Positions 1 through 64,000 of a stretch of 64,000 nt of DNA are shown here, piece by piece. Source of the DNA: Eubacteriales bacterium (GTDB taxonomy: Bacteria; Bacillota; Clostridia; Lachnospirales; Lachnospiraceae). How positions within the stretch are numbered: position 1 is the stretch's first letter; each line of letters starts with the position of its first letter. Location of the stretch: contig JAUNOP010000006.1 of NCBI GenBank assembly GCA_030537135.1, positions 1 to 64,000 of the forward strand, given 5' to 3'. Both the position numbers and the translations under genes were made by a program. The notes beneath the pieces were generated by a model, which did not search any database, was not told where the DNA came from, and saw only the letters and a list, made by a program, of their open reading frames with translations.

Positions 1-238
1 AAGCGTCAAAAAAAGCGGTAGCCCCTGAAAGGAACATTTCAGGGGCTTCTCTACCTACATCATTTAAAACAGCTGCTGCCATTCTGTTTGGCATTGTGAA
101 TCTCTGGGAGAGGTAACGCATGGATGCAGACATCTCTCCGTCTGGTCCTCCATACTGGCTCATAATAAATTTTGCCAGCTTGGGATTTGGGGTCTTGATA
201 TTAACCGGATATTCCAGTCTTTTTTCATAATTCCACAT
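1..238 (-). CDS. cotJC: CotJC-type manganese catalase, N-terminal part only (truncated)
   Basis: CotJC is a spore-coat protein of the manganese-catalase fold. The ATG at 238 has a strong AGGAGG site upstream and follows cotJB. The first ~60 residues match the family closely (MWNYEKRLEYPV start, QYGGPDGE, MRYLSQRF). At about residue 63, where the family continues into the metal-binding GTEE-type helix, similarity stops abruptly. The next bases form a perfect 11-bp hairpin followed by a T-run in the direction of transcription. The frame stays open to the window edge but reads non-catalase sequence. I infer that the 3' part was lost or displaced by a rearrangement, so no active catalase would be made from this copy. 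Sequence left of the window is needed to tell deletion from insertion. Confidence 0.75.
   Translation of the reverse strand, partial: MWNYEKRLEYPVNIKTPNPKLAKFIMSQYGGPDGEMSASMRYLSQRFTMPNRMAAAVLNDVGREAPEMFLSGATAFFDA
8..47 (-). terminator. Rho-independent terminator inside the truncated cotJC
   Basis: On the minus strand AGCCCCTGAAA pairs perfectly with TTTCAGGGGCT (11 bp, 6-nt loop). ACCGC and seven T follow. It would end cotJ transcription. It sits exactly where cotJC similarity is lost. Confidence 0.75.
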
Positions 239-256
239 AAACGAACCTCCTCCTTT

Positions 257-526
257 CTATTCCCAGGGAAACGGCTGCTCTGCCCACTTCCAGGAATCGG
301 AAGCATTTTCAGAGGCTGTGTCTATTGTCAGGGGGCCATACATCTGTGCATATTTTTTCAGAGCGCAGTTTCTTTCCTCTGACATTTTTCTGAAGAAGGC
401 AAGGGCTTCCCTGTCACAGGGATGCGTATCCAGATACAGCTGAATATCCTGGACAGCAAAGCTTACTTCATGGATTTTTTTAAGAAGCTGCTCTCTCGCA
501 GCATTGTTGCATTCGCAATTCAGCAT
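257..526 (-). CDS. cotJB: Spore coat protein CotJB
   Basis: Small spore-coat protein of the CotJB family, which is made in the mother cell and incorporated in the coat together with CotJC. The ATG at 526 is chosen because GGAGGG lies about 8 nt upstream and the start overlaps the cotJA stop as ATGCTGA. That gives 89 residues, the usual family size. Family-like features are the VSFAVQDIQLYLDTHP segment and the MYGPL segment near the C-terminus. It lies between cotJA and the cut-off cotJC, so the three genes form one operon. Confidence 0.9.
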   Translation of the reverse strand: MLNCECNNAAREQLLKKIHEVSFAVQDIQLYLDTHPCDREALAFFRKMSEERNCALKKYAQMYGPLTIDTASENASDSWKWAEQPFPWE

Positions 527-828
527 CTGCCCTTCCCTCCTTTTCCGCAAAATGGCTTACACAGTTCCGGAAAAATCGTGCCTACCTTCAGAGCATAGCA
601 CAGGTCAAAGGCAGTTGTATATTTCTGATACGGCACATAGGCCATGGCTACTGGCAAGGTTTCCAGACATTCATACATGGGATTGTTTTTCTCAGGGCAG
701 GGGCAGGAGTCTGTCTCTCTCTTCACAGGCATCGGACGAGTCATACAGGAGCTTCTCATATCTCCCCTGCCTGGAGTACTACCACACATAGAACGTCCTC
801 CCTGATAATTAGCAGAATATCTTTCCAT
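520..828 (-). CDS. cotJA: Spore coat associated protein CotJA
   Basis: First gene of the cotJ operon, 102 residues. The C-terminal half carries the CotJA core: MAYVPYQKYTT, then a DLCYALKVGTIFPELCKPF segment. The N-terminal half is rich in Cys, Pro and Arg and poorly conserved. The stop overlaps the cotJB start by 7 nt, suggesting translational coupling. An AAAGGAGAA site precedes the ATG. A mother-cell sigma factor (SigE) promoter would be expected in the 120 bp upstream, but I could not assign one with confidence. Confidence 0.88.
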   Translation of the reverse strand: MERYSANYQGGRSMCGSTPGRGDMRSSCMTRPMPVKRETDSCPCPEKNNPMYECLETLPVAMAYVPYQKYTTAFDLCYALKVGTIFPELCKPFCGKGGKGRC

Positions 829-947
829 GGAATTCTCCTTTTCAAAAAATACTGCTTACATTCCCAGTTTATGTCATATCTGGAAAAGTGTGTGCATATA
901 CACAGGGAATATTCTGGCAATCAGCGTTTGTTTGTCTTGACTATTCT

Positions 948-1847
948 TTACAGATCTTCACAGTCAAACGAGGGGATAAAGCTCTCCCTGGCAGTCCCCC
1001 CTTCCTGAAAAAATCCATTCTCTATGCCAATAGAAAGGGCATAAGCGAGTACCTTCTCATATTCTCGTTTTGTAATTTTGCGGTTAATTTCCGGGTATTT
1101 ATCCACATGGGAAAGAGGCGTATACTGGTTCATCACGCTGATATAAATTTCATTTCCATAGGTACTATGAAGATAATTCAATACGTTTCTGGAATCTCTG
1201 GTATGTCCAGGAAGAATCAGATGACGCACAATCGTTCCCCTGATAATATAGCCTTCCTCATCAAACGCGCACGGTCCGCTCTGGCGCACCATCTCCTTCA
1301 GAGCCTCCCTGGCCCGCTCTGGATAATCTTTTGCATGAGAATATCGTTCTGCCAGAGAAGCATCCATATATTTAAAATCCGGAAGATAGACGTCCACCAG
1401 CCCCTCCAAAAGCCGCAGAGTCTCTCTGTTCTCATAGCCGCTGGAATTATAGATAACTGGGAGAGATAAGCCCTTGTCCTTTGCTTTTTGGAGAGCCGGT
1501 ATCAGCAGGGGAACATAATGACAGGCAGTTACCAGGTTCAGATTTGCGGCTCCCTCTGCCTCAAGCCTCAGAAAAATCTCTGTCAGGTCTTTTTCTGTGA
1601 TTTCCCTTCCGCTTCTTCCACTGGCAATCTCATAATTCTGGCAAAACACACATCTGAGCGTACAGCCTGAAAAAAACACAGCTCCTGAACCCTTTTTTCC
1701 AGAAATACAGGGCTCCTCCCACATATGGAGAGCAGCCCTGGCAGCCTGCATGGTACTTCCCATGCCACAGTAGCCCCGCTGTCCTGCCACGCGGTTTGCA
1801 TGGCAGGCTCTGGGACACAAGGTACAATTTTCAAGCAAATGTTTCAT
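948..1847 (-). CDS. Radical SAM protein of the PflX/PflA-homologue type
   Basis: 299 residues. The N-terminus has a Cys cluster (CTLCPRAC and GYCGMG), typical of the PflX group (COG1313). The radical SAM [4Fe-4S] motif CTLRCVFC follows near residue 61. A second conserved stretch (HLILPGH) and a MNQYTP motif also fit the group. The family resembles pyruvate formate-lyase activases, but its substrate is unknown. No glycyl-radical enzyme is nearby, so a PFL-activating role is not supported. The ATG at 1847 has a GAGGGGA site. The IS605-like relic lies immediately upstream and may have altered its promoter region. Confidence 0.85.
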   Translation of the reverse strand: MKHLLENCTLCPRACHANRVAGQRGYCGMGSTMQAARAALHMWEEPCISGKKGSGAVFFSGCTLRCVFCQNYEIASGRSGREITEKDLTEIFLRLEAEGAANLNLVTACHYVPLLIPALQKAKDKGLSLPVIYNSSGYENRETLRLLEGLVDVYLPDFKYMDASLAERYSHAKDYPERAREALKEMVRQSGPCAFDEEGYIIRGTIVRHLILPGHTRDSRNVLNYLHSTYGNEIYISVMNQYTPLSHVDKYPEINRKITKREYEKVLAYALSIGIENGFFQEGGTARESFIPSFDCEDL

Positions 1848-1865
1848 AAATAAAATCCCCTCGTT

Positions 1866-2271
1866 TTTCGTAGGCTCCTCCCACTACCTTTAGGTGGTGG
1901 GAGGAGTCTTGTAAATGGTTGCCAAAATAATATCCCATGTTATAATATGCACATAGAGAAAACCGTTGGGAGCATTTGCTCTGAAGGCACTCTTTTGTAC
2001 TTTGAAAAGTTAAGATATGAGGTTTTTAACACCAACCGTTGTTAATGTAAAATCTTAAACGTAATGATATATACTGTAAAGCATGGGAAGTTTTCGTACC
2101 GTTTACAGTTACAGCAGAGTAAATCTTTGCTGTAAAGGGTGTTGTCAACCACCCTATGATGTAACGCCACTTTGGGTAGCAATGCCTACCGGGGTTAAAA
2201 GTCGGAGGAATAATCCGTTACTACGACTGGGCAGTTACAAGCCCATTACCTTCAGGTGATGGGTAGTTGAC
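1866..2271 (+). mobile_element. Non-autonomous IS200/IS605-type relic (no transposase, no tnpB)
   Basis: This 400-bp stretch has no gene. It is bounded by two related subterminal hairpins: CTCCTCCCACTACC/GGTGGTGGGAGGAG at 1875-1906 and CCCATTACC/GGTGATGGG at 2242-2263, each with a 4-nt loop. The right end reads GGGTAGTTGAC, which I recall as the usual right end of IS605/TnpB elements in Lachnospiraceae. No open frame inside could encode TnpA or TnpB. The element begins just upstream of the radical SAM ribosome site and ends 4 bp past the ACT-gene stop. Exact ends are inferred, and the left boundary is good to about 10 bp. Confidence 0.6.
2120..2271 (+). ncRNA. Omega-RNA-like scaffold at the right end of the IS605-type relic
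   Basis: The right 150 bp are rich in local pairing: GGGTGTTGTCAACCACCC at 2138, TGGGTAGCAATGCCTACC at 2173, and the terminal hairpin 2242-2263. It resembles the conserved right-end transcript that guides TnpB in IS200/IS605 elements. If transcribed rightward, the 'guide' would be the flanking DNA from 2272 on, which is the 3' end of the ACT gene. Assignment is from remembered sequence style, not a model search. Whether it is expressed is unknown. Confidence 0.35.
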
Positions 2272-2275
2272 AAAA

Positions 2276-2707
2276 TCAGATTCCCTTAAGATCATCCTGG
2301 CAAAGTGGGCGGAAGCCGTTCCTTCCAAGAACCTCAACAGCCTTTTCATTGTCCTGCACACGGAAAATCATATATGCCAGGTTCTCCTTTTTTGTGAGGA
2401 AGGCATACATATATTCCACGTTCACGCCCTCTGCTCCAAGGCATTTCAAAACCTTTGAGAGCGCTCCGGGTTCATCCGGCATTCCCACTGCAATTACCTT
2501 TGTGATGGAAAACACATAGCCAGCATCCTTTAATACTGTTGAGGTAGTGTACACATCATTGACAATGAGACGCACAATTCCAAAATCCTCCGCTTCTGCC
2601 AGAGACAGAGCCCGCATATCTATATTGTTTTTGTATAATAAATCTGTAAATTCCGCCATTTTGCCCGGTGTATTTTCCAAAAAAACCGACATCTGCTTTA
2701 CGGTCAT
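2276..2707 (-). CDS. ACT-domain protein (tandem ACT), paaK-associated
   Basis: 143 residues from the ATG at 2707, which has GGAGGAAACGCT just upstream. Two ACT modules of about 70 residues are visible: MTVKQMSVFLENTPGKMAEF at the start, and VIAVGMPDEPGALSKVLK from about residue 69. ACT domains bind amino acids and regulate partners. This stand-alone double ACT protein is typically found next to paaK in anaerobes, as here (31 bp after paaK), so a regulatory role in aryl-acid activation is likely but inferred. The 3' end abuts the IS605-like relic. Confidence 0.85.
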   Translation of the reverse strand: MTVKQMSVFLENTPGKMAEFTDLLYKNNIDMRALSLAEAEDFGIVRLIVNDVYTTSTVLKDAGYVFSITKVIAVGMPDEPGALSKVLKCLGAEGVNVEYMYAFLTKKENLAYMIFRVQDNEKAVEVLGRNGFRPLCQDDLKGI

Positions 2708-2738
2708 AGCGTTTCCTCCTTCTTTAAGACACAGATAT

Positions 2739-4046
2739 TTATCCCTGATACAAATTTCTCTTGTCAATAACACGCACAGCCTTGCCTTCGCTTCTGGTAA
2801 TGCTCTTTGGCGTCACCAGCTTCACCTTTGCATAGATTCCGAGCATGGCCTTGAGTGCGTCAACCAGCTCCTTCTCCTTTGCAGATACTTCGCTCAGGCT
2901 GTCAGAAAACATCTCAGGAGTCATCTCCACCAGAACCTCAATGGTATCGCTGTTATTCACTCTGTCCACCACGATCTGATAATTTGCAGGGTAGCCCTTG
3001 TTCATCAGAACCGTCTCAATCTGAGACGGGAATACGTTCACGCCCTTGACAATCAGCATATCGTCGCTTCTTCCCAGAGGCTTTGTCATCTTCACATGGG
3101 TACGTCCGCAGGAGCATTTCTTTCTGCTGAGAATGCAGATGTCCCTGGTACGATAGCGAAGCAGGGGAAAGGCCTCCTTTGTTATGCTTGTAAACACGAG
3201 TTCTCCCTTCTCGCCGTCAGGAAGCACCTCTCCTGTGACAGGATTAATAACCTCGGCAATAAAATGGTCTTCATTGACGTGCATTCCAGTCTGTTCCTCA
3301 CATTCAAAGGAAACGCCGGGACCGGAAATCTCTGTAAGTCCGTAGATATCATATGCTTTGATTCCAAGCTTCTCTTCAATACCGCGGCGCATCTCCTCTG
3401 TCCATGCTTCTGCGCCAAAGATTCCTGCTTTCAGCTTAATCTGATCCTGTACTCCTCTCTCCCAGATACTTTCAGCCAGATACGCAGCATAGGAAGGCGT
3501 ACAGCAGAGAATGGTAGAGCCAAGGTCGCACATGAACTGAATCTGGCGCTCTGTATTTCCTGAAGACATAGGCAATGTCAGACAGCCCACCTTGTGAGAA
3601 CCGCCGTTCAATCCGGGACCGCCTGTAAAAAGGCCATAGCCATAGCATACATGACAGACGTCATCCTTTGTTCCGCCTGCCGCCATAATCGCACGTGCGC
3701 AGCAATCCTCCCACAAATCCAGGTCATGCTGCGTATAAAAGGCCACTACCCTGCGGCCTGTTGTTCCGCTGGTAGACTGGATACGCACACAATCGCTCAA
3801 GGGACGGGCCAAAAGGCCATACGGATAAGCCTCTCTCAAATCATCCTTTGTGATAAAAGGGAGCTTATAAAGGTCATCCACAGACTGAATGTCTGCTGGA
3901 GTTACACCTTTTTCCTCCATTTTCTTTCTGTAATACGGAACATTGTCCCATACATTCTGCACCTGCTTTACCAGGCGCTCGCTCTGCCATGCCCGAATCT
4001 GTTCACGGGAAGCACATTCAATTTCCGGCTGATAATAATTTCCCAT
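2739..4046 (-). CDS. paaK: Phenylacetate-CoA ligase family protein (adenylate-forming)
   Basis: 435 residues from the ATG at 4046 (AGGAACAGGAAACA upstream); another in-frame ATG at 4097 is possible. It is a PaaK-type ANL enzyme that would activate phenylacetate or another aryl/indole acid as the CoA thioester using ATP. The phosphate-binding loop STSGTTGRRVV lies near residue 90. The AMP-binding segment YDIYGLTE, the GELVFTS hinge region and the C-terminal SEGKAVRVIDKR segment also fit. In related anaerobes this gene often accompanies indolepyruvate oxidoreductase genes. Those are not in the window. Confidence 0.9.
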   Translation of the reverse strand: MGNYYQPEIECASREQIRAWQSERLVKQVQNVWDNVPYYRKKMEEKGVTPADIQSVDDLYKLPFITKDDLREAYPYGLLARPLSDCVRIQSTSGTTGRRVVAFYTQHDLDLWEDCCARAIMAAGGTKDDVCHVCYGYGLFTGGPGLNGGSHKVGCLTLPMSSGNTERQIQFMCDLGSTILCCTPSYAAYLAESIWERGVQDQIKLKAGIFGAEAWTEEMRRGIEEKLGIKAYDIYGLTEISGPGVSFECEEQTGMHVNEDHFIAEVINPVTGEVLPDGEKGELVFTSITKEAFPLLRYRTRDICILSRKKCSCGRTHVKMTKPLGRSDDMLIVKGVNVFPSQIETVLMNKGYPANYQIVVDRVNNSDTIEVLVEMTPEMFSDSLSEVSAKEKELVDALKAMLGIYAKVKLVTPKSITRSEGKAVRVIDKRNLYQG

Positions 4047-4279
4047 TGTTTCCTGTTCCTTTCTCTGGCGGTCGCCCACCTTTCGTTTTTCTGTCATTGT
4101 TCCTTGTTCATCACGAATCGATTCTGCCTGTTTCAGAGATTCTCATGCAAAGTCCCAAAAAGCACATTTCTGTCTGCATACAGCAGCCGTGTTTTAGGGA
4201 CAGCATAGATTCGCGGGCTGTTTTGTCTGTAGTAATAATATACCATTTTTTTAAGATTCCGTAAACAAAATTTTACTGT

Positions 4280-5020
4280 TTAGGCATCGTATTTTACAAT
4301 TTCCTTTTTCAGTCTTTTGATAATTCTTTTTTCCAGTCTGGAGATATAGGATTGGGAAATTCCAAGCTTGTCGGCCACCTCCTTCTGTGTTCTCTCCCTG
4401 CCGTCTGGTGAGGAGAGGCCAAACCGCATCTTGATAATCATCTGTTCTCTGGAGGAGAGCTTTTCGATTGCCTTCCCCAAAAGGGTTTTCTCTGCCTCAT
4501 CCTCCATTTTTTTTGCAATCACATCCTCGTCTGTCCCCAGAATATCCGAGAGGAGCAGCTCATTTCCGTCCCAGTCCACGTTCAGGGGTTCGTCTATGGA
4601 CACTTCCATGCGCGTTTTGCTGTTTCTCCTCAGATACATCAAAATTTCATTCTCAATGCACCTGGATGCATAGGTTGCCAGCTTAATCTTTTTCACTGGA
4701 TTAAAGGTATTTATGGCCTTAATCAGACCTATGGTTCCTATAGAAATCAGGTCCTCCACCCCTACTCCTGTATTATCAAACTTTTTTGCAATGTAGACGA
4801 CCAGGCGCAGATTATGCTCAATGAGCTGTGATTTTGCCTCCTTCTCCTGGTCTGTGCCAAGCTTGCTGATAACAAAGGCCTCTCTCTCCGGAGTCAGAGG
4901 CGCAGGCAGCACATCTGCCCCTCCAATATAAAAAATCTCTCCTGGTCTTGTCCATATCATTCCTGATAATCTGGAAAACATTTGTACTGGATAATACGAA
5001 TCTGCTGCTTTGAAACTCAT
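4280..5020 (-). CDS. sigE: RNA polymerase sporulation sigma factor SigE (pro-form)
   Basis: 246 residues. Mother-cell sporulation sigma factor. The N-terminus carries a pro-sequence ending near the FYIGG segment, which matches the site removed by SpoIIGA in SigE rather than SigG. Region 2 is clear ([20 protein letters not shown], then [10 protein letters not shown]), and region 4 ends with the helix-turn-helix [15 protein letters not shown]. It lies 11 bp after spoIIGA, the canonical order. A strong AGGAGGGG site precedes the ATG. It would drive mother-cell genes, plausibly including the cotJ operon at the left of the window. Confidence 0.95.
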
Positions 5021-5031
5021 ATATGCCCCTC

Positions 5032-5880
5032 CTATGGTATTAATTCTGAATTCAAAATAATCTGGTACTCTTTTCCCAAAGCAGAAGCTTCCAGGGCAAT
5101 CGCCATAACCGGATATGAAATCTGAAGCTCTTCTCTTTGAGACCGGATACTCAGTTTTTCAATCGTGACAGTCAAAAGCACTTGTGTGCCTCCCACTGTA
5201 CTGCATCGGAGAAAATGAGGCTTCAAGCTCTCAATCACCGTATTTTCCAGCTCTTCTGGTTCGTCCTGGATGTTTTTCAGCTTTTTCATAAGCTCCTCTG
5301 TGAGCAGCTCCTCCATCAGCGCTTTGGATGCAACGGACACAGGCCTTCGCCCATCTGTGTCTCTGAGCCGATTTCCTGTGTCATACAAGGCTGCTCCCTG
5401 GCACTGCCTTCCCTGATAAAAAAGCGTCACCGGATAAATATCCTGCTGCTTTCTTAAGCGATGCTCCCGGTATGCTTCCACAATCGTCAAAACCACATAA
5501 GTACAAGCGGCAAAAAAGAAGAAAGCCTTCAGGCTCATCTCCCTTCCGTGGGAAATAACGTCCCAAAAACCTCCGCACAAAAATGCTGACAGATACAGCG
5601 CAGCCATAGCCCTGACAAATACTCCAAGAGAATGGATTTTGCAGCCAATCAACAGCATTCCCAATGCCAGAAGCGCGTGAAGCGCAAGTTCTCTTCCATA
5701 AGAATCGCTTTTTGAATAAAGTAGAAGAACACAGGAACCTGCAGCTCCAAATGCGGCTCCTATAAGACGCCTGAAATGACCGCCTTTCAGGCAAAGCAGT
5801 CTTCCAATCAAATGCAGAAGCAGATAATCCATGAGGAAATTTGTGAAAAATACCACATCCAGATAGATTTCCTGAACCAT
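5032..5880 (-). CDS. spoIIGA: Sporulation sigma-E factor processing peptidase SpoIIGA
   Basis: 282 residues. An N-terminal membrane half has about five hydrophobic segments (from [20 protein letters not shown] on). The C-terminal half is an aspartic-protease-like domain with the catalytic motif ALYDTGNRL near residue 160. SpoIIGA cleaves the pro-sequence of SigE in the sporulation septum. It is followed directly by sigE and preceded by a Spo0A-type promoter. Length and order match the Bacillus and Clostridium spoIIG operon. Confidence 0.94.
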
Positions 5881-5975
5881 AAAAAATCCCTCCTGCGACT
5901 TATATCCTTCACTTTGGTAGGTGATTTTTTATCTGAAAAGAAAACGCAGAATGCCCTCTCCTTCCGATATGGGAT

Positions 5976-6025
5976 AGTATAAGCCACAGGGGGGATATTA
6001 TTTTGTCAAAATCAGTTTGTCGTTT
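5976..6025 (-). promoter_or_regulatory. spoIIG promoter with 22-bp spacer and Spo0A-box-like sites
   Basis: Reading the minus strand: TTGACA (6004-6009), 22 bp, TATACT (5976-5981), about 96 bp before the spoIIGA start. The over-long 22-bp spacer is the hallmark of the Bacillus subtilis spoIIG promoter, which needs Spo0A~P. Two 0A-box-like sequences are present: TTTGTCAAAA (6002-6011), overlapping the -35, and TTTGTCGTTT (6016-6025). Control by Spo0A is inferred from this match. Confidence 0.65.
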
Positions 6026-6142
6026 CAAAGAACTTTTCTATGTTCTCCGACTCATTCTCTTATATTGCGCGGGATTTTGTCAGGCTTTCTCGTATTTTCC
6101 TTTGAAAACGACAGCTTTCTTGTTATTGCTGCAAATAAAGCT

Positions 6143-6910
6143 TTATCGCTTCAGCTCTTCATTGATAACCTCAAGGACTCCTCGAAGCTCCTCTACCGGG
6201 ATTTGTCCTGGCGCAGAGGAGCTTCCAGCTGTGCCAAAAGTTACACAGGAGCCAAAGATTTGCCCGCTCATGCGGCTCATGGCTCCGATTTCTCCCATTG
6301 CCATGGTGATGACCGGCAAATCTGAGGATTTTGAAAACTGTCTTGTCACCTGAAGAAAGCGAATAACATCCAGAGTATTGTGCGGCATGACAGCCATTTT
6401 TATAATATCTGCTCCGCTGTACTGGAGTCCCTGAAGCCCTTCAATCAGCTCCTCCTGACTCCCTGTTTTCTCAAAATCATGACTGGAGGCAATGACATGG
6501 CTCCCCTGAAGCTGAAGCTTTTTAATCAGCTCCTTTATTTTCTTTGGATTCATAAAAAATTCCACATCCACAAGGTCAGTAAGCCCGCTCTCTGCTGCTT
6601 TCTGGTTGATACGGGAATAATCTTCCTCTGAAACAGTAAGCGCGCCTCCTTCCCCTGCTGTGCGCGCCGTAAAAAGAAGGGGAATCTGTCCCAGCCTCTC
6701 CTTGAGTCCTTCCAGAGTCTCCTGCAGCTCCTTCTCCTTGTCAATATTCTCATAAAAATCAGCCCTCCACTCCACCAGATCCGGCTGCGCGCAGACAGCA
6801 AGAGAGGCCATTTTATAGATCTCTTCCCTTTTTGTCCCCACAATGGGAACACAGATTTTTGGTATTCCTTCTCCTATTGAAACTTTCTTTACAACAACTG
6901 TTTTCTTCAT
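6143..6910 (-). CDS. aroD: Type I 3-dehydroquinate dehydratase
   Basis: 255 residues, normal for the family. Converts 3-dehydroquinate to 3-dehydroshikimate in the shikimate pathway by Schiff-base chemistry. The Schiff-base lysine lies in GADIIKMAVMP (about residue 170). The catalytic histidine lies in VIASSHDFEKT. The N-terminal VEWRADFYEN strand and the C-terminal FGTAGSSSAPGQIPV loop are both characteristic. It is divergent from aroE, the next enzyme in the pathway, across a 200-bp intergenic region that should hold both promoters. Confidence 0.95.
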   Translation of the reverse strand: MKKTVVVKKVSIGEGIPKICVPIVGTKREEIYKMASLAVCAQPDLVEWRADFYENIDKEKELQETLEGLKERLGQIPLLFTARTAGEGGALTVSEEDYSRINQKAAESGLTDLVDVEFFMNPKKIKELIKKLQLQGSHVIASSHDFEKTGSQEELIEGLQGLQYSGADIIKMAVMPHNTLDVIRFLQVTRQFSKSSDLPVITMAMGEIGAMSRMSGQIFGSCVTFGTAGSSSAPGQIPVEELRGVLEVINEELKR

Positions 6911-6954
6911 TTCTTGACATCTCCTTTGTTATTGAATAAAATAGAACAAAATCC

Positions 6955-7042
6955 GTTACTATTTACGGGTGTTTTCCCGAGACAGACAGTGCAAAATGCG
7001 GCATTTCTGTGCCTTGCAAAGCGTGCTGCTGCGAACAGTAAC
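6955..7042 (+). repeat. Short inverted-repeat element between aroD and aroE
   Basis: Begins GTTACTATTT and ends GAACAGTAAC, which are imperfect inverted repeats (8 of 10). A CGGGTGTTTTCCCG hairpin lies inside. The ends and an internal GTGTTTT motif resemble the larger element at 46470-46613. It could be a small palindromic repeat or part of the aroE leader. Confidence 0.35.
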
Positions 7043-7110
7043 CAACATTATGGGCTGATTCCAAACACGAGTCAACCGCGCTGAAAGAACTAAACAAGAA
7101 AGGAACCCAC

Positions 7111-8046
7111 ATGCAAATCTCTCTTTCAGCTTCTGATTTGCGCCTTTCCAGGCAAATACGCCGGAAAGACCTGGTACTTGCCATGAATATTACCGGACAT
7201 ACAAAGCTGACAGCTCTTCTGGGAAGTCCTGTCTCACACAGCATCTCTCCTCTGATGCACAACGAAGCCTTTCGTATTCTGAACCTTGATTATGCCTATC
7301 TGTGCTTTGACGTGACAGAAGCCACTCTGCCTGCAGCCATAGAAGGACTGAAGGCCTGCAGGATTCGCGGGTTTAACCTGACCATGCCTTGCAAAAATCT
7401 GGCAGCAGAGCTTGTGGATGAACTCTCTCCTGCCGCGTCTTTAATCGGAGCCGTCAACACGGTGGTCAATGACAACGGCGTCCTGACCGGACATAACACA
7501 GACGGCGTCGGCTATATGCGCTCTGTAAAGGATGCAGGCTATGACATCATCGGAAAGACCATTACTCTCATGGGGTGCGGAGGCGCTGCCACTGCCATCT
7601 GCGCACAGGCTGCTCTGGACGGAGTGGATACGATTCACATCTTTGCCCGTCCTACCAGCCGTTTCTGGGAGCGCACAGTCCATCTTGCCCAGGCTATCCA
7701 TGAAAGGCTCTCCTGCAAGGTATTTGTCCATGAAAACGGGGATTTGCCTGCACTGAGGGAGGCTCTCTGCCAAAGCTCTCTGCTCGTGAACGCTACCTCT
7801 GTAGGCATGGCTCCTCATACAGAGGAAACTATCCTTCCGGATACAAGCCTTTTTCATCCAAATCTCATTGTATCTGATATCATCTATAATCCCAGAGAAA
7901 CTCTCCTTCTCAGACAGGCTAAGGCGGCTGGCTGTCAGACCTTTAACGGTATGTACATGCTGCTCTATCAGGGAGCAGAAGCCTTTCGGCTGTGGACAGG
8001 GCAGGAAATGCCTACTGCACAAATAAAAGAGAAATTTTTTTCCTGA
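7111..8046 (+). CDS. aroE: Shikimate dehydrogenase (NADP+)
   Basis: 311 residues from the ATG at 7111, chosen for its AAGGA site 7 nt upstream. An ATG at 7183 begins nearer the usual family N-terminus (NITGHTKLTALLG) but has a poor ribosome site. Reduces 3-dehydroshikimate to shikimate. The substrate motif GSPVSHSISPLMHN, the catalytic Lys/Asn region (NLTMPCKN), the nucleotide-binding LMGCGGAATAI and the LVNATSVGM motif are all present. The C-terminal YQGAEAF motif is intact. The glycine-rich loop lies near residue 154. Confidence 0.92.
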   Translation: MQISLSASDLRLSRQIRRKDLVLAMNITGHTKLTALLGSPVSHSISPLMHNEAFRILNLDYAYLCFDVTEATLPAAIEGLKACRIRGFNLTMPCKNLAAELVDELSPAASLIGAVNTVVNDNGVLTGHNTDGVGYMRSVKDAGYDIIGKTITLMGCGGAATAICAQAALDGVDTIHIFARPTSRFWERTVHLAQAIHERLSCKVFVHENGDLPALREALCQSSLLVNATSVGMAPHTEETILPDTSLFHPNLIVSDIIYNPRETLLLRQAKAAGCQTFNGMYMLLYQGAEAFRLWTGQEMPTAQIKEKFFS

Positions 8047-8087
8047 AGCTCTTTGCTATCTGCCAGACGGCGTATCCTCCAGAGGAT

Positions 8088-8126
8088 TTTTATCATGCAG
8101 GAAGCAAGGTTTCCTGCATGATAAAA
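8088..8126. other. Strong hairpin after aroE
   Basis: A 16-bp perfect stem, TTTTATCATGCAGGAA with TTCCTGCATGATAAAA, 42 bp past the aroE stop. It lacks a T-run beyond the stem on either strand; the U-rich part is inside the stem. It probably acts with the adjoining hairpin between the convergent genes. Confidence 0.5.
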
Positions 8127-8178
8127 AAGTGCTGTACAGGAAGGCTGCACCATTTTGCCGCCCTGCCTGTACAGCACT
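8122..8178 (-). terminator. Terminator of thrS
   Basis: On the minus strand AGTGCTGTACAGG pairs with CCTGTACAGCACT (13 bp) and runs straight into TTTTTT. It lies about 65 bp downstream of the thrS stop. Confidence 0.75.
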
Positions 8179-8241
8179 CTCACTGTTTCTTTGTCATTTC
8201 CCTGCAGTCAGCAGAGGCCTGCCCTCTGTACCTGCTTTCTT

Positions 8242-10179
8242 TTATTTCTTTGCGTCTGCAGTCACTTCTGCCCTGCGGTTTTCTCTGGCTGCGATTTCTT
8301 CCTTGACTGCACAAATAAAGGCATCCAGCTCCTTTGCGCCCTCATCTCCCAGGAAGCGGCTTCTCACAGACACCTTGCCCTCTTCCTCTTCCTTTGCGCC
8401 GACCACCAGCATATACGGAATCTTCTGAAGCCTTGCTTCGCGAATCTTATAGCCGATTTTCTCTGCCTTAAGGTCAATTTCCGCACGGATGCCAGCATCC
8501 TTCAATGCCTTGAGAACCTTTTCTCCATACTCCTGATATTTCTCAGAGATCGGCAGAACCTTTACCTGCACAGGAGCAAGCCAGGTAGGAAATGCACCTG
8601 CAAAATGCTCAATCAATATACCGATAAAGCGTTCAATCGAACCAAAGGCCACACGGTGAATCATAATCGGGCGGTGCTTTTCTCCATCTGCGCCAATGTA
8701 TTCACAGTTGAATCTGAGCGGAAGCTGGAAATCCAACTGAATGGTACCGCACTGCCAGGTTCTTCCAATAGAATCCTCAAGATGGAAATCAATCTTTGGT
8801 CCATAGAAGGCTCCGTCTCCTTCATTTACCACATAATCCAGTCCAAGGTCATCCAGAGCGCCTCTGAGAGCGTCTGTTGCCATCTCCCAGTCCTCATCAC
8901 TTCCCATAGAATCCTCAGGGCGCGTGGAAAGCTCTACATGATACTTGAATCCAAAGAGCTGATAAACCTCATCAATGAGCTTTGCCACCCCCTTAATCTC
9001 GCCTCGAATCTGTTCTGGTGTCATAAAAATATGAGCATCGTCCTGTGTAAAGCACCGCACGCGCATAAGGCCATGAAGCTGGCCAGATTTCTCATGTCTG
9101 TGTACCAGTCCAAGCTCTCCCATGCGCAGAGGAAGGTCTCTGTAGGAGCGCGGCTCTGACTGATAAACCAGAATTCCTCCAGGACAGTTCATTGGCTTAA
9201 TGGCAAAATCTGTCTCATCAATCACAGTTGTATACATATTTTCCTTGTAGTGATCCCAATGGCCGGAGGTCTCCCACAGATGGCGGCTGAGCATGATTGG
9301 CGTGGAGATTTCCACGTAGCCGGCCTTATTGTGAATCTCTCTCCAATAGTCCAGGAGTGTGTTCTTGAGAATCATCCCCTTTGGCAGGAAGAACGGGAAA
9401 CCAGGTCCCTCCTCTCTCATCATAAACAGCCCAAGCTCACGTCCAAGCTTTCTGTGGTCACGCTTTTTGGCCTCCTCGATTCTGGTGAGATATGCCTCCA
9501 AATCTGCCTTTTTGGTAAAGGAGGTTCCATAAATACGAGTCAGCATCTTATTCTTCTCGCTTCCCCTCCAATAAGCGCCTGCAAGACTCGTGAGCTTGAT
9601 AGCCTTTACTGGTTTTGTTGTCATCAGGTGGGGGCCTGCACAGAGGTCAACAAACTCTCCCTGCTTGTAAAAGCTGATTTCTGCATTCTCTGGCAAATCT
9701 TCAATCAGCTGCACCTTATACGGCTCATTCTGCTTCTTAAAGTAGGAAATAGCATCCTCTCTGGATTTTGTAAAACGGGTGATTGCAAGGTTTTCCTTTA
9801 CGATTTTCTTCATTTCTGCCTCGATTTTTTCCAAATCCTCGGCAACAAACGGAGTATCTCTGTCCACATCATAGTAAAAGCCCTCTGCAATAGACGGTCC
9901 GATTGCCAGCTTGGTGTCTGGATACAGACGCTTAATGGCCTGCGCCATGATGTGGGAGGTGGTATGATGAAATGCTCCTGCTCCCCCCTCACTGTCGAAA
10001 GTCAGAATGTTCAGTGTGCAATCTCTGTCCACAATTGTACGCAAATCAACGGTTTCACCGTCTACCTCGCCTGCACACGCAGCCCTTGCCAGTCCCTCGC
10101 TGATGTCAGAGGCAATCTCTATCACAGATTTTGCCTGCGCATACTCCTTGGTTGAACCATCTTTTAATGTGATAATCAT
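8242..10179 (-). CDS. thrS: Threonyl-tRNA synthetase
   Basis: 645 residues, full length. Domain order: N-terminal TGS domain (MIITLKDGSTKEY on), the editing domain with the HHTTSHIMAQA metal motif (about 75-90), the class II catalytic core, and the C-terminal anticodon-binding domain (PVQVKVLPIS on). The zinc-binding Cys sits in MNCPGGILVY and the class II motif 2 region in RCFTQDDAHIF. It charges tRNA-Thr. Expression is controlled by the upstream T-box leader, so uncharged tRNA-Thr should switch it on. Confidence 0.97.
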   Translation of the reverse strand: MIITLKDGSTKEYAQAKSVIEIASDISEGLARAACAGEVDGETVDLRTIVDRDCTLNILTFDSEGGAGAFHHTTSHIMAQAIKRLYPDTKLAIGPSIAEGFYYDVDRDTPFVAEDLEKIEAEMKKIVKENLAITRFTKSREDAISYFKKQNEPYKVQLIEDLPENAEISFYKQGEFVDLCAGPHLMTTKPVKAIKLTSLAGAYWRGSEKNKMLTRIYGTSFTKKADLEAYLTRIEEAKKRDHRKLGRELGLFMMREEGPGFPFFLPKGMILKNTLLDYWREIHNKAGYVEISTPIMLSRHLWETSGHWDHYKENMYTTVIDETDFAIKPMNCPGGILVYQSEPRSYRDLPLRMGELGLVHRHEKSGQLHGLMRVRCFTQDDAHIFMTPEQIRGEIKGVAKLIDEVYQLFGFKYHVELSTRPEDSMGSDEDWEMATDALRGALDDLGLDYVVNEGDGAFYGPKIDFHLEDSIGRTWQCGTIQLDFQLPLRFNCEYIGADGEKHRPIMIHRVAFGSIERFIGILIEHFAGAFPTWLAPVQVKVLPISEKYQEYGEKVLKALKDAGIRAEIDLKAEKIGYKIREARLQKIPYMLVVGAKEEEEGKVSVRSRFLGDEGAKELDAFICAVKEEIAARENRRAEVTADAKK

Positions 10180-10314
10180 GGTTTCTTCTCCTTTTTCCTG
10201 AAAATATTTTTCCTAAACGGACATGATCCGCCTGACGGCGAATCACCACCATAAATAAAAAAAATCCTGCCCAAAGGGCCTTTTATTATACGGAAAATTT
10301 CTGAAATTTTCCAA

Positions 10315-10688
10315 TAAAAAACGTCCCTGCAATTTTCTAAAAAACTGCAAGGGACGGGTAAAGCTGTGCTTACTCGCGGTTCCACCCTTCTTCTTCCTGT
10401 GTCTGACAGACATGGAAACCACTTATTTATGATGATAACGGAATCACCGGGCCGGATTGGGGCCGCTCTGAGGTGGTCTTCAGATGCTTCACACTAAGGT
10501 GCTTCCAGCAAATACACCTCTCTCTGGAGTACTCTGCATCCTACTCTTCTCATCTGCGCTTTTTCTATATAACAGTCTCCAGACCTTTGGTCTGTCGCTG
10601 ACTTATCAGGTGAAAGTGTGCAGACAGTCTCTGCCTTGGTCAGTGCTAAACGAGCGCCACTGACACTAAACGCCCTTTCCCTCCGATA
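10315..10688 (-). promoter_or_regulatory. T-box riboswitch leader of thrS
   Basis: The conserved T-box GGGTGGAACCGCG reads on the minus strand at 10375-10387. It is followed by the terminator CGTCCC...GGGACG with six T (10315-10358). Upstream lie Stem I features: GATGAGAAGAGTA, an AGAGAG motif, a GGTG...CACC distal stem, and GAAGACCACC, where an ACC (Thr) specifier is plausible. The 5' end also has an extra stem (GACTTATC/GATAAGTC) before Stem I. About 135 nt of further leader, with a GCCC/GGGC hairpin and T-run near 10255-10285, separates the terminator from the ATG. The 545-bp gap 10180-10724 is thus wholly leader and promoter. Confidence 0.9.
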
Positions 10689-10694
10689 AGTCAC

Positions 10695-10722
10695 ATTATA
10701 GCATAAGATTGGGATTTGTCAA
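10695..10722 (-). promoter_or_regulatory. SigA-type promoter of thrS
   Basis: Minus strand TTGACA (10717-10722), 16-bp spacer, TATAAT (10695-10700). Both hexamers are perfect consensus. Transcription would start near 10688, giving a leader of about 510 nt. Confidence 0.85.
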
Positions 10723-10724
10723 TG

Positions 10725-11222
10725 TTATAAATTTCCGAGAAGCTTGTCCTTTATAATCGCCAGGATTTCCCTTGGAATGTACCATAGAAGCCGATGCGTA
10801 CAATAAGGCGCAGCAATTCCATAAATATTTCTGCAGCCTGCCTTTTTTCCAATGGCAACTCCGCGGAATACATGATAATGATTGGTCACTACCCCCACAG
10901 AACAGGACATATCTCCGATAATCTCCAGACTGTAGTCCAGGTTCTCCTTTGTGTTTGTAGAGCGTTCCTCAAGAAGGAGCCGCGAGGGACTCACTCCTTC
11001 CTTTACCAGAAACCGCCTCATGGCCTCTGCCTCAGAAATATCCTCTCCCTCTCCCCGGCCTCCGGAAAGGACTGCCCTTGTACCCGGATTTTCGCGCAGA
11101 TACTCCAGTGCCTTTACCGTGCGCTCAAGAAGCGCCTTGGAAAGGCGTTCTCCCCGGACATGCGCTCCCAGGACAATCAGATAATCCAGATCTTTTGGAG
11201 CCTTTGTTATCTTCCGCAGCAA
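10725..11222 (-). CDS. YdcF/SanA-like DUF218 protein lacking its membrane anchor
   Basis: 165 residues. The DUF218 core is clear: [54 protein letters not shown], and [11 protein letters not shown]. Family members usually have one or two N-terminal membrane segments; none is present. The only start is a TTG at 11222 inside the end of the SEC-C gene, with an in-frame TAA two codons before it and no Met until residue 69. Either it is translated by coupling from the SEC-C gene, or the N-terminus has been lost. The function of the family (envelope-related in E. coli) is poorly defined. Confidence 0.7.
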
Positions 11223-11716
11223 TATTTATATTTCTTGCCGCTTCCGCATGGGCACGGATCATTGCGGCCTACCTTGTGAGCCTTCACAACAGTTCCTGAT
11301 TTCTTCTGTTCCAGGTACAGCGCCTTCTGCTGCTCCTTTGTGAAAATAGAATCCCACTGAGGCAGATTATACAGCCAGTCAGCCCTTGCATCCACCATAT
11401 TTTTATACAGAAGCTCTTTGTCAAAGCCCAGGTTTACAATTGTGTTCTCATCCATGGTCTCAATAGGGTTCTTGACAATCAGAGAATCATTAATGCCATC
11501 CAAAAAGCCTACCATTGTAAGGACGTCCTGTCCATACCTTTCAGCCAGCTCCTTTACGCTTCCTCTTACCACCTCGTCAGGGTTTGTCAAAAGCTTTTCG
11601 TAGATTCCCTTTTCAATATTAAAATAGGTTGCCCAGAATCTCTGCAGCTTGTTCTTATCTGCCTGCTGATCATAGGCAATCCCTCTCCATTGCTCCAGAA
11701 TGGTCTTTTCACTCAT
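11207..11716 (-). CDS. SEC-C motif protein
   Basis: 169 residues. The last 22 residues form a SEC-C zinc-binding motif ([16 protein letters not shown]), like the C-terminus of SecA. The first 145 residues are a helical domain I do not recognise beyond its frequent pairing with SEC-C in clostridia ([20 protein letters not shown]). Likely cytosolic. The motif suggests binding to a protein or nucleic-acid partner through zinc, but no function can be assigned. The 3' end overlaps the DUF218 frame by 16 nt. Confidence 0.75.
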
Positions 11717-11912
11717 ACATTCATCCTCTTTTCAACAATCTGTTCTCGCAGTACGTATGACCCGACGGTCATCCATTGCTTTTATCGCTCAAAATCAAAG
11801 GCACAGACAGCTGCGCCTGATTTCTTTTCCAATTATATCATCTTTTCTCACACTTGCAAACATTTTCTTTTTATATTAAGCGACAAATATATTTGCCGGT
11901 TAATGAACCCCT

Positions 11913-11953
11913 CCGGGGGATGCAAACGATTTTTACGAAGTACGCATCCCCGG
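11913..11953. other. Hairpin downstream of folC
   Basis: CCGGGGGATGC (11913-11923) pairs with GCATCCCCGG (11944-11953). There is no following T-run, so it is a weak terminator candidate at best for folC, which ends at 11970. The rest of the 250-bp gap 11717-11969 shows nothing clear. Confidence 0.4.
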
Positions 11954-11969
11954 CAGGGAAGCCCAGAGA

Positions 11970-13244
11970 CTACAGAGCGCTCTCTACCTTTGAAAGATAA
12001 GACAAAGAGCCAAAGGCCAGAATCACATCCTCCTTCTCTGCCATGGCAAGGCTTTTTTTCACTGCCTCGCCAATACTCTCACATGCCTCTGCACAGGGAT
12101 TTACTGATTTTACCTCATCCCTCAGCTTTTCTGCATTCATAGCTCTTGGATTATCCGGAGTCTGAACCGTAAAAATATGGTATGCCAGAGGCGCCATAAG
12201 CTGTATAATGCCCTTATAATCCTTATCCTCAAATACTCCCAATATAAAAATCAGCCTCTTTCCCGGAAAATACAGCTTCACAGATTCCCTGAGAACTCTG
12301 GCAGCAGCTGGATTATGAGCGCCGTCCACCAAAACCAGAGGATTTTTTCTGAGTACTGTAAAGCGCCCTCTCCACTGCGCTTTTTCCATTCCCCTGTAAA
12401 CCTGCTCAGAAGTAATCTCCCATTCCATGCCCCTGAGAGCCTCCAGTGCCTCCAGTGCAAGCGCTGCATTAATAATCTGATAGCTTCCTGCCAGTGAAAT
12501 CTGAATATTCTTCCAACTCTTATAGCTAAAGCACTGCCTCTCAATTCCATAGGAAATATCTGAAAGCTTCTCTGGCTGAACCATCGTAAGTGTGCAGCCC
12601 TCCTGTTCGCATATCCTTTTTATGACAGCCCCTGCCTCTGGCTCCTGTCTGGCTGATACCACCCTTGTCCCTGGCTTTATAATTCCGGCCTTATTTTCTG
12701 CAATTTCGGCAAGTGTATTTCCCAAAAAACTCATGTGATCCATTCCTATGGAAGCGAGAATTTCCAGCACTGTGGCAGTCACCACATTGGTAGCGTCAAG
12801 CCTTCCTCCCATGCCGGTCTCCAAAACCACCAGGTCGCATTTTCTTTCTGCAAAATACAAAAATGCCAGTGCCGTCTCCTGTTCAAACACAGTGGGAGAT
12901 GCCAGACCTTCTTTTTCCATAGATGCCGCTGCCTCTGCAATCGCAGAAACCAGACGTGCCAAAGCCTCTTTTTCAATGTACTCCCCATTTACCTGAATGC
13001 GTTCTCTGTAGGAAAACAGAGTAGGAGAAATATAGCAGCCTGTCTTATAATGCGCCTCTCTGAGAACAGAGGAAACAAAAGCCAAAACAGACCCCTTCCC
13101 ATTTGTTCCCGCAATATGTATAAATTTAAGCTGATTCTGGGGATTTCCAAGACGCCGAAGAAGCTCTCTTATGGGTTCAAGTCCCATAACGCTTCCCTTG
13201 GCCGATAATTGCTCCAGATACCCTCTTGCTTCTCTGTAATTCAT
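11970..13244 (-). CDS. folC: Folylpolyglutamate synthase / dihydrofolate synthase
   Basis: 424 residues from the ATG at 13244, preceded by ATGGAGGC; the frame is open further upstream but that part is not family-like. FolC adds glutamate to dihydropteroate and folates. The ATP loop IAGTNGKGSV is near residue 45. The LEIL-SIGMDHMSFLG segment, the KAGIIKPG motif and the VDGAHNPAAARVL motif are characteristic of Mur-ligase-like FolC proteins. Length is normal. Thymidylate synthase and dihydrofolate reductase lie far away at 62-64 kb. Confidence 0.93.
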   Translation of the reverse strand: MNYREARGYLEQLSAKGSVMGLEPIRELLRRLGNPQNQLKFIHIAGTNGKGSVLAFVSSVLREAHYKTGCYISPTLFSYRERIQVNGEYIEKEALARLVSAIAEAAASMEKEGLASPTVFEQETALAFLYFAERKCDLVVLETGMGGRLDATNVVTATVLEILASIGMDHMSFLGNTLAEIAENKAGIIKPGTRVVSARQEPEAGAVIKRICEQEGCTLTMVQPEKLSDISYGIERQCFSYKSWKNIQISLAGSYQIINAALALEALEALRGMEWEITSEQVYRGMEKAQWRGRFTVLRKNPLVLVDGAHNPAAARVLRESVKLYFPGKRLIFILGVFEDKDYKGIIQLMAPLAYHIFTVQTPDNPRAMNAEKLRDEVKSVNPCAEACESIGEAVKKSLAMAEKEDVILAFGSLSYLSKVESAL

Positions 13245-13506
13245 TTTTTGCCTCCATTTACACTTTTTCCTCAGTATACGCTGGATATAAAACAGATTCA
13301 AGAAAAATATCATTTCTGTGTATAACTTCCAAAAATTCGGCAATACTATCACTATCATCGAAGAGCGGACAACACTTTTTCAAAAGAAAAGGGCTGTCTG
13401 AAAAGCTTCCTTGATTTTACGGAAAATGGCGGATTTCCGCTGCTTTCCAGCCCCCTTGGGGCAGTACAAAAGATAAGCTTTGAAATACTTATATCCTCCC
13501 CTTTAA
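13245..13506. other. Intergenic region upstream of folC, no gene seen
   Basis: Part of a 315-bp gap. I see no conserved frame. Only small pairing is present, such as AATGGCGGATTTCCGCTGCTTT around 13425. The folC promoter is presumably here but no consensus hexamers were convincing. Confidence 0.4.
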
Positions 13507-13550
13507 AGAATCCCCGTATTCATACAAAGGCGTATGAACATGGGGATTCT
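13507..13550 (-). terminator. Terminator-like hairpin after the coiled-coil lipoprotein gene
   Basis: AGAATCCCC (13507-13515) and TTCATAC (13519-13525) pair with GTATGAA (13532-13538) and GGGGATTCT (13542-13550). It lies 10 bp past the stop. The T-run is short (TTT). Confidence 0.6.
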
Positions 13551-13559
13551 GTTCTGATT

Positions 13560-14210
13560 CTATCCTTTTTGTACAGAAATCTTGGCATCGATTTCCTTTT
13601 GAAGCTGGTTGCGGGTTTCCTCCATCTCCTCCTGCTCCTTTTTCAGCTCCTCCACAGCATCCATAAGAGTTTTCTTTTCTTTTTTCAAAGCTCCCGTATC
13701 TTTCTCAAGATCTTCCTTTTCTTCCTTAAGTTTCTCAATCTCTTCCTCCAGCTGCTCCCTTTCTTCTGTCAGACTGGCAATATCCTCCTCAAGCTGCTCC
13801 TTGTTCTCAGATATCTCCTCCTTTGAGGAAGCATCTGCTAAGGCAGCCTGCGTGGGAATATCCTCATCCTCCTGTGCAGCCTCTTTCTCTGAGTCAGCGC
13901 TCTCCAGCTGTGCCTCCAAATCTTCCACTCGCTTCTTCAGTTCCTCGTTCTCCTTGGACAGCGCCTCTACCTGAGATTTCAGCTCCTCATTCTCCTGTTT
14001 AAGCGTCTCTGTCTGAAAAGCAAGCTCTTCCTTTTCTGCTGTCAGAGTCTCTGCTTCCTCTGCCGCTGTTCTGGCCTTTTCATAGTCCTGCTCCAGAGTA
14101 TCATACTTCTCCTGCAAAACCTTCAGATCATCCTTTGCACAGCCCGAAAAGCTGAGCATTCCTGCTGTAATGCCTGCCGAGAGCAAGAGCATTGCCATCC
14201 GTTTCTTCAT
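13560..14210 (-). CDS. Coiled-coil lipoprotein
   Basis: 216 residues. The N-terminus is a lipoprotein signal (MKKRMAMLLLSAG, hydrophobic stretch, lipobox LSFSGC with Cys near residue 24). Everything after it is a Glu/Lys-rich heptad coiled coil, broken by an acidic linker around residues 110-130. No enzymatic motif is visible. It would sit anchored on the outer face of the membrane as a rod. The function is unknown. Low-complexity composition limits homology arguments. Transcribed alone, with its own terminator. Confidence 0.7.
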   Translation of the reverse strand: MKKRMAMLLLSAGITAGMLSFSGCAKDDLKVLQEKYDTLEQDYEKARTAAEEAETLTAEKEELAFQTETLKQENEELKSQVEALSKENEELKKRVEDLEAQLESADSEKEAAQEDEDIPTQAALADASSKEEISENKEQLEEDIASLTEEREQLEEEIEKLKEEKEDLEKDTGALKKEKKTLMDAVEELKKEQEEMEETRNQLQKEIDAKISVQKG

Positions 14211-14381
14211 CCCTTTAACCGCCCTTTCCTGTTCATTTTCAGAATATTACCGGTAATCCTTTCATACCTCTGCCACCATATCACGCGCACAAATCATATT
14301 ATTTTCTTACACTTTATCCTAAAAACGAGAAATAGTCAACCTAATTTTTGTACAAATTAACGGAGCAGTCTCATTTATTCG

Positions 14382-15776
14382 TTACTGTCTATGCACAGCT
14401 GTTTTGCGGGCTGTTTTCATTTTCTTCCGCACAAAATAATAACAAATCACCTGCAGCACAATTGTAATGAGCCATGAAGCCGGATACGAAATAAAGAGTA
14501 CGTCCAGCAAACGATGCCTGGGAAAAATCATATAAATCCATACAATTCTGGTTCCCACTGTTCCTATTACAGATAATATCATCGGAACTGCAGAGCATCC
14601 CATACCGCGCAGCGCTCCCGGAAACAGATCCATCAGGCCGCACATAAAATACGTTGCGGTTGTATACAGAAAAATCTCCATGCCGCACTGGATTGCCGCC
14701 GCATCAGACGTATATATTTTTAAAAGCTCTTCTCCAAAAATATAAGCGCCGCCTCCCAAAACTCCTGAAACCAGAACAGACAATACCATGCAGCAGCGAA
14801 GAACCTTATCCACTCGTTCCCATTTGCCGGCTCCGTAGTTTTGGCTGGTAAAGCTCATGCATGCCTGTGTAATAGAATTCACAGAGGTATACAAAAATCC
14901 AAAAATATTATTTGCCGCCGTATACCCTGCCATTGCAACAGAGCCAAAGGAATTTACGGACGACTGCAGGAGCGCATTGGAAAAATTGATTACCGTACTC
15001 TGTATTCCTGCCGGAATCCCTATCTGGAAAATCTGCCTCAGATATACCCATTTCAGCGTTAATCTGGAAAATTGCAGCCGATAGCTTCCCTCTGTTCTGC
15101 ACAGACACCGCAGCACCAGAATGCAGGAAATCAGCTGTGAAATCACCGTAGCAATTGCAACGCCCGCTACTCCAAGATGAAATACGATTACTAAAAGCAA
15201 ATTTAATCCAGCATTTAATATGCCTGATATAACCAAAAAGAATAATGGCCGTCTGGTATCCCCGACTGCACGCAGAATCGCCGCTCCATAGTTATAAAGC
15301 ATAAAGAACGGCATTCCCACAAAATAAATCCGTATGTATAGAACAGACTGCCCGATCACGTCTGCCGGAGTGTTCATCAAGATCAGCGCTGCTTTTGAAA
15401 AAAGAAACCCGACAAACACCATGACTATTCCGCTGAGCAGAGCAAAGGTAATTGCAGTATGCACCATTTCTGACATCTCTTTTTCTTTTCCTGACGCATA
15501 AAACCGGGCTGCCATTACGTTCGCCCCTAGCGAGACTCCAATAAAAAGATTGGTAAATACATTGATCAGAGCAGTGGTGGAGCCAACTGCCGCAAGCGCC
15601 TGACTTCCGGTAAAGTGTCCCACCACTATGATATCCACTGCATTAAAAAGCAGCTGTAAAATACCTGACAGCATTAATGGTATTGAAAAGGAAATCAGCT
15701 TGTCCATAATCGTACCATTGCACATATCTATTTCATATTTGTTCTTCCTGGCTGTAAGCGAAAGCGTCTTATTCAT
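14382..15776 (-). CDS. MATE family efflux transporter
   Basis: 464 residues with about 12 hydrophobic segments. The N-terminal hallmark is present (ISFSIPLMLSGILQLLFNAVDIIVVGHF), as are the TTALINVFTNLFIGVSLGANV segment and the mid-protein repeat of the same fold (GIPAGIQSTVINFSNALLQS). MATE proteins export organic cations or drugs by Na+ or H+ antiport. The substrate cannot be predicted. It starts 23 bp after the HAD gene and is probably co-transcribed with it. Confidence 0.9.
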   Translation of the reverse strand: MNKTLSLTARKNKYEIDMCNGTIMDKLISFSIPLMLSGILQLLFNAVDIIVVGHFTGSQALAAVGSTTALINVFTNLFIGVSLGANVMAARFYASGKEKEMSEMVHTAITFALLSGIVMVFVGFLFSKAALILMNTPADVIGQSVLYIRIYFVGMPFFMLYNYGAAILRAVGDTRRPLFFLVISGILNAGLNLLLVIVFHLGVAGVAIATVISQLISCILVLRCLCRTEGSYRLQFSRLTLKWVYLRQIFQIGIPAGIQSTVINFSNALLQSSVNSFGSVAMAGYTAANNIFGFLYTSVNSITQACMSFTSQNYGAGKWERVDKVLRCCMVLSVLVSGVLGGGAYIFGEELLKIYTSDAAAIQCGMEIFLYTTATYFMCGLMDLFPGALRGMGCSAVPMILSVIGTVGTRIVWIYMIFPRHRLLDVLFISYPASWLITIVLQVICYYFVRKKMKTARKTAVHRQ

Positions 15777-15799
15777 CTCTTTTCATCCTGTCCTGTTCC

Positions 15800-16618
15800 T
15801 TATTTCACTCCCATTTTCTCCAAATCCCGGACTGCCTGCTTGAAGTCCTGGAACAAAATGGTATGAATTCCAAACATCCTCGCTGTGTCCAGATTCTCCT
15901 GTCTGTCGTCCAAAAAGACCGCTCTCTTGGGATCTATGGAATAGGTGTCAAGCAAAATCTGATAGATTTGAGGCTCTGGCTTAATTTCTTTTACATTACA
16001 AGAAAAAACCACTCCATCCATCTCCTTCTCAGGAATCAGGTGCCGTGTGCAAGAGAGCATGGTTTCTCCATAATTGGACAAAATATACAGACGGTACCCC
16101 TGCGCCTTGAGATATTTCACCCAGGGCTGTGCATAATCTCTTTTTCGGATGCTCTCGTGGACACGGGAAAACAGAAGGCGGATGTCCTCTTCATAAGCAG
16201 GAGCAGCCTCAATAAAACGCTTTAGAATCTCCTCGTCTGAGACAGTTCCTTTGTCCCTTAAATTCCACGCATCGCTCTCAAAAACCGCTTTGGCGATAGC
16301 ATCTCTCTCCTCCTTTGGAAACTGGAAGCCATCCAGAAATTCTTCCCAGCAAAAATCCACAAGGACATTTCCAACATCAAAAATAATGGTATCAATCGCA
16401 GCATCGCTCATATCTTTTCTTCTCCTTTTTGTATAATACTGCACTGGCAAAAGCATCGCATACAGCAGCACCGGCAGCAAAAAAGCAGCTGCCACAGCTC
16501 CTCGAAACAGCGCCTGACCATTTTCCCCGCCTGCAAAAGCAAACAGCAGCGGCAGAAGCGCTCCCAAAAGAAGAACGATTGCAGCCAAAAGCGCCAGATA
16601 TCGTTTCCAATTCTTCAT
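15800..16618 (-). CDS. HAD-family phosphatase with an N-terminal membrane segment
   Basis: 272 residues as the long frame. Residues 1-69 hold two hydrophobic helices followed by a basic stretch (YYTKRRRKD). From the Met at residue 70 (base 16411) runs a complete YihX-type HAD phosphatase: motif I FDVGNVLVDF, motif II LSNYGE, Lys in KEIKPEPQIY, motif III VFLDDRQENL. The first Asp of motif I and the DD pair are intact. AGGAGAAGAAAAGAT precedes the internal ATG, so a soluble 203-residue form is probably made as well, or instead. It lies between purA and the MATE gene. The substrate is unknown. Confidence 0.8.
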   Translation of the reverse strand: MKNWKRYLALLAAIVLLLGALLPLLFAFAGGENGQALFRGAVAAAFLLPVLLYAMLLPVQYYTKRRRKDMSDAAIDTIIFDVGNVLVDFCWEEFLDGFQFPKEERDAIAKAVFESDAWNLRDKGTVSDEEILKRFIEAAPAYEEDIRLLFSRVHESIRKRDYAQPWVKYLKAQGYRLYILSNYGETMLSCTRHLIPEKEMDGVVFSCNVKEIKPEPQIYQILLDTYSIDPKRAVFLDDRQENLDTARMFGIHTILFQDFKQAVRDLEKMGVK

Positions 16619-16745
16619 AAAATTTTACAGGCGCCTCTCCCGTTTTCTTTCAGCAATGGGAAAAGCGCCGTTTTCCTTTCCTTTATGGTGGTAATTTCGC
16701 CAAAAGGCGAATCGTGTGTTTCTAATTGTACTGTCTGATGCAGAA

Positions 16746-16765
16746 GGGGAGGCGCCTGCCTCCCC
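16746..16765. terminator. Hairpin downstream of purA
   Basis: GGGGAGGC, loop GCCT, GCCTCCCC: a perfect 8-bp stem 12 bp past the purA stop. The following T-run is weak. A second small hairpin (TTTCGCC-AAAA-GGCGAA) lies at 16695-16709. Confidence 0.45.
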
Positions 16766-16777
16766 TGTCTCATGCTC

Positions 16778-18058
16778 TTATTTATTTCTGTAAATAATAT
16801 CGTCACGTCCAGGACCATTGGAAATCATGGTAATCGGGAAACCGATCTTTTCTTCCACGAATTCAATGTACCTGCGGCAGTTCTCAGGAAGCTCTTCATA
16901 ATTTTTAATTCCCCGAATATCACTCTTCCATCCGGGCAGTACCTCCAGAACAGGCTTTGCCTTCTCAAGAAGCCCTGTTGTCGGAAATTCGTCTGTAACT
17001 TCTCCGTTGATTTCATAGCCTGTACATACAGGAATCTCATCCAGATAGCCCAGCACATCCAGCACAGTGAAGGCCACATCTGTTGTTCCCTGTACGCGGC
17101 AGCCATATTTGGAGGCTACGCAGTCAAACCATCCCATACGGCGAGGACGTCCTGTGGTTGCGCCGTACTCTCCGCCATCGCCGCCTCTTCTGCGAAGCTC
17201 ATCCGCTTCCTCTCCGAAAATCTCGGAAACAAAAGCGCCTGCTCCCACAGCACTTGAATAGGCCTTGCACACTGTGATGACCTTCTTGATTTCGTAAGGC
17301 GGAACTCCTGCTCCGATAGCACCATAGGCAGCCAGCGTGGATGAGGACGTTACCATAGGATAAATTCCATGGTCCGGATCCTTCAGAGAGCCCAGCTGTC
17401 CCTCAAGAAGAATCTCCTTGCCTTCCTTCAGTGCATTCCACAGGAAAAGGGAAACATTGCACACATAAGGCTCAACCATTTTCTTATATTCCATCAGCTC
17501 GGCAAAGAGTTCGTCTGGATTCAGAAGCGGTTTATGATACAGATGCTCAAGCAGCACGTTTTTGGTCTCACAAATACGAACCAGCTTCTCCTTCAGAGCC
17601 TCCTCATGAAACAGCTCACTCACCTGTACGCCGATTTTCGCATATTTATCAGAATAAAACGGTGCAATTCCGCTCTTTGTGGAACCAAAGGATTTTCCTC
17701 CCAGACGCTCCTCCTCATACTGGTCAAAAAGGATATGGTAAGGCATAACCATCTGCGCTCTGTCAGAAATCACAATCTTCGGAGCCGGAACCCCTCTGGA
17801 CACTATCTCATTGTATTCTTTAAAAAATACAGGAATATTCAGAGCCACACCGTTTCCAATCACACTTGTCGTATGGTCATAGAACACACCTGACGGCAGA
17901 GTATGAAGAGCAAACTTACCATAATTGTTCACAATGGTATGTCCTGCATTGGCACCTCCCTGGAATCTGACGATAATATCAGCCTCCCGTGCTAACATGT
18001 CGGTTATTTTACCCTTTCCTTCATCGCCCCAGTTGGCTCCCACTACTGCTTTTATCAT
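16778..18058 (-). CDS. purA: Adenylosuccinate synthetase
   Basis: 426 residues from the ATG at 18058. The start gives the canonical MIKAVVGANWGDEGKGK N-terminus with the GTP-binding loop. Forms adenylosuccinate from IMP, aspartate and GTP. GGANAGHTIV, the TTGRPRRMGW segment and the C-terminal ISNGPGRDDII are all family signatures. Last gene of a purC-purB-purA run covering IMP branch steps. Confidence 0.96.
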   Translation of the reverse strand: MIKAVVGANWGDEGKGKITDMLAREADIIVRFQGGANAGHTIVNNYGKFALHTLPSGVFYDHTTSVIGNGVALNIPVFFKEYNEIVSRGVPAPKIVISDRAQMVMPYHILFDQYEEERLGGKSFGSTKSGIAPFYSDKYAKIGVQVSELFHEEALKEKLVRICETKNVLLEHLYHKPLLNPDELFAELMEYKKMVEPYVCNVSLFLWNALKEGKEILLEGQLGSLKDPDHGIYPMVTSSSTLAAYGAIGAGVPPYEIKKVITVCKAYSSAVGAGAFVSEIFGEEADELRRRGGDGGEYGATTGRPRRMGWFDCVASKYGCRVQGTTDVAFTVLDVLGYLDEIPVCTGYEINGEVTDEFPTTGLLEKAKPVLEVLPGWKSDIRGIKNYEELPENCRRYIEFVEEKIGFPITMISNGPGRDDIIYRNK

Positions 18059-18189
18059 ATTCACGCTTCCTCCTTGCGTTTCTTGTTCTGCATCTGCATG
18101 CAAACGAGCCTGCCTGCTCCCTAAGGCGCAGGACGCCTGCATACCTCTGCGAATCTCTTTCCTTAGAGCTTCATACGCAGCTCTTTGCT

Positions 18190-19623
18190 TTATACATGAA
18201 TCTCCGCTTTTATGCCCAGCATTTCACTGTGACTGTCAAGAACCGGCTTTACTGTCTTCTGAATGAAGGTCTCTGTCTGCTCCTTGGAACGTCCCACATA
18301 TCTGGACGGATCCATGGTCTTCTGAAGATCTTCATAGGTCAGATTAAAGGCGGGATCTGCTGCAATCAGCTCAAGCAGGTTGTTATCCCTTCCCTCCACC
18401 TTCACATTTCTTCCTGCTTCCATGGACAGCTCACGGATTCTCTCATGCAGCTCCTGACGGTCTCCGCCCGCCTTTACTGCGTCCATCATGATATTCTCTG
18501 TAGCCATGAACGGAAGCTCTGACATCAGACGCTTCTCAATTACCTTTGGATAAACCACAAGCCCGTCCACAACATTCAGACACAGATCCAGAATTCCGTC
18601 AATAGCCAGAAAGCCCTCTGGAATGCTCAGACGCTTGTTTGCAGAATCATCCAGAGTTCTCTCAAACCACTGCGTTGCAGAGGTGATTGCCGGATTCAGA
18701 GCATCCACCATCACATATCTGGACAGAGAGGCAATTCTCTCGCTGCGCATGGGGTTTCTCTTATAAGCCATGGCCGAAGAACCAATCTGGCTCTTCTCAA
18801 ACGGCTCCTCCACCTCCTTCAAATGCTGAAGAAGGCGAATATCATTGGACATCTTGTGCGCGCTGGCAGCAATTCCTGCCAGTACATTCAGGACTCTGGT
18901 ATCCACCTTTCTGGAATAGGTCTGTCCAGAAACCGGATAGCAGGTCTCAAATCCCATCTTCTGTGCGATCATCGGGTCGATTTTATCTATTGTCTCCTGG
19001 TCTCCGTCAAACAGCTCCAAAAAGCTTGCCTGGGTTCCTGTGGTTCCCTTGGAGCCGAGAAGCTTTAAGGTTCCCATCACATACTCCAGATCCTGAAGAT
19101 CCATCAGAAATTCCTGCGTCCACAGAGTGGCACGCTTTCCGACAGTTGTCGGCTGCGCAGGCTGGAAATGCGTGAAAGCCAGCGTAGGCTGCGCTTTGTA
19201 GGTGTCTGCAAAGCTGCAAAGCTCTGCAATGACATTCACCAACTTTTTCTGCACAATTTTCAGAGCCTCGCGCATCACAATAATGTCTGTATTATCTCCC
19301 ACATAACAGGAGGTTGCTCCCAGATGAATGATTCCCTTTGCCTTTGGACACTGTACGCCATAGGCATACACATGGGACATGACATCATGGCGCACCTGAC
19401 GCTCTCTCTCCTTTGCGACCTCATAATTAATATCATCTGCGTGAGCCTTCAGCTCGTCAATCTGCTCCTGCGTAATAGGAAGGCCAAGCTCCTTCTCCGT
19501 CTCAGCCAGCGCAATCCACAGTCTTCTCCAGGTGCGGAACTTCATATCCGGTGAGAAAACATACTGCATCTCCCTGCTCGCATAACGCTCTGACAGGGGA
19601 CTCTGATATCTGTCTGTGCTCAT
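18190..19623 (-). CDS. purB: Adenylosuccinate lyase
   Basis: 477 residues. Cleaves adenylosuccinate to AMP, and SAICAR to AICAR, releasing fumarate. The fumarase/aspartase signature is GSSAMAYKRNPMRSERI near residue 290, and the catalytic-His segments are in IIHLGATSCYVGDN and FTHFQPAQPTTVGKR. The long C-terminal helical domain is complete. It lies 19 bp after purC and before purA, so its two substrates' producers flank it. Confidence 0.96.
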   Translation of the reverse strand: MSTDRYQSPLSERYASREMQYVFSPDMKFRTWRRLWIALAETEKELGLPITQEQIDELKAHADDINYEVAKERERQVRHDVMSHVYAYGVQCPKAKGIIHLGATSCYVGDNTDIIVMREALKIVQKKLVNVIAELCSFADTYKAQPTLAFTHFQPAQPTTVGKRATLWTQEFLMDLQDLEYVMGTLKLLGSKGTTGTQASFLELFDGDQETIDKIDPMIAQKMGFETCYPVSGQTYSRKVDTRVLNVLAGIAASAHKMSNDIRLLQHLKEVEEPFEKSQIGSSAMAYKRNPMRSERIASLSRYVMVDALNPAITSATQWFERTLDDSANKRLSIPEGFLAIDGILDLCLNVVDGLVVYPKVIEKRLMSELPFMATENIMMDAVKAGGDRQELHERIRELSMEAGRNVKVEGRDNNLLELIAADPAFNLTYEDLQKTMDPSRYVGRSKEQTETFIQKTVKPVLDSHSEMLGIKAEIHV

Positions 19624-19642
19624 CCTGTGTCTCCTTCTGCTC

Positions 19643-20350
19643 TTATTCTAATCCCAGACGATGGAATACTTCATTGTAGGCTTCTTCCACATTTCCAAGG
19701 TCTCTTCTGAAGCGATCCTTGTCCAGTTTCTCATTTGTATGAACATCCCACAGACGGCAGGTGTCAGGAGAAACCTCGTCAGCCAGCACAATCTGTCCAT
19801 GGAAGCGGCCAAATTCAATCTTAAAGTCAATAAGCTTCAGATCTGCATTCAGAAAATAGGCCTTCATGATTTCGTTTACCTTCAGAGTATAGCTGCGGAT
19901 GGTATCAATCTCCTCCTTTGTAGCCAGTCCAAGCGCCAGTGCATAGTCATCATTGATAAACGGATCTCCCAGATCATCATTTTTATAGCTGAACTCCAGA
20001 ATCGGGCACAGAAGCTCTCTTCCTTCCTCCACTCCCATGCGCTTGGAAAAGCTTCCTGCTGCCACATTTCGGATAATAACCTCCAAAGGAACAATCTCCA
20101 CCTTCTTTACAGCAGTTTCTCTGTCGTTTAACTCTTCAATCAGATGGGTAGGAATTCCTGCCTCCTCAAATTTCTTGAATACCAGGTTGCTCATACGATT
20201 GTTGATAACGCCCTTTCCCTGGATGGTACCCTTCTTGATACCATTAAAAGCGGTAGCGTCATCTTTATAGCTTACAATTACAACATCCGGGTCATCTGTT
20301 GCAAATACCTTCTTTGCCTTTCCCTCATAAAGCTGTTCTCTTTTTTCCAT
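19643..20350 (-). CDS. purC: SAICAR synthetase
   Basis: 235 residues from the ATG at 20350 (AGGTGAA nearby); a GTG 9 bp further upstream is possible. Condenses CAIR with aspartate using [21 protein letters not shown] at the N-terminus and the signature [11 protein letters not shown], with [12 protein letters not shown] after it, identify it. First gene of the small pur operon. The next two genes use its product. Confidence 0.96.
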
Positions 20351-20486
20351 TGTATTCACCTGTTCCTTTCAAGTTTGTATGTAACTGCTCCCTAGCTGTG
20401 CAGCAGTTACCTTTTTCACACACACGGGAGTCAATGCCCTCTCTCCTTGCTCTTCTTCTGAACCGGACATTCAAACATCCCAGAAA

Positions 20487-20515
20487 ATTATATAACAACG
20501 CTCCTTTAAAAGCAA
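20487..20515 (-). promoter_or_regulatory. SigA-type promoter of purC-purB-purA
   Basis: Minus strand TTGCTT (20510-20515), 17-bp spacer, TATAAT (20487-20492). Leader of about 130 nt. A CCGGACATT sequence at 20463 resembles a half PurR box with one mismatch, which is weak evidence. No purine riboswitch core was found. Confidence 0.6.
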
Positions 20516-20536
20516 CCACAAAAATGCCTGTGATTC

Positions 20537-21226
20537 CTATTTGCCTTGGTGGAATTTGCCTAAAAACTCACGCATACGGGGATGGTCTGAGGAAAACACC
20601 TTGTCAGGCGCTCCTTCCACTGCAACCAGTCCCTGATCCATAAAAAGAACCCTGTCCGAGATATCTCTTGCAAAGGACATCTCATGTGTGACAATCACCA
20701 TTGTAATATGTTCTGCGGCAAGGTCCCGGATCACCTTCAGAATTTCTCCTGTAAGCTCAGGGTCAAGCGCAGAGGTCGGCTCATCAAAAAACAGAATTTT
20801 CGGATTCATGCACAGAGCCCTGGCAATGGACACACGCTGCTGCTGTCCGCCTGAGAGCTGATAGGGATAAGCTTTTTCCTTGTCTGAAAGTCCCATTTTC
20901 CGAAGAAGCTCCCGTGCCTGAAGCACTGCCTCGCTCTTTTTTCTTTTCTGTACCCTCACAGGGGCGTCAATCAGATTTTTTAATACAGAATAATGAGGAA
21001 AAAGATTAAAGTTCTGAAAAACCAGACCAACCTCTCCCTGCTTGCGGATTTCTCCGCTATCCGGCGTCTCAAGGCCTGTCGCACAGCGAAGAAGCGTGGA
21101 TTTTCCAGAGCCTGACGGACCTATAATGCTAAGAACCTCTCCTTCCTCTACTGTGAGAGAAATATCCTTTAATACAGAGAGATCCCCAAAGGATTTTTTG
21201 ATATGCTTCATCTCAAATAAAATCAC
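20537..21226 (-). CDS. Polar amino acid ABC transporter ATP-binding protein
   Basis: 229 residues, GlnQ/ArtP type. Walker A GPSGSGKST (about residue 36), Q-loop LVFQNFNLFPHYSVL, signature LSGGQQQRVSIARAL, Walker B ILFFDEPTSALDPEL, and the H-loop in VTHEMSFA are all intact. Last gene of a binding protein-permease-ATPase set, 12 bp after the permease. The YhdZ/GlnQ family imports glutamine, cystine, arginine or similar; specificity is not readable. Confidence 0.93.
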   Translation of the reverse strand: MILFEMKHIKKSFGDLSVLKDISLTVEEGEVLSIIGPSGSGKSTLLRCATGLETPDSGEIRKQGEVGLVFQNFNLFPHYSVLKNLIDAPVRVQKRKKSEAVLQARELLRKMGLSDKEKAYPYQLSGGQQQRVSIARALCMNPKILFFDEPTSALDPELTGEILKVIRDLAAEHITMVIVTHEMSFARDISDRVLFMDQGLVAVEGAPDKVFSSDHPRMREFLGKFHQGK

Positions 21227-21238
21227 GGCGCCTTCTCC

Positions 21239-21889
21239 TTATCTATAATAATTCAGCTTCTTTTCCACCCAGGTCATAACCACGGCAACCAGAAGATTAA
21301 ATACATAATAAAAAACAGCGGCAACCACAAAGGGCATCATTGTTGTCTGAGAGCTGGCAATCTGCTTTGCAATCGTAAACATCTCGGCAACAGCCAGCAC
21401 AAAGGCAAGAGAGGTGTCCTTAACCAGGGTGATGATTTCGTTGGTAACGGACGGAAGAATTCTCTTGATAACCTGGGGAAGGATGATATGAATAAAGGTC
21501 TGCGCCCTGGAATAGCCAAGGATTCTGGCCGCCTCATACTGTCCCACAGGCATGGACTCGATTCCGCCTCTGTAAATCTCTGCAAAATACGCGGCATAGT
21601 TGATACTGAAGCCGATAAACACAGCAATCAGACTATAGCCCATGGAAATTCGGATTCCAAACAGAAAATACGGTCCAAAATACACCACCATAAGCTGAAG
21701 CATAAGGGGGGTTCCTCTCATAATGGATATGTAGGCACTGGCAGCCATGCGGATAAGCCTGTTTTTGGACATTCTTCCAAAGCAGATGAGAAGTCCCAGG
21801 GGAAGAGATACCAGAAGCGTCACCGCAAAAATTTCAATGGAGATTCCCATTCCTCCTACAAGCTGCCGGAGCATCACACTAAAGCGCAT
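21239..21889 (-). CDS. Polar amino acid ABC transporter permease
   Basis: 216 residues from the ATG at 21889 (GGAGGAAATAACATG). About five membrane helices and the EAA loop (EAARILGYSRAQTFIHIILPQ) for ATPase contact. The N-terminal GGMGISIEIFAVTLLVSLPLG is typical of the HisM/GlnP family. It lies between the binding-protein gene and the ATPase gene. The upstream mRNA contains tandem hairpin repeats that may lower its expression relative to the binding protein. Confidence 0.92.
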   Translation of the reverse strand: MRFSVMLRQLVGGMGISIEIFAVTLLVSLPLGLLICFGRMSKNRLIRMAASAYISIMRGTPLMLQLMVVYFGPYFLFGIRISMGYSLIAVFIGFSINYAAYFAEIYRGGIESMPVGQYEAARILGYSRAQTFIHIILPQVIKRILPSVTNEIITLVKDTSLAFVLAVAEMFTIAKQIASSQTTMMPFVVAAVFYYVFNLLVAVVMTWVEKKLNYYR

Positions 21890-21944
21890 GTTATTTCCTC
21901 CTGTTTTATAAATTTGCTGCATATGAACAGCACCATAATTTCCT

Positions 21945-22070
21945 CTGTGTGGCAGGTTCTGCACCTGCCACACAGGTAGATAAGAAAGCCTGCTGTCATA
22001 CTTTCTTCTGCACAGCAGGTTCTGCACCTGCCATACAGGTAGATAGAAAAGCCTGCTGTCATACTTTTCT
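21945..22070 (-). repeat. Two tandem 63-bp hairpin-containing repeats
   Basis: Copy 1 spans 21945-22007, copy 2 spans 22008-22070. Both share a TTCTGCACCTGCC core, GGTAGATA and GCCTGCTGTCATACTTT. Copy 1 holds a perfect 12-bp hairpin (CTGTGTGGCAGG/CCTGCCACACAG); in copy 2 the stem has mismatches. They lie in the spacer between the binding-protein gene and the permease gene. Confidence 0.75.
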
Positions 22071-22082
22071 CTGTACATAAGG

Positions 22083-22112
22083 AACAGAGGGTGCTGCCTC
22101 GTACCCTCTGTT
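22083..22112 (-). terminator. Attenuating hairpin after the binding-protein gene
   Basis: AACAGAGGGT (22083-22092) pairs with ACCCTCTGTT (22103-22112), about 50 bp past the stop. There is no strong T-run on the minus strand, so it may be an mRNA-stabilising or partial terminator hairpin. Confidence 0.5.
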
Positions 22113-22161
22113 TTCTCTCATTCTTCTATACAATGGTCTCCTGTCGAAGACAGCTTTTTGT

Positions 22162-23052
22162 TTATTCCTCCTCAGAAGCTTCCTCTGCAGCCTCTTCTGC
22201 TTCCTGCTCGGCTTCTGCTGCTGCGTCTGTCTCCTCTGCTGCCTCGTCGGCATCTTCCTGTGCAGCCTCGCCTTCAATGCAAATCATAGCCTTGTCCACG
22301 CCATAGGTATCTGCCAGCTCCTCTACCTTGCCTTCCTCATAGAGCTTGAGAACCTCTGCCCAAACCTGGTCTTTAAGCTCCTCATTTCCGAGCTTAAAGC
22401 CAATGCCATATTGCTCGCTCTGGATAGCTTCATCCAGAATCACGTATTTTCCTTCCTCTCTCTGGGAGAGCTGATAATTTGCCACACCAACATCCACTGC
22501 CACTGCCTGGGCTGCCCCGCTGTCAATTCTCATAAATGCGGTATTATACTCAGGAACCTCTGTGAGAGAATGGAAGCTTGCTGTCAGATCCTTATTATCA
22601 TCATTATTCAAAGCATCCAAAGCTGCGGAATCTGCCTGAACCAGAACATCCTTTCCTGCCAGGTCTGCAAGGCTCTCTATTCCTGCGTCCGCTGCCACAA
22701 CAATCACCTGTTCATTGTTCAGATAAGGCTCAGACCAGGTATAATCATCCTCTCTTCCATTGATGGTAAAGCCGTTCCAGATGCAGTCAATGGTACCTGA
22801 ATTAAGTTCCATGTCTTTGGAGTCCCAGTTGATCGGCTTCTTCTCCAGTGTCCATCCCAGACTGTCACAGACCAGCTGTGCCAGATCCAGGTCAAAGCCT
22901 ACATAGTCTCCATCCTCGTTCATATATCCAAAAGGCGGATATTCTGCATCAAAGCCGACAATCAGTGTCCTTCCATCCTCTGCCCATGCAGATACACTCA
23001 TGCCGCATACCATGGCTGCTGCCAAAATCATTGCAAATGCTTTTTTCTTCAT
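22162..23052 (-). CDS. Polar amino acid ABC transporter substrate-binding protein
   Basis: 296 residues. Signal peptide of about 25 residues ending AWA with no lipobox Cys at the usual place. Then a family 3 binding domain: LIVGFDAEYPPFGYMNEDG, VGFDLDLAQLV, DCIWNGFTINGRE, and FKLGNEEL. The last ~40 residues are an unusual acidic Ala/Glu tail (EEAAEEASEEE end) outside the binding fold. Without a lipid anchor, how it stays at a Gram-positive surface is unclear. First gene of the transporter operon. Confidence 0.9.
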   Translation of the reverse strand: MKKKAFAMILAAAMVCGMSVSAWAEDGRTLIVGFDAEYPPFGYMNEDGDYVGFDLDLAQLVCDSLGWTLEKKPINWDSKDMELNSGTIDCIWNGFTINGREDDYTWSEPYLNNEQVIVVAADAGIESLADLAGKDVLVQADSAALDALNNDDNKDLTASFHSLTEVPEYNTAFMRIDSGAAQAVAVDVGVANYQLSQREEGKYVILDEAIQSEQYGIGFKLGNEELKDQVWAEVLKLYEEGKVEELADTYGVDKAMICIEGEAAQEDADEAAEETDAAAEAEQEAEEAAEEASEEE

Positions 23053-23129
23053 AATCTTTCTCCTCTATTCTTTATTTTCGTGCTAATATGTAATCACTCT
23101 ACCATGCTAAAGTAGCATAACACAAAGAA

Positions 23130-23159
23130 CAGGCTGTGTCAAGCAATTTCCACAGCCTG
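23130..23159 (-). terminator. Terminator of the 13-gene chaperone/AAA cluster
   Basis: CAGGCTGTG (23130-23138) pairs with CACAGCCTG (23151-23159), 25 bp past the RCC1 gene stop. On the minus strand TTCTTTGTG follows, a moderate U-tract. Confidence 0.6.
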
Positions 23160-23183
23160 TCCTTTGAATTATTCACAGCCGCC

Positions 23184-24230
23184 TTATTCCTCTGCATTGG
23201 AAAGCGTCAGCCATTCTCCGCCTTTTGCATCCTGTCTGTATATCTGCAGACGCCCCTCCTTTAGAGCCGCGGCTGCGGCATCTGTATCCTTCACTCCAAG
23301 CACAATCTGAATCACAGAAGAATCCTCCTGCAGTGCTATGTCTGCAAATCTCCCTGCCCTCCAAAGTCTTCCCTTTCGGTCTATTCCAACAGAGCTGCCG
23401 GAGGCTCCCTGGAGCTTTACAATCTCTCTCCAGCTCTCCACAGCGCATTCCCCGTCAATATCAGAGCCTGACGCCTGCACGCTCCCATCCCTGCAAAGCG
23501 CCAGGGAATGATATTCTCCTGCCGCAATATCAATTACCTGGTTCCATTTTGGCACCTGGGTACACTGGTCATCCAGATTACAGCCGACAGATTTCACTGT
23601 TCCATCCTCACACAAGCCTAAAATGTGCTTGTTTCCGAGCGCAATTTTCTTGATTCTGCTCCACTTCCTCGCAGAGCCAAGGCCTTCCTCAAGGTCTCCG
23701 CACACATACACCCTGCCCTTTGCATCCAGAGCTGCCGAGACATCTCCGCGGGCTGCAATCTGTACTACATTCTTCCAGTCAAAAACATCACACTGATTCA
23801 GATTGTTCTTTCCTGCAGACAGAACTCTTCCTCCCCTGTCCAGTCCCAGAACATGAAAGTCTCCGGCAGAAACTGCCACAATTCCTGCCCATTTTCTGGT
23901 CTCGCGCTTTATCTCCTCATTGGAGCCAAGATACTTCACGGTTCCGTCTGACCTTACAAACACAGAAAAATCCATTCCAAAGGTTCCAAGACAGGAAGCC
24001 TCCTTTTCTATGCGGCCTTTGTACTCCCTCTCTTTTCTCTGCTCTTCTGCTTTTCTCTCTAATATTTCTTTTTTTCTGAGCCATTCCCTCTGGCAGGGCT
24101 TTACAACCTGCTCCAGCCATTCCTTATACTGCTTTTCCGAGAGAAAGCTGGGTATCTTCATGTCAAATCCACACTGTGCACACATCTCTCCCTTTTGTGC
24201 GATTTCTGCTTCACATACAATACATTTCAT
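23184..24230 (-). CDS. Zinc-ribbon plus RCC1-repeat (beta-propeller) protein
   Basis: 348 residues. Residues 1-22 form a zinc ribbon (CIVCEAE..., CAQCGF). Residues ~25-85 are a charged helix. From about residue 90 there are RCC1-type repeats, each with a 'G..H...L..DG.V...G.N...Q' pattern, for example VSAGDFHVLGLDRGGRVLSAG and IAAGEYHSLALCRDGSV. Bacterial RCC1 propellers are usually binding surfaces. No enzyme motif is seen. Last gene of the 13-gene run, 56 bp after the AAA/protease gene, so it may act as a recognition or adaptor subunit (inference). Confidence 0.75.
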   Translation of the reverse strand: MKCIVCEAEIAQKGEMCAQCGFDMKIPSFLSEKQYKEWLEQVVKPCQREWLRKKEILERKAEEQRKEREYKGRIEKEASCLGTFGMDFSVFVRSDGTVKYLGSNEEIKRETRKWAGIVAVSAGDFHVLGLDRGGRVLSAGKNNLNQCDVFDWKNVVQIAARGDVSAALDAKGRVYVCGDLEEGLGSARKWSRIKKIALGNKHILGLCEDGTVKSVGCNLDDQCTQVPKWNQVIDIAAGEYHSLALCRDGSVQASGSDIDGECAVESWREIVKLQGASGSSVGIDRKGRLWRAGRFADIALQEDSSVIQIVLGVKDTDAAAAALKEGRLQIYRQDAKGGEWLTLSNAEE

Positions 24231-24286
24231 TTTTTATCTCCATCACAGAGAAGCCTGCTTAACCTCTCTCCTGTATTTTCTGCCGC

Positions 24287-27200
24287 TCATGATACACTGC
24301 CCTGCTCTCTGGGTCTTACCATTTCCTCCCAGATATATCTCACCGGCAGAACATAATTGATTTCCTCTGTGAGTCTTTCTCCTGCCTCTGTCTGGGAGCC
24401 GCAGAGGATTCCAATCACAGTACCGTCTGTTTTGGACAATACCGGTCCCCCGGAGCAGCCCCTCTTTGCAGCCATGTCTGTGTTGATTCTCTCCAGGCCA
24501 TTCTTAATCTGAATCGAAGAAATATAGCCCTGGAAAAGACTTGGCCTGAGTTCGTCTGTATTGTCACTGAGCTTTGCTCCAAATGGATACGCCATATGAT
24601 AGATAGGCTCTCCATTTACTGTTGCCTTTTCTCCCGGCCGCATGGGAAGAGACGGATACTGCATTACATCAATTTTCAAAAGAGCAGCGTCCAGCCTCCC
24701 GCTGCTTCTCACAACTCTTGCCTTGTGCCAGCTGATATCTCCGTCAGAACGGCCTGGAATCCGAAGCATAACCTCCACGCTTCTGCAATTCTCCACCACA
24801 TGATTACAGGTAAGGATATATCCATCCGACGTCATTAAAAAGCCGCTTCCAAAGCTGTAGCCCTCTCTTCCCTGTGCATCCTCTGATAATCCTCGGATAA
24901 AGGCAAGTCCGCTCTCCTGCTCCTGAAGATCCCTTTCATAGTTAAACCCTTCCCTTGGAGACGGAAGCGCTGCAAAGGGAAGCCGGTAGTTTTCTTTATC
25001 CTGCTTGTTATCTTCTTCCTTTTCCCTGGAGAGCTGCTCCTCTGCCGGCAGATATTTCCTGTATTTATCTGGAAAATGCTCTGGCGTAAACACCCGGATT
25101 TTGACGCCCTCCTCGTCTGTTTTTATGACAGGAGCCTTTGCCCACTCAATGCGCATCTGCTTCTGAAGGTTTTCTGCCTCACGTCCGTTTGCCCAGCCCT
25201 TTATTCTACTTTTCAGCATGTTCTCAAACACAGGAACCAGAAGTGCCTGAAGCTCCTCTGACAGCCTGAAATTCTTCTGCATACTGATGTTTTCAAAAAT
25301 CCTTGCAAGCTCCTCTGCAGTATAATCCTCAAGCGTGAAAATATTGCCGCTAAACCTGCTGGCAAAGCCAGGATTCGAGTTCAGAAACACATCCATTTCT
25401 CTGGGATAGCCTGCCGCAATCACAGCAAATAAACCGTTCTTGTCAGACATTGCCTCCAGAATCGTGTCAATCGCCTCCTGACCATAATCTCCTCCTGCCT
25501 CGCCCCTGCGCTTTAGCATATAGGCCTCATCAATAAAGAGGACTCCACCCATGGCTCTTTCAATGCACTTTCTGGTTTTCTGCGCAGTTTCTCCTATATA
25601 TTGGCCACATAGATCTGCACGAGTCACCTTGACGCAGTGTCCTCTCTCCAAAAGACCGATTTCCCTGTATACCTCTCCTACCAGCTTTGCCACCGTAGTC
25701 TTTCCTGTTCCAGGATTTCCCTTTAATATCCAATGGAGCGTATTATCCTCCCGCAGATCCTCCATTCCCTCCTGCTTGCTTAAATTTCCAAGGCGCAAAA
25801 GATCCTCCAGCACTGTCTTTACCTGGGCAAAGCCTACCATGCTCTGTATGCGCTCCAAGGCAGTTTCCTGTTTTTTCTCTTTTTGAAGCTTCCCCTTAAG
25901 ATGACCCTGCCATTCCTTTTGAAGGTGCTCCTCTGTGAGAATCCGGTGTATCGTACCGTCCTCGTCCTTATTTATAAGGGGATGTGCAAACCACATTTGC
26001 TGCATACTGCGCAAAACATTTTCTGCCTCTCCGCCGTTTCCCCAGACTCGCTTTTTGGACTCTGCCTTTTTATAATTTGCAAAAAACAAATCCATCTTCT
26101 CATCCAGGGAAGGGGCAAGCTCCATGTACGCCTCCCGGCACTTGAGCGTCAGAATCTGATGAAGCTCAGAGGGAGTATAATCCTCCAGAGTAAAGACCTT
26201 AAAGCGTCTGGAAAGACCGTCGTTGCTTCTCAGGAAATCATCCATGTCGCCTGGGTAGCCTGCCGCAATGACGGCGAATTCTCCGTTGCGGTCAGTCATG
26301 GCCTCTACCAGCTCGCTGATTGCCTCTACGCCATAGCCCCCTCCTGAAGCCTCTCCCTTTGTCAGCGCATAAGCCTCGTCAATAAAGAGAACGCCATCCA
26401 TGGCCTTGTCAATCATTCTCCTGGTCTTTGGAGCAGTTCCTCCCAGATATTCAGAAACCAGATCGCTCCTGGTAACCTTTACTGTGTGTCCCTTGCTCAA
26501 AAGTCCGCACTCTTTATATACCTGTCCCAAAAGACGCGCAATGGTTGTCTTGCCGGTGCCTGGATTTCCCTTTAATACCCAGTGCAGCGTCTCAGGCACC
26601 AGCCTTGCGCCAGAGCCGTCCTCCTGACGGTATCTGGCTGAATTCAGGAGGCTTCGAAGCTCTCTCTTGATTCCCTCATATCCAATCAGTGCATCAATCT
26701 TTTCCATTGCAGAGCGAGTGTCCGGCTCAGGCAGCTTTTCCTTTGTGTATTTTACCAGCTCAGCCGGGATATCCTCTCCTGTAAGCATCCGCTTTGCCTC
26801 CCTTGGCACTGCCTCCCCGTATTGGCCAAAGAGGCGCTCATTGCGCGCGTCCAGGGAATGGGGAATATACTTTTCTCTAACATAGCGCGCGTTTCCAAAA
26901 TCCTTGCTTTTTCCGTGAGCCTGCACGTAGCGGGTCAGCGCGCGCAGGGAATATTCCCTGTACTGGCTGTCAAGCTGATATCCCTCTGCCTCAAGCATTG
27001 TATACAGAATGGAGGCAAGCTCCTGTCCTGTATAATTTTCAAAGAGAATGATCTCGCTGAACCTGTCCTTTAATCCTGTATTAAAGGACAGGAAGCGCTC
27101 CATCTCCTCCTCATAGCCTGCGCAGATCACGCAGAGCCTGTCGTGATTGTTCTCCATAAAGGGAATCAGGTCGCTGATAATCCGTTGTCCGCCTCCAGAA

Positions 27201-29452
27201 TCAAGCAGCTGATAGGCCTCGTCAATAAAGAGAACGCCGTCCAGAGCTCTAGCGGCAAGCTCAGCAAAATTTTTGCCGCTGTTTATCAGATTCACCAGGT
27301 CGCCTGCCGTATATTCAATCAGATGTCCACGCTTTAAAAGACCATGGTTTCGCAGAATCCTTCCCATATATCTGGCAACCGTTGTCTTTCCTGTGCCTGG
27401 ATTTCCGCTGAAAACATAGTGTCCCGGCGCGCTGGTATCTCCCATTACCATGCGCTTTCGGATTTTCTCAATCTGCTCCTTTACATAGGAAAGACCTGTG
27501 AGAGCAGACAGCTCCTCCATCACCTTTTCCCGCATTTTCGCCACAGGCTGAAGATAAGGAAGCATCTCGGACGGCAGGTGCCTCTCCTCCAGAATCTTCC
27601 ATTTCCTGCCGTTTTCCACCTCTGCTTCGTGGTGCCTGTCATTTTCCCAGCCAAGCTCCAAATTTGCAGAGAGCTTCACAGCCTCTCCGGCGTTTCCCCA
27701 GTTTTCTCCTGCAAGGTTCACCCAATTTTCGCAAAAATCATCCAGCTTTGCAGAGAAGGCCTCTGAGAAGCGAAAGCCTCTTTCCTGTACATAGAGCTGT
27801 AGGATTTTTTGCATTTCCTCCGGCGTATAATCCTCTATATGAAGGCAAAGCCGAAAGCGCCTGGCAAGTCCCGGATTTGCATTGATAAATCGATCCATCT
27901 CCTTCTGATAGCCTGCCACTACCAGAATAAACTGACCTGCAAACTCATCCATGGCCTTTACCAGAGTATCAATCGCCTCCTGCCCAAAATCTCTGCTATC
28001 TGAGCCTTCCTCCTTTTTCAGGGAATAAGCCTCGTCCACAAACAGCACACCGCCCAGGGCCTCCATCACTCTTGACCTGGTGAGGATAGCCGTCTGTCCA
28101 ATATACCCGGCCACCAGTCCTGCTCTGTCTGTTTCAACCACATGGCCGCTGGAAAGATAGCCCATTTCAAAATATAGCTGTCCCAGGAGCTTTGCCACCG
28201 TGGTTTTTCCTGTTCCAGGATTGCCGGTCAGAATCACATGCATCATATCCTTTTTGGAAGGAGCCGGCAAATCGGGCTGAAGCCTTGAGGATGTCAGATA
28301 CCGAACCTTTTCCTCACTGCTTGTATGCTTTCCTGCAAATTTTGTCAGCTGCTCCTTGATCTTTTGCATTCCAATCAGTCTGGCAAGCTGCTCTTCTCCT
28401 GTCAGATGCTTTTTCTCTCCAAACAGCTTATAGCAGTTGTCTGCTGTCAAAAGCTCTTCCCTGGAAGCACAGGCAAGCAGCCTGTGATAGAGCTGCTTGA
28501 CCCGAAGAGGCTTCTCGCTCTCGCTCATATATCGCTTTAATTCCAGGGCAATATCCAGAAGCTCCTTTGTTCTGACATGGAGGTTTACACGCTTTCCATC
28601 TGCTCTCAGGTTTGGCGCAAGTCTGAAATAATTCAGCATATTACGCAGCTCCAGGGCATTGGGAGCGCAGATGGAAATCACCTCCGGCATCCTGGATAAA
28701 TCCTGCTCCCTCTGCTGCCGATTCTCCTGGCTCTCCTCCACATTTCGGTTGATTTCCAAAAGCGACAGGAATTTCTGGTCAGAATAAACGAAAACCATGA
28801 TGTTCTGATTTTCCGAGGGCAGCTTCATATAATTGTGAATATTGTGCTGGCGTTCCTGTCCCAGGTCATGAATAAAGTCATTGGCATCATTGATGACAAC
28901 AGCCGTCTTGATGGAAGCGTCCCTCATGCAGGCGTCTATCTGGCGGTAAACCATTTCATTATCCTGCATTCCGCCGTGCAGAGGCCTGTCCGGCTGCCTC
29001 TGCATCTGTATTCCTGAGCTTTCTCCTCTCTCCCAGGCCTCCTTTAAACCCTCTTCCTTTGTTACAGTCAAAGGCTTGTCTTCCTTTTCAGATTTTGGAT
29101 AAGAGAGGGGCTTTTCATCTGGCTCCTTTGCTTTCTTCTTTCCCCATTTTCCTTTTTTCAGCCCAGAGGCCTTTGGCACGGCCTTTTTTTTCTCTTCCTT
29201 TGACGTCTTTGGCTGCTCTGCTCTTCTTCCTCTCAGCGTCAGTTCCATGGATATGTCGTCAAAATAGTAAAGCTTCCAATGTCTGTCATAAAAAATAATG
29301 CGCTCATAACCGTTTCTCTGTAATTCCGCAAACAGCATCCAGTCCAAATCCACGCTCCTTGCGCTGTCTGTATAGAATTCGTCAGCAGTAAGGCCCTGTA
29401 CATAGAAAAAGCGCTGCATTGCATTTTCCGGTGTAAAATAACTTCCGCTCAA
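24287..29452 (-). CDS. Four CbxX-type AAA+ modules fused to a trypsin-like serine protease
   Basis: 1,721 residues. A ~320-residue N-terminal region includes a charged linker (~85-140). Four AAA+ modules of the CbxX/CfqX (SpoVK-like) family follow, each with Walker A GNPGTGKTT (near residues 409, 681, 960 and 1243), Walker B GVLF[IV]DEAY and a following Arg-rich lid. A trypsin/HtrA-like domain ends the protein: His in ILTCNHVVE (~1549), Asp in RLDAALLKI (~1588), Ser in RGCSGGPVL (~1666). The triad is complete. There is no signal peptide or membrane segment, so it is a cytosolic ATP-driven remodeller carrying its own protease. I know of no standard bacterial protein with this layout. Confidence 0.85.
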   Translation of the reverse strand: MSGSYFTPENAMQRFFYVQGLTADEFYTDSARSVDLDWMLFAELQRNGYERIIFYDRHWKLYYFDDISMELTLRGRRAEQPKTSKEEKKKAVPKASGLKKGKWGKKKAKEPDEKPLSYPKSEKEDKPLTVTKEEGLKEAWERGESSGIQMQRQPDRPLHGGMQDNEMVYRQIDACMRDASIKTAVVINDANDFIHDLGQERQHNIHNYMKLPSENQNIMVFVYSDQKFLSLLEINRNVEESQENRQQREQDLSRMPEVISICAPNALELRNMLNYFRLAPNLRADGKRVNLHVRTKELLDIALELKRYMSESEKPLRVKQLYHRLLACASREELLTADNCYKLFGEKKHLTGEEQLARLIGMQKIKEQLTKFAGKHTSSEEKVRYLTSSRLQPDLPAPSKKDMMHVILTGNPGTGKTTVAKLLGQLYFEMGYLSSGHVVETDRAGLVAGYIGQTAILTRSRVMEALGGVLFVDEAYSLKKEEGSDSRDFGQEAIDTLVKAMDEFAGQFILVVAGYQKEMDRFINANPGLARRFRLCLHIEDYTPEEMQKILQLYVQERGFRFSEAFSAKLDDFCENWVNLAGENWGNAGEAVKLSANLELGWENDRHHEAEVENGRKWKILEERHLPSEMLPYLQPVAKMREKVMEELSALTGLSYVKEQIEKIRKRMVMGDTSAPGHYVFSGNPGTGKTTVARYMGRILRNHGLLKRGHLIEYTAGDLVNLINSGKNFAELAARALDGVLFIDEAYQLLDSGGGQRIISDLIPFMENNHDRLCVICAGYEEEMERFLSFNTGLKDRFSEIILFENYTGQELASILYTMLEAEGYQLDSQYREYSLRALTRYVQAHGKSKDFGNARYVREKYIPHSLDARNERLFGQYGEAVPREAKRMLTGEDIPAELVKYTKEKLPEPDTRSAMEKIDALIGYEGIKRELRSLLNSARYRQEDGSGARLVPETLHWVLKGNPGTGKTTIARLLGQVYKECGLLSKGHTVKVTRSDLVSEYLGGTAPKTRRMIDKAMDGVLFIDEAYALTKGEASGGGYGVEAISELVEAMTDRNGEFAVIAAGYPGDMDDFLRSNDGLSRRFKVFTLEDYTPSELHQILTLKCREAYMELAPSLDEKMDLFFANYKKAESKKRVWGNGGEAENVLRSMQQMWFAHPLINKDEDGTIHRILTEEHLQKEWQGHLKGKLQKEKKQETALERIQSMVGFAQVKTVLEDLLRLGNLSKQEGMEDLREDNTLHWILKGNPGTGKTTVAKLVGEVYREIGLLERGHCVKVTRADLCGQYIGETAQKTRKCIERAMGGVLFIDEAYMLKRRGEAGGDYGQEAIDTILEAMSDKNGLFAVIAAGYPREMDVFLNSNPGFASRFSGNIFTLEDYTAEELARIFENISMQKNFRLSEELQALLVPVFENMLKSRIKGWANGREAENLQKQMRIEWAKAPVIKTDEEGVKIRVFTPEHFPDKYRKYLPAEEQLSREKEEDNKQDKENYRLPFAALPSPREGFNYERDLQEQESGLAFIRGLSEDAQGREGYSFGSGFLMTSDGYILTCNHVVENCRSVEVMLRIPGRSDGDISWHKARVVRSSGRLDAALLKIDVMQYPSLPMRPGEKATVNGEPIYHMAYPFGAKLSDNTDELRPSLFQGYISSIQIKNGLERINTDMAAKRGCSGGPVLSKTDGTVIGILCGSQTEAGERLTEEINYVLPVRYIWEEMVRPREQGSVS

Positions 29453-29497
29453 TTTCTCCTCCTGTCAGCAGAGAGGCGCCCCTGCCCTGCTTTTGCT

Positions 29498-31069
29498 TTA
29501 TTGTCTCACAGTCCTGCCTACCTGCGGCATTTTAAGTCCCTCTCTGGATGCTCTGGCCGTTTCCCTTCCTGCTTCTACGTCATGAATATTTCCGACTCTT
29601 TCCACCTCTTTTGCGGTTCGCTCTCCATATTTCTGGGAGCAGGGGAAGCCTCCCTCTATGAGTCCTTCCTTTACAAGCTGACTTTGAATCACGCGATTGA
29701 TTCTGTCTCTTGTAACCGGGTTATTGTCTGCATTTCCAATAATCAGCTCCACATGATTGGCATCAATGCCGTCTGGTCCTGTCACTGGCGTAATCACAAC
29801 CGCTGCCTGGTCCCCTGTGACCGGATTCTGAAAAATGGCATGATATTCTTCTCTGTTTTCCTGTGCAAAATAATTACCGTCTCCATCTATCATCTGATAG
29901 TTTTCCCCAAGAAGCGCTCCTATCTTCTCTGTAAGAGTATAGCGGTTCACAGCCATGGTAAAATTTGTGTGAGAAGCATTCTCTACCTGCAGCACCTCCT
30001 GTGAAAGTCCAAGCAGAGCATTCACCTGCTCCTGAAGGTACTCTGTGGTTCTGCTCTCCAGATTTCTCAGCTTTTCTCTTCTGAAATCCGCAATACGCTC
30101 CTTTACAAGGGTGAACTGACCTCTTGTCCAGTAGTCCATTCCATTATCATCCTCAAGCTCTTCTCCGTCCAGCTCAAGCTCATAAATCCGGTTTTCTCCT
30201 CTCTGAAGCATTTCTGTGAGCTGAAGCTCTCTCTCCTTCAGAGCATTAAACCAGAAATTCCACTCTATCTCCTCCTGAAGCACAGTCTCCTTCAGATCCA
30301 TAGCATCATAGAAGGCCTCGCGCCCTCCGTCTGCGGAAGAACTCAGACGCCCTGCTGCCAAGTCCTCCTCTGCTATTCGGATTTTTTCACGCAGCCTTGC
30401 CAGCTCCCTTGGTGCAAAGAGCTGCGGGCGATAATTGTCAAGGATTTCATTCAGGATTCTGTTTGCCTGCTCTGTCCAGTACACAGCCAGTTCCCTCTCT
30501 CCGTCCTCCTTTGCGCGGATAGACTCCATGAGATTTTCAAGCTTAGAATCCACTGCGGCAAGCTTTGCATCCAGCTGCTCTTTCACATGTCCTAAGCTTC
30601 TCTGAAACTGTACCCTCTGCTCGGCAAGCTTTCGGTCTGTCTCCTTTTCCATATGCTGGAAGCCCTCCTGCATCTGTACTCTGGTTGCCGCAATAGCATC
30701 TCCAAGCCTCTGCTGCTGCGCCTGAAAATCCCGGCTCATATTTCGAAGCTGCTCTGCGTGTGCAGACTGCATCTGGGAAAGCTTCTGATTCTGGATTCGC
30801 TCTCTCTCCTTCATCTGCGCGTCAAGCTGCGAAATCCTGTGACTCTGCGCTGCCATTCCGGCGCTTGCCTCCCGAAGCCTGTGGTCTGCCTGGCGCAGCT
30901 TTTCCTGCAGGCTGCGGTTTGCCTCTGCCTGCTGCTTTCTGGTTTTTTCAAGCTCCCTCTGAAGAGCCTGGTTTTCTTTTTTGGAGCTGTTTCCCCGGCT
31001 TTCCAGATAACGAACCCTCTCTCTTAACTGACGAATCTGTCTCTGCTCCGCTGTTTCCCAATTACTCAT
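29498..31069 (-). CDS. Long coiled-coil protein, unknown function
   Basis: 523 residues. Residues ~5-190 are a continuous Gln/Arg/Glu-rich coiled coil (QIRQLRERVRYLESRG on). Residues ~195-350 are mixed helical. Residues ~370-480 look like a compact alpha/beta domain (ITPVTGPDGIDANHVELIIG). No known catalytic motif. No signal peptide. It lies 45 bp before the AAA/protease gene in the same run and could be a scaffold or substrate adaptor. I do not recognise the C-terminal domain. Confidence 0.65.
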   Translation of the reverse strand: MSNWETAEQRQIRQLRERVRYLESRGNSSKKENQALQRELEKTRKQQAEANRSLQEKLRQADHRLREASAGMAAQSHRISQLDAQMKERERIQNQKLSQMQSAHAEQLRNMSRDFQAQQQRLGDAIAATRVQMQEGFQHMEKETDRKLAEQRVQFQRSLGHVKEQLDAKLAAVDSKLENLMESIRAKEDGERELAVYWTEQANRILNEILDNYRPQLFAPRELARLREKIRIAEEDLAAGRLSSSADGGREAFYDAMDLKETVLQEEIEWNFWFNALKERELQLTEMLQRGENRIYELELDGEELEDDNGMDYWTRGQFTLVKERIADFRREKLRNLESRTTEYLQEQVNALLGLSQEVLQVENASHTNFTMAVNRYTLTEKIGALLGENYQMIDGDGNYFAQENREEYHAIFQNPVTGDQAAVVITPVTGPDGIDANHVELIIGNADNNPVTRDRINRVIQSQLVKEGLIEGGFPCSQKYGERTAKEVERVGNIHDVEAGRETARASREGLKMPQVGRTVRQ

Positions 31070-31102
31070 AGCTGTTTTCTCCTCTTCTTTTCCCCGGCAG
31101 GT

Positions 31103-31693
31103 CTACCAGTGGATTTTCTTCATACGGTCAAGCATTTCCTTTGATGGTATTCCCACCATTCTGATTTTGTCCTCGTGAACAAAGAGCTCCACATAGGCGT
31201 CCCGGGTTCCATAATCCAGCGCTTCCTTTTGATATCGGTCTGTAAGTGCAAGCGCCCTCTGGTTGGATGAGCCGCGAAGATTTTTTCCATCATTTCGCTC
31301 CTCCACATAAGCTCCGTCCACAAGAAGATCGCACAGAGCCAGCAGGCGTTCGATGTATTCTGAATGCTGAGCCTTCAGTTCCTCCAGAGTATTTCCGGTA
31401 TAGATAATGACTCCCATGTCCCTTTTCTTCCTGACCCTCGTAAGCATGTCAGAGAGCGCCTCTGCCTGCAAAAAGGGTTCTCCCCCGCTTATGGTAATCC
31501 CATCGCAGCCAGAGTTCAGGATTTCCTCTGCAAGCTCATCCGTGTCCCTGTCATAGCCCTCCTCCATATTCCAGGTGTCTGGAGAAATACAGCCAGGGCA
31601 TCTGCGCAGACACCCCTGCACCCACACGGCAAAGCGGTGCCCGGATCCAAGCGCCGTCACCTGCGCCTCTGTTCCGTGAATCCTGAGCTTCAT
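31103..31693 (-). CDS. NrdG-like radical SAM activase
   Basis: 196 residues from the ATG at 31693 (AGGTGACAGGA upstream). The radical SAM motif is CLRRCPGC (about residue 27). SGGEPFLQAEAL and the C-terminal LLVDGAYVEERNDGKNLRGSSNQR stretch closely match anaerobic ribonucleotide-reductase activating proteins. No nrdD or other glycyl-radical enzyme gene is in the window. Its place inside a chaperone/AAA run, 33 bp before a coiled-coil gene, suggests a different client, possibly a protein of this cluster. That is inference; it could also be a displaced nrdG. Confidence 0.85.
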   Translation of the reverse strand: MKLRIHGTEAQVTALGSGHRFAVWVQGCLRRCPGCISPDTWNMEEGYDRDTDELAEEILNSGCDGITISGGEPFLQAEALSDMLTRVRKKRDMGVIIYTGNTLEELKAQHSEYIERLLALCDLLVDGAYVEERNDGKNLRGSSNQRALALTDRYQKEALDYGTRDAYVELFVHEDKIRMVGIPSKEMLDRMKKIHW

Positions 31694-31797
31694 TCCTGTC
31701 ACCTGCCTTCCTGTGAATTCTTTTATGTACATTTGCTTTATGTCATGCCTGCTTTTCAGGCTTTATTTCGTTATTCCAAGTACAGCAATCCATCACT

Positions 31798-32805
31798 TTA
31801 TTTCTTTTTCTGCCGTTCCCGTATTTTATCATACAGGGCTTTCGCATCCTCCAGAATCTCTCCAAGAAGCTGGCTGTAGGTGCTGCTAAGCTCTTGTCCC
31901 TGCCTTTTTACTCCATGGAGCTTGTCCAGAAAGCTTTGTTTGTCAAAATATCCCTCTGCAAGAATACTCTCCTCTATCCTCTCGCTTTCCTTAAGATAAG
32001 CCCTAAGCTCCTCATAGGCCTCTCCTGCCTCTGAAATCTGTCTGGATAATTCGGCTGCATCTGCTTCAAATTCCGTATTTCGGGCATTCTGGCGCTGTAT
32101 CTCCTTCTTATCTCTCTCTATCTGTTCCCTGAGTTCTCTCTCCCTGGCCTCTGTCCTGTCCTTTTCCTCAGACAGTCGCTCTGCTTCCTCCTGTATTTCC
32201 AAAAGCCTGCCCTCAAGCACCTTTAGCTCTGCTGACAGGCGATCTCTCTTTGCTGTTCTCTCCTCCTGCTCCCTGTCAAGCTCCTTTTCCTCTTTTTCGA
32301 GCTGCTTGAGGGTCTCTGGGGTAATCTCCTCCAAAATGCGTCTGTACTCGGCAACAGTCCTCTCCAGGTCTGCGAATCTTTCCCTGCGCTCTGTCAGTTC
32401 CTTGTCTCTTGACAAAAGCTCCTGATTTTCCTCTCGAAGCCTTTGCTCTGTCTCTTCTGCCTGTTGAATTGCCTCCCCAAGCTGCAGGGTTTTCTGATGC
32501 TGCTGTTCAATGAGCTGCATATTCTGCCCAATTTTCTGAAGAAGTCTTGCAGAGGTTTCTGAAATGGGCTCGTGATACTGAGCATAAAATCCACGAAGCC
32601 TCTCCCCTGCGCTTCCGCACCGCAGAAACATCCTCCTGAGCTGTCCGGTGTCTGCACCGGAAAATACATCTGGCTGCTTCTGAACGGCCTCCAGAAGATA
32701 GTCTGCCATCAAAAGCAGCAGCAGACCAGATTCCTGACTGTCCTTTGCCCTGTCAGCTGCATCCATCTGCATATTCAGAAAATTTCTGATTGCCTGATTA
32801 TCCAT
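31798..32805 (-). CDS. Coiled-coil protein in the Hsp70 cluster
   Basis: 335 residues from the ATG at 32805 (AAAAAAGGAGGATTC upstream). Residues 1-90 are a helical domain (MDNQAIRNFLNMQMDAADRA on). Residues ~95-290 are a Glu/Arg-rich coiled coil. The rest is a short helical tail ending KIRERQKKK. No catalytic motif. It lies 28 bp after the fourth Hsp70 gene and may be its cofactor or a scaffold. I do not recognise the family. Confidence 0.65.
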   Translation of the reverse strand: MDNQAIRNFLNMQMDAADRAKDSQESGLLLLLMADYLLEAVQKQPDVFSGADTGQLRRMFLRCGSAGERLRGFYAQYHEPISETSARLLQKIGQNMQLIEQQHQKTLQLGEAIQQAEETEQRLREENQELLSRDKELTERRERFADLERTVAEYRRILEEITPETLKQLEKEEKELDREQEERTAKRDRLSAELKVLEGRLLEIQEEAERLSEEKDRTEARERELREQIERDKKEIQRQNARNTEFEADAAELSRQISEAGEAYEELRAYLKESERIEESILAEGYFDKQSFLDKLHGVKRQGQELSSTYSQLLGEILEDAKALYDKIRERQKKK

Positions 32806-32833
32806 GAATCCTCCTTTTTTCAGCAAAAAACCA

Positions 32834-34396
32834 TTACTGTTTTCTGAGCGCTATTCTTTCCAGAAGCTTGTTGAGCTGGGTTCTTGTCTCCTTCCCTCCT
32901 GTGCTTTTGATGCACAGCTCTGGAATCATGTTTTCATCTACCCGAAGGCCGATTGCATACTCTCTGTTTTCCTCTTCCAGAGGAAAAATATCACTTACGC
33001 TTTCATCCAGAGAAAAAATCAGCCTCTCGTTCTCATTTCCGACATACATGCGCGCATAGCACTCGGACAATCCGGAGGGCATCACCCTTACCCTTTCCTG
33101 TGCATAAACCGGCTGCATATAGCGTTCTGTCAGCTCTCCCCTGCGAATTAAGGGAATAAAGCAATCGTGATAATGATATTCCTCATCCGGCTCTCCAAGC
33201 ACAATTCCAAGCTCATAGGGGAATACCGGGTCAACAGAAATCACCTCATCAGCAAGCAGGGCAGCGCCCTTTGCAATGGCCAGCGCCTTGTTCTCCTGAG
33301 AAAGAAGTTCGCTAAAGCGGATATCCTCTGCTCCCATCCTGCTGTCAAACAGCTCTCTCACAAGCGCCTCCACGCAGCAGAAATTGCTAAAGCCTCCTAC
33401 CATGACAACCTTAAATTTCTGAAATTCAAGCTCCCGTGCCTTCTGCATGGCTCTGACAGCCTTCTCAAGCACCGGACGGTTCACCCTGTCAAAGGCCTGC
33501 TTCAGGTGCCTGCACAGTACCTGGCGTCCTCCCAGAAAATTCAGAGAAAAAAGAGGCTCGTCCTCCACACCTTCTGGATAATCAAAATATTCCAGCATCA
33601 TCTCTGTGCAGATCTGCGTCTTTGCAATCAGCTTTTGCTCAAATTCATCTCTCACAAGAGTAAACTCATGCTCTTTCAGCATCATTCCCGCTTCCTCACA
33701 GAGAATACGCACAACCTCCTCGTCAAAGGCGCTTCCTGCGCATCCATGCTGCTCTCCTTCTTCTCCAAATCCACAGCTGTCAAGAACCCGGATTTTCTTG
33801 CCCTTTTTGACCTCGCACAGCGTAACGTCCAGCGTTCCGCCTCCAAAGTCAATAATCATCAGCGTTCCATCATAGGGAAGTCCTGATGGGTTCTTCTCTG
33901 GCTGCTGATATTGATACCGCCAGCAATAATATGCGGCAGCAGCCACGGGCTCGCTCTGAAAGCTGAACGACTCAATCTCCAGTTCCTTATAAATAGACTG
34001 GATGTTCTCCCTTGCCATAAAGTTGCTGTTCTCCCGATACCACGCTTCGGGAATGGTCATGACAATCTTGTTCTGCTCATTTCCCTCCCTCTGAAACAGC
34101 TTCAAAAGCTCTCTGATATAGTCCCTGGCCGCTATATGAGCTGTCTTTTCCTTTCCCGGAAGGAGCGCGTCAAAATCGCTTCCCAGACGCAGCTTAAAAT
34201 GAGAGCAGGTTTTGGGATTTCCTGCCTCTGCCTTTGCCGCATCTCCGATTTCTATTACCCTGCCATAGGAAATGACTGTAGGAATATAGGGATTGCTTCC
34301 TGCCTGGGGGCGAAAGCAGTCCAGAGCCCTTCGTTCCCTGTCATAATAGCTGATAATACTGTTTGTGGTACCAAAATCAAATCCAATATTGCTCAT
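32834..34396 (-). CDS. Hsp70-family protein (fourth paralogue, divergent type)
   Basis: 520 residues from the ATG at 34396 (GGAGGATAGGATT). Hsp70 ATPase motifs: phosphate-1 GFDFGTTNSIISYY, phosphate-2 IIDFGGGTLDVTL (~182), adenosine motif VGGFSNFCCVEAL (~334), connect-2 NKALAIAKGAALL. It differs clearly from the three tandem paralogues upstream and is nearer to bacterial Hsp70-like proteins of unknown role. About 130 residues follow the ATPase domain, shorter than DnaK, with no lid-like helical domain. It lies 23 bp after the GrpE-like gene, an order reminiscent of grpE-dnaK. Confidence 0.85.
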   Translation of the reverse strand: MSNIGFDFGTTNSIISYYDRERRALDCFRPQAGSNPYIPTVISYGRVIEIGDAAKAEAGNPKTCSHFKLRLGSDFDALLPGKEKTAHIAARDYIRELLKLFQREGNEQNKIVMTIPEAWYRENSNFMARENIQSIYKELEIESFSFQSEPVAAAAYYCWRYQYQQPEKNPSGLPYDGTLMIIDFGGGTLDVTLCEVKKGKKIRVLDSCGFGEEGEQHGCAGSAFDEEVVRILCEEAGMMLKEHEFTLVRDEFEQKLIAKTQICTEMMLEYFDYPEGVEDEPLFSLNFLGGRQVLCRHLKQAFDRVNRPVLEKAVRAMQKARELEFQKFKVVMVGGFSNFCCVEALVRELFDSRMGAEDIRFSELLSQENKALAIAKGAALLADEVISVDPVFPYELGIVLGEPDEEYHYHDCFIPLIRRGELTERYMQPVYAQERVRVMPSGLSECYARMYVGNENERLIFSLDESVSDIFPLEEENREYAIGLRVDENMIPELCIKSTGGKETRTQLNKLLERIALRKQ

Positions 34397-34419
34397 AATC
34401 CTATCCTCCACTGTCAGAT

Positions 34420-35748
34420 TCAGTCAGCGGGCATTCTTCTTCCAACCGTAACCTTTGCTTTTACGCAGATTTCCTCTTCCCTCTTAAATCCATAATGAAT
34501 CACCCCGGACACAGCCTCTGTCCCCAAAAGTGCAGAAAAGACCTTTTCAAATGTCTCTGTCTCACCGCTCTGAGGCGCTATGGTGTCCTCCTCTCTCTTA
34601 TGGCCTGCCTCTGCTCCAAAATCAGACGGCTCTCCTTCCTCATGAATTTCCTCGTCAAAGCGCTCTCCCTGCTTTGGAATATAATGCTCATAGCCCATTC
34701 TGTTAAGAACCTTCAGAAAACGCTTCAGGTATTTTTCAATCTGTGTGGTCTTAAGTCCCAGCTCCTCCTCATGCACATTATAGAAGAGCTGCTCCTGCAG
34801 CTCGCAGAAATTCCAGAGCAGAGCCTCTGTGTCGTCACGCCGTATTCTGCGCTCCGTATCCACCACAGCATTTGCGGCATTTGCGGCGCTTCTTCTAAGC
34901 TCCAGGATGGTTTTCTCTGTGTAGCCTACAAGCCTCTGCAAAAGCTCCTGGGTACTGCCCTCCAGCTCTGTCACCAGATCCCCGGCAGTGCTTTTAAAGC
35001 TTCTGCTGACTCCCCGCATGTCCTCGCAGAGCCTGTCCTCAAATTGTGTTCTCCGCTCTATATCTGCACGTACCTCTCTGAGATATGCTTCGTTTTCCTC
35101 CTGCCTGAGCTGGCAGACTGCGCTGGCTTGGATTTTGTGAAGCTCCTCCTGCTTGCGCTGTTCTATCTCCTGCTTTGCCTGGGCAAGAAGGAGAGTTCTG
35201 GATTTGGCAAATTCTTCTGTAAGCTCTGCCTGGAGTCTTTCTCTTTCTCTTCGCAGCTCCTCGTCAAGAGCCTCCTGCTTTTTCCTTCTGGAAAGATTTA
35301 TTTCGCTCTCTATCTCAGCTGCTTTGCGCCCAAGAGCTTCGATTTCCGCCCTTTTCTCTTCCAGCTTCCGGCCGTCGTATTTGAGGGGGAGATTGGCAAG
35401 GAGTTTTTTAAGTTCCTCGATTTCATTGGAATCGCATGTACAGGATGGGTCTAAAAAGTACTGGATTTCATTTAGTTCTGCCGGTCTCTTTTGGAAGCTC
35501 CATACAGCTCTCAAAATCATGAGATAAGAATAGGGTATTTTTCTTGTTCTGTATAGCTCCTGCCCAATTCCCTCTGCAAGGGCTGAGGTTTTTTGTTCTC
35601 TGAATTCATATGTTACCTGATCAACTAATTCCAGGAAGCGTTCGCCCCTCCATTGCTGATTTGGGATACGTCTCTTTACCTTATATATGTATTCACAGTC
35701 TTGGTAAATCTGATTCCATAGTTCTAATGAATTTTTTGGTTGTTCCAT
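34420..35748 (-). CDS. Coiled-coil protein with a C-terminal GrpE-like domain
   Basis: 442 residues. Residues 1-115 form a helical domain. Residues ~130-235 are a strong coiled coil. Residues ~255-335 are helical. The C-terminal ~100 residues resemble the GrpE head: LNRMGYEHYIPKQGERFDEE matches the 'G..FDP..HE' signature, and GVIHYGFKREEEICVKAKV matches the final 'GY....R.A.V.V' strand. GrpE exchanges nucleotide on Hsp70, so this is probably a dedicated exchange factor for the adjacent Hsp70s. It is more than twice the usual GrpE length because of the N-terminal extension. Confidence 0.7.
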   Translation of the reverse strand: MEQPKNSLELWNQIYQDCEYIYKVKRRIPNQQWRGERFLELVDQVTYEFREQKTSALAEGIGQELYRTRKIPYSYLMILRAVWSFQKRPAELNEIQYFLDPSCTCDSNEIEELKKLLANLPLKYDGRKLEEKRAEIEALGRKAAEIESEINLSRRKKQEALDEELRRERERLQAELTEEFAKSRTLLLAQAKQEIEQRKQEELHKIQASAVCQLRQEENEAYLREVRADIERRTQFEDRLCEDMRGVSRSFKSTAGDLVTELEGSTQELLQRLVGYTEKTILELRRSAANAANAVVDTERRIRRDDTEALLWNFCELQEQLFYNVHEEELGLKTTQIEKYLKRFLKVLNRMGYEHYIPKQGERFDEEIHEEGEPSDFGAEAGHKREEDTIAPQSGETETFEKVFSALLGTEAVSGVIHYGFKREEEICVKAKVTVGRRMPAD

Positions 35749-35827
35749 CTGTTCCTCCTATCTTCTCTAGGCGTCTTAGCTGTCTCCTGCATTGACAGCT
35801 TTCCTTTTAGGGGAAGTCTTCTGAGAG

Positions 35828-37345
35828 TTATTCGATTGTGCGGTTGATGTTCACGGAATTGTCTGCCTGTACTCCGCTTGTATGGTCTCTGGAGGTTATA
35901 GTCATCAGACCCTGCTCTGAAATAGAAAGAATCTCTGTTGTCTTGGAACCAAGAGGGATTACCTTTTGGGGACGCTCGATTGTGACGGACATAATCTGGT
36001 GTCCCTGGGAGGTCTCAATGATTTTTTCTTCTCCTGCATAGTCAGACTCGCATACCTTAAAAACGCTGTGTTTCTGATTTTCTATTCTTGTATAGGATTC
36101 CATGGAAGCGCTCACCGGAAGCTTTGTTCCTTTTGGAATCATAATTTCCAGCATTTCCTTGTTTCCTCTGTCTGAGTAGAAATAAATGATTCCATAGCTG
36201 TGTGTGGTAATCAAATCAATCATTTTTTCCTTCTGTACAATATCCTTGCCATCCCAGATTCTGGTCGCCGCATATCTGGCCGCTCCATAGGCAATGGCAT
36301 GCTCTGGCTCTACCAGCCGGATATCCATACCTGCCGGAAACAGCCCCTCATTTCTCAGACAATTCAGTACTTGAGGCATGTAGGTGCTTCCCCCTGTAAG
36401 AATCACATGATCAATTTTCTTCCCTGACTGGCGGGCAAGAAGTCTGCGGATTTTTTCCACTGTGCGGTCAAGGAGGGGGCGGCTCAGGCGTTCAAATTCC
36501 TCTCTGGTAAGCTCGATTTCCAGATACTCTCCTCTTATCGGAATTTCTTCATTAATAACCAGCAGCTCTGTCAGCTCCTCCTTGAATTTTCTGGCTTCCC
36601 GAAGGAACAGCTCCCGCAGCTCAGGCGTAGGCTTTCTTCCGAATTTCTGCTCATATTTCCCTGCAATCCAGTCTGCCACCACGCCGTCCCAGTCATCGCC
36701 TCCAAGCTTTCGATCTCCCTCCTGGTCAATCACCTCATAGGGAACCGTCCCCTCTGCATGCGCCTGTACAAGAGCCGCGTCAAAGGTTCCTCCGCCCAGG
36801 TCATACACCAGAATGTTGGCGTCCTTTTCTTTTTTGATTCCAAAATATTCAATCGCCGCTGCAACCGGCTCTGGTATGATTCCTGTAATGTGCAGCTTAG
36901 TCTTATTGCCAAGCTTCACTGCTGCGGCTGCTTCCCAAATCAGCTGCTTCATAGGCTCTGTAAAATCCACAGGCACTGTAATGACAGCCTCGATCTCATC
37001 ATATTCCTCAAGATATACATTAGTGAGCTGATTTTCCGCGCAGCTTACAATGTACGAAATAATCTCTGTCACAATCTTTTTATTGGAAAAGGTCTTATCA
37101 GCGACCGTAAAGGTCTGCTTGCTGAGATTTCTCTTAATGGAGCGCACTGCATACTGCGGATTTTTGATTGCACGGCTTTCTGCCATTCGCCCTACCAGCT
37201 TGTTCTTGCCGTCATAGAAAAATACAGAGGGAATTCCATAGGTTTCCTTGCTCGGAATCAGGGGCATGACAAAATCCCCATGCTCAAATCCTGCAAAAGA
37301 ATATGTTGTTCCAAAATCAATTCCTATTCTTACTGTCTTCGCCAT
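35828..37345 (-). CDS. Hsp70-family protein (tandem paralogue 3)
   Basis: 505 residues from the ATG at 37345. Motifs: IGIDFGTTYSFAGF at the N-terminus, connect-1 ITVPVDF, phosphate-2 VYDLGGGTFDAAL (~182), adenosine ILTGGSTYMPQV (~315), connect-2 EPEHAIAYGAARYA. A beta-rich stretch of ~130 residues follows, as in the Hsp70 substrate domain, but no C-terminal lid or EEVD/K-rich tail. It closely resembles the next gene upstream, including HGDFVMPLIPSKETYGIPSV and SIKRNL. Ends about 80 bp before the GrpE-like gene. Confidence 0.88.
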   Translation of the reverse strand: MAKTVRIGIDFGTTYSFAGFEHGDFVMPLIPSKETYGIPSVFFYDGKNKLVGRMAESRAIKNPQYAVRSIKRNLSKQTFTVADKTFSNKKIVTEIISYIVSCAENQLTNVYLEEYDEIEAVITVPVDFTEPMKQLIWEAAAAVKLGNKTKLHITGIIPEPVAAAIEYFGIKKEKDANILVYDLGGGTFDAALVQAHAEGTVPYEVIDQEGDRKLGGDDWDGVVADWIAGKYEQKFGRKPTPELRELFLREARKFKEELTELLVINEEIPIRGEYLEIELTREEFERLSRPLLDRTVEKIRRLLARQSGKKIDHVILTGGSTYMPQVLNCLRNEGLFPAGMDIRLVEPEHAIAYGAARYAATRIWDGKDIVQKEKMIDLITTHSYGIIYFYSDRGNKEMLEIMIPKGTKLPVSASMESYTRIENQKHSVFKVCESDYAGEEKIIETSQGHQIMSVTIERPQKVIPLGSKTTEILSISEQGLMTITSRDHTSGVQADNSVNINRTIE

Positions 37346-37428
37346 CTTTTTTATCCTCTTTTCTTGTCTCAACTCAAGCTCAGTCATTTAGCAGTGTGCG
37401 ACATGTAAAAGCATCTGCCTGAGCTTGT

Positions 37429-38955
37429 CTAAAGCTTCATCTCCAGCTGCACCTTTGTCTCCACTGCTGCGCCGTACACACGGTCTTCTGCCCGAAACTG
37501 CAAAATCAAATCCTCCCCCAGGGTAAGAATCTGCCTTGCCTGGGTTCCCTTTGGAACCTGTACCTGACGCTCAAGTCTGGCTGTCATGATTTCTCTGCCC
37601 TCTGTGAGTTCAATGAGCTGCCGCTCATCCAGATTATCAGACTCGCAGATTACATATTGGCTGGTTCTGCTGTTTTCTGATCTCACATAGGAAATGGATT
37701 CAGCGGCAGCAGGAAGGCGCGTTCCCTTCCTAATCAGGATTTCAATCATCTCTTTTCCCTGCATGGAATTGATATGATAAATAATACCGTAGTTGTGCGG
37801 GGCAATCAGGTGAATTCTTGCTCTAGATTTTTCGTGCTTATCCTCTGCCGTGTCCGGGGTAATCGGCAGAATATCCGCATATCTGGCCGCTCCATAGGCA
37901 ATCGCATGCTCTGGCTCCACAAACCGTATTTCTACGTCCTCTGAAAATAGCTTCTCCTCCCTGAGACTTCTCATGATCTGCGGCATATAGGTGCTGCCTC
38001 CTGTCAGAATCACATGCCTTAATGCCCTGTCAGACTGACGGGAAAGGAGCTTTCTCAGATCCTCCAGAGTTCTCTCAAGCAGCCCTCTTGTCAGATCTTC
38101 AAATTTTTCCCGGCTGATTTCTGTCTCAAAGATGTCTCCCCGTATCTGAATCGAGGCCTCTGCAGTCTCAATTTCTGTCAGCTCCTGCTTGCAGTTCCTT
38201 GCGCTTACAAGAAGCTCTCTCAAAGCTGTCCCTGGAAGCTTCTTGCCTTTTTCTCTCTCATACTGCTCCATAACCCAGTCGGCAAGCGCTCTGTCCCAGT
38301 CGTCCCCTCCCAGGCTGCTCTCTCCAATCTGGTCAATCACCTCGTATGGCTCTGAGGTCTCCTTGCTGGAATGCACCAGCGCCACGTCAAAGGTTCCTCC
38401 GCCCAGGTCATACACCAGAATATCTCTCTCCTCCTGCGGCACCAGTCCAAAGTACTCAATTGCCGCTGCACAGGGTTCGGGAATCACGCCTGTGATACTC
38501 AGCCTTGTCCCGTTTTTCAGCCTTACCTCACGGGCAGCCTCGCGAATCAGGCGAATGCGCGGATTATTAAAGTCCACGGGAACGGTTATGACCGCCTCCA
38601 TCCTGTCATATTCTACAAAATACTGCTCCTCCAGCATTTTTTCCGCACACTCCACCACATAGCCGATGATAGCGGTCACAATCTCCTTTGGCGTAAACGT
38701 CCTTCCGCCGACTGTCAGCTCTTTCTGATGCAGGTTTCTCTTAATAGAGAACACAGCATTCTCCGGGTGCGCCGTGGCTCTGCTTACAGCAAGCTTCCCT
38801 ATCAGCTGTTTTTTTCCGTCATAATAAAAAACCGAAGGGATTCCATAGGTCTCCTTTGCCGGAATCAGGGGCATGACCCTGTCTCCGTGAAGAAAGCCTG
38901 CAAATGAATATGTAGTGCCAAAATCAATTCCTATTTTCACAACCTTTTCTGCCAT
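37429..38955 (-). CDS. Hsp70-family protein (tandem paralogue 2)
   Basis: 508 residues from the ATG at 38955 (GGGAGAGAAAA). Motifs: IGIDFGTTYSFAGFLHGD, ITVPVDFNNP, VYDLGGGTFDVAL (~185), ILTGGSTYMPQI (~317), EPEHAIAYGAARYA. It is the closest relative in the window of the 35828-37345 gene, sharing long identical stretches, so the pair arose by tandem duplication. The C-terminal ~130 residues are beta-rich without a helical lid. All ATPase residues look intact. Confidence 0.88.
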   Translation of the reverse strand: MAEKVVKIGIDFGTTYSFAGFLHGDRVMPLIPAKETYGIPSVFYYDGKKQLIGKLAVSRATAHPENAVFSIKRNLHQKELTVGGRTFTPKEIVTAIIGYVVECAEKMLEEQYFVEYDRMEAVITVPVDFNNPRIRLIREAAREVRLKNGTRLSITGVIPEPCAAAIEYFGLVPQEERDILVYDLGGGTFDVALVHSSKETSEPYEVIDQIGESSLGGDDWDRALADWVMEQYEREKGKKLPGTALRELLVSARNCKQELTEIETAEASIQIRGDIFETEISREKFEDLTRGLLERTLEDLRKLLSRQSDRALRHVILTGGSTYMPQIMRSLREEKLFSEDVEIRFVEPEHAIAYGAARYADILPITPDTAEDKHEKSRARIHLIAPHNYGIIYHINSMQGKEMIEILIRKGTRLPAAAESISYVRSENSRTSQYVICESDNLDERQLIELTEGREIMTARLERQVQVPKGTQARQILTLGEDLILQFRAEDRVYGAAVETKVQLEMKL

Positions 38956-39160
38956 TTTTCTCTCCCGTACCAATCGTTTTCTCTTTTTGCCGCCTTCTTC
39001 CCCAACGGACATGTCTGCTTAAGTACTATATACCATGTATAGAAGTCGATTGCTCTGTGTCTGCATCTACGCTGCGGTCATTGCGCTGCCTGCTCATACC
39101 GGTCCGCCATTCCAATGTCCGAGCATCTATAGATGCAGGCCTGCCCCCAGTCCGTAGCTT
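38956..39160. other. Spacer inside the Hsp70 run, small palindromes
   Basis: 205 bp, the longest gap in the 13-gene run. Holds a perfect GCATCTATAGATGC palindrome near 39122 and a CGGACATGTCTG palindrome near 39004. No gene and no clear promoter were seen; an internal promoter is possible. Confidence 0.4.
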
Positions 39161-40669
39161 TTACCGTATATGGCTCTCTATTTCCAGCCTTCTGGATACC
39201 CTGCGCCCTGTAAGGGAATCCACGGCTGCTATTTCCAGGATATTGTCCCTGCTCAGAGTGAGGGTCTGCACAGACTCCGTTCCTGCCGGGACTGCCTCAT
39301 CCCGCCGTATCTTGACAGACAGAATCTCCTCTCCTCTGGATAGGTCAGCTACCTTCTCCTCCCTAGTGCAGTCTGATTCAAATACAGTAAACTGACTGTA
39401 CCTGCCCTGTGCTGAGGTTTTTGAGGTTCTCTGCACAGACACAGGAAGCTCATCTCCGCTGTAAATAAGGTTGAAAATTTTGGAATTCCCCTCTTCGTCC
39501 AGATATTCGATTCCATAAGTATGTGTTGCCTTGAGCCTTACAGGACTTACAAGCTGCTCAAGCATTTTGGCATATCTTGCCGCCCCATAGGATATGGCAA
39601 GCTCAGGATTTGCCATCTGCACCCTGCACTCTGGAAAGGCCTCCCTTACAGCCTCCTGAATCTGCGGCATATAGGAGCCTCCTCCCACCAGTATCACATC
39701 TGCTATCGGATGCTTCTTGTGTTTTTTTCTTAAGCGTGATGCCATGCGGATAGTCTGCTGCTTCAGATCCTCTGTTATAGTGTCGAATTCCTGCCTGGTC
39801 ACCTGAATGTCATAATAGCTTCCCTGCAGAGGAATGCTTGCTTCTGTCTCTTCTAATTCGCTTAATTCCTCCTTGATTCTCCTTGCCTCTGTAAGCAGGG
39901 CATGATGGTTAGCCTGAAGGAGAGCCTCTCTTCGCTCCCCTGAAAGTTCTGTCATTTCTGCCCTGAGCTTCTCCTCCATTAATTGCAGGAGCCTTCTGTC
40001 CCAGTCGTTTCCTCCAATGCCCTTTCCGTCCTGTCCAATCACAATATACGGCTCCTTTGGGTTATCCACTGCCTGAACAATCGCCGTGTCAAAGGTTCCT
40101 CCTCCCAAATCATAGACCAGAATGCTTTTATCATCAGCCGCCGAAAGCCCCAGATACTCCACGGCAGCTGCAACCGGCTCTGCAATAACTGCAATAACTT
40201 TGACCTTGCGGCCGGATTCCAGAACAATGCCCTGCGCTGCGTCGCGAATCATCTTTTTTCTGGGCTCGCTGAACTTTACCGGCACTGTAATCACAATCTC
40301 AAGGGGCTTGTCTGAATTCTCATCTGCCTCCTGGCTGTGAAACTCCTCCCGCAGAGACTGCTCGGCTCCGGCAATCAAGTACCGCAGAATCTCCCGCACA
40401 ATCTCCTCTGGCTCATATTCCCTGTCATCCAATACAAAAAAAGGCTCCTCCAGCTTTTTCTTGACAGCTTCCACCACAAACTGCGGATAAAGTGCGCCTG
40501 CTAAGGCGGCTCTGCTTCCTGTCAGCGTTCTTTTCCTGTCATGAAAAAAAACGGACGGAACTCTCCGCACATTCCGCTCCTCTCTGGGCACGAGCGCCAT
40601 TACCCTGTCCCCGTTTATAAAGCCTGCCGAAGAATAGCAGGTTCCAAAGTCAACACCTATTACAGCCAT
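39161..40669 (-). CDS. Hsp70-family protein (tandem paralogue 1)
   Basis: 502 residues. Motifs: VIGVDFGTCYSSAGFINGD, with Cys replacing the second Thr of the usual DFGTT loop; ITVPVKFSEP; VYDLGGGTFDTAI (~186); ILVGGGSYMPQIQ (~326); NPELAISYGAARYA. It is the most diverged of the three tandem copies. The Cys in the phosphate-1 loop occurs in some eukaryotic-type Hsp70s and need not abolish ATPase activity. The C-terminal part is beta-rich and short. It lies 25 bp after the TPR-like gene. Confidence 0.87.
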   Translation of the reverse strand: MAVIGVDFGTCYSSAGFINGDRVMALVPREERNVRRVPSVFFHDRKRTLTGSRAALAGALYPQFVVEAVKKKLEEPFFVLDDREYEPEEIVREILRYLIAGAEQSLREEFHSQEADENSDKPLEIVITVPVKFSEPRKKMIRDAAQGIVLESGRKVKVIAVIAEPVAAAVEYLGLSAADDKSILVYDLGGGTFDTAIVQAVDNPKEPYIVIGQDGKGIGGNDWDRRLLQLMEEKLRAEMTELSGERREALLQANHHALLTEARRIKEELSELEETEASIPLQGSYYDIQVTRQEFDTITEDLKQQTIRMASRLRKKHKKHPIADVILVGGGSYMPQIQEAVREAFPECRVQMANPELAISYGAARYAKMLEQLVSPVRLKATHTYGIEYLDEEGNSKIFNLIYSGDELPVSVQRTSKTSAQGRYSQFTVFESDCTREEKVADLSRGEEILSVKIRRDEAVPAGTESVQTLTLSRDNILEIAAVDSLTGRRVSRRLEIESHIR

Positions 40670-40694
40670 TTTCTCTCCACTCCCTCTTATTCTC

Positions 40695-41477
40695 CTATGC
40701 CCCTGTATTCCTCTGATACTCCTTTGTGAGCCTTTCCAGGGTTTCTTCCACCTGGCCGTCCTTTACGGCTGCTTTGGGAAGTCTTCCAAGTTCTGTGCGC
40801 ACAGCCTGGATTTCCTGCCTGGTTCTCGCATCCACGCCCAGCTCCTTAAGCTTTCGCACATATTCCTCCTCTTCATACACCTCTGAGAAGGTCAGAAGAT
40901 AGCTCTTGAGGGTATTCTTTGTGTGAAGCTGCTGGTAGGCCTTTTCAAAGCATTCCAGCGCTCTTTCCTTCTGAAAAAGATAACTGTAGGTACACCCCAT
41001 GTTATACCACACAACGCCTGTGAAGCCTTCTCTCATTCTGGAGACGTCCTCTCTCTCCAAAACGCTCCTGTAGATTCCAAGAGCCCGGACATACATCCCA
41101 TTCTCCACCAGGCTGTCTCCCTTTCTCTTTTCCCTCACGGTCACAGGCTCCTTGGCAAGCCTTTGAAGTCTTGCAGAGAGGGTCTTAAGTTCCTCGTAAT
41201 TCAGATAATTGATCTCTTTAAAAACAGGATACACGAATTCATCGATTCCTCCTGCCTTTTCCCAGATGGCGCGCAGCCTTCCTGAAAGACCGGAAAGCCC
41301 CAATTCCTCCCTGATCCACTCGCAAAGCTGCTCGTTCATAATCGTCTCGTCAATCAGATAAAGATTGTGGCAAAAATAATAACAAAGCTCTTCAATGGAA
41401 TAAATATTGGTACTGATGTTTTCAATAAAATATGGGTTTTCTGCCTGTTTTACCTGACATAAAATAAAGCCGCTCAT
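40695..41477 (-). CDS. TPR-like helical protein of the DUF5716/5717 cluster
   Basis: 260 residues from the ATG at 41477 (TAGGAGGCAGTACAT). The N-terminus (MSGFILCQVKQAENPYFIEN) is a conserved-looking signature I associate with proteins beside DUF5716/5717 in Lachnospiraceae. Around residues 120-190 there are two TPR-like helix pairs (YNMGCTYSYLFQKERALECF). A charged helical C-terminus follows. It could be the co-chaperone-like bridge between the large DUF proteins and the Hsp70s. No enzymatic motif. Confidence 0.7.
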   Translation of the reverse strand: MSGFILCQVKQAENPYFIENISTNIYSIEELCYYFCHNLYLIDETIMNEQLCEWIREELGLSGLSGRLRAIWEKAGGIDEFVYPVFKEINYLNYEELKTLSARLQRLAKEPVTVREKRKGDSLVENGMYVRALGIYRSVLEREDVSRMREGFTGVVWYNMGCTYSYLFQKERALECFEKAYQQLHTKNTLKSYLLTFSEVYEEEEYVRKLKELGVDARTRQEIQAVRTELGRLPKAAVKDGQVEETLERLTKEYQRNTGA

Positions 41478-41489
41478 ATGTACTGCCTC

Positions 41490-42737
41490 CTACCATTCCA
41501 TGGATTCCTTCCAGACCTTTCCGCTGGATGGAAACATTTCTCCAAAGCCCAAGTCACGCACCATGATATCGCACTGCTTTGGAGAACGGTAAACCAGGCT
41601 CACCCTGAGTCTGGTGGTGCGGTTCGGTCTCTCCGGGATTCCAGGAAGAAGCATGCCGACACGCTTTTTATTTTTCTCTCCCATCTGATTTATCAGAAAG
41701 ACCAGCTCCTCTGTATCATCCAGTATTAAATCATACTCTGCACTGCACTCATACCAGTTATGCCCCGCCTCAATCAGCGAATAATAGGCAGGAGAGCCCA
41801 TAACGGTCATCTCCATCCCCACATTGACTGTAACTAACGATTCGCTCAGATACAAATAGCCCTTAAGCGATTTCTTTTCCAGACGCTCTCTGCCCGCCTC
41901 ACACGCGCCTTTTGCAAAAAGGTTGTTTCCTGCAAAAACCTTTCTGTGATTTCTGCACAGAGCCTTTATCGATTTGTTTGCCCACTGCGTGTCAAAGCCG
42001 TCTCCTGTAATCTGAACGCTGGAATATAAATCCGTTCTCAGCGTCTGCTGGACAAACTGGCAAAAGGCGGCGTCCTTATCCTCTTCTCCCAAAGGAAGCT
42101 CCAGAAAAAGCGGATCCTCCAGTCTCACCAGAACCGGCTTTGTCTTGATATTCATAGAGAGTCTCCGAAAGGTCGCCCTGTCTCCCTGAAAATCATACCA
42201 GCCCACATATCTGTTCCAGGTCTCCTTTTTCTGGGCCAGCGCATAATAATAGAAGCATTCCCCATAATCCAGAATCTGAAGCTGCGCCTTGCGGAATTTC
42301 AGTTTTTCACAGGCAGACTGCAGGTTCTTTACCAGATTTTTATTAAGAGAGGAAACAGCAATGCTCAGGCACTTGATGTTTTTGACAGGATCTGCCATTC
42401 CCAAAAACTTAAGAAGGTGTCTGAAATATTCTGCCAGAAGCTCGGAGGGCTCTATCATCTCATCCTCCACAGCCACAGGAGCATCCATTTCACAGATTTC
42501 ATAAAGATTTTCAATCAAAAAATCTCCCTTTTCTCGGGCAAAATACTCTGCCTCCACTCCTATGCAGAAATCCTTTTGGGCAATCCGCCTGCACAGACAG
42601 GTGGGGATTTCATATTGGCTGCTGCCTACCTTCATGGAAATAGACAGAACCTCATCTGCTTTTCTATTGTAATAGCATATCTGAGAGTTCTCTCTTCCAA
42701 AGTCTATGCCAAGTAAAATGTCTCGAATTTCATTCAT
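41490..42737 (-). CDS. DUF5716-like protein with a degenerate actin/Hsp70 fold
   Basis: 415 residues. The start LLGIDFGRENSQICYYNRK has the shape of an Hsp70 phosphate-1 loop, but Thr residues are replaced. A connect-1-like LSIAVSSLNKN is near residue 130. The phosphate-2 position reads GWYDFQGDRATF instead of DLGGGT, and the adenosine position reads ITGDGFDTQWANKSI. The overall spacing fits an actin-fold protein that has lost nucleotide-binding residues. The DUF5716 assignment is from memory of Lachnospiraceae annotations. It lies 12 bp before the TPR-like gene. Confidence 0.65.
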   Translation of the reverse strand: MNEIRDILLGIDFGRENSQICYYNRKADEVLSISMKVGSSQYEIPTCLCRRIAQKDFCIGVEAEYFAREKGDFLIENLYEICEMDAPVAVEDEMIEPSELLAEYFRHLLKFLGMADPVKNIKCLSIAVSSLNKNLVKNLQSACEKLKFRKAQLQILDYGECFYYYALAQKKETWNRYVGWYDFQGDRATFRRLSMNIKTKPVLVRLEDPLFLELPLGEEDKDAAFCQFVQQTLRTDLYSSVQITGDGFDTQWANKSIKALCRNHRKVFAGNNLFAKGACEAGRERLEKKSLKGYLYLSESLVTVNVGMEMTVMGSPAYYSLIEAGHNWYECSAEYDLILDDTEELVFLINQMGEKNKKRVGMLLPGIPERPNRTTRLRVSLVYRSPKQCDIMVRDLGFGEMFPSSGKVWKESMEW

Positions 42738-42819
42738 ATCTGCCTCCCAAAGGACCGGAAAATATATGGCAGCTTACTCCTTTCACAGCAGCGAAAATAC
42801 TCCCCGGTTCCTCACTCCC

Positions 42820-45800
42820 TTATGGTTCCTTCTCTATTGTATATACATGCTTCACCCAGCGCTCTCTGTCAAGATAATCCGTAAGGAGACTTTTTGCCTG
42901 CTGTATCTGTGCATTTCTCCAGTTATACAGAATCTTGTTCAAAAGCTGAAATCTGCTCTGATTCTCCTCTTGCACCTTATCCATGATAATGACAGCCTCT
43001 GGAGTCTTTTGTTTATTTTCCCTGTCCTCCACTGTAAAATAGTATCTGAGACTCTCTCCATAAAACATCGTAAAGGTTCTTACAAAAAAGCCCTCATACA
43101 TATTTTTCACAGGCTCTGTTTTCCATTCCAGCTCTGTACCAAAGCCAGAATCCAGTGCATAGTGCAGCACAACCCGGCTCCTGGGATTCCCCCGATATTC
43201 TGCGCACTGCTTATCCTCAAGCCGACACATACTCAGCATTTCAAGAGGAAGTCTCGCAAAAAAGGAAAAATACAGCCTCTTGTCTTCGCATTCTGCCAGA
43301 ATTTCTCCTGCCAGACGTTTTTCCTTTTGTGTGAGCTTGTCCTTTTCAGAGAGCCGCTTCAAATAATTGAGCCTGCAGACAGCATCCATTTCCCAGTGTC
43401 TCTCACAGGCAGTTTCCAGACATTTTTCCAGAAGCTCTCCCTGCATCATTCCATGGACAAACTCCCCATAGGAAACAAAGGTCAGATATGCCAGAATCAC
43501 AGACTCCTTGCCAGTCTGATGCACATAGCTCTGAAAAACATCTTCTCCCTCAAGCCTGTAATCCCAGGTAAACATCAGTGTTTGCAGAATTCGCTCTTCC
43601 AGGTCAAAGGTATCCAGATGAAAGCTTCTCACGCTCTTCCACAGCCTCAAAAGAAAATCTACATCTCCTTTTTTGAATTTCATGAGGTAAATAAGAAGAA
43701 CATCGTCATATTTTCCCTGCTCATAAATCTGGCTTGCCAAAGCCACAAGCCCCTCGTCCTCCTCCATCTCCTTCTTGAGAATCAGGCGGCTTGTCATTTT
43801 GAGCAAAGTCTCCGGCTCCACATGCTCGCAGCCGCCCTCTTCAATCACCTCATAGGCAGCGTCATAAAAGCCGGACGCAATCAAAAGCTCCAAAAGCTCT
43901 TTTCGGTTCACTGCCGCAAAGGCATGATAGTCCATTTCCTTTAAAGCCTTTTCTGTCTGATCCTCTCCAATATGAGAAGCATAATAGGTTAAAAGCTCTC
44001 TCCGGATTTTTTTTCTATAGTCGCTGGAAAAATCAGAAAGCCTTGACAAAATCCCAAAGAAATCCAGACTATCAGAGGAAAGCTTTTGTTTTTCACATTC
44101 ATATAAAAGAAGGCCGGCCTGGAAGGCTCCAAGATGAAGACAGCTTTCCGCCACATCCGCCTCATCAAAAAGCTTTTTTCTATTATAGTCCACAGTTGCC
44201 GCGTACCTTCTCTGCCTGCTGTCCTGGAACAGAATCACTCCGTCTTTGGTATAAATTCTGGGATAAGCGATTCCCCGAACGCAGGGATAAGCCTCCTCCT
44301 GATTCATCTGCGGATGCCGCACCACAATGCTTCTCACCTTTGGGTCATCACAATATATCCGATAGGTAAACAGCATTCTGCCTATCCTTGCCGCTTCCTC
44401 CAAGGTCTGGGGATTCATGGCAAACTCCTGGTACAAAACCGCATAATCCTCATTGATTTTTTCTTTTTCCAGCATCTGCGCGGTAAATTTCTTCATGCCA
44501 TCCAGGTAATCCTCGTAAATTTTTGGCGCGGTTTCCTTATGCAGAACAATATTGGCAAAGAGATAGGCTCTTCTGTCATCTCCAAGAGAGCGGTTGTTAT
44601 AGGCAAAATACAAAAGCAAAGTTCTCGGAAGCTCTCTCTGATAAGAGATATCTATCGTCTCCATATAGTATTCATACAGCCTTGTAATACGCAGTCCCTT
44701 CTCTATTGCCAGGGCAAACCAGCGGAAAAATCTGGGATTTCTGGGATTTCCCTTCATAATATATTTACACACTGCCTCCAGAGTATCATTGTTCGGAAAG
44801 GCTTCATATGCAGCCGCAAGCGCCTGAAACAAGCTTCCTGAAAAATGCTTCTCATAACCTGCGAGATAAGCGATTCTCATGCTGATCTCCTCTGTAAGAA
44901 GTCCCTCCTTGCCAGCATACAGAAATACCTGCGTCCAAAGGCCTCCCACTCTGCGCAGGAGGGCGATATTTTCAGCAATCACATTCCAGGCTTCCAGGTA
45001 CAGAAGCGGACTGCGGCAGCCTCTCTCATACTGCTCTTCAAAAGCAAACAGCTTTTTCTGGGGCGAGGTCTGAAATTCATCCTCAAGCTGTGACCAGAGC
45101 CAGAACAAAAGAAAGCTGTCCTCCTTCTGAAGATACAGAGAGTGAAGCTTTCTGGCTGTCTGATAGGAATCTCCCGAAAGACCGGTGCAATAGCAAAGGT
45201 ATACATAGGCTCCTGCTGCCTCAAGGTCTCTCCTTGCAAAGGAACTGCCCTTGAATCTCTTCAGAATCCCCACAGCCTCCTCTGTCTTCTCCTCCTGGTA
45301 GAGAACATAGGCTTCATAGAGCTGATACTTCGCATAATTGCGGCCTGTGCTTTTAAGCCCCTCCAGAAGGCTTCCTGTATGGGAAACCCAGCTTTTATAA
45401 TCCATCTTATGGGTGCGCAGAGCCATATAATCCTTCATAAATTCTGCCAGATACCTTTTCTCTGCCAACCCTTCCTGAATCTGAATTTTTTTGTCCCTGG
45501 AAGCTGCCACAGTATACACAAGCTCCTGATAGGGTGTGCGCAGACGAATATATCCGTACTTTCTTCCTCTTCCCAGGACATTTTTCAAAATCACATAGTT
45601 CAGACGGCACACGCTGCCAATAAATTCGTCCTCCCGAATGGTCTTCTTTGGCACACTCAGAAAATCTCCCTGTACCTCCACCTCGATTTCCAGATAGCCC
45701 CAGCCGGTTCTGCGCAGCTCCAGGTACTCCTGTGTTGATTCCTGAAGCTCATAATATTCTGCCGTATCTTCTCTCAGGCTGAGACGCACCTGCTCCTTTG

Positions 45801-46362
45801 CTCCGATTCCTATCAGGTATTCCTCCAAATGCTGGTAGATCACCGGATTGCGCGCAATTCCCTGATAAAGAGCATATCTCCTGCTCCTGTCCTCCTTAAG
45901 AACATAGGAGAAGGCCTCTGGATTTTTAAAAATATGAAAGGCTTCTCTGAAATTGGTGCGGGCCAGAGCAAGAAACTCGTCCATAGAAGTAATTTCTCCC
46001 ACTGAGCTTCTTACCTGCTCCTTTTCCAGCTCCACATAAAAGGGAATTTTCTTTTCTCCAATACTGGTAATCAGAGTAAGGCTTCCCTCCACAGCTTCTC
46101 CTGGCTCCAGGCCTGACATGTCCACGCCAAAAGCAATGACAGCTTCTTCACCGGAAAATCTCTCCTTGTTCACCAGAATCCTTCTATGGCTGCTGGAAAT
46201 ATAGCCCCGCAGCTTTCTCTTGTCAGAGGCTCTCACAGACAGCTCTCCCTGGAAATTCCGCCCCTTTTTCACAGTCTCACGGACAGCCTCTCTGGATACC
46301 TCAACCGTGGGATGCATGTATTCAAATTTTCCATTTATCAATTGTTCTAATCTTCTTTTCAA
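42820..46362 (-). CDS. DUF5717-like giant protein, first gene of the cluster
   Basis: 1,180 residues. Residues ~1-115 look like a beta-rich N-terminal domain (LINGKFEYMHPTVEVSREAV; RGYISSSHRRILVNKERFSG; YGVD-like FGVDMSGLEPGEAVEG). From ~120 to ~1000 the protein is almost entirely helical with repeat-like pairs, resembling a TPR/alpha-solenoid. The last ~150 residues are beta-rich (YYFTVEDRENKQKTPEAVII). No catalytic motif, signal peptide or membrane segment. I recall the same N-terminal pattern in DUF5717 proteins. It probably serves as a large scaffold or recognition solenoid. Confidence 0.7.
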   Translation of the reverse strand: MKRRLEQLINGKFEYMHPTVEVSREAVRETVKKGRNFQGELSVRASDKRKLRGYISSSHRRILVNKERFSGEEAVIAFGVDMSGLEPGEAVEGSLTLITSIGEKKIPFYVELEKEQVRSSVGEITSMDEFLALARTNFREAFHIFKNPEAFSYVLKEDRSRRYALYQGIARNPVIYQHLEEYLIGIGAKEQVRLSLREDTAEYYELQESTQEYLELRRTGWGYLEIEVEVQGDFLSVPKKTIREDEFIGSVCRLNYVILKNVLGRGRKYGYIRLRTPYQELVYTVAASRDKKIQIQEGLAEKRYLAEFMKDYMALRTHKMDYKSWVSHTGSLLEGLKSTGRNYAKYQLYEAYVLYQEEKTEEAVGILKRFKGSSFARRDLEAAGAYVYLCYCTGLSGDSYQTARKLHSLYLQKEDSFLLFWLWSQLEDEFQTSPQKKLFAFEEQYERGCRSPLLYLEAWNVIAENIALLRRVGGLWTQVFLYAGKEGLLTEEISMRIAYLAGYEKHFSGSLFQALAAAYEAFPNNDTLEAVCKYIMKGNPRNPRFFRWFALAIEKGLRITRLYEYYMETIDISYQRELPRTLLLYFAYNNRSLGDDRRAYLFANIVLHKETAPKIYEDYLDGMKKFTAQMLEKEKINEDYAVLYQEFAMNPQTLEEAARIGRMLFTYRIYCDDPKVRSIVVRHPQMNQEEAYPCVRGIAYPRIYTKDGVILFQDSRQRRYAATVDYNRKKLFDEADVAESCLHLGAFQAGLLLYECEKQKLSSDSLDFFGILSRLSDFSSDYRKKIRRELLTYYASHIGEDQTEKALKEMDYHAFAAVNRKELLELLIASGFYDAAYEVIEEGGCEHVEPETLLKMTSRLILKKEMEEDEGLVALASQIYEQGKYDDVLLIYLMKFKKGDVDFLLRLWKSVRSFHLDTFDLEERILQTLMFTWDYRLEGEDVFQSYVHQTGKESVILAYLTFVSYGEFVHGMMQGELLEKCLETACERHWEMDAVCRLNYLKRLSEKDKLTQKEKRLAGEILAECEDKRLYFSFFARLPLEMLSMCRLEDKQCAEYRGNPRSRVVLHYALDSGFGTELEWKTEPVKNMYEGFFVRTFTMFYGESLRYYFTVEDRENKQKTPEAVIIMDKVQEENQSRFQLLNKILYNWRNAQIQQAKSLLTDYLDRERWVKHVYTIEKEP

Positions 46363-46380
46363 AACGCTCTCCTGTGGTTC

Positions 46381-46410
46381 TTGACTAATCTTACTTTCTG
46401 TCGCTATAAT
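46381..46410 (+). promoter_or_regulatory. SigA-type promoter of the aminotransferase gene
   Basis: TTGACT (46381-46386), 18-bp spacer, TATAAT (46405-46410). Leader of about 245 nt to the ATG at 46664. A TATAAT on the opposite strand (46413-46418) could serve the DUF5717 run, but no -35 was found for it. Confidence 0.6.
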
Positions 46411-46469
46411 GGATTATACACTATTTTTTTTTAAATGCCTACTGAATTCCAAAAAAAATGAGAAATACA

Positions 46470-46613
46470 GTTACTGTTCATACGGCTACTGTCCCGCGAG
46501 GTGTTTTGGCATGTATATGCCAAAATCTCGAGGCATACAAGCCAATTTTCCATTGCCGCAGGCAATCTGGAATGAATTTTGGCCTCGTTACTGAGAACGG
46601 AGTGAACAGTAAT
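46470..46613 (+). repeat. Inverted-repeat element / structured leader of the aminotransferase gene
   Basis: TTACTGTTCA (46471-46480) is the exact inverse of TGAACAGTAA (46603-46612). Between them are TTTTGGCATG-TATGCCAAAA and ATTGCC-GCA-GGCAAT hairpins. It fills most of the 300-bp gap 46363-46663. It could be a small palindromic mobile repeat or a folded 5' leader RNA. Confidence 0.5.
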
Positions 46614-46663
46614 GAAATATAAGCTGGTAGGCAGGAAAAAGAATCGGAAAGGCAGGTTGGCTC

Positions 46664-47806
46664 ATGACTGATAACAAGCAGTTTCACGGAAGTGATTTGG
46701 AAAAAATTGAAAAAATTTATGGAATTCCTAAAAATCAGATTATCAGCTTTGGCGCAAATGTAAATCCTCTCGGAGCCTCCCAGAAGGTACACAAGGCCCT
46801 CTGCTCAAATATGGACAGCATCTCCCGATATCCTGACAGAGACTATGTAGAGCTGCGCAAAGCCATTGGTAATTACACCAACGCCAAGCCAGAATATATT
46901 ATGGTTGGAAACGGCTGCACAGAGCTGATTTCCCTGTTTATCAAGACCCTCTCCCCAAGAAATACCCTCATCCTCGGTCCTTCCTACTCCGAATACGAGC
47001 GTGATATTGAGCTGTGCAAAGGAAGCTACAAATACTTCTTTCTCAAAGAGGGGCGTGATTTTGACCTGAACGTGAGAACACTTTTTGACAAGCTTGCCAA
47101 GCATGTGAATTTGCTGATTTTCTGCAATCCAAACAATCCCACCTCCACGGCTCTTTCCGTCAAAACCATCCAGCGGATTTTGTCCTACTGCCAGAAGCGG
47201 AATATCTTTGTTTTGATTGACGAGACCTATGCAGAGTTTGCTCCAAAGGAGCTCTCTATATCTGCAATTCCACTTGTGGATAATTATACTAACCTGATGA
47301 TTCTTCGGGGAACCTCGAAATTTTTCGCTGCGCCAGGGCTTCGTCTTGGCTATGGAATCTGCTCAGACAATCTGCTTCTTCTGCGCATGAAGAAGCAGCA
47401 GAATCCCTGGTCTGTAAACAGCATGGCAGAGGTCGCGGGCAGGGTTATGTTTGCAGACCGCACCTATATTCAGAATACCCGGAGACTCGTTGAGCTGGAA
47501 CGGACGCGCCTTAAGCTTGAATTTTCCTCCTGGAAATCCATTCAGGTGTATGACTCTGCCTGCAACTTCTTCTTTGCGAGAATTCTAAATTCTAATCTCA
47601 CTTCTGCCCAGGTCTTTGAACACTGTATTCAGAAGGGACTGATGATTCGGGACTGCGCTTCTTTTCCCGGACTTGATGAGCGCTTCTTCCGCTTCTGCAT
47701 CATGCTGCCCGCGCAGAATGACCTTCTGCTTGCAGCCCTGTATGAGCTTCTTGAAAAGCCCCTTGTAGAGGATAAAGAGGTCGCTTATCTGGAGGATGAA
47801 GAATAA
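46664..47806 (+). CDS. Histidinol-phosphate / threonine-phosphate type aminotransferase family protein
   Basis: 380 residues, PLP fold-type I. N-terminus FHGSDLEKIEKIYGIPKNQI then FGANVNPLG resembles CobD (threonine-phosphate decarboxylase) and HisC. FCNPNNPTS, the PLP-phenol Asp in LIDETYAEF, and the Schiff-base Lys in LRGTSKFFAAPGLRLGYG are all present. I cannot separate HisC from CobD by eye, and no cobalamin or histidine genes are nearby to decide. One of only three complete plus-strand genes in the window. It has its own promoter and a structured leader. Ends at a strong terminator. Confidence 0.82.
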   Translation: MTDNKQFHGSDLEKIEKIYGIPKNQIISFGANVNPLGASQKVHKALCSNMDSISRYPDRDYVELRKAIGNYTNAKPEYIMVGNGCTELISLFIKTLSPRNTLILGPSYSEYERDIELCKGSYKYFFLKEGRDFDLNVRTLFDKLAKHVNLLIFCNPNNPTSTALSVKTIQRILSYCQKRNIFVLIDETYAEFAPKELSISAIPLVDNYTNLMILRGTSKFFAAPGLRLGYGICSDNLLLLRMKKQQNPWSVNSMAEVAGRVMFADRTYIQNTRRLVELERTRLKLEFSSWKSIQVYDSACNFFFARILNSNLTSAQVFEHCIQKGLMIRDCASFPGLDERFFRFCIMLPAQNDLLLAALYELLEKPLVEDKEVAYLEDEE

Positions 47807-47853
47807 ATCAGAGCCTGTCAAGGGCTGCCTAGAGCAGCCGGACAGGCTCTGAT
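47807..47853. terminator. Bidirectional terminator between the aminotransferase and purF-like genes
   Basis: ATCAGAGCCTGTC (47807-47819) pairs with GACAGGCTCTGAT (47841-47853), with an inner GGCTGC/GCAGCC stem. A long, very stable hairpin between convergent genes. T-rich sequence follows on both sides only moderately. Confidence 0.7.
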
Positions 47854-47878
47854 TCATCCTATTTGTTCCTTGCTTTTC

Positions 47879-49294
47879 TTATTCCTGGCCGCTCCAGCAA
47901 TACGTACAGAGCTTGCACGGCTCAATGTCAATGGATTTCTTGAGGTCATCCAGACGATGATATTTCAGGGTTGTGAAATTCAGCTCCCTGCGGATTTCCT
48001 CCAGCATCTCACGGTAGTTTGCAGAATCCGGATTCGCATAATCAGCCAGAAGCTTTGCGTCCACATTCTCTCCCTCTCTCTTTGCAATCACCCGTCTTGT
48101 AATCAGATCCATGTCTGACTTTGATCTTGAAAAATTCAGATATTTGCAGCCAAAGAGAAGAGGCGGACATGCCGGGCGAATATGAACCTCCTTTGCTCCG
48201 TTGTTATACAGAAACTCTGTTGTCTCGCGAAGCTGGGTTCCGCGCACAATAGAATCGTCAATCATGAGAAGGCTCTTGTCCTTAATCAGCTTGTGTACTG
48301 GTATCAGCTTCATTCTGGCAATCAGATTTCTCTGGCTCTGCTGCGTAGGCATAAAGGAACGAGGCCAGGTAGGTGTATATTTGATAAATGGTCTGGCAAA
48401 CGGAACGCCAGAGCGGTTCGCATACCCAATGGCATGGGCAATTCCAGAGTCAGGAACACCTGCAACAATATCCGGGTGAATCTCCCCGGCATCTCTCTGT
48501 GCAAGGATGTCACCGCATCTATAGCGCATATCTTCCACATTCACTCCCTCATAGGTAGAGGTGGGATATCCATAATACACCCACAGAAAGGAGCAGATTT
48601 TCATCTTGTCTCCAGGCTTTTGCTTAATTTCCACACCGTCAGGAGTAATGAAATCAATTTCTCCGGGGCCTAACTCCCTGTAATCGTCATATCCCAGATT
48701 GATATAGGCAAAGCTCTCAAAGGAAGCACAGTATGCTCCCTCCTTGCGTCCAAGAATAAGAGGCGTTCTTCCCATACGGTCTCTGGCTGCATACAATCCC
48801 TTTGGCGTCATAAGCAGCATGGTCATGGAACCGTCGATTTTCTCCTGTGCATACCGGATTCCTTCCTCGATTGTGTCCTTCTGATTGATAAGAGAGGCTA
48901 CCATTTCTGTTGGGTTTACATTTCCGCCGCTCATCTCCAGAAAATGGGTGTGTCCGTTCTTAAAACAGTCGGCAATCAGTTCATCCATGTTGTTGACTTT
49001 GCCCACAGTTGTTATGGCAAAGGCTCCCAGATGGGAACGAACCAGCAGAGGCTGCGGCTCTGTATCTGAGATACAGCCAATACCCAGATTTCCCTTAAGC
49101 TCCGCTACATCACGGTCAAACTTCGTACGGAAGGGAGAGTTTTCAATATTATGAATGGCTCTGTCAAATCCGTTTGTCTCACTGTAAACAGCCATTCCGC
49201 CCCTTCTGGTGCCTAAATGAGAATGGTAATCAATTCCAAAGAACAAATCCAGGACACAACTGGTCTTGGAAGCAACTCCAAATATTCCGCCCAT
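47879..49294 (-). CDS. purF: Amidophosphoribosyltransferase family protein without the N-terminal Cys nucleophile
   Basis: 471 residues. The N-terminus reads MGGIFGVASK where PurF has a cleavable Met or propeptide followed by the catalytic Cys of CGIFG. The rest of the glutaminase fold is kept (SHLGTRRGGMAVY; GNLGIGCISDT; SGGNVNPTEM). The phosphoribosyltransferase part is intact, with PRPP motif SLLMIDDSIVRGTQ. The C-terminus has CKLCTYCWSG, possibly a metal or Fe-S site. I recall similar Cys-less PurF relatives in other gut anaerobes. It may use free ammonia or serve another role. It is not linked to the purC-purB-purA run. Confidence 0.85.
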   Translation of the reverse strand: MGGIFGVASKTSCVLDLFFGIDYHSHLGTRRGGMAVYSETNGFDRAIHNIENSPFRTKFDRDVAELKGNLGIGCISDTEPQPLLVRSHLGAFAITTVGKVNNMDELIADCFKNGHTHFLEMSGGNVNPTEMVASLINQKDTIEEGIRYAQEKIDGSMTMLLMTPKGLYAARDRMGRTPLILGRKEGAYCASFESFAYINLGYDDYRELGPGEIDFITPDGVEIKQKPGDKMKICSFLWVYYGYPTSTYEGVNVEDMRYRCGDILAQRDAGEIHPDIVAGVPDSGIAHAIGYANRSGVPFARPFIKYTPTWPRSFMPTQQSQRNLIARMKLIPVHKLIKDKSLLMIDDSIVRGTQLRETTEFLYNNGAKEVHIRPACPPLLFGCKYLNFSRSKSDMDLITRRVIAKREGENVDAKLLADYANPDSANYREMLEEIRRELNFTTLKYHRLDDLKKSIDIEPCKLCTYCWSGQE

Positions 49295-49465
49295 GCGTAT
49301 TTCTCCTTTTCAATGATGGCAACGCCTTCGCAGCCTGTAAAATACCCCTCACAGAGGGCAGTGCGCTCTGCGAACCGTCCCTATTCGTATTCTCTGTTTC
49401 GTACACCATTATATAGAAGAGCTTTTCAGAAGTAAAGATTTTTCCTCAAAAAATACAAAAAACCC

Positions 49466-49484
49466 TTTGTCCCGGAAGGACAAA
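49466..49484 (-). terminator. Terminator of fbp
   Basis: Minus strand TTTGTCC-TTCCG-GGACAAA, followed by GGGTTTTTTG. The stem begins 3 bp past the fbp stop. Confidence 0.75.
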
Positions 49485-49486
49485 TG

Positions 49487-51439
49487 CTATTTTTTCTCCT
49501 TGATGACTCCGTTTCTGTAAGCTGCAAGAAGCTGGCGAAGCTCTTCTATGCGCTCCTTGAGTTCTCGTCCTGTGTCTGTGTCTCCCACAAGCTGACGTCT
49601 TGCGCTCCAGGTAACAGCGACCTTTGTGGAGACAATATCCTTTTCCTCGCGCACAGCCGTCTCCACAGAGGTAAAGGGGTTATGAGCGCTCAGCTGTAAG
49701 CCGTAAGAATTATAGGTAAGTGTATAGCCTGCAATTCCTGTGACCTTCTGGTAGGCTCTTGAAAAGCCTCCGTCAATCACAATAACCTTGCCGCCGCACT
49801 TTACAGGGCTCTCTCCCTCACTCTGATGCACCGGAACATGGCCGTTTACAATATGCCCGTTTTCTCCTGAAAGTCCGAATTCCTCGAGAATTCGATTCAC
49901 AACCTCCGCGTTCTCCAGAAGACGGTAATAAGGATTTTTGGTCTCTTTCTTTGGCAGGGCCTCCTCAATAAAATATCTCTCAAAGGTAGTCATCTTATCC
50001 TTTCCAAAGAGAGGGGAATCTGAGCCTGCCCATATGTACCACATAATATCCTGCCCCTTTTTCTTTTCCTCTTCATCCAGAGCAAAGAAGGCTTTTCTCA
50101 CATAGGTTTCCAGCTCATCGTACAGAGCTTTGCCAGAGCAGGCCTTTCCATACACATCGGCGACCTTGAAATTTCCCTCCTCATCCAGAGGAACGCAGCC
50201 ATGAAAGAGCAGATTTCCATTATACACCTTATACAGGCCTCCCTTGTTCAGAAGAAGCTCTACATGGCGATGAAGCTTTTCACAATTCTGAAAGGCTGAG
50301 GCAATCCTGTCCATGGTCTCCTGTTCCTCTTCTGTCAACCTGTACGGATCCGCAGGGTCTATGGTCGGGAAGTGACAATCCTTTAAAGCATAAGTAATGC
50401 CGTCAAGAACAATGGTTCCCTCTTCATAATTAATTTTGTCCAGAAGGCACCGACTCTCCATGTGGAACTCTGGTCTGTCCAGAACAAGCTGCCCCTCCAG
50501 CTTAAACTGGATGACTGCAATCGCCTTGTGCATCTTTCTGGCCAGCTCTTCCTCTGAGACACTGTACTTTTTATCTCCCTTTAAGGTGAAGACCTCGCAG
50601 GAGTCATCCCCATAAACACTCATAGCAAGGCTTGCCAGAGGAATCAGATTGATTCCATAGCCGTCTTCCAGAATATCCTGGTTTCCATAGCGCAGGCTGT
50701 TGCGGATAACGGTTGCAATACAGGCTCCCTGTCCTGCTGCTGCTCCCATCCAGACTACGTCATGATTTCCCCACTGAATATCCAGAGAATGATACTCACA
50801 GAGACGATCCATGATAAAATGAGGACCAGGTCCTCTGTCATAAATATCCCCCAGAACGTGAAGATGGTCTATGACAAGTCTCTGCACCAGCTCTGCAAGA
50901 GCAATAATAAAGTTTTCGGCTCTGCCTATATCAATAATGGTGTTGACAATCTCGTCATAATAGGCCTCCTTGTCCAGAACCTCCGCCTTCTCTGTAATCA
51001 GCTCCTCAATCACATAAGCATAATCCTTTGGAAGAGCCTTGCGCACCTTGGAGCGCGTGTACTTGGAGGCAGTGGTCTTGCACACCTCGATGAGGCGGTA
51101 CAGGGTAATCCTGTACCAGTTCTCAATGTCATCCTCTGTTTTCTTGACCATCTCCATCTTTTCTCTCGGGTAATAGATCAAGGTGGCAAGGAAGCGCTTG
51201 TCATGGTTGCTCAGAGTATGTCCGAAGATTTCGTCAATCTTCTTTTTCACTGCCCCGGAGCCGTTTCTGAGTACATGGGAAAATGCCTCATACTCTCCAT
51301 GCAGGTCTGACAAAAAGTGTTCTGTTCCCTTTGGCAGGTTCAGAATAGACTGCAGATTAATAATCTCTGTGGACGCCTTTCCAATGGTGGGATATAACTC
51401 GGATAGTCCCTTTAAATAACGCATTTGCTCTCTCTCCAT
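49487..51439 (-). CDS. fbp: Class III fructose-1,6-bisphosphatase
   Basis: 650 residues, the usual large Firmicute type. Hydrolyses fructose-1,6-bisphosphate in gluconeogenesis. Calcineurin-like metal motifs are all present: FLSDLHGEYEAF (~43), LGDIYDRGPGPHFIMD (~197), WGNHDVVWMGAAAG (~221), and IVNGHVPVHQSEGESPVK (~535). The ATG at 51439 follows AGGAGGAGAAAT. It begins 20 bp after polC and ends at its own terminator. Confidence 0.94.
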   Translation of the reverse strand: MEREQMRYLKGLSELYPTIGKASTEIINLQSILNLPKGTEHFLSDLHGEYEAFSHVLRNGSGAVKKKIDEIFGHTLSNHDKRFLATLIYYPREKMEMVKKTEDDIENWYRITLYRLIEVCKTTASKYTRSKVRKALPKDYAYVIEELITEKAEVLDKEAYYDEIVNTIIDIGRAENFIIALAELVQRLVIDHLHVLGDIYDRGPGPHFIMDRLCEYHSLDIQWGNHDVVWMGAAAGQGACIATVIRNSLRYGNQDILEDGYGINLIPLASLAMSVYGDDSCEVFTLKGDKKYSVSEEELARKMHKAIAVIQFKLEGQLVLDRPEFHMESRCLLDKINYEEGTIVLDGITYALKDCHFPTIDPADPYRLTEEEQETMDRIASAFQNCEKLHRHVELLLNKGGLYKVYNGNLLFHGCVPLDEEGNFKVADVYGKACSGKALYDELETYVRKAFFALDEEEKKKGQDIMWYIWAGSDSPLFGKDKMTTFERYFIEEALPKKETKNPYYRLLENAEVVNRILEEFGLSGENGHIVNGHVPVHQSEGESPVKCGGKVIVIDGGFSRAYQKVTGIAGYTLTYNSYGLQLSAHNPFTSVETAVREEKDIVSTKVAVTWSARRQLVGDTDTGRELKERIEELRQLLAAYRNGVIKEKK

Positions 51440-51459
51440 ATTTCTCCTCCTTATCTCTG

Positions 51460-54400
51460 TCAGGTAGTAAAATCAAACAGGGAAAACTGATTTGACTCTG
51501 GGATGTCCCCAAACAGGCGCAGCTCATCCATCAAATCAATCACTGTCTTGCTGACCTTTGTGCGGTTGCGAAAATCATCCTTTGATAAGAACGGGCCGTC
51601 CTTGACTGCCTCCACCACTGCGTCAGCCGCCTTATCTCCCAGTCCTTCAATTGTATCCAGGGCAGGCATCAGCTTTCCGTCCACAATCTGGAACCGGTGC
51701 GCCTTTGCTGTGTACAGGTCTATCGGCACAAAGGAAAAGCCCCTGGCATACATCTCCTGAACCACTCGCATGTCCTTTAGCGTGTCCTGCTCCTTCTTGC
51801 TCGCAGAATCTCCCTTTTTCTTTATCTCATCCATATAAAATTCCAGCCTCTCCTTTCCCATGCACATAAGCTCATAGGAAAATGCGGTAGCGCGGATGCT
51901 GAAAAATGCCGCATAATAAGCAAGAGGCTGAAACACCTTATACCAGGCAATCCGATAGGCCATCATAACATAGGCGGCTGCATGCGCCTTTGGGAACATG
52001 TACTTAATCTTCTTGCAGGACCAGATATACCAGTCAGGAACTCCATGCTCTGTCATAATCTTCTCCCACTCCGGGCGAAGACCCTTTCCTTTTCGGACGC
52101 TTTCCATGATGGTAAAGGCCTGTCCGCTCTCCACACCCTTTCCGATAAGATAAATCATGATATCGTCACGGGTACAGATAGCAGTGGAAATGGTTGCCTT
52201 GCCCTGCTCAATCAAGGTCTGGGCATTGCCGAGCCACACATCGGTTCCGTGCGCAAGACCTGCAATCCGCACCAAATCAGAGAAATACTTTGGCTTTGTG
52301 TCAATAAGCATCTGCATGGCAAAATCTGTACCAAACTCCGGGACGCCAAGACACCCCAGTCTGCAGCCTCCGATATCCTGGGGAGTGATTCCAAGCGCCT
52401 TTGTGCTGGCAAACAGAGACATTACATCTGGCTGATCCAGCGGAACGGTCTTGGCGCTGATGCCGGTCACATCCTCAAGCATACGGATCATCGTGGGATC
52501 ATCGTGTCCGAGAATGTCGAGCTTTAAGAGATTTCCGTCAATCGAGTGGTAGTCAAAGTGTGTGGTGATGATATCGCTGTTCACATCATTGGCCGGGTGC
52601 TGAACCGGCGTAAATTTCTCTATTTCCTCACCCTTTGGCAGAACAATGATTCCTCCGGGGTGCTGACCGGTTGTTCTTCTCACCCCTGTGCAGCCCTGTA
52701 CAATCCGGTTGATTTCACAGTAGCGCTTGTGCTGGCCCCTCTCCTCAAAATAGTTTTTCACATAGCCAAAGGCTGTCTTCTCTGCCAGTGTGCCGATGGT
52801 TCCTGCCTTAAAGGTCTGCCCCTTTCCAAAAATAACCTCTGTGTAACGGTGTGCATTTGCCTGATATTCCCCGGAAAAATTCAGGTCAATGTCAGGCTCC
52901 TTGTCTCCCTTAAACCCAAGAAAGGTCTCAAAGGGAATATCAAATCCTTCCTTTGTCATTTTCACATGGCAGTGTGGACATTCCTTATCCGGCATGTCGC
53001 AGCCAGCCATTCCAGAATATTTTCTGACCTCAGGAGAATCAAAATCACTGTACTTGCATTTTGGGCAGATATAATGCGGCGGCAGCGGATTCACCTCTGT
53101 GATTCCAGACATAGTAGCTGCCAGGGAGGAACCGACAGAGCCTCTGGAACCCACAAGATAGCCATCCTCATTTGACTTCCATACAAGCCTCTGCGCAATA
53201 ATATACATAACTGCATAGCCGTTTGAGATAATAGAATGAAGCTCCTTGTTAAGGCGCTCCTCCACAATCTTCGGGAGAGTCTCCCCATACATCTCATGCG
53301 CCCTTTTAAAGCAGATTTCTCTTAAATCCTTGTCTGAATCAGGAATGACCGGAGGAAATTTGTCTGGATGAATAGGAGAGATTTTCTCGATCATATCTGC
53401 AATCTTGTTTGTGTTGGTGATCACGACCTCTTCTGCCTTCTCGCTTCCCAGATACTCAAATTCCTTAAGCATTTCCTCTGTTGTGCGAAGGTAGAGCGGA
53501 GCCTGATTATCTGCGTCTGTGAAGCCGTTTCCAGTCATGATAATACGCCTGTAAATCTCATCCTGCGGATCCATAAAATGTACGTCGCAGGTGGCGACCA
53601 CTGGTTTACAGAACTGCTCTCCCAGCTCCACGATTCTTCTGTTCAGGCTCTTTAAGTCCTCCTCTGAGGAAACCGTGTCGTTTTTTTCGTCTGCAATCAT
53701 AAAGGCATTGTTTCCAAGGGGCTGGATTTCCAGATAATCATAAAAGTTTACCAGACGGGCAATCTCTGTGTCAGGTGCGTTTCTCAAAAGCGCCTGGTAC
53801 AGCTCTCCTGCCTCGCAGGCGCTGCCTATGATAAGCCCGTCTCTGTGCTTTTCAAACACTGACTTTGGTACGCGAGGTCTTCGATTATAGTATTTAAGGT
53901 GCGACTGACTCACCAGCTTATACAGGTTAATTCGCCCTGTCTCATTCTTCACCAGAATAATTGCATGGTAGGTGGGGAGCTTTTTGATAGTGTTCTCTGA
54001 TATTGCTCCTTCCTTATTGAGAGTATCCAGGTCAAAAATCTCTCTCTCCTCCAGCATTTTCACAAATCGCACAAAAATCTCCGCTGTGCAGGCAGCGTCA
54101 TCCACGGCTCTGTGATGATGAGCCAGGGAAACACCCACTGCCTTTGCCACAGTATCCAGCTTAAAGCGGTTCAAGGCTGGAAGGAGAAAACGCGCCATGC
54201 CCACTGTATCCACGTAGGTAAATTCTCTCTCATCGCCAAGGCGCCGCAGATTTTCGATGATAAAGCTCATATCAAAGTCTGCATTATGCGCCACAAGCAC
54301 AGCTCCCTCGCAGAATTCCATAAAGCTTGGAAGCACCTTTTCAATTCCCGGCGCATCCAGAACCATGCTGTCATTTATGCTGGTAAGCTGCTCAATACGG

Positions 54401-55920
54401 AAGGGAATCGGCACTCTGGGATTTACAAAGGTGGAAAAGCGGTCAATAATCTCTCCGTTTTCTACACGTACAGCGCCGATTTCGATAATCTGGCAGGTCA
54501 GGGGAGAAAAGCCAGTTGTCTCTATGTCAAACACCACAAAGGAGCCATTCATGGACTGACCCTTGCTGTTTGTCACCAGCCCCTTCAGATCATCCACAAG
54601 ATAGGCTTCCATGCCATAGAGAACCTTAAAATCCGAATCCTTTGGGACGCACCCTCCCCAGGCGTCAAAGCAGTGGTTTGCCTCAGGGAAGGCCTGAACA
54701 ACGCCGTGATCTGTGATGGCAATGGCCTTGTGTCCCCATTCATAGGCGCGCTTTACCAGAGCCTTGGCGTCTGTGACGCCGTCCATGTCGCTCATCTTTG
54801 TGTGGCAGTGAAGCTCTACCCTTTTCTGCGGACTGGTATCCATACGGGTATGCGTAAAATCAGCAATTTTTTTGATTCCCACAATCGAGCCTATGGTAAG
54901 CTCGCTGTCAAAACGGTCAATCGTGGTCACTCCCTTGATTTTCAGGAAGGCTCCCTTTTTCACATGCTCCTTAATCTCCGGCACCTGGTCATTATGAAGG
55001 AAGAGCTTTATCATGATAGAATCTGTGAAATCCGTAACCGCCAGAATCAGGATGGTCTTCTCATTCCGAATCTGCCGTTCCTCTGCCTCCATGATCTGAC
55101 AGCGGATAACCACCTCGCCCATCTCGCCCTTAATGCTCTCCAGCGGAATCGGTTCTTCTTCAAAGTCCTTTCCATATACCACGTCAGGATTAGAATCCTT
55201 TCTATAAGGACGACGATATTCCCCTTTTTTCTCAAAGCCAGATTTCTGAGAGGGCGCTCTAAAGGGCTGCTCTCTTCCTGGCTGTTTCTGCTCTATGCCT
55301 GCCTTTTCTTTTGCCCCTTCTTCCCTTTCTTCTTTCTTTTTGTGCGCTTTCAGGAGAATCTGCTTTACCTCCTCCTCAACCTGAATGGCAGCGTTTTTCC
55401 GATAGCGGCTCTCCTCTGTCTGCACATACACTGGCTCAATCTTCAAATCCAGGCCGCACCTGACGCAAAAGACCTTCTCAAGGTATTCTACCAGAATCTC
55501 TCCCTTTTCTCTGGCAATCACAGAATCCGGCATGGTAAGCACCATCTCATTCTCAGAGGGAAATTCTATTTTTGCTCTTGAAAAAAGGTTGTATTCCAGG
55601 CGATTATAGCTCTTAAGCTCCAGAGACATGCTGGAACGGTAGGCGTTCAGAAAATTCTCAGGAGTGTATTGTCTGGACAGGCAAAATTTCTCAATCATCC
55701 GCACCTGCATTTCCATCTGCGGAAAGAACTGATTCTCAATCGCTCTCTCCAGAGCTGTGATATGCTTTTTATGAATCCACCGGTCGCTTTTGATATATAC
55801 CCAAAGTCTGTCCCTCTCTTTATTGCAGGAAACCTTTGTCACCACCACATGCTCCATCAGCTCTCTGAGCTTGTCATCCACATTCAGGCTTGGAAAAACA
55901 TCAAAAAATTCCTTTTCCAT
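51460..55920 (-). CDS. polC: DNA polymerase III alpha subunit, Gram-positive type PolC
   Basis: 1,486 residues from the ATG at 55920 (GCAGGAG 11 nt upstream). Domain order: N-terminal region, an OB fold after a charged linker (~270-365), PHP (VELHCHTKMSDMDGV, ~370; AITDHGVVQAF) split by a DnaQ-type 3'-5' exonuclease (FVVFDIETTGFSPLTCQI, ~458; HHHRAVDDAACTAEIF), then the polymerase core with a zinc motif (CPKCKYSDF...CPHCHVK, ~955), the DIDLNFSG active-site segment, and the C-terminal HhH region. Replicative leading/lagging polymerase. It starts 7 bp after ispG. Confidence 0.96.
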   Translation of the reverse strand: MEKEFFDVFPSLNVDDKLRELMEHVVVTKVSCNKERDRLWVYIKSDRWIHKKHITALERAIENQFFPQMEMQVRMIEKFCLSRQYTPENFLNAYRSSMSLELKSYNRLEYNLFSRAKIEFPSENEMVLTMPDSVIAREKGEILVEYLEKVFCVRCGLDLKIEPVYVQTEESRYRKNAAIQVEEEVKQILLKAHKKKEEREEGAKEKAGIEQKQPGREQPFRAPSQKSGFEKKGEYRRPYRKDSNPDVVYGKDFEEEPIPLESIKGEMGEVVIRCQIMEAEERQIRNEKTILILAVTDFTDSIMIKLFLHNDQVPEIKEHVKKGAFLKIKGVTTIDRFDSELTIGSIVGIKKIADFTHTRMDTSPQKRVELHCHTKMSDMDGVTDAKALVKRAYEWGHKAIAITDHGVVQAFPEANHCFDAWGGCVPKDSDFKVLYGMEAYLVDDLKGLVTNSKGQSMNGSFVVFDIETTGFSPLTCQIIEIGAVRVENGEIIDRFSTFVNPRVPIPFRIEQLTSINDSMVLDAPGIEKVLPSFMEFCEGAVLVAHNADFDMSFIIENLRRLGDEREFTYVDTVGMARFLLPALNRFKLDTVAKAVGVSLAHHHRAVDDAACTAEIFVRFVKMLEEREIFDLDTLNKEGAISENTIKKLPTYHAIILVKNETGRINLYKLVSQSHLKYYNRRPRVPKSVFEKHRDGLIIGSACEAGELYQALLRNAPDTEIARLVNFYDYLEIQPLGNNAFMIADEKNDTVSSEEDLKSLNRRIVELGEQFCKPVVATCDVHFMDPQDEIYRRIIMTGNGFTDADNQAPLYLRTTEEMLKEFEYLGSEKAEEVVITNTNKIADMIEKISPIHPDKFPPVIPDSDKDLREICFKRAHEMYGETLPKIVEERLNKELHSIISNGYAVMYIIAQRLVWKSNEDGYLVGSRGSVGSSLAATMSGITEVNPLPPHYICPKCKYSDFDSPEVRKYSGMAGCDMPDKECPHCHVKMTKEGFDIPFETFLGFKGDKEPDIDLNFSGEYQANAHRYTEVIFGKGQTFKAGTIGTLAEKTAFGYVKNYFEERGQHKRYCEINRIVQGCTGVRRTTGQHPGGIIVLPKGEEIEKFTPVQHPANDVNSDIITTHFDYHSIDGNLLKLDILGHDDPTMIRMLEDVTGISAKTVPLDQPDVMSLFASTKALGITPQDIGGCRLGCLGVPEFGTDFAMQMLIDTKPKYFSDLVRIAGLAHGTDVWLGNAQTLIEQGKATISTAICTRDDIMIYLIGKGVESGQAFTIMESVRKGKGLRPEWEKIMTEHGVPDWYIWSCKKIKYMFPKAHAAAYVMMAYRIAWYKVFQPLAYYAAFFSIRATAFSYELMCMGKERLEFYMDEIKKKGDSASKKEQDTLKDMRVVQEMYARGFSFVPIDLYTAKAHRFQIVDGKLMPALDTIEGLGDKAADAVVEAVKDGPFLSKDDFRNRTKVSKTVIDLMDELRLFGDIPESNQFSLFDFTT

Positions 55921-55927
55921 TTGTGTC

Positions 55928-56989
55928 TTACTCCTGCTCTTCCCAGTGCACAAGCTCCTCCCGAAGGACTCCCAGAAGCTCGTCCTCAGGAATCGTTCTC
56001 ACAACCTGCCCATGCTTAATCAGAAGACCGCAGCCTACGCCTCCTGCGATTCCGATGTCTGCCTCTCTGGCCTCTCCGGGACCATTTACCACACAGCCCA
56101 TCACAGCCACCTTGATATCGAGCGGAATATCCTGAACCATGTTTTCCACCTTTTCTGCAAGTCCGATAAGGTCAATCTGGGTTCGTCCGCAGGTAGGACA
56201 GGACACTACCTCAATTCCGCCCTTACGAAGGCCGAGTGTCTTGAGGATTCGCTTTGCAGATTTGATTTCCTCCAGAGGCGCTCCTGTCAGGGATACGCGA
56301 ATCGTGTCTCCGATTCCCATTCCCAGAATCATTCCAAGTCCCACCGCGGATTTGATATTTCCTGAGTACAAGGTTCCTGCCTCTGTGATTCCCACATGAA
56401 GAGGATAGGGGCTCTGCTCTGCAATCAGCTCGTGCGCCTTGGCACACATCAGCACATCCGAGGATTTGATGCTGATTACCAGGTTGTCATACCCCAGCTC
56501 CTCGATGATTCTCACCTTGTCCAAGGCGCTCTCCACCAGTCCCTCGGCGCTGACTCCATGGTATTTCTCTACCAGCTCTTTTTCAAGAGAGCCGCTGTTC
56601 ACCCCAACGCGGATAGGAATTTTTCTCTCTCTGGCAGCGTCCACAACCGCCCGGATTCTCTCTGTGCTTCCGATATTTCCCGGATTGATGCGGATTTTGT
56701 CTGCTCCATTTTCTATGGCTGCAATGGCAAGCTTATAGTTAAAATGAATGTCCGCCACCAATGGAATATGAATTTGCTTCTTGATTTCCAAAAGAGCCTC
56801 TGCCGCCTCCATGGTAGGCACAGCGCAGCGAATAATGTCGCAGCCTGCTGCCTCCAGCTCCAGAATCTGAGCTACTGTGGCTTCTATGTCCTCTGTCTTT
56901 GTGTTTGTCATAGATTGAATGAGAATCGGATTTCCTCCTCCGATTACCCTTGAGCCGATAGCAATTACCTTTGTATGGTCTCGATACAT
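55928..56989 (-). CDS. ispG: 4-hydroxy-3-methylbut-2-enyl diphosphate synthase
   Basis: 353 residues. [4Fe-4S] enzyme of the MEP isoprenoid pathway. N-terminal IGGGNPILIQSMTNTKTED; the cluster ligands are in SCPTCGRTQID (~265) and CVVNGPGEAREADIG (~305). ADIHFNYKLAIAAIENGADKIRINPGNIG is the TIM-barrel signature (here only named in part). It precedes polC, as in many clostridia. Length is normal. Confidence 0.95.
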   Translation of the reverse strand: MYRDHTKVIAIGSRVIGGGNPILIQSMTNTKTEDIEATVAQILELEAAGCDIIRCAVPTMEAAEALLEIKKQIHIPLVADIHFNYKLAIAAIENGADKIRINPGNIGSTERIRAVVDAARERKIPIRVGVNSGSLEKELVEKYHGVSAEGLVESALDKVRIIEELGYDNLVISIKSSDVLMCAKAHELIAEQSPYPLHVGITEAGTLYSGNIKSAVGLGMILGMGIGDTIRVSLTGAPLEEIKSAKRILKTLGLRKGGIEVVSCPTCGRTQIDLIGLAEKVENMVQDIPLDIKVAVMGCVVNGPGEAREADIGIAGGVGCGLLIKHGQVVRTIPEDELLGVLREELVHWEEQE

Positions 56990-57060
56990 CTTCTTTTCCT
57001 CCTTCTGTCAAACAAAGGGCGGAAGACACTCCCACCCTTTGCTTATGCTGTTCCTTACAT

Positions 57061-58206
57061 CTATCTGCGGATTTCCAGCAGCTTGTTCTTTAATTCGGTC
57101 TCCATGCGGCGCATTTCTCTCTCTGCTTCCTGGCGCTTTGCCCGTCCGTCCTGCTGGATCTTGAGCACATCGTCCAGTGTCTGAATCAGCTCAGCATTTG
57201 TCTGCTTAAGCGTCTCCATATCCACAATTCCTCTCTCCGATTCTCTGGCAGTCTCTGTGGAAGCCATATGAAGGGCCTTTGCATTTCTCTTGAGAAGCTC
57301 ATTCGTCACATCTGTAACCTCTCTCTGCGCTCTGGCAGCCTCTGTGGAGTGAGCAATGCCGAGCGCCAGAACCATTTGGCTCTTCCACAGGGGAATGGTG
57401 TTGACCAGAGTGGTCTGTATCTTCTCCACCATCATGGTGTTATTGTTCTGAATCAGGCGAATCTGCGGAGCTGTCTGCATGGAAATGGTTCTGGTCAAAT
57501 CCAGGTCATGAAGCTTCTTCTCAAACCGGTTGCACTTGCTGTCCAGGTCATTGGCTGCCTGCGCATCCTCGGCAAGTCCGGTTCTTCTGGCTCTCTCTAC
57601 CAGCTCGGCCAGCTTGCCGCTTCGCACCTGAGCCAGCTTTTTTCTTCCTGCCAGAATATACATGGTCAGTTCCTTGTAGTAGTTCAGGTTCTGCTCATAC
57701 ATCTTGTCCAGGATTGCAGTATCCTTCATAAGGCGCATCTGGTGCTGTGTGAGAGCCTCGCTGATTCTCTCCACATTCACCTCTGCCTTATCATAACGAA
57801 CCTTCATAGTTTCCAGCTTGCTTGCCTGCTTTTTGAAAAAGCCGAAAAAGCCCTTCTGCTCCTCCTCTGCGTCAAACTCGCGCAGCTCTACCACCATATT
57901 GGTGAGCAAATCCCCCACCTCTCCAAGATCCTGTGTGCGCACATTCTCCAGAGTAGCGTCCGAGAAATCCGCCATTTTTTTCTGCGTTCCTGCCCCATAC
58001 TGAAGTACCTGATTCGTATTCTCAATATCAATTTTTTCCGCAAAATCATCAATCATTTTCTTTTCCTGGGGAGTCAGCACAATCTCCGGCTCTGCCTCCA
58101 CAGGCTCAGGCTCCCTTTTCACTGTCTCTGCCACCTCTTCCTTTGGTTCCAAATCCGGTTCCAGAGTCAGTGTAGGCATGCTTGTAGTTCCCGTCCATTC
58201 TTCCAT
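57061..58206 (-). CDS. telA: TelA family protein (toxic anion resistance)
   Basis: 381 residues. A Glu/Pro-rich acidic N-terminal region (~1-45), then the helical TelA core: QVLQYGAGTQKKMADFSDA, LTNMVVELREFD, GFFGFFKKQASKL, and TISMQTAPQIRLIQNNN with LWKSQMVLALGIAHS. TelA proteins associate with tellurite and stress resistance; the mechanism is unresolved. It lies 21 bp after the xpaC-like gene, the usual pair. No TerD-type genes are in the window. Confidence 0.92.
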   Translation of the reverse strand: MEEWTGTTSMPTLTLEPDLEPKEEVAETVKREPEPVEAEPEIVLTPQEKKMIDDFAEKIDIENTNQVLQYGAGTQKKMADFSDATLENVRTQDLGEVGDLLTNMVVELREFDAEEEQKGFFGFFKKQASKLETMKVRYDKAEVNVERISEALTQHQMRLMKDTAILDKMYEQNLNYYKELTMYILAGRKKLAQVRSGKLAELVERARRTGLAEDAQAANDLDSKCNRFEKKLHDLDLTRTISMQTAPQIRLIQNNNTMMVEKIQTTLVNTIPLWKSQMVLALGIAHSTEAARAQREVTDVTNELLKRNAKALHMASTETARESERGIVDMETLKQTNAELIQTLDDVLKIQQDGRAKRQEAEREMRRMETELKNKLLEIRR

Positions 58207-58227
58207 ATTCTCTTTATCCTTTCCTTA

Positions 58228-59499
58228 TCATTTGCTGCTCTCAAAATCCGAGCCTGTCAGTCCGTCCTGTGCCAGAAGAGTGTACAGAACAGAAATATCG
58301 CTGGATACATCCCAGGCAGTATCCTGGAAAATAGAGTCCAGAAGCTTTTCAAAAGCAATGTTCAAAGTATCCAGCGTTTCCTCTATCTCCTTTTTGGAGG
58401 AGCGGATATTTTCTCCCTGCACAGGCTGTCTGTCCATGTCCGCATAGGCATCCAGAAGCTTTACTGTCATCGGAAGATAATAGTCCATCATTTTCTTAAG
58501 ATCCGGGATAATCTCGGGATGCTCTCTGACTCTCTCAAAAATACGATAAACCAGCTCCTCAATTCTTGAAATCTTCTCTGACATCTCGATTCCCGGAATA
58601 TCGTCATTGCACCTGCGAATCTGCGCAAGATACCGATCTCCCTTGTCCAGAACCTCCTGAACCTTTGGGTCTGTCCCGGAAGCTTTCTTTCTCTGGGCTT
58701 CTTCCCTCAGAGCCTCCTCTTCCTTTGCCTTCTTCTGCTGAGCAAGACTTTCCTCCCTCTGCTTCTCTATTGTCTCATACTGCTCGTACGTCTCATTGCT
58801 GGTGATAAGGCAAGTCTCGGTTCTGTCCACATGTCCTTCCAAAAACCAGCCCTTTGCAATCATGGCCTTGATATCTCTGCGCACAAATTTTACAGGCTTT
58901 CCCACAAAACGGGAAAGCGCCGTGAAGTCTGCATAGGTTTTATCGCCCAGAGCCTTGACATACTTGCGAAAGCGCCCCAGCCGTCCAAGCTTTTCAATGC
59001 CTCCGGCGAGCAGGCCTATCCCGGCAGCCATTCCCACGAACATGATCGCTCCGCCTGCGCCAAAGACTCCTCCTATGCCCAGAAGCGCGCTCACTGCTGA
59101 GCTTACCATAAGGCCGATTCCCATTGAGCCTGTCAGAATTCCTCCAAACACGGTCATAAGGACTCCCTTGGTTCTCTCCCCGGACATCTTCTGATACAGG
59201 GCAGGAACAGTCTTAGGTCCCGGCTCCACTGTCCCATATACCTTCTCCACTGTCTGCTCCTGTCTGTCTCTGAAGGATGCCTTTTCCCTGTTTCCTGCCA
59301 TGCCCCTGGTCTCTGTTCTTGTCCGCGGTCTTCCATAGCCCTCCAGAGCTTTCCTTAAGACCTCTCCTCCGCTGTCTACAGCCGTATTCAAGGCGTCCTT
59401 GATATTTTTATTCAATTCTTCATAATTTTTGGAATCCACAGCCTTCTGAACAATATCCTGAATCTGATTTCCCAAATCATAAAAATCCTGATTTTTCAT
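58228..59499 (-). CDS. xpaC: XpaC-like 5-bromo-4-chloroindolyl phosphate hydrolysis family protein
   Basis: 423 residues. The N-terminal ~100 residues are charged (QIQDIVQKAVDSKNYEELN on). Two or three glycine-rich membrane helices lie at about 115-165 (LMTVFGGILTGSMGIGLMVS; IMFVGMAAGIGLLAGGI). A winged-helix-like stretch follows (FTALSRFVGKPVKFVRRDI), then a Gln/Glu linker and a C-terminal helical domain shared with XpaC. The family name reflects an old phenotype, not a known reaction. First gene of the pair with telA. Likely a membrane-tethered partner of TelA. Confidence 0.85.
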   Translation of the reverse strand: MKNQDFYDLGNQIQDIVQKAVDSKNYEELNKNIKDALNTAVDSGGEVLRKALEGYGRPRTRTETRGMAGNREKASFRDRQEQTVEKVYGTVEPGPKTVPALYQKMSGERTKGVLMTVFGGILTGSMGIGLMVSSAVSALLGIGGVFGAGGAIMFVGMAAGIGLLAGGIEKLGRLGRFRKYVKALGDKTYADFTALSRFVGKPVKFVRRDIKAMIAKGWFLEGHVDRTETCLITSNETYEQYETIEKQREESLAQQKKAKEEEALREEAQRKKASGTDPKVQEVLDKGDRYLAQIRRCNDDIPGIEMSEKISRIEELVYRIFERVREHPEIIPDLKKMMDYYLPMTVKLLDAYADMDRQPVQGENIRSSKKEIEETLDTLNIAFEKLLDSIFQDTAWDVSSDISVLYTLLAQDGLTGSDFESSK

Positions 59500-59592
59500 C
59501 TGTCTCTACTCCTTTCCTAGATTATAATCAACTTTTCTCAAAAATACAAGGAATTTCCTGTAATCAGAAAAGTTTCCTGACACAAACAAAGA

Positions 59593-59612
59593 GGCGCCGA
59601 AAAAGCGGCGCC
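59593..59612 (-). terminator. Terminator of the SGNH hydrolase gene
   Basis: GGCGCCG (59593-59599) pairs with CGGCGCC (59606-59612). On the minus strand TCTTTGTTTG follows, 25 bp past the stop. Confidence 0.7.
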
Positions 59613-59636
59613 CTTTACCAGAAAGCATTTGTATTA

Positions 59637-61046
59637 TTAATAGTTTTTCTCAATCTGCGTCATCATATAGTTATATATTTTCTGATAGGTTGCCTGGGAA
59701 TAATGCAGTCCGTCGAAATATCCAGCATGCTCAACGCTTCTCCAGCCTGTCATTCGCAGGTAGCTACATGTATCAATAAACTTGTAGTAATTGTAATTTA
59801 ACCGATTGCGCAGAATTCTATTAAAGCTTGTAACCTGCGTTTCTGTTTTGGGATATACATTACCTATCATTTCATAATACAGTCTCATCATAGCCTCATT
59901 AACCGGATTCACAGACATATAATACAAATCACAGTTAAAGTTTTTCAAAGAAGCAGCGATAGAGTTCATGTACTGTGCATAACCAAGACCGTTATAGAGA
60001 TCATTTCCTCCTAGATTAAAAACTATCGCAGATTTCCTTCCTGTGGACGTCTGGTTCTTGTTCAGAGCTTCTATTAAACGCTCATAGCCTCCCGGAAGAT
60101 TTGGAGATGAAGAGTCTCCTCTCAGCCAGCTCAGTCCCATCCCCCCCTCTGCAATGAAAGTAACATTTTGTACATATGGCTCCAAAAAAGCACTTGCCCT
60201 CTTTGTTCTGGAATCTCCTATAATATAAACATGCTGATATTTACTAGGACTCATTAGCTGATTTGCTGCCAGAATCTTTTCGTCTTCCTGCCGATATTCC
60301 ACCATATAAAAATCTGACCCATAGGCTGGAATAGATTCTCCTGCAAGATAATCTGGGAAGGTATGCTTTCCTTTTTCAGCAGACCATCCCAGTATCATTC
60401 CCGATTGACTCGCAACAGACGGGAAATCCTCTGTCTCTCCGGCCTTAAGCTTTAGGGTATTATACACGGTTCCATCACCCCAATACAGCTTTACTGTACG
60501 GATAGTCTGACACACCATATAGAAATTCATATTTCCAGTAACTTTGACCTTCTGCTTCTGCTTGTAAGAAGCCTTTTTGCTGTTCGTCTTATCAGACCAG
60601 CCAAGTCCAATACGAGTGGCTGTATTCTTGATAGCCGGAAGGGTCACGCTCTCTCCCTTTACCAGCTGCTTGGAATAGGCGGCATACTCTGAGCTTCCGT
60701 CGTTTGTATAGAATCGAACCGTGTACAGCTTAAACCGATACAGGCAGAATTTCACATTATCTGTAACCTTATAAGAGGCTCCCATTGCATATTTCTTATT
60801 TCCAGAAGAGGATTTTATCACCCAATAGCTTCTATAGCCGGATGCTCCTACTTTAGGGAGCTGTATAACAGTTCCTTTTTTTACAGTCTTTGCTAATTTC
60901 TTATAGGCATTATTGGCCACCACGCCATTTGAGTTTGCGAACGTGACCTTGCATTTTGCAGCGGCCTGCACCGGTGAATGCATTATAAAACACGCCAGCA
61001 AAATAGCACCCAAAAGCAGCAGGCATCTTTTTCCTATTCGTTCCAT
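59637..61046 (-). CDS. Secreted SGNH/GDSL-type hydrolase with repeat N-terminus
   Basis: 469 residues. Signal peptide (MERIGKRCLLLLGAILLACF, cleavage after VQA, ~28). Residues ~30-255 hold beta-strand repeats of an InlB B-repeat-like kind (VRFYTNDGSSEYAAYSKQLV; LGWSDKTNSKKASY; ILGWSAEKGKH). The catalytic part starts at ~270: block I YIIGDSRTKRAS, block III FNLGGNDLYNG, block V DGLHYSQATYQ with the Asp/His. Ser, Asn and Asp-x-x-His are all in place. Probably a cell-surface esterase or deacetylase acting on wall or host glycans; substrate unknown. Divergent from ilvE. Confidence 0.82.
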   Translation of the reverse strand: MERIGKRCLLLLGAILLACFIMHSPVQAAAKCKVTFANSNGVVANNAYKKLAKTVKKGTVIQLPKVGASGYRSYWVIKSSSGNKKYAMGASYKVTDNVKFCLYRFKLYTVRFYTNDGSSEYAAYSKQLVKGESVTLPAIKNTATRIGLGWSDKTNSKKASYKQKQKVKVTGNMNFYMVCQTIRTVKLYWGDGTVYNTLKLKAGETEDFPSVASQSGMILGWSAEKGKHTFPDYLAGESIPAYGSDFYMVEYRQEDEKILAANQLMSPSKYQHVYIIGDSRTKRASAFLEPYVQNVTFIAEGGMGLSWLRGDSSSPNLPGGYERLIEALNKNQTSTGRKSAIVFNLGGNDLYNGLGYAQYMNSIAASLKNFNCDLYYMSVNPVNEAMMRLYYEMIGNVYPKTETQVTSFNRILRNRLNYNYYKFIDTCSYLRMTGWRSVEHAGYFDGLHYSQATYQKIYNYMMTQIEKNY

Positions 61047-61238
61047 AAGATTTCTCCTTTCTCAAAGCTCACAAAATCCCTTTTCCAAGCTTCTTGTCTT
61101 TGTAAGCGCCTAACCCCTTTTTCTTCATTATACTTGAAGAAAATAGCAGTTTCAATAGAAAAAAAAATTATCTTTGCCAAATTTCTCTGCCATGCAAGCA
61201 GCAGCTATGACAATTCCGCTTCTTTTTTCATTTTTTGT

Positions 61239-61267
61239 TTGCACTTTTTGCGTAAAAGTTTTACAAT
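61239..61267 (+). promoter_or_regulatory. SigA-type promoter of ilvE
   Basis: TTGCAC (61239-61244), 17-bp spacer, TACAAT (61262-61267). Transcription would begin near 61274, about 46 nt before the start codon. No attenuator or T-box fits in so short a leader. The rest of the 270-bp gap 61047-61319 shows nothing clear. Confidence 0.65.
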
Positions 61268-61319
61268 GGTGAACAGTAAGAAATACCAATATTTTTATAG
61301 GTTGATTGGAGGATTTATT

Positions 61320-62345
61320 ATGGAAAAAAAGAACATCGACTGGGGCAATCTGGGCTTTGCCTATGTGAAGACAGACTATCGCTATGTATCCAATTATAAG
61401 AATGGAGCCTGGGATGAGGGAGGTCTTGTCACTGACGATACCATTACCATAAGTGAATGCGCCTGTGTTCTCCAGTATGCTCAGACAGTTTTCGAGGGTC
61501 TCAAGGCCTATACAACAGAGAAGGGACAGATTGTTACCTTCCGTCCGGATCTGAATGCAGAACGTCTGGAAAGCTCTGCAAAGCGTCTGCAGATGCCGGT
61601 TTTTCCAAAGGATCGCTTTGTTCAGGCAGTCACTGAGACAGTTAAGGCAAACGCAGCTTATGTTCCGCCCTATGGCTCAGGCGCAACCTTGTACATACGT
61701 CCGTTTTTGTTTGGCTCTGATCCTATTATCGGAGTGAAACCAGCCACAGAATATCAGTTCCGCACCTTTACCACTCCTGTAGGACCCTATTTTAAGGGCG
61801 GTGTAAAGCCTCTGACTATCCGTGTCTCTGATTTTGACCGTGCAGCACCTCATGGAACCGGTCACATCAAGGCAGGCCTTAATTATGCCATGAGCCTTTA
61901 TGCTATTGTGGATGCTCACAATCAGGGCTATGATGAGAATATGTACCTTGACGCTGCTACCCGTACAAAAGTAGAAGAGACAGGCGGAGCCAATTTCCTC
62001 TTTGTCACAAAGGACGGCAAGGTTGTCACTCCAAAATCTGACAGTATCCTTCCATCCATCACCCGCCGTTCTCTGATATATGTTGCAAAGGAGTATTTAG
62101 GTCTTGAGGCAGAAGAGAGAGAAATCACTCTGGAAGAGGTAAAGGACATGGCAGAGTGCGGACTCTGCGGTACTGCTGCTGTTATTTCTCCTGTAGGAAA
62201 AATTGTAGACCACGGCAGGGAAATCTGCCTGCCAAGCGGCATGACTGAAATGGGACCGATTACCAGAAAGCTCTATGAGACGCTGACCGGAATCCAGATG
62301 GGACGCATTGAGGCTCCTGAGGGATGGATCCATGTAATCGAATAA
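61320..62345 (+). CDS. ilvE: Branched-chain amino acid aminotransferase
   Basis: 341 residues from the ATG at 61320 (TTGGAGGATTTATT). PLP fold-type IV. Interconverts Leu, Ile and Val with their keto acids. YAQTVFEGLKAYTT, FRPDLNAERLESSAKRLQMP, the Schiff-base Lys in GTGHIKAGLNYAMSL, and VEETGGANFLFVTKDGKVVTP then SILPSITRRSLIYVA identify the type II BCAT group. The C-terminal GTAAVISPVGKI motif is intact. Ends at a strong terminator facing dfrA. Confidence 0.95.
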   Translation: MEKKNIDWGNLGFAYVKTDYRYVSNYKNGAWDEGGLVTDDTITISECACVLQYAQTVFEGLKAYTTEKGQIVTFRPDLNAERLESSAKRLQMPVFPKDRFVQAVTETVKANAAYVPPYGSGATLYIRPFLFGSDPIIGVKPATEYQFRTFTTPVGPYFKGGVKPLTIRVSDFDRAAPHGTGHIKAGLNYAMSLYAIVDAHNQGYDENMYLDAATRTKVEETGGANFLFVTKDGKVVTPKSDSILPSITRRSLIYVAKEYLGLEAEEREITLEEVKDMAECGLCGTAAVISPVGKIVDHGREICLPSGMTEMGPITRKLYETLTGIQMGRIEAPEGWIHVIE

Positions 62346-62361
62346 ATTCCTGACATTAAGA

Positions 62362-62399
62362 CAGCTGTTCTTATGCTTTCTCAGTCATAAGAACAGCTG
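62362..62399. terminator. Bidirectional terminator between ilvE and dfrA
   Basis: CAGCTGTTCTTATG (62362-62375) pairs perfectly with CATAAGAACAGCTG (62386-62399), a 14-bp stem between convergent genes. T-richness after the stem is modest (CCTTGTTCT on plus, TCTTAATG on minus). Confidence 0.7.
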
Positions 62400-62421
62400 C
62401 CCTTGTTCTATGAGTTTCTTT

Positions 62422-62910
62422 TTATTTTCTTTTGTATTTCACAAACGTGTACTCCAGGTCAAAATAGGTCTGTTCCTCGCTCTCTGCTGCTATCTGCCAC
62501 TCCTCCATCTCATCCAGATTTGGGAAAAAGTTGTCTGCTGCATAGGTATAATTAATTTTTGTGACATGAGCGGTGTCGCAGTAAGGAAGCATCTGGTGAT
62601 AGACGCTGTCTCCGCCAATCACATACACATCCTCTGTGTTATATTTTTTTAATTCCTCCATAAGCGCAGGAATCGAGTGTATCACAATTGCTCCCCTTAC
62701 CTGAAATTCCGGATTTTTTGTAAGTACGATATTTGTCCGGTTCTTAAGAGGAAGACCATTGGGAAAGCTTTCCAGAGTCTTTCTGCCCATCACAACCACC
62801 CTGCCTGTTGTCTGGCTCCGAAAAAACTTCATATCCGCCGGTATGCTGACCAGGAGCTTGTTATTCTTCCCGATTCCCCAGTTTTTATCTGCTGCAACAA
62901 TTATATTCAT
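62422..62910 (-). CDS. dfrA: Dihydrofolate reductase
   Basis: 162 residues from the ATG at 62910 (AAAAGGAGAAAAAAG). NIIVAADKNWGIGKNNKLLV at the N-terminus, with Asp/Glu-equivalent substrate region MKFFRSQTTG, the VVVMGRKTLESFP motif and VYVIGGDSVYHQML. Reduces dihydrofolate to tetrahydrofolate with NADPH. It lies 22 bp after thyA, whose product it recycles. Confidence 0.95.
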   Translation of the reverse strand: MNIIVAADKNWGIGKNNKLLVSIPADMKFFRSQTTGRVVVMGRKTLESFPNGLPLKNRTNIVLTKNPEFQVRGAIVIHSIPALMEELKKYNTEDVYVIGGDSVYHQMLPYCDTAHVTKINYTYAADNFFPNLDEMEEWQIAAESEEQTYFDLEYTFVKYKRK

Positions 62911-62932
62911 CTTTTTTCTCCTTTTTACAAGC

Positions 62933-63781
62933 TCACACTGCAACCGGGATATCCTTAATCTGCGGCCCTGACTGGTAATTCTCCACAATCAAATCCTTTG
63001 TAGTAAATTCATAGAAATCCCTAATCTCAGGATTCAGTCTCACAGACGGTGCAGGATAAGGTGTTCTGGAAATCAGCTCCTTTATCACAGGAATATGTCT
63101 GTCATAAATATGACAGTCTGCAATTACATGAAGCAATTCTCCTGCCTCCATGTCGCATACCTGAGCAAACATCATCAGAAGAATCGAGTATTGGCATACG
63201 TTCCAGTTGTTTGCAGCCAATATATCCTGAGAGCGCTGATTCAGCACAGCGTTCAGCGTCAGCCTGTCCCGTCCTGGTTCCTTTGTGACATTAAAGGTCA
63301 CGGAATGCGCGCATGGATATAAATTCATCTCATGCAAATCCTGATGAACATAAATATTGGTCATAATTCTGCGGCTATAAGGGTTGTTCTTTAAATCATA
63401 AAGGACTCTGTCCACCTGATCCATCTTTCCTTCCTTATACTGATGCTTGACTCCCATCTGATAGCCATAGGCCTTTCCTATAGAGCCGTTTTCATCTGCC
63501 CAGCTATCCCAGATATGACTGTTTAGATCCTTCACATTGTTGGATTTTCTCTGCCATATCCACAAAATCTCATCCATGGCGCTTTTCAATGCCGTGCGCC
63601 GCAGAGTCAATGCAGGGAATTCTTTTCTGAGGTCATATCGATTTACTATACCAAAGCGTTTGATTGTATAGGCTGGCGTACCGTCCTCCCATACAGGACG
63701 CACTTTCTCTCCCTCTGTGCTGGTTCCATTCTCAAGAATATCCTCGCACATCCGAATAAATATTGTATCTGCAAGACTCAC
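62933..63781 (-). CDS. thyA: Thymidylate synthase ThyA
   Basis: 282 residues from a GTG at 63781. This start is chosen because AAGGAGGAAGG lies 9 nt upstream and no ATG suits. Methylates dUMP to dTMP with methylene-tetrahydrofolate. Folate/dUMP motifs: the catalytic Cys in LYPCAHSVTFNV, LNQRSQDILAANNWNVCQY, and HVIADCHIYDRH. NPEIRDFYEFTTKDLIV is the C-terminal segment. Operon with dfrA. Confidence 0.94.
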   Translation of the reverse strand: MSLADTIFIRMCEDILENGTSTEGEKVRPVWEDGTPAYTIKRFGIVNRYDLRKEFPALTLRRTALKSAMDEILWIWQRKSNNVKDLNSHIWDSWADENGSIGKAYGYQMGVKHQYKEGKMDQVDRVLYDLKNNPYSRRIMTNIYVHQDLHEMNLYPCAHSVTFNVTKEPGRDRLTLNAVLNQRSQDILAANNWNVCQYSILLMMFAQVCDMEAGELLHVIADCHIYDRHIPVIKELISRTPYPAPSVRLNPEIRDFYEFTTKDLIVENYQSGPQIKDIPVAV

Positions 63782-63886
63782 AATAACCTTCCTCCTTTTT
63801 GTTCTTCTGGTTTTGATTTTAGCATAAAAGAATATCCGCGTAAAGCCTGCTGGACAAGCTGCCAAAAACGTGCTATATTGAATGCC

Positions 63887-64000
63887 ATGAAACTATTCAT
63901 TACTTTATTAAAACCCTTGTCCTTTTTACCCGCAATTCTGATGATGTACGTTATCTATTCTTTCTCAGCACAGACCGGGGAGGTGTCTGGAAAGCTGAGC
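63887..64000 (+). CDS. VanZ-like membrane protein, N-terminal fragment
   Basis: 38 residues, cut by the window edge. The ATG at 63887 starts a hydrophobic segment (FITLLKPLSFLPAILMMYVI) followed by FSAQTGEVSGKLS, which matches the conserved 'FS.Q.G..S..LS' motif of VanZ family proteins. Divergent from thyA. The ribosome site is unclear. Confidence 0.65.
   Translation, partial: MKLFITLLKPLSFLPAILMMYVIYSFSAQTGEVSGKLS

Follow-up and report, generated by a model that had tools for sequence, protein, structure and literature searches.

A ten-gene Hsp70-AAA cassette, possibly a mobile defence-related remodelling system, beside a family-core operon in a Lachnospiraceae genome

The run of 13 minus-strand genes at 23184-46362 of the window (the whole 64,000-nucleotide stretch of Lachnospiraceae DNA analysed here) is, on gene-neighbourhood comparison, two units: a family-core trio, DUF5717-DUF5716-TPR, and a sporadic insertion of ten genes. 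The core of this ten-gene cassette recurs in the same order on a plasmid of a cyanobacterium. This points to a mobile remodelling system, possibly concerned with defence, that has interchangeable NTPase front ends; its function is one that we infer from the predicted proteins. No prior description of a radical SAM-coiled coil (CC3)-AAA cassette was found in searches of the open-access PMC literature.

Gene content of the 13-gene run

An earlier sequence-only reading had taken the run for one remodelling and proteolysis machine with intergenic gaps of 12-205 bp. The 13 contiguous genes were borne out, and the remaining open reading frames listed there lie on the plus strand and overlap the 13, but the gaps measure 7-148 bp. 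The run and its flanks hold the following features.

20537..23052, minus strand: flanking solute-binding protein, permease and ABC ATPase genes (Pfam)
23114..23142, minus strand: promoter-like site of the flanking transporter gene (consensus match only)
23123..23166, minus strand: terminator-like 16-bp hairpin downstream of the cassette's final gene, lacking a T run (folding)
23184..24230, minus strand: zinc ribbon and RCC1 propeller, candidate recognition subunit (Pfam)
24287..29452, minus strand: N-terminal domain, four SpoVK/CbbX-type AAA modules and trypsin-like protease domain; core (Pfam and motifs)
29498..31069, minus strand: coiled-coil protein CC3; core (hhalign to relatives)
31103..31732, minus strand: NrdG-like radical SAM enzyme (CLRRCPGC); core (Pfam, NCBIfam and motif)
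31798..32826, minus strand: coiled-coil protein CC5 (hhalign to counterpart in genome G067, P=3.6e-4)
32834..34411, minus strand: divergent Hsp70, "H70d"; core (Pfam)
34420..35748, minus strand: P0007, coiled coil with GrpE-like C-terminus, tentative candidate nucleotide exchange factor (hhalign)
35828..37387, minus strand: lidless Hsp70 "a" (P0008; Pfam and alignment to DnaK)
37429..39012, minus strand: Hsp70 "b", judged lidless from its length and its alignment with "a" (Pfam)
39161..40669, minus strand: Hsp70 "c", judged lidless on the same grounds as "b" (Pfam)
40695..41477, minus strand: TPR protein, trio gene 3 (Pfam)
41490..42737, minus strand: DUF5716, degenerate Hsp70/actin-like N-lobe, trio gene 2 (Pfam; hhalign to Hsp70, P=3.6e-11)
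42820..46362, minus strand: DUF5717 (N and C parts), 1180 aa, trio gene 1 (Pfam)
46413..46441, minus strand: promoter-like site upstream of DUF5717, 10/12 matches (consensus match only)

The five actin-fold proteins proposed earlier correspond to four Pfam Hsp70s and DUF5716 as a degenerate relative. The four-module AAA+ protease has its four AAA modules and a Trypsin_2 domain, with Walker A/B and protease His/Asp/Ser motifs present, and the radical SAM enzyme (Pfam, NCBIfam) and the zinc ribbon with RCC1 repeats were likewise matched. Among the proteins described as coiled-coil or TPR-like, one is a TPR protein by Pfam and three are coiled-coil proteins without a significant Pfam match. The housekeeping hrcA-grpE-dnaK-dnaJ genes lie on a separate contig of the same genome (names from translations; grpE and dnaK also by Pfam), so the run is not the sole dnaK locus, a finding that the earlier reading had listed as one that would refute its single system.

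The trio is a family-core operon

On comparative sequence evidence the trio is a family-core operon, near-universal in the sampled family members. Its DUF5716 and DUF5717 domains exceed the curated cut-offs (340, 823 and 291 bits), with the TPR gene adjoining. DUF5716 was found in 117 of 120 family genomes and DUF5717 in 31 of 31 same-genus genomes, the window's own included in both counts. The phylum sample contained DUF5717 in 4 of 299 genomes, all 4 belonging to the family, and the plasmid sequences searched gave no match to it. DUF5716 is supported as a degenerate Hsp70/actin relative by profile comparison; its phosphate-1 glycine is retained in just 13 of 59 alignment rows. Searches of the open-access PMC literature found no paper containing DUF5717, and the one paper with DUF5716 is off topic judged by title and start of abstract.

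The survey of DUF5716 neighbourhoods that the earlier reading had proposed found the trio adjacent in 58 of the 60 family loci read and the ten other genes in none. The TPR gene is fused to DUF5716 in 4 of the 60; such fusions contaminated the TPR-family alignment, and its comparison with DUF5716 was not used. The cassette genes were also missing at this site from all 20 same-genus loci read (phmmer, E<=1e-5). These absences, together with the position of cassette relatives apart from the trio in two other genomes, G067 and G194, argue against one 13-gene machine with DUF5716, DUF5717 and the TPR protein as its scaffold; independent occurrence in relatives is the outcome that the earlier reading had itself named as fatal to a single system. 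Such a machine would fit the common strand and short gaps, the strong hairpin after the last gene with terminator-like sites inside the run at chance level, and the relatedness of DUF5716 itself to Hsp70; we nevertheless consider it very improbable, and as an ancestral unit it is largely refuted. The trio was rejected as a part of the chaperone unit. Of the 13 genes, only the trio fits the earlier view of a lineage-core function rather than a transient island; the ten others do not.

The insertion site

The cassette occupies 23184-40669, with the TPR gene on one side and the transporter operon's promoter region on the other. The transporter genes come after the TPR gene in 12 of the 20 same-genus loci, all 12 without the cassette; nine of these have a TPR-to-transporter spacing of 97-356 bp and three a spacing of 2.4 kb holding two other genes. 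The solute-binding match is about 100 bits in three of the nine close-spaced loci and about 390-440 in the others. One same-genus genome, G263, has neither an H70d match nor a match to the N-terminal domain of the AAA protein (AAA N-domain). A sequence similar to the promoter-like site of the transporter gene precedes that gene in same-genus loci lacking the cassette, and the hairpin stretch, 111 bases folded, gave z = -4.65. The promoter-like site at 46413..46441 is a possible start of a 13-gene transcript, and the cassette is probably co-transcribed with the trio. No integrase or transposase was recognised by Pfam among the flanking genes scanned. Taken jointly with the defence mechanism described below, it appears rather likely that the ten genes are an acquired cassette beside the core trio.

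A cassette wrongly joined to this contig during assembly would be in keeping with the draft state of the genome (103 contigs, 91% completeness) and with the absence of the cassette from all 80 other loci read at this site. However, the GC content of the cassette (49.0%) is similar to that of its neighbours, the transporter promoter-like site is continuous across the junction, and the close relative in G194 indicates that the cassette is a real unit, which leaves an artefact extremely improbable.

Proteins of the cassette

The AAA protein contains AAA cores with AAA_lid_6 and Walker A/B motifs, and the SpoVK/CbbX label is what we take AAA_lid_6 to signify. AAA genes of this kind are common, the whole-AAA profile matching 274 of 398 phylum genomes at E<=1e-40. 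The trypsin-like serine motif is absent from the AAA proteins of all five relatives examined, and the proteolytic part of the machine proposed earlier is thereby confined to the window copy. This protease domain is also the only candidate effector in the cassette, whose ten genes include no recognisable nuclease, pore-forming protein or other toxic effector of a known kind.

CC3 aligned to its relatives by hhalign with P=5.6e-6, 1.9e-5 and 3.9e-12, against backgrounds of 0.026-0.55 for five unrelated controls and 0.02-0.14 for the other cassette coiled coils. The zinc-ribbon RCC1 protein has its ribbon region in common with the G067 counterpart (P=2.9e-8). Hsp70 "a" has a relative in G194 at 60% identity. 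Its alignment with bacterial DnaK takes in residues up to 512 of the 519 in Hsp70 "a" but reaches only about residue 505 of DnaK; since no residues are left over for it, the helical lid is absent. The GrpE-like factor of the earlier reading is weakly supported: P0007 aligns to GrpE in the right register with P 0.001-0.003, values without matched controls, but Pfam GrpE does not match it even at E=10 (its G194 relative just E=6.9), and a PDB search returned no GrpE relative. The ten cassette proteins contain no HPD motif, and no J domain that would mark a J-domain partner is among their listed Pfam matches; a simple pattern for the glycyl-radical motif likewise found nothing in the 13 proteins.

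Relatives of the cassette

The Hsp70/AAA form of the cassette was present in 3 of 299 family genomes. H70d was detected in 7 of 299 family genomes (E<=1e-20), own included, and in 1 of 299 phylum genomes, namely the window's (E<=1e-15). The AAA N-domain was seen in 5 of the 299 genomes of the family sample. The order H70d-coiled coil-radical SAM-CC3-tandem AAA recurs, apart from the trio, in G194 and G067 of the same family. G194 carries eight of the ten cassette genes in the same order at another site, with no trio gene within the 5000-55647 stretch searched on that contig. G067 has H70d-CC5-radical SAM and then two coiled coils and the AAA gene, with a zinc-ribbon RCC1 gene upstream, on contig C13, and DUF5716 on contig C5. 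The Calothrix plasmid pCAL6303.02 (cyanobacterial, typed mobilizable) carries H70d-TPR protein-radical SAM-CC3-AAA-zinc ribbon, its TPR protein having no supported match to CC5 (P=0.08). H70d is truncated in G194, with ATPase motifs lost, and has lost one ATPase motif in Calothrix, so an H70d ATP cycle is not essential to the model proposed here.

Two further loci have no Hsp70s in the stretch read. In G240 the radical SAM-coiled coil-AAA part comes after DO-GTPase2 and GAP1-N2/M, and in G112 the same part is followed by a HerA-like ATPase (DUF87 21.3 bits, below the cut-off of 23.2; PADLOC mad8 1e-15) and an FtsK/SpoIIIE ATPase. Radical SAM, one or more CC3-type coiled coils and an AAA protein with the shared N-domain are co-linear in the window, G194, G067, the Calothrix plasmid, G112 and G240, the N-domain being weakest in G112 and G240 (E 1e-6 and 4e-5). 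Because the C-terminal parts of the CC3-type proteins, compared alone, agree unevenly (P 6.7e-5 to 0.073, the latter for CC3 against the G240/G112 pair), the link of CC3 to that pair is drawn from the longer alignment (1.9e-5). The G067 coiled-coil pair matches the G240/G112 pair with P just 0.0054, and the third coiled coils of G240 and G112 (267 and 320 aa) are unrelated to each other (P=0.18) or to CC5 (0.12). By sequence there is a recurring backbone of H70d, radical SAM, CC3 and tandem SpoVK-type AAA with a front end that differs between loci, and a zinc-ribbon protein accompanies the backbone in the Hsp70-bearing copies. The dedicated remodelling machine with recognition and scaffold subunits envisaged earlier survives in this form, as a recurring co-linear unit of the ten genes only.

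The radical SAM search gave 23 matches in 22 of 215 genomes, four at >=179 bits (window, G194, G112, G067) and 19 weaker. CC3 was not found in the eight of the 19 weaker loci that were read, among which the AAA N-domain model gave weak matches only, in L247 and L249. Related radical SAM genes adjoin AAA genes elsewhere too, for example beside contractile-injection genes, so that this pair alone is no sign of defence. On the Geminocystis plasmid pGM01 a DO-GTPase-like gene (45.8 bits) comes after a relative of the radical SAM gene (39% identity), in a stretch with genes annotated as anti-phage dCTP deaminase, dGTPase, and BrnT and HigB toxins; its downstream coiled-coil protein is not convincingly CC3 (P 0.007-0.16), and CC3 and AAA N-domain genes were not found there. 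Scanning genome contigs for CC3 with two short peptides returned at least one locus, apparently that of G194. Plasmid or phage copies of the close form of the cassette were not supported: CC3 had no match among plasmids or phages; Hsp70 "a", CC3 and the AAA N-domain had no viral relative; and the Calothrix Hsp70 (E<=1e-15) and CC3 (1e-6) proteins match their own plasmid only. Around thirteen radical SAM relatives from viruses, the flanking DNA searched contained no gene for CC3, H70d or the AAA N-domain.

The cassette could be a stress-proteostasis machine acquired for niche stress, in which extra Hsp70s, a private exchange factor and the AAA-protease refold or destroy damaged host proteins. 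Its parts would allow this, with Hsp70s, a weakly matching GrpE, an AAA unfoldase and a trypsin-like domain that has its catalytic motifs, as would the failure to recognise a classical toxin effector. We judge this unlikely: the cassette is rare and sited away from the trio in relatives, one of which is on a mobilizable plasmid; GTPases or FtsK/HerA-like ATPases replace the Hsp70s in others; conservation does not extend to the protease domain; and the lid of Hsp70 "a" and a J-domain protein are both missing. More doubtful still is a machine that matures a protein complex or else a glycyl-radical or radical-modified enzyme, in which the CbbX-type AAA protein would remodel, the NrdG-like enzyme activate and the Hsp70s assemble. 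The AAA_lid_6 modules, the NrdG-like radical SAM enzyme and a contractile-injection locus holding related radical SAM and AAA genes are consistent with it, but the 13 proteins lack a glycyl-radical motif by the simple pattern and no constant client gene was recognised among the relatives apart from coiled-coil proteins.

Comparison with known systems

DO-GTPase/GAP1 is a published, predicted conflict system, and the excerpts of that paper (PMC7159879; Kaur et al. 2020) describe GAP1-N2 neighbourhoods with HSP70 and GrpE, one theme being Hsp70, GrpE and a second Hsp70 lacking the peptide-binding domain; radical SAM is named in these excerpts only for another group, the FtsH ternary systems. The cassette resembles the systems so described as a multi-gene NTPase assembly with an Hsp70, a candidate GrpE-type factor, a further Hsp70, zinc ribbons and TPRs, and in G240 the same radical SAM-coiled coil-AAA backbone is coupled with DO-GTPase2 and GAP1. 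What the cassette shows of the Hsp70-GrpE theme is four Hsp70s and a GrpE-like match of P 0.001-0.003 only. It differs in that the 13 proteins have no DO-GTPase or GAP1 Pfam match (for the AAA protein, among the best 25 of 47 families), that FNIII and DnaJ matches are missing from the window cassette, and that, relative to the excerpted descriptions, it has tandem SpoVK-type AAA, NrdG-like radical SAM, CC3 and RCC1. GAP1-N2 was found in one of five genomes searched, G240, and not in the window's own genome, G067, G112 or G194.

SpoVK-type, FtsK/EssC-like and HerA-like ATPases appear as add-ons to Hsp70-bearing restriction systems in section 10 of PMC11090510. The Type III-A CoCoNuT described there shares with the cassette and its relatives an Hsp70-like protein, SpoVK-type tandem AAA, coiled coils, a zinc ribbon and the alternative use of FtsK/EssC-like or HerA-like ATPases. 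Such CoCoNuTs are marked by an McrB-type NxD GTPase and CnuC/McrC (DUF2357), and the 13 proteins have no McrC (DUF2357), vWA, HEPN or CARF match (for the AAA protein, among the best 25 of 47 families), and "radical sam" occurs 0 times in PMC11090510. A DnaK-GrpE-DnaJ operon has in common with the cassette the Hsp70 nucleotide-binding domain, the beta substrate-binding part and a candidate GrpE-like factor, whereas the cassette has four Hsp70s, no lid on Hsp70 "a" and no J domain. NrdG, the anaerobic ribonucleotide reductase activase, is the best NCBIfam match of the radical SAM enzyme and has the same CX3CX2C motif, but the match reaches 107.4 bits against an equivalog cut-off of 126.1, and no NrdD was recognised in the cassette.

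PADLOC, run on 10 of the 13 proteins, has no model that identifies the cassette, its matches being weak or generic. Ten neighbour genes of relatives were scanned too: no match came from the five in G194 and G067 or from GAP1 and DO-GTPase in G240, the G112 genes gave generic ATPase matches, and a PglZ protein of another locus matched its own family.

Proposed mechanism

We favour, with some confidence, two units of which the cassette would be a conflict (defence) system driven by chaperones. A foreign or aberrant protein assembly would be recognised by the zinc-ribbon RCC1 propeller, and CC3 and CC5 would form the scaffold. The lidless Hsp70s, without a J-domain protein of their own, would flip the captured assembly between off and on states and be recharged by the GrpE-like factor, while the AAA ring would unfold the captured protein and, in the window copy only, feed it to the fused trypsin-like domain. 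Activity would be licensed by a covalent modification that the radical SAM enzyme makes on one cassette protein, and the outcome would be target destruction or host dormancy.

More tentatively, the cassette may belong to an unnamed, cross-phylum mobile conflict system with a constant radical SAM/CC3/AAA engine and swappable NTPase switches and zinc-ribbon sensors, in which Hsp70s would act as immune signal switches and radical modification as arming. The switches may include the lidless Hsp70 array with its GrpE-like factor, a STAND-like TPR protein, DO-GTPase-GAP1, and FtsK/HerA-like ATPases.

The trio is kept by nearly the whole sampled family, with DUF5717 nowhere else in the phylum sample, and has no function described in the searched literature. 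If the tentative reading of the cassette is true, published chaperone-based, GTPase-based and FtsK/HerA-bearing conflict systems would have one exchangeable engine in common, and the rare Hsp70 form, in its six-gene Calothrix plasmid version, would be a compact unit for probing Hsp70s and radical chemistry in immunity.

Composition of the thirteen-gene run

As the sequence-only reading had proposed, the ORF listing of the window gave thirteen minus-strand genes at 23184-46362, and Pfam/NCBIfam matches bore out their kinds: a zinc ribbon/RCC1 protein (the ribbon assigned from two CxxC pairs), a protein with four AAA modules and a Trypsin_2 domain, an NrdG-like radical SAM enzyme, four Hsp70s, a TPR protein, DUF5716 and DUF5717. 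For the three coiled-coil proteins these databases gave no significant family match, and the GrpE likeness of one of them is weak. The AAA protein keeps Walker A, Walker B and an arginine-finger-like motif in 4/4 modules, as well as three catalytic motifs in its protease domain. Intergenic gaps measured 7-148 bp rather than the 12-205 bp claimed earlier. The features concerned are:

20537-23052, minus strand: transporter genes (solute-binding protein, permease, ABC ATPase)
23184-40669, minus strand: ten-gene cassette, including Hsp70s H70a and H70d (divergent) and coiled-coil proteins CC3 and CC5
40695-46362, minus strand: DUF5717-DUF5716-TPR trio

The housekeeping hrcA-grpE-dnaK-dnaJ operon lies on another contig of the same genome, which leaves the earlier proviso that this might be the sole dnaK locus without force. 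A further divergent Hsp70 (559 aa) of this genome lies near the end of contig C35 (locus L128, 9888-11567), adjoining two proteins (533 and 451 aa) that match no Pfam family.

A conserved trio and a putative insertion

Judged from its distribution, the trio (window 40695-46362; loci L042-L101) looks like an operon that defines its family, which the sequence-only reading calls Lachnospiraceae. DUF5716 was present as a single copy in each of 117 of 120 family genomes (one per genus, own included); among the three without it, DUF5717 was found in one and missing from two. DUF5717 occurred in 31/31 same-genus genomes and in 4/299 genomes of the phylum sample, all four from the family, and all 20 of those listed among the 295 genomes without it fall outside the family. 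Sixty DUF5716 loci were selected from the 117 genomes having this gene; the three genes adjoin in 58, separately encoded in 54 and with a DUF5716-TPR fusion in 4, the exceptions being one that lies at a contig end and lacks a TPR match and one with DUF5716 only. Profile comparison (hhalign) related the DUF5716 N-lobe to Hsp70 (P=3.6e-11), and its phosphate-1 glycine is kept in 13/59 alignment rows.

The ten cassette genes are, on comparative gene content, an insertion. A gene-neighbourhood survey found no match to them at E<=1e-3 in the 60 family loci around DUF5716, which extend up to 14 kb downstream and less at contig ends, and none at E<=1e-5 in 20 same-genus loci from the 31 genomes, four of these stretches being <18 kb; the proposal that all thirteen genes form a single system therefore failed. 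The transporter genes, which in the window lie just past the cassette, come after TPR in 12/20 same-genus loci, nine at 97-356 bp (the solute-binding match weak in three of these, ~100 bits vs ~390-440 in the others) and three after 2.4 kb; no such pair was found in the other eight. The window retains a promoter-like site of the transporter, with a motif common to most same-genus loci compared, which places the cassette between the stop codon of TPR and this promoter. Between this site and the transporter gene start, a motif around TGGTAGAGTGA (window ~23094-23104; same-genus loci L134-L147) is present in most loci compared and is a possible leader or operator; no Rfam family reached its gathering score anywhere in the window.

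GC content is 49.0% in the cassette vs 46.1% in the trio; that misassembly put the cassette on this contig seems highly improbable. Co-transcription of cassette and trio is plausible, since a 16-bp hairpin lies 3' of the last cassette gene and the first begins only 25 bp past TPR. Promoter- and terminator-like sites inside the run occur in numbers near chance.

Co-linear relatives and exchangeable front ends

As judged from profile matches and gene order, the ten genes still form a unit. Genome G194 has H70a, GrpE-like, H70d, CC5, radical SAM, CC3, AAA and RCC1 genes in the window's order; the searched stretch (5000-55647) of its 55,647-base contig contained no trio gene. Identity to the window is 51-69% for CC3, GrpE-like, radical SAM, CC5 and AAA, 60% for H70a and 36% for the truncated H70d of G194. 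In genome G067 the set comprises H70d, a counterpart of CC5 (P=3.6e-4), radical SAM, two CC3-type proteins (P=5.6e-6 for the two together) and AAA. Upstream lies a zinc-ribbon RCC1 gene whose product has its first ~48 residues in common with the window protein (P=2.9e-8); the DUF5716 of G067 is on a different contig. Within this cassette, beside H70d, a DUF6734 protein (L119, 14585-15532) is encoded by a gene whose neighbours are a zinc-ribbon RCC1 gene and another, larger radical SAM gene.

The cyanobacterial plasmid Calothrix pCAL6303.02, typed mobilizable, also keeps the window's order, with H70d (123.8 bits), a TPR protein, radical SAM (148.4 bits), CC3 (59.5 bits; P=3.9e-12), an AAA protein that shares the N-domain (P=3.3e-18) and, last, a zinc-ribbon coiled coil. 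P-loop motifs were read by eye in the TPR protein, which matched no Pfam NTPase model at E 0.01. As controls for the CC3 profile, five unrelated proteins gave P 0.026-0.55 and other cassette coiled coils P 0.02-0.14.

The front end of the cassette appears exchangeable between loci. A 12.7-kb contig of genome G240 encodes DO-GTPase2 and GAP1-N2/M, followed by radical SAM, three proteins that are coiled coils or resemble them, and AAA; in genome G112 radical SAM comes first, with three proteins of that sort and AAA after it, and then HerA-like (weak) and FtsK/SpoIIIE ATPases. The stretches read gave no Hsp70 match in either genome, and each has one protein that is CC3-type by longer alignment (P=1.9e-5), though not by its C-terminal part alone (P=0.073). 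On Geminocystis pGM01, one or more DO-GTPase-like genes come after a radical SAM relative, in a stretch that includes genes annotated anti-phage dCTP deaminase, dGTPase, DUF1156 and BrnT and HigB toxins; neither a CC3 nor an AAA N-domain gene was found on it. By Walker A count the AAA proteins have four modules in the window, three in G194 and G240 and two in G067, Calothrix and G112, and among these six the protease motif occurs in the window only. Four loci (G105, G126, G204, G284) make up a second and looser group, which has H70d-type and AAA genes in common, with no radical SAM or CC3 match in the stretches read. Hsp70-AAA cassettes of a second type were seen at L123, L124, L125 and L126; 6/10 scanned neighbours in L125 lacked a Pfam match at E 0.001.

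The cassette is rare in samples of one genome per genus or species, partly incomplete: H70d was found in 7/299 family genomes at E<=1e-20 (own included) and 0/298 other genomes of the phylum sample at E<=1e-15, and the AAA N-terminal domain in 5/299 family genomes (three strong, two weak). The close CC3 form had at least one other genome-collection record, matching the G194 locus, and none was found in plasmid, phage or viral contigs. Loci for reading were picked by assembly quality.

Other radical SAM-AAA neighbourhoods were encountered. One run (L249, 688-11135, genome G023), possibly another conflict locus, encodes a protein kinase, an unknown, a zinc-ribbon FHA protein, NrdG-like radical SAM, ClpB-type AAA, a PP2C phosphatase, DUF4236 and a PglZ protein; at L246 a run is made up of radical SAM, AAA, an unknown and a PIN protein. 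A recurring set on actinobacterial and Paenibacillus plasmids (L271, L273, L274) places an AAA ATPase, a small gene (annotated DUF1257 in Paenibacillus) and DUF2997 upstream of the NrdG-like radical SAM gene. On a Treponema succinifaciens plasmid (L275), NrdG-like radical SAM and AAA lie within a contractile-injection-type gene run.

Proposed mechanism and role

AAA proteins of the SpoVK/CbbX type assemble into rings that exert a pull on proteins, Hsp70 is reset by GrpE, and radical SAM enzymes, which are sensitive to oxygen, introduce covalent changes. Going by its parts and their order, the cassette would act as a chain from sensor to scaffold to switch to unfoldase, in which Hsp70 or a different NTPase would be the switch. 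Signalling or binding roles would suit the cassette Hsp70s better than bulk refolding, because an HPD motif search of the ten proteins found no J-domain gene, the lid is missing in an alignment of H70a, and the H70d ATPase motifs are decayed in G194 and partly in Calothrix. For the Hsp70-like CnuD, PMC11090510 argues that it binds rather than remodels.

By analogy, the cassette may work similarly to the conflict systems with chaperone or GTPase switches described in PMC7159879 and to the extended CoCoNuTs (PMC11090510). The window cassette shows neither of the cores that define these systems, GAP1/DO-GTPase and McrC respectively, and is therefore not counted as a member of either. No prior description of the radical SAM-CC3-AAA unit was found in the open-access PMC literature searched. 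Against a role in conflict, no known toxic effector was recognised among the cassette genes, a PADLOC scan of ten of the thirteen proteins gave no defence model that identifies the cassette, and radical SAM-AAA neighbours occur in a contractile-injection locus too. We infer that the cassette belongs to the broader kind of multi-NTPase conflict cassettes, as an apparently new variant.
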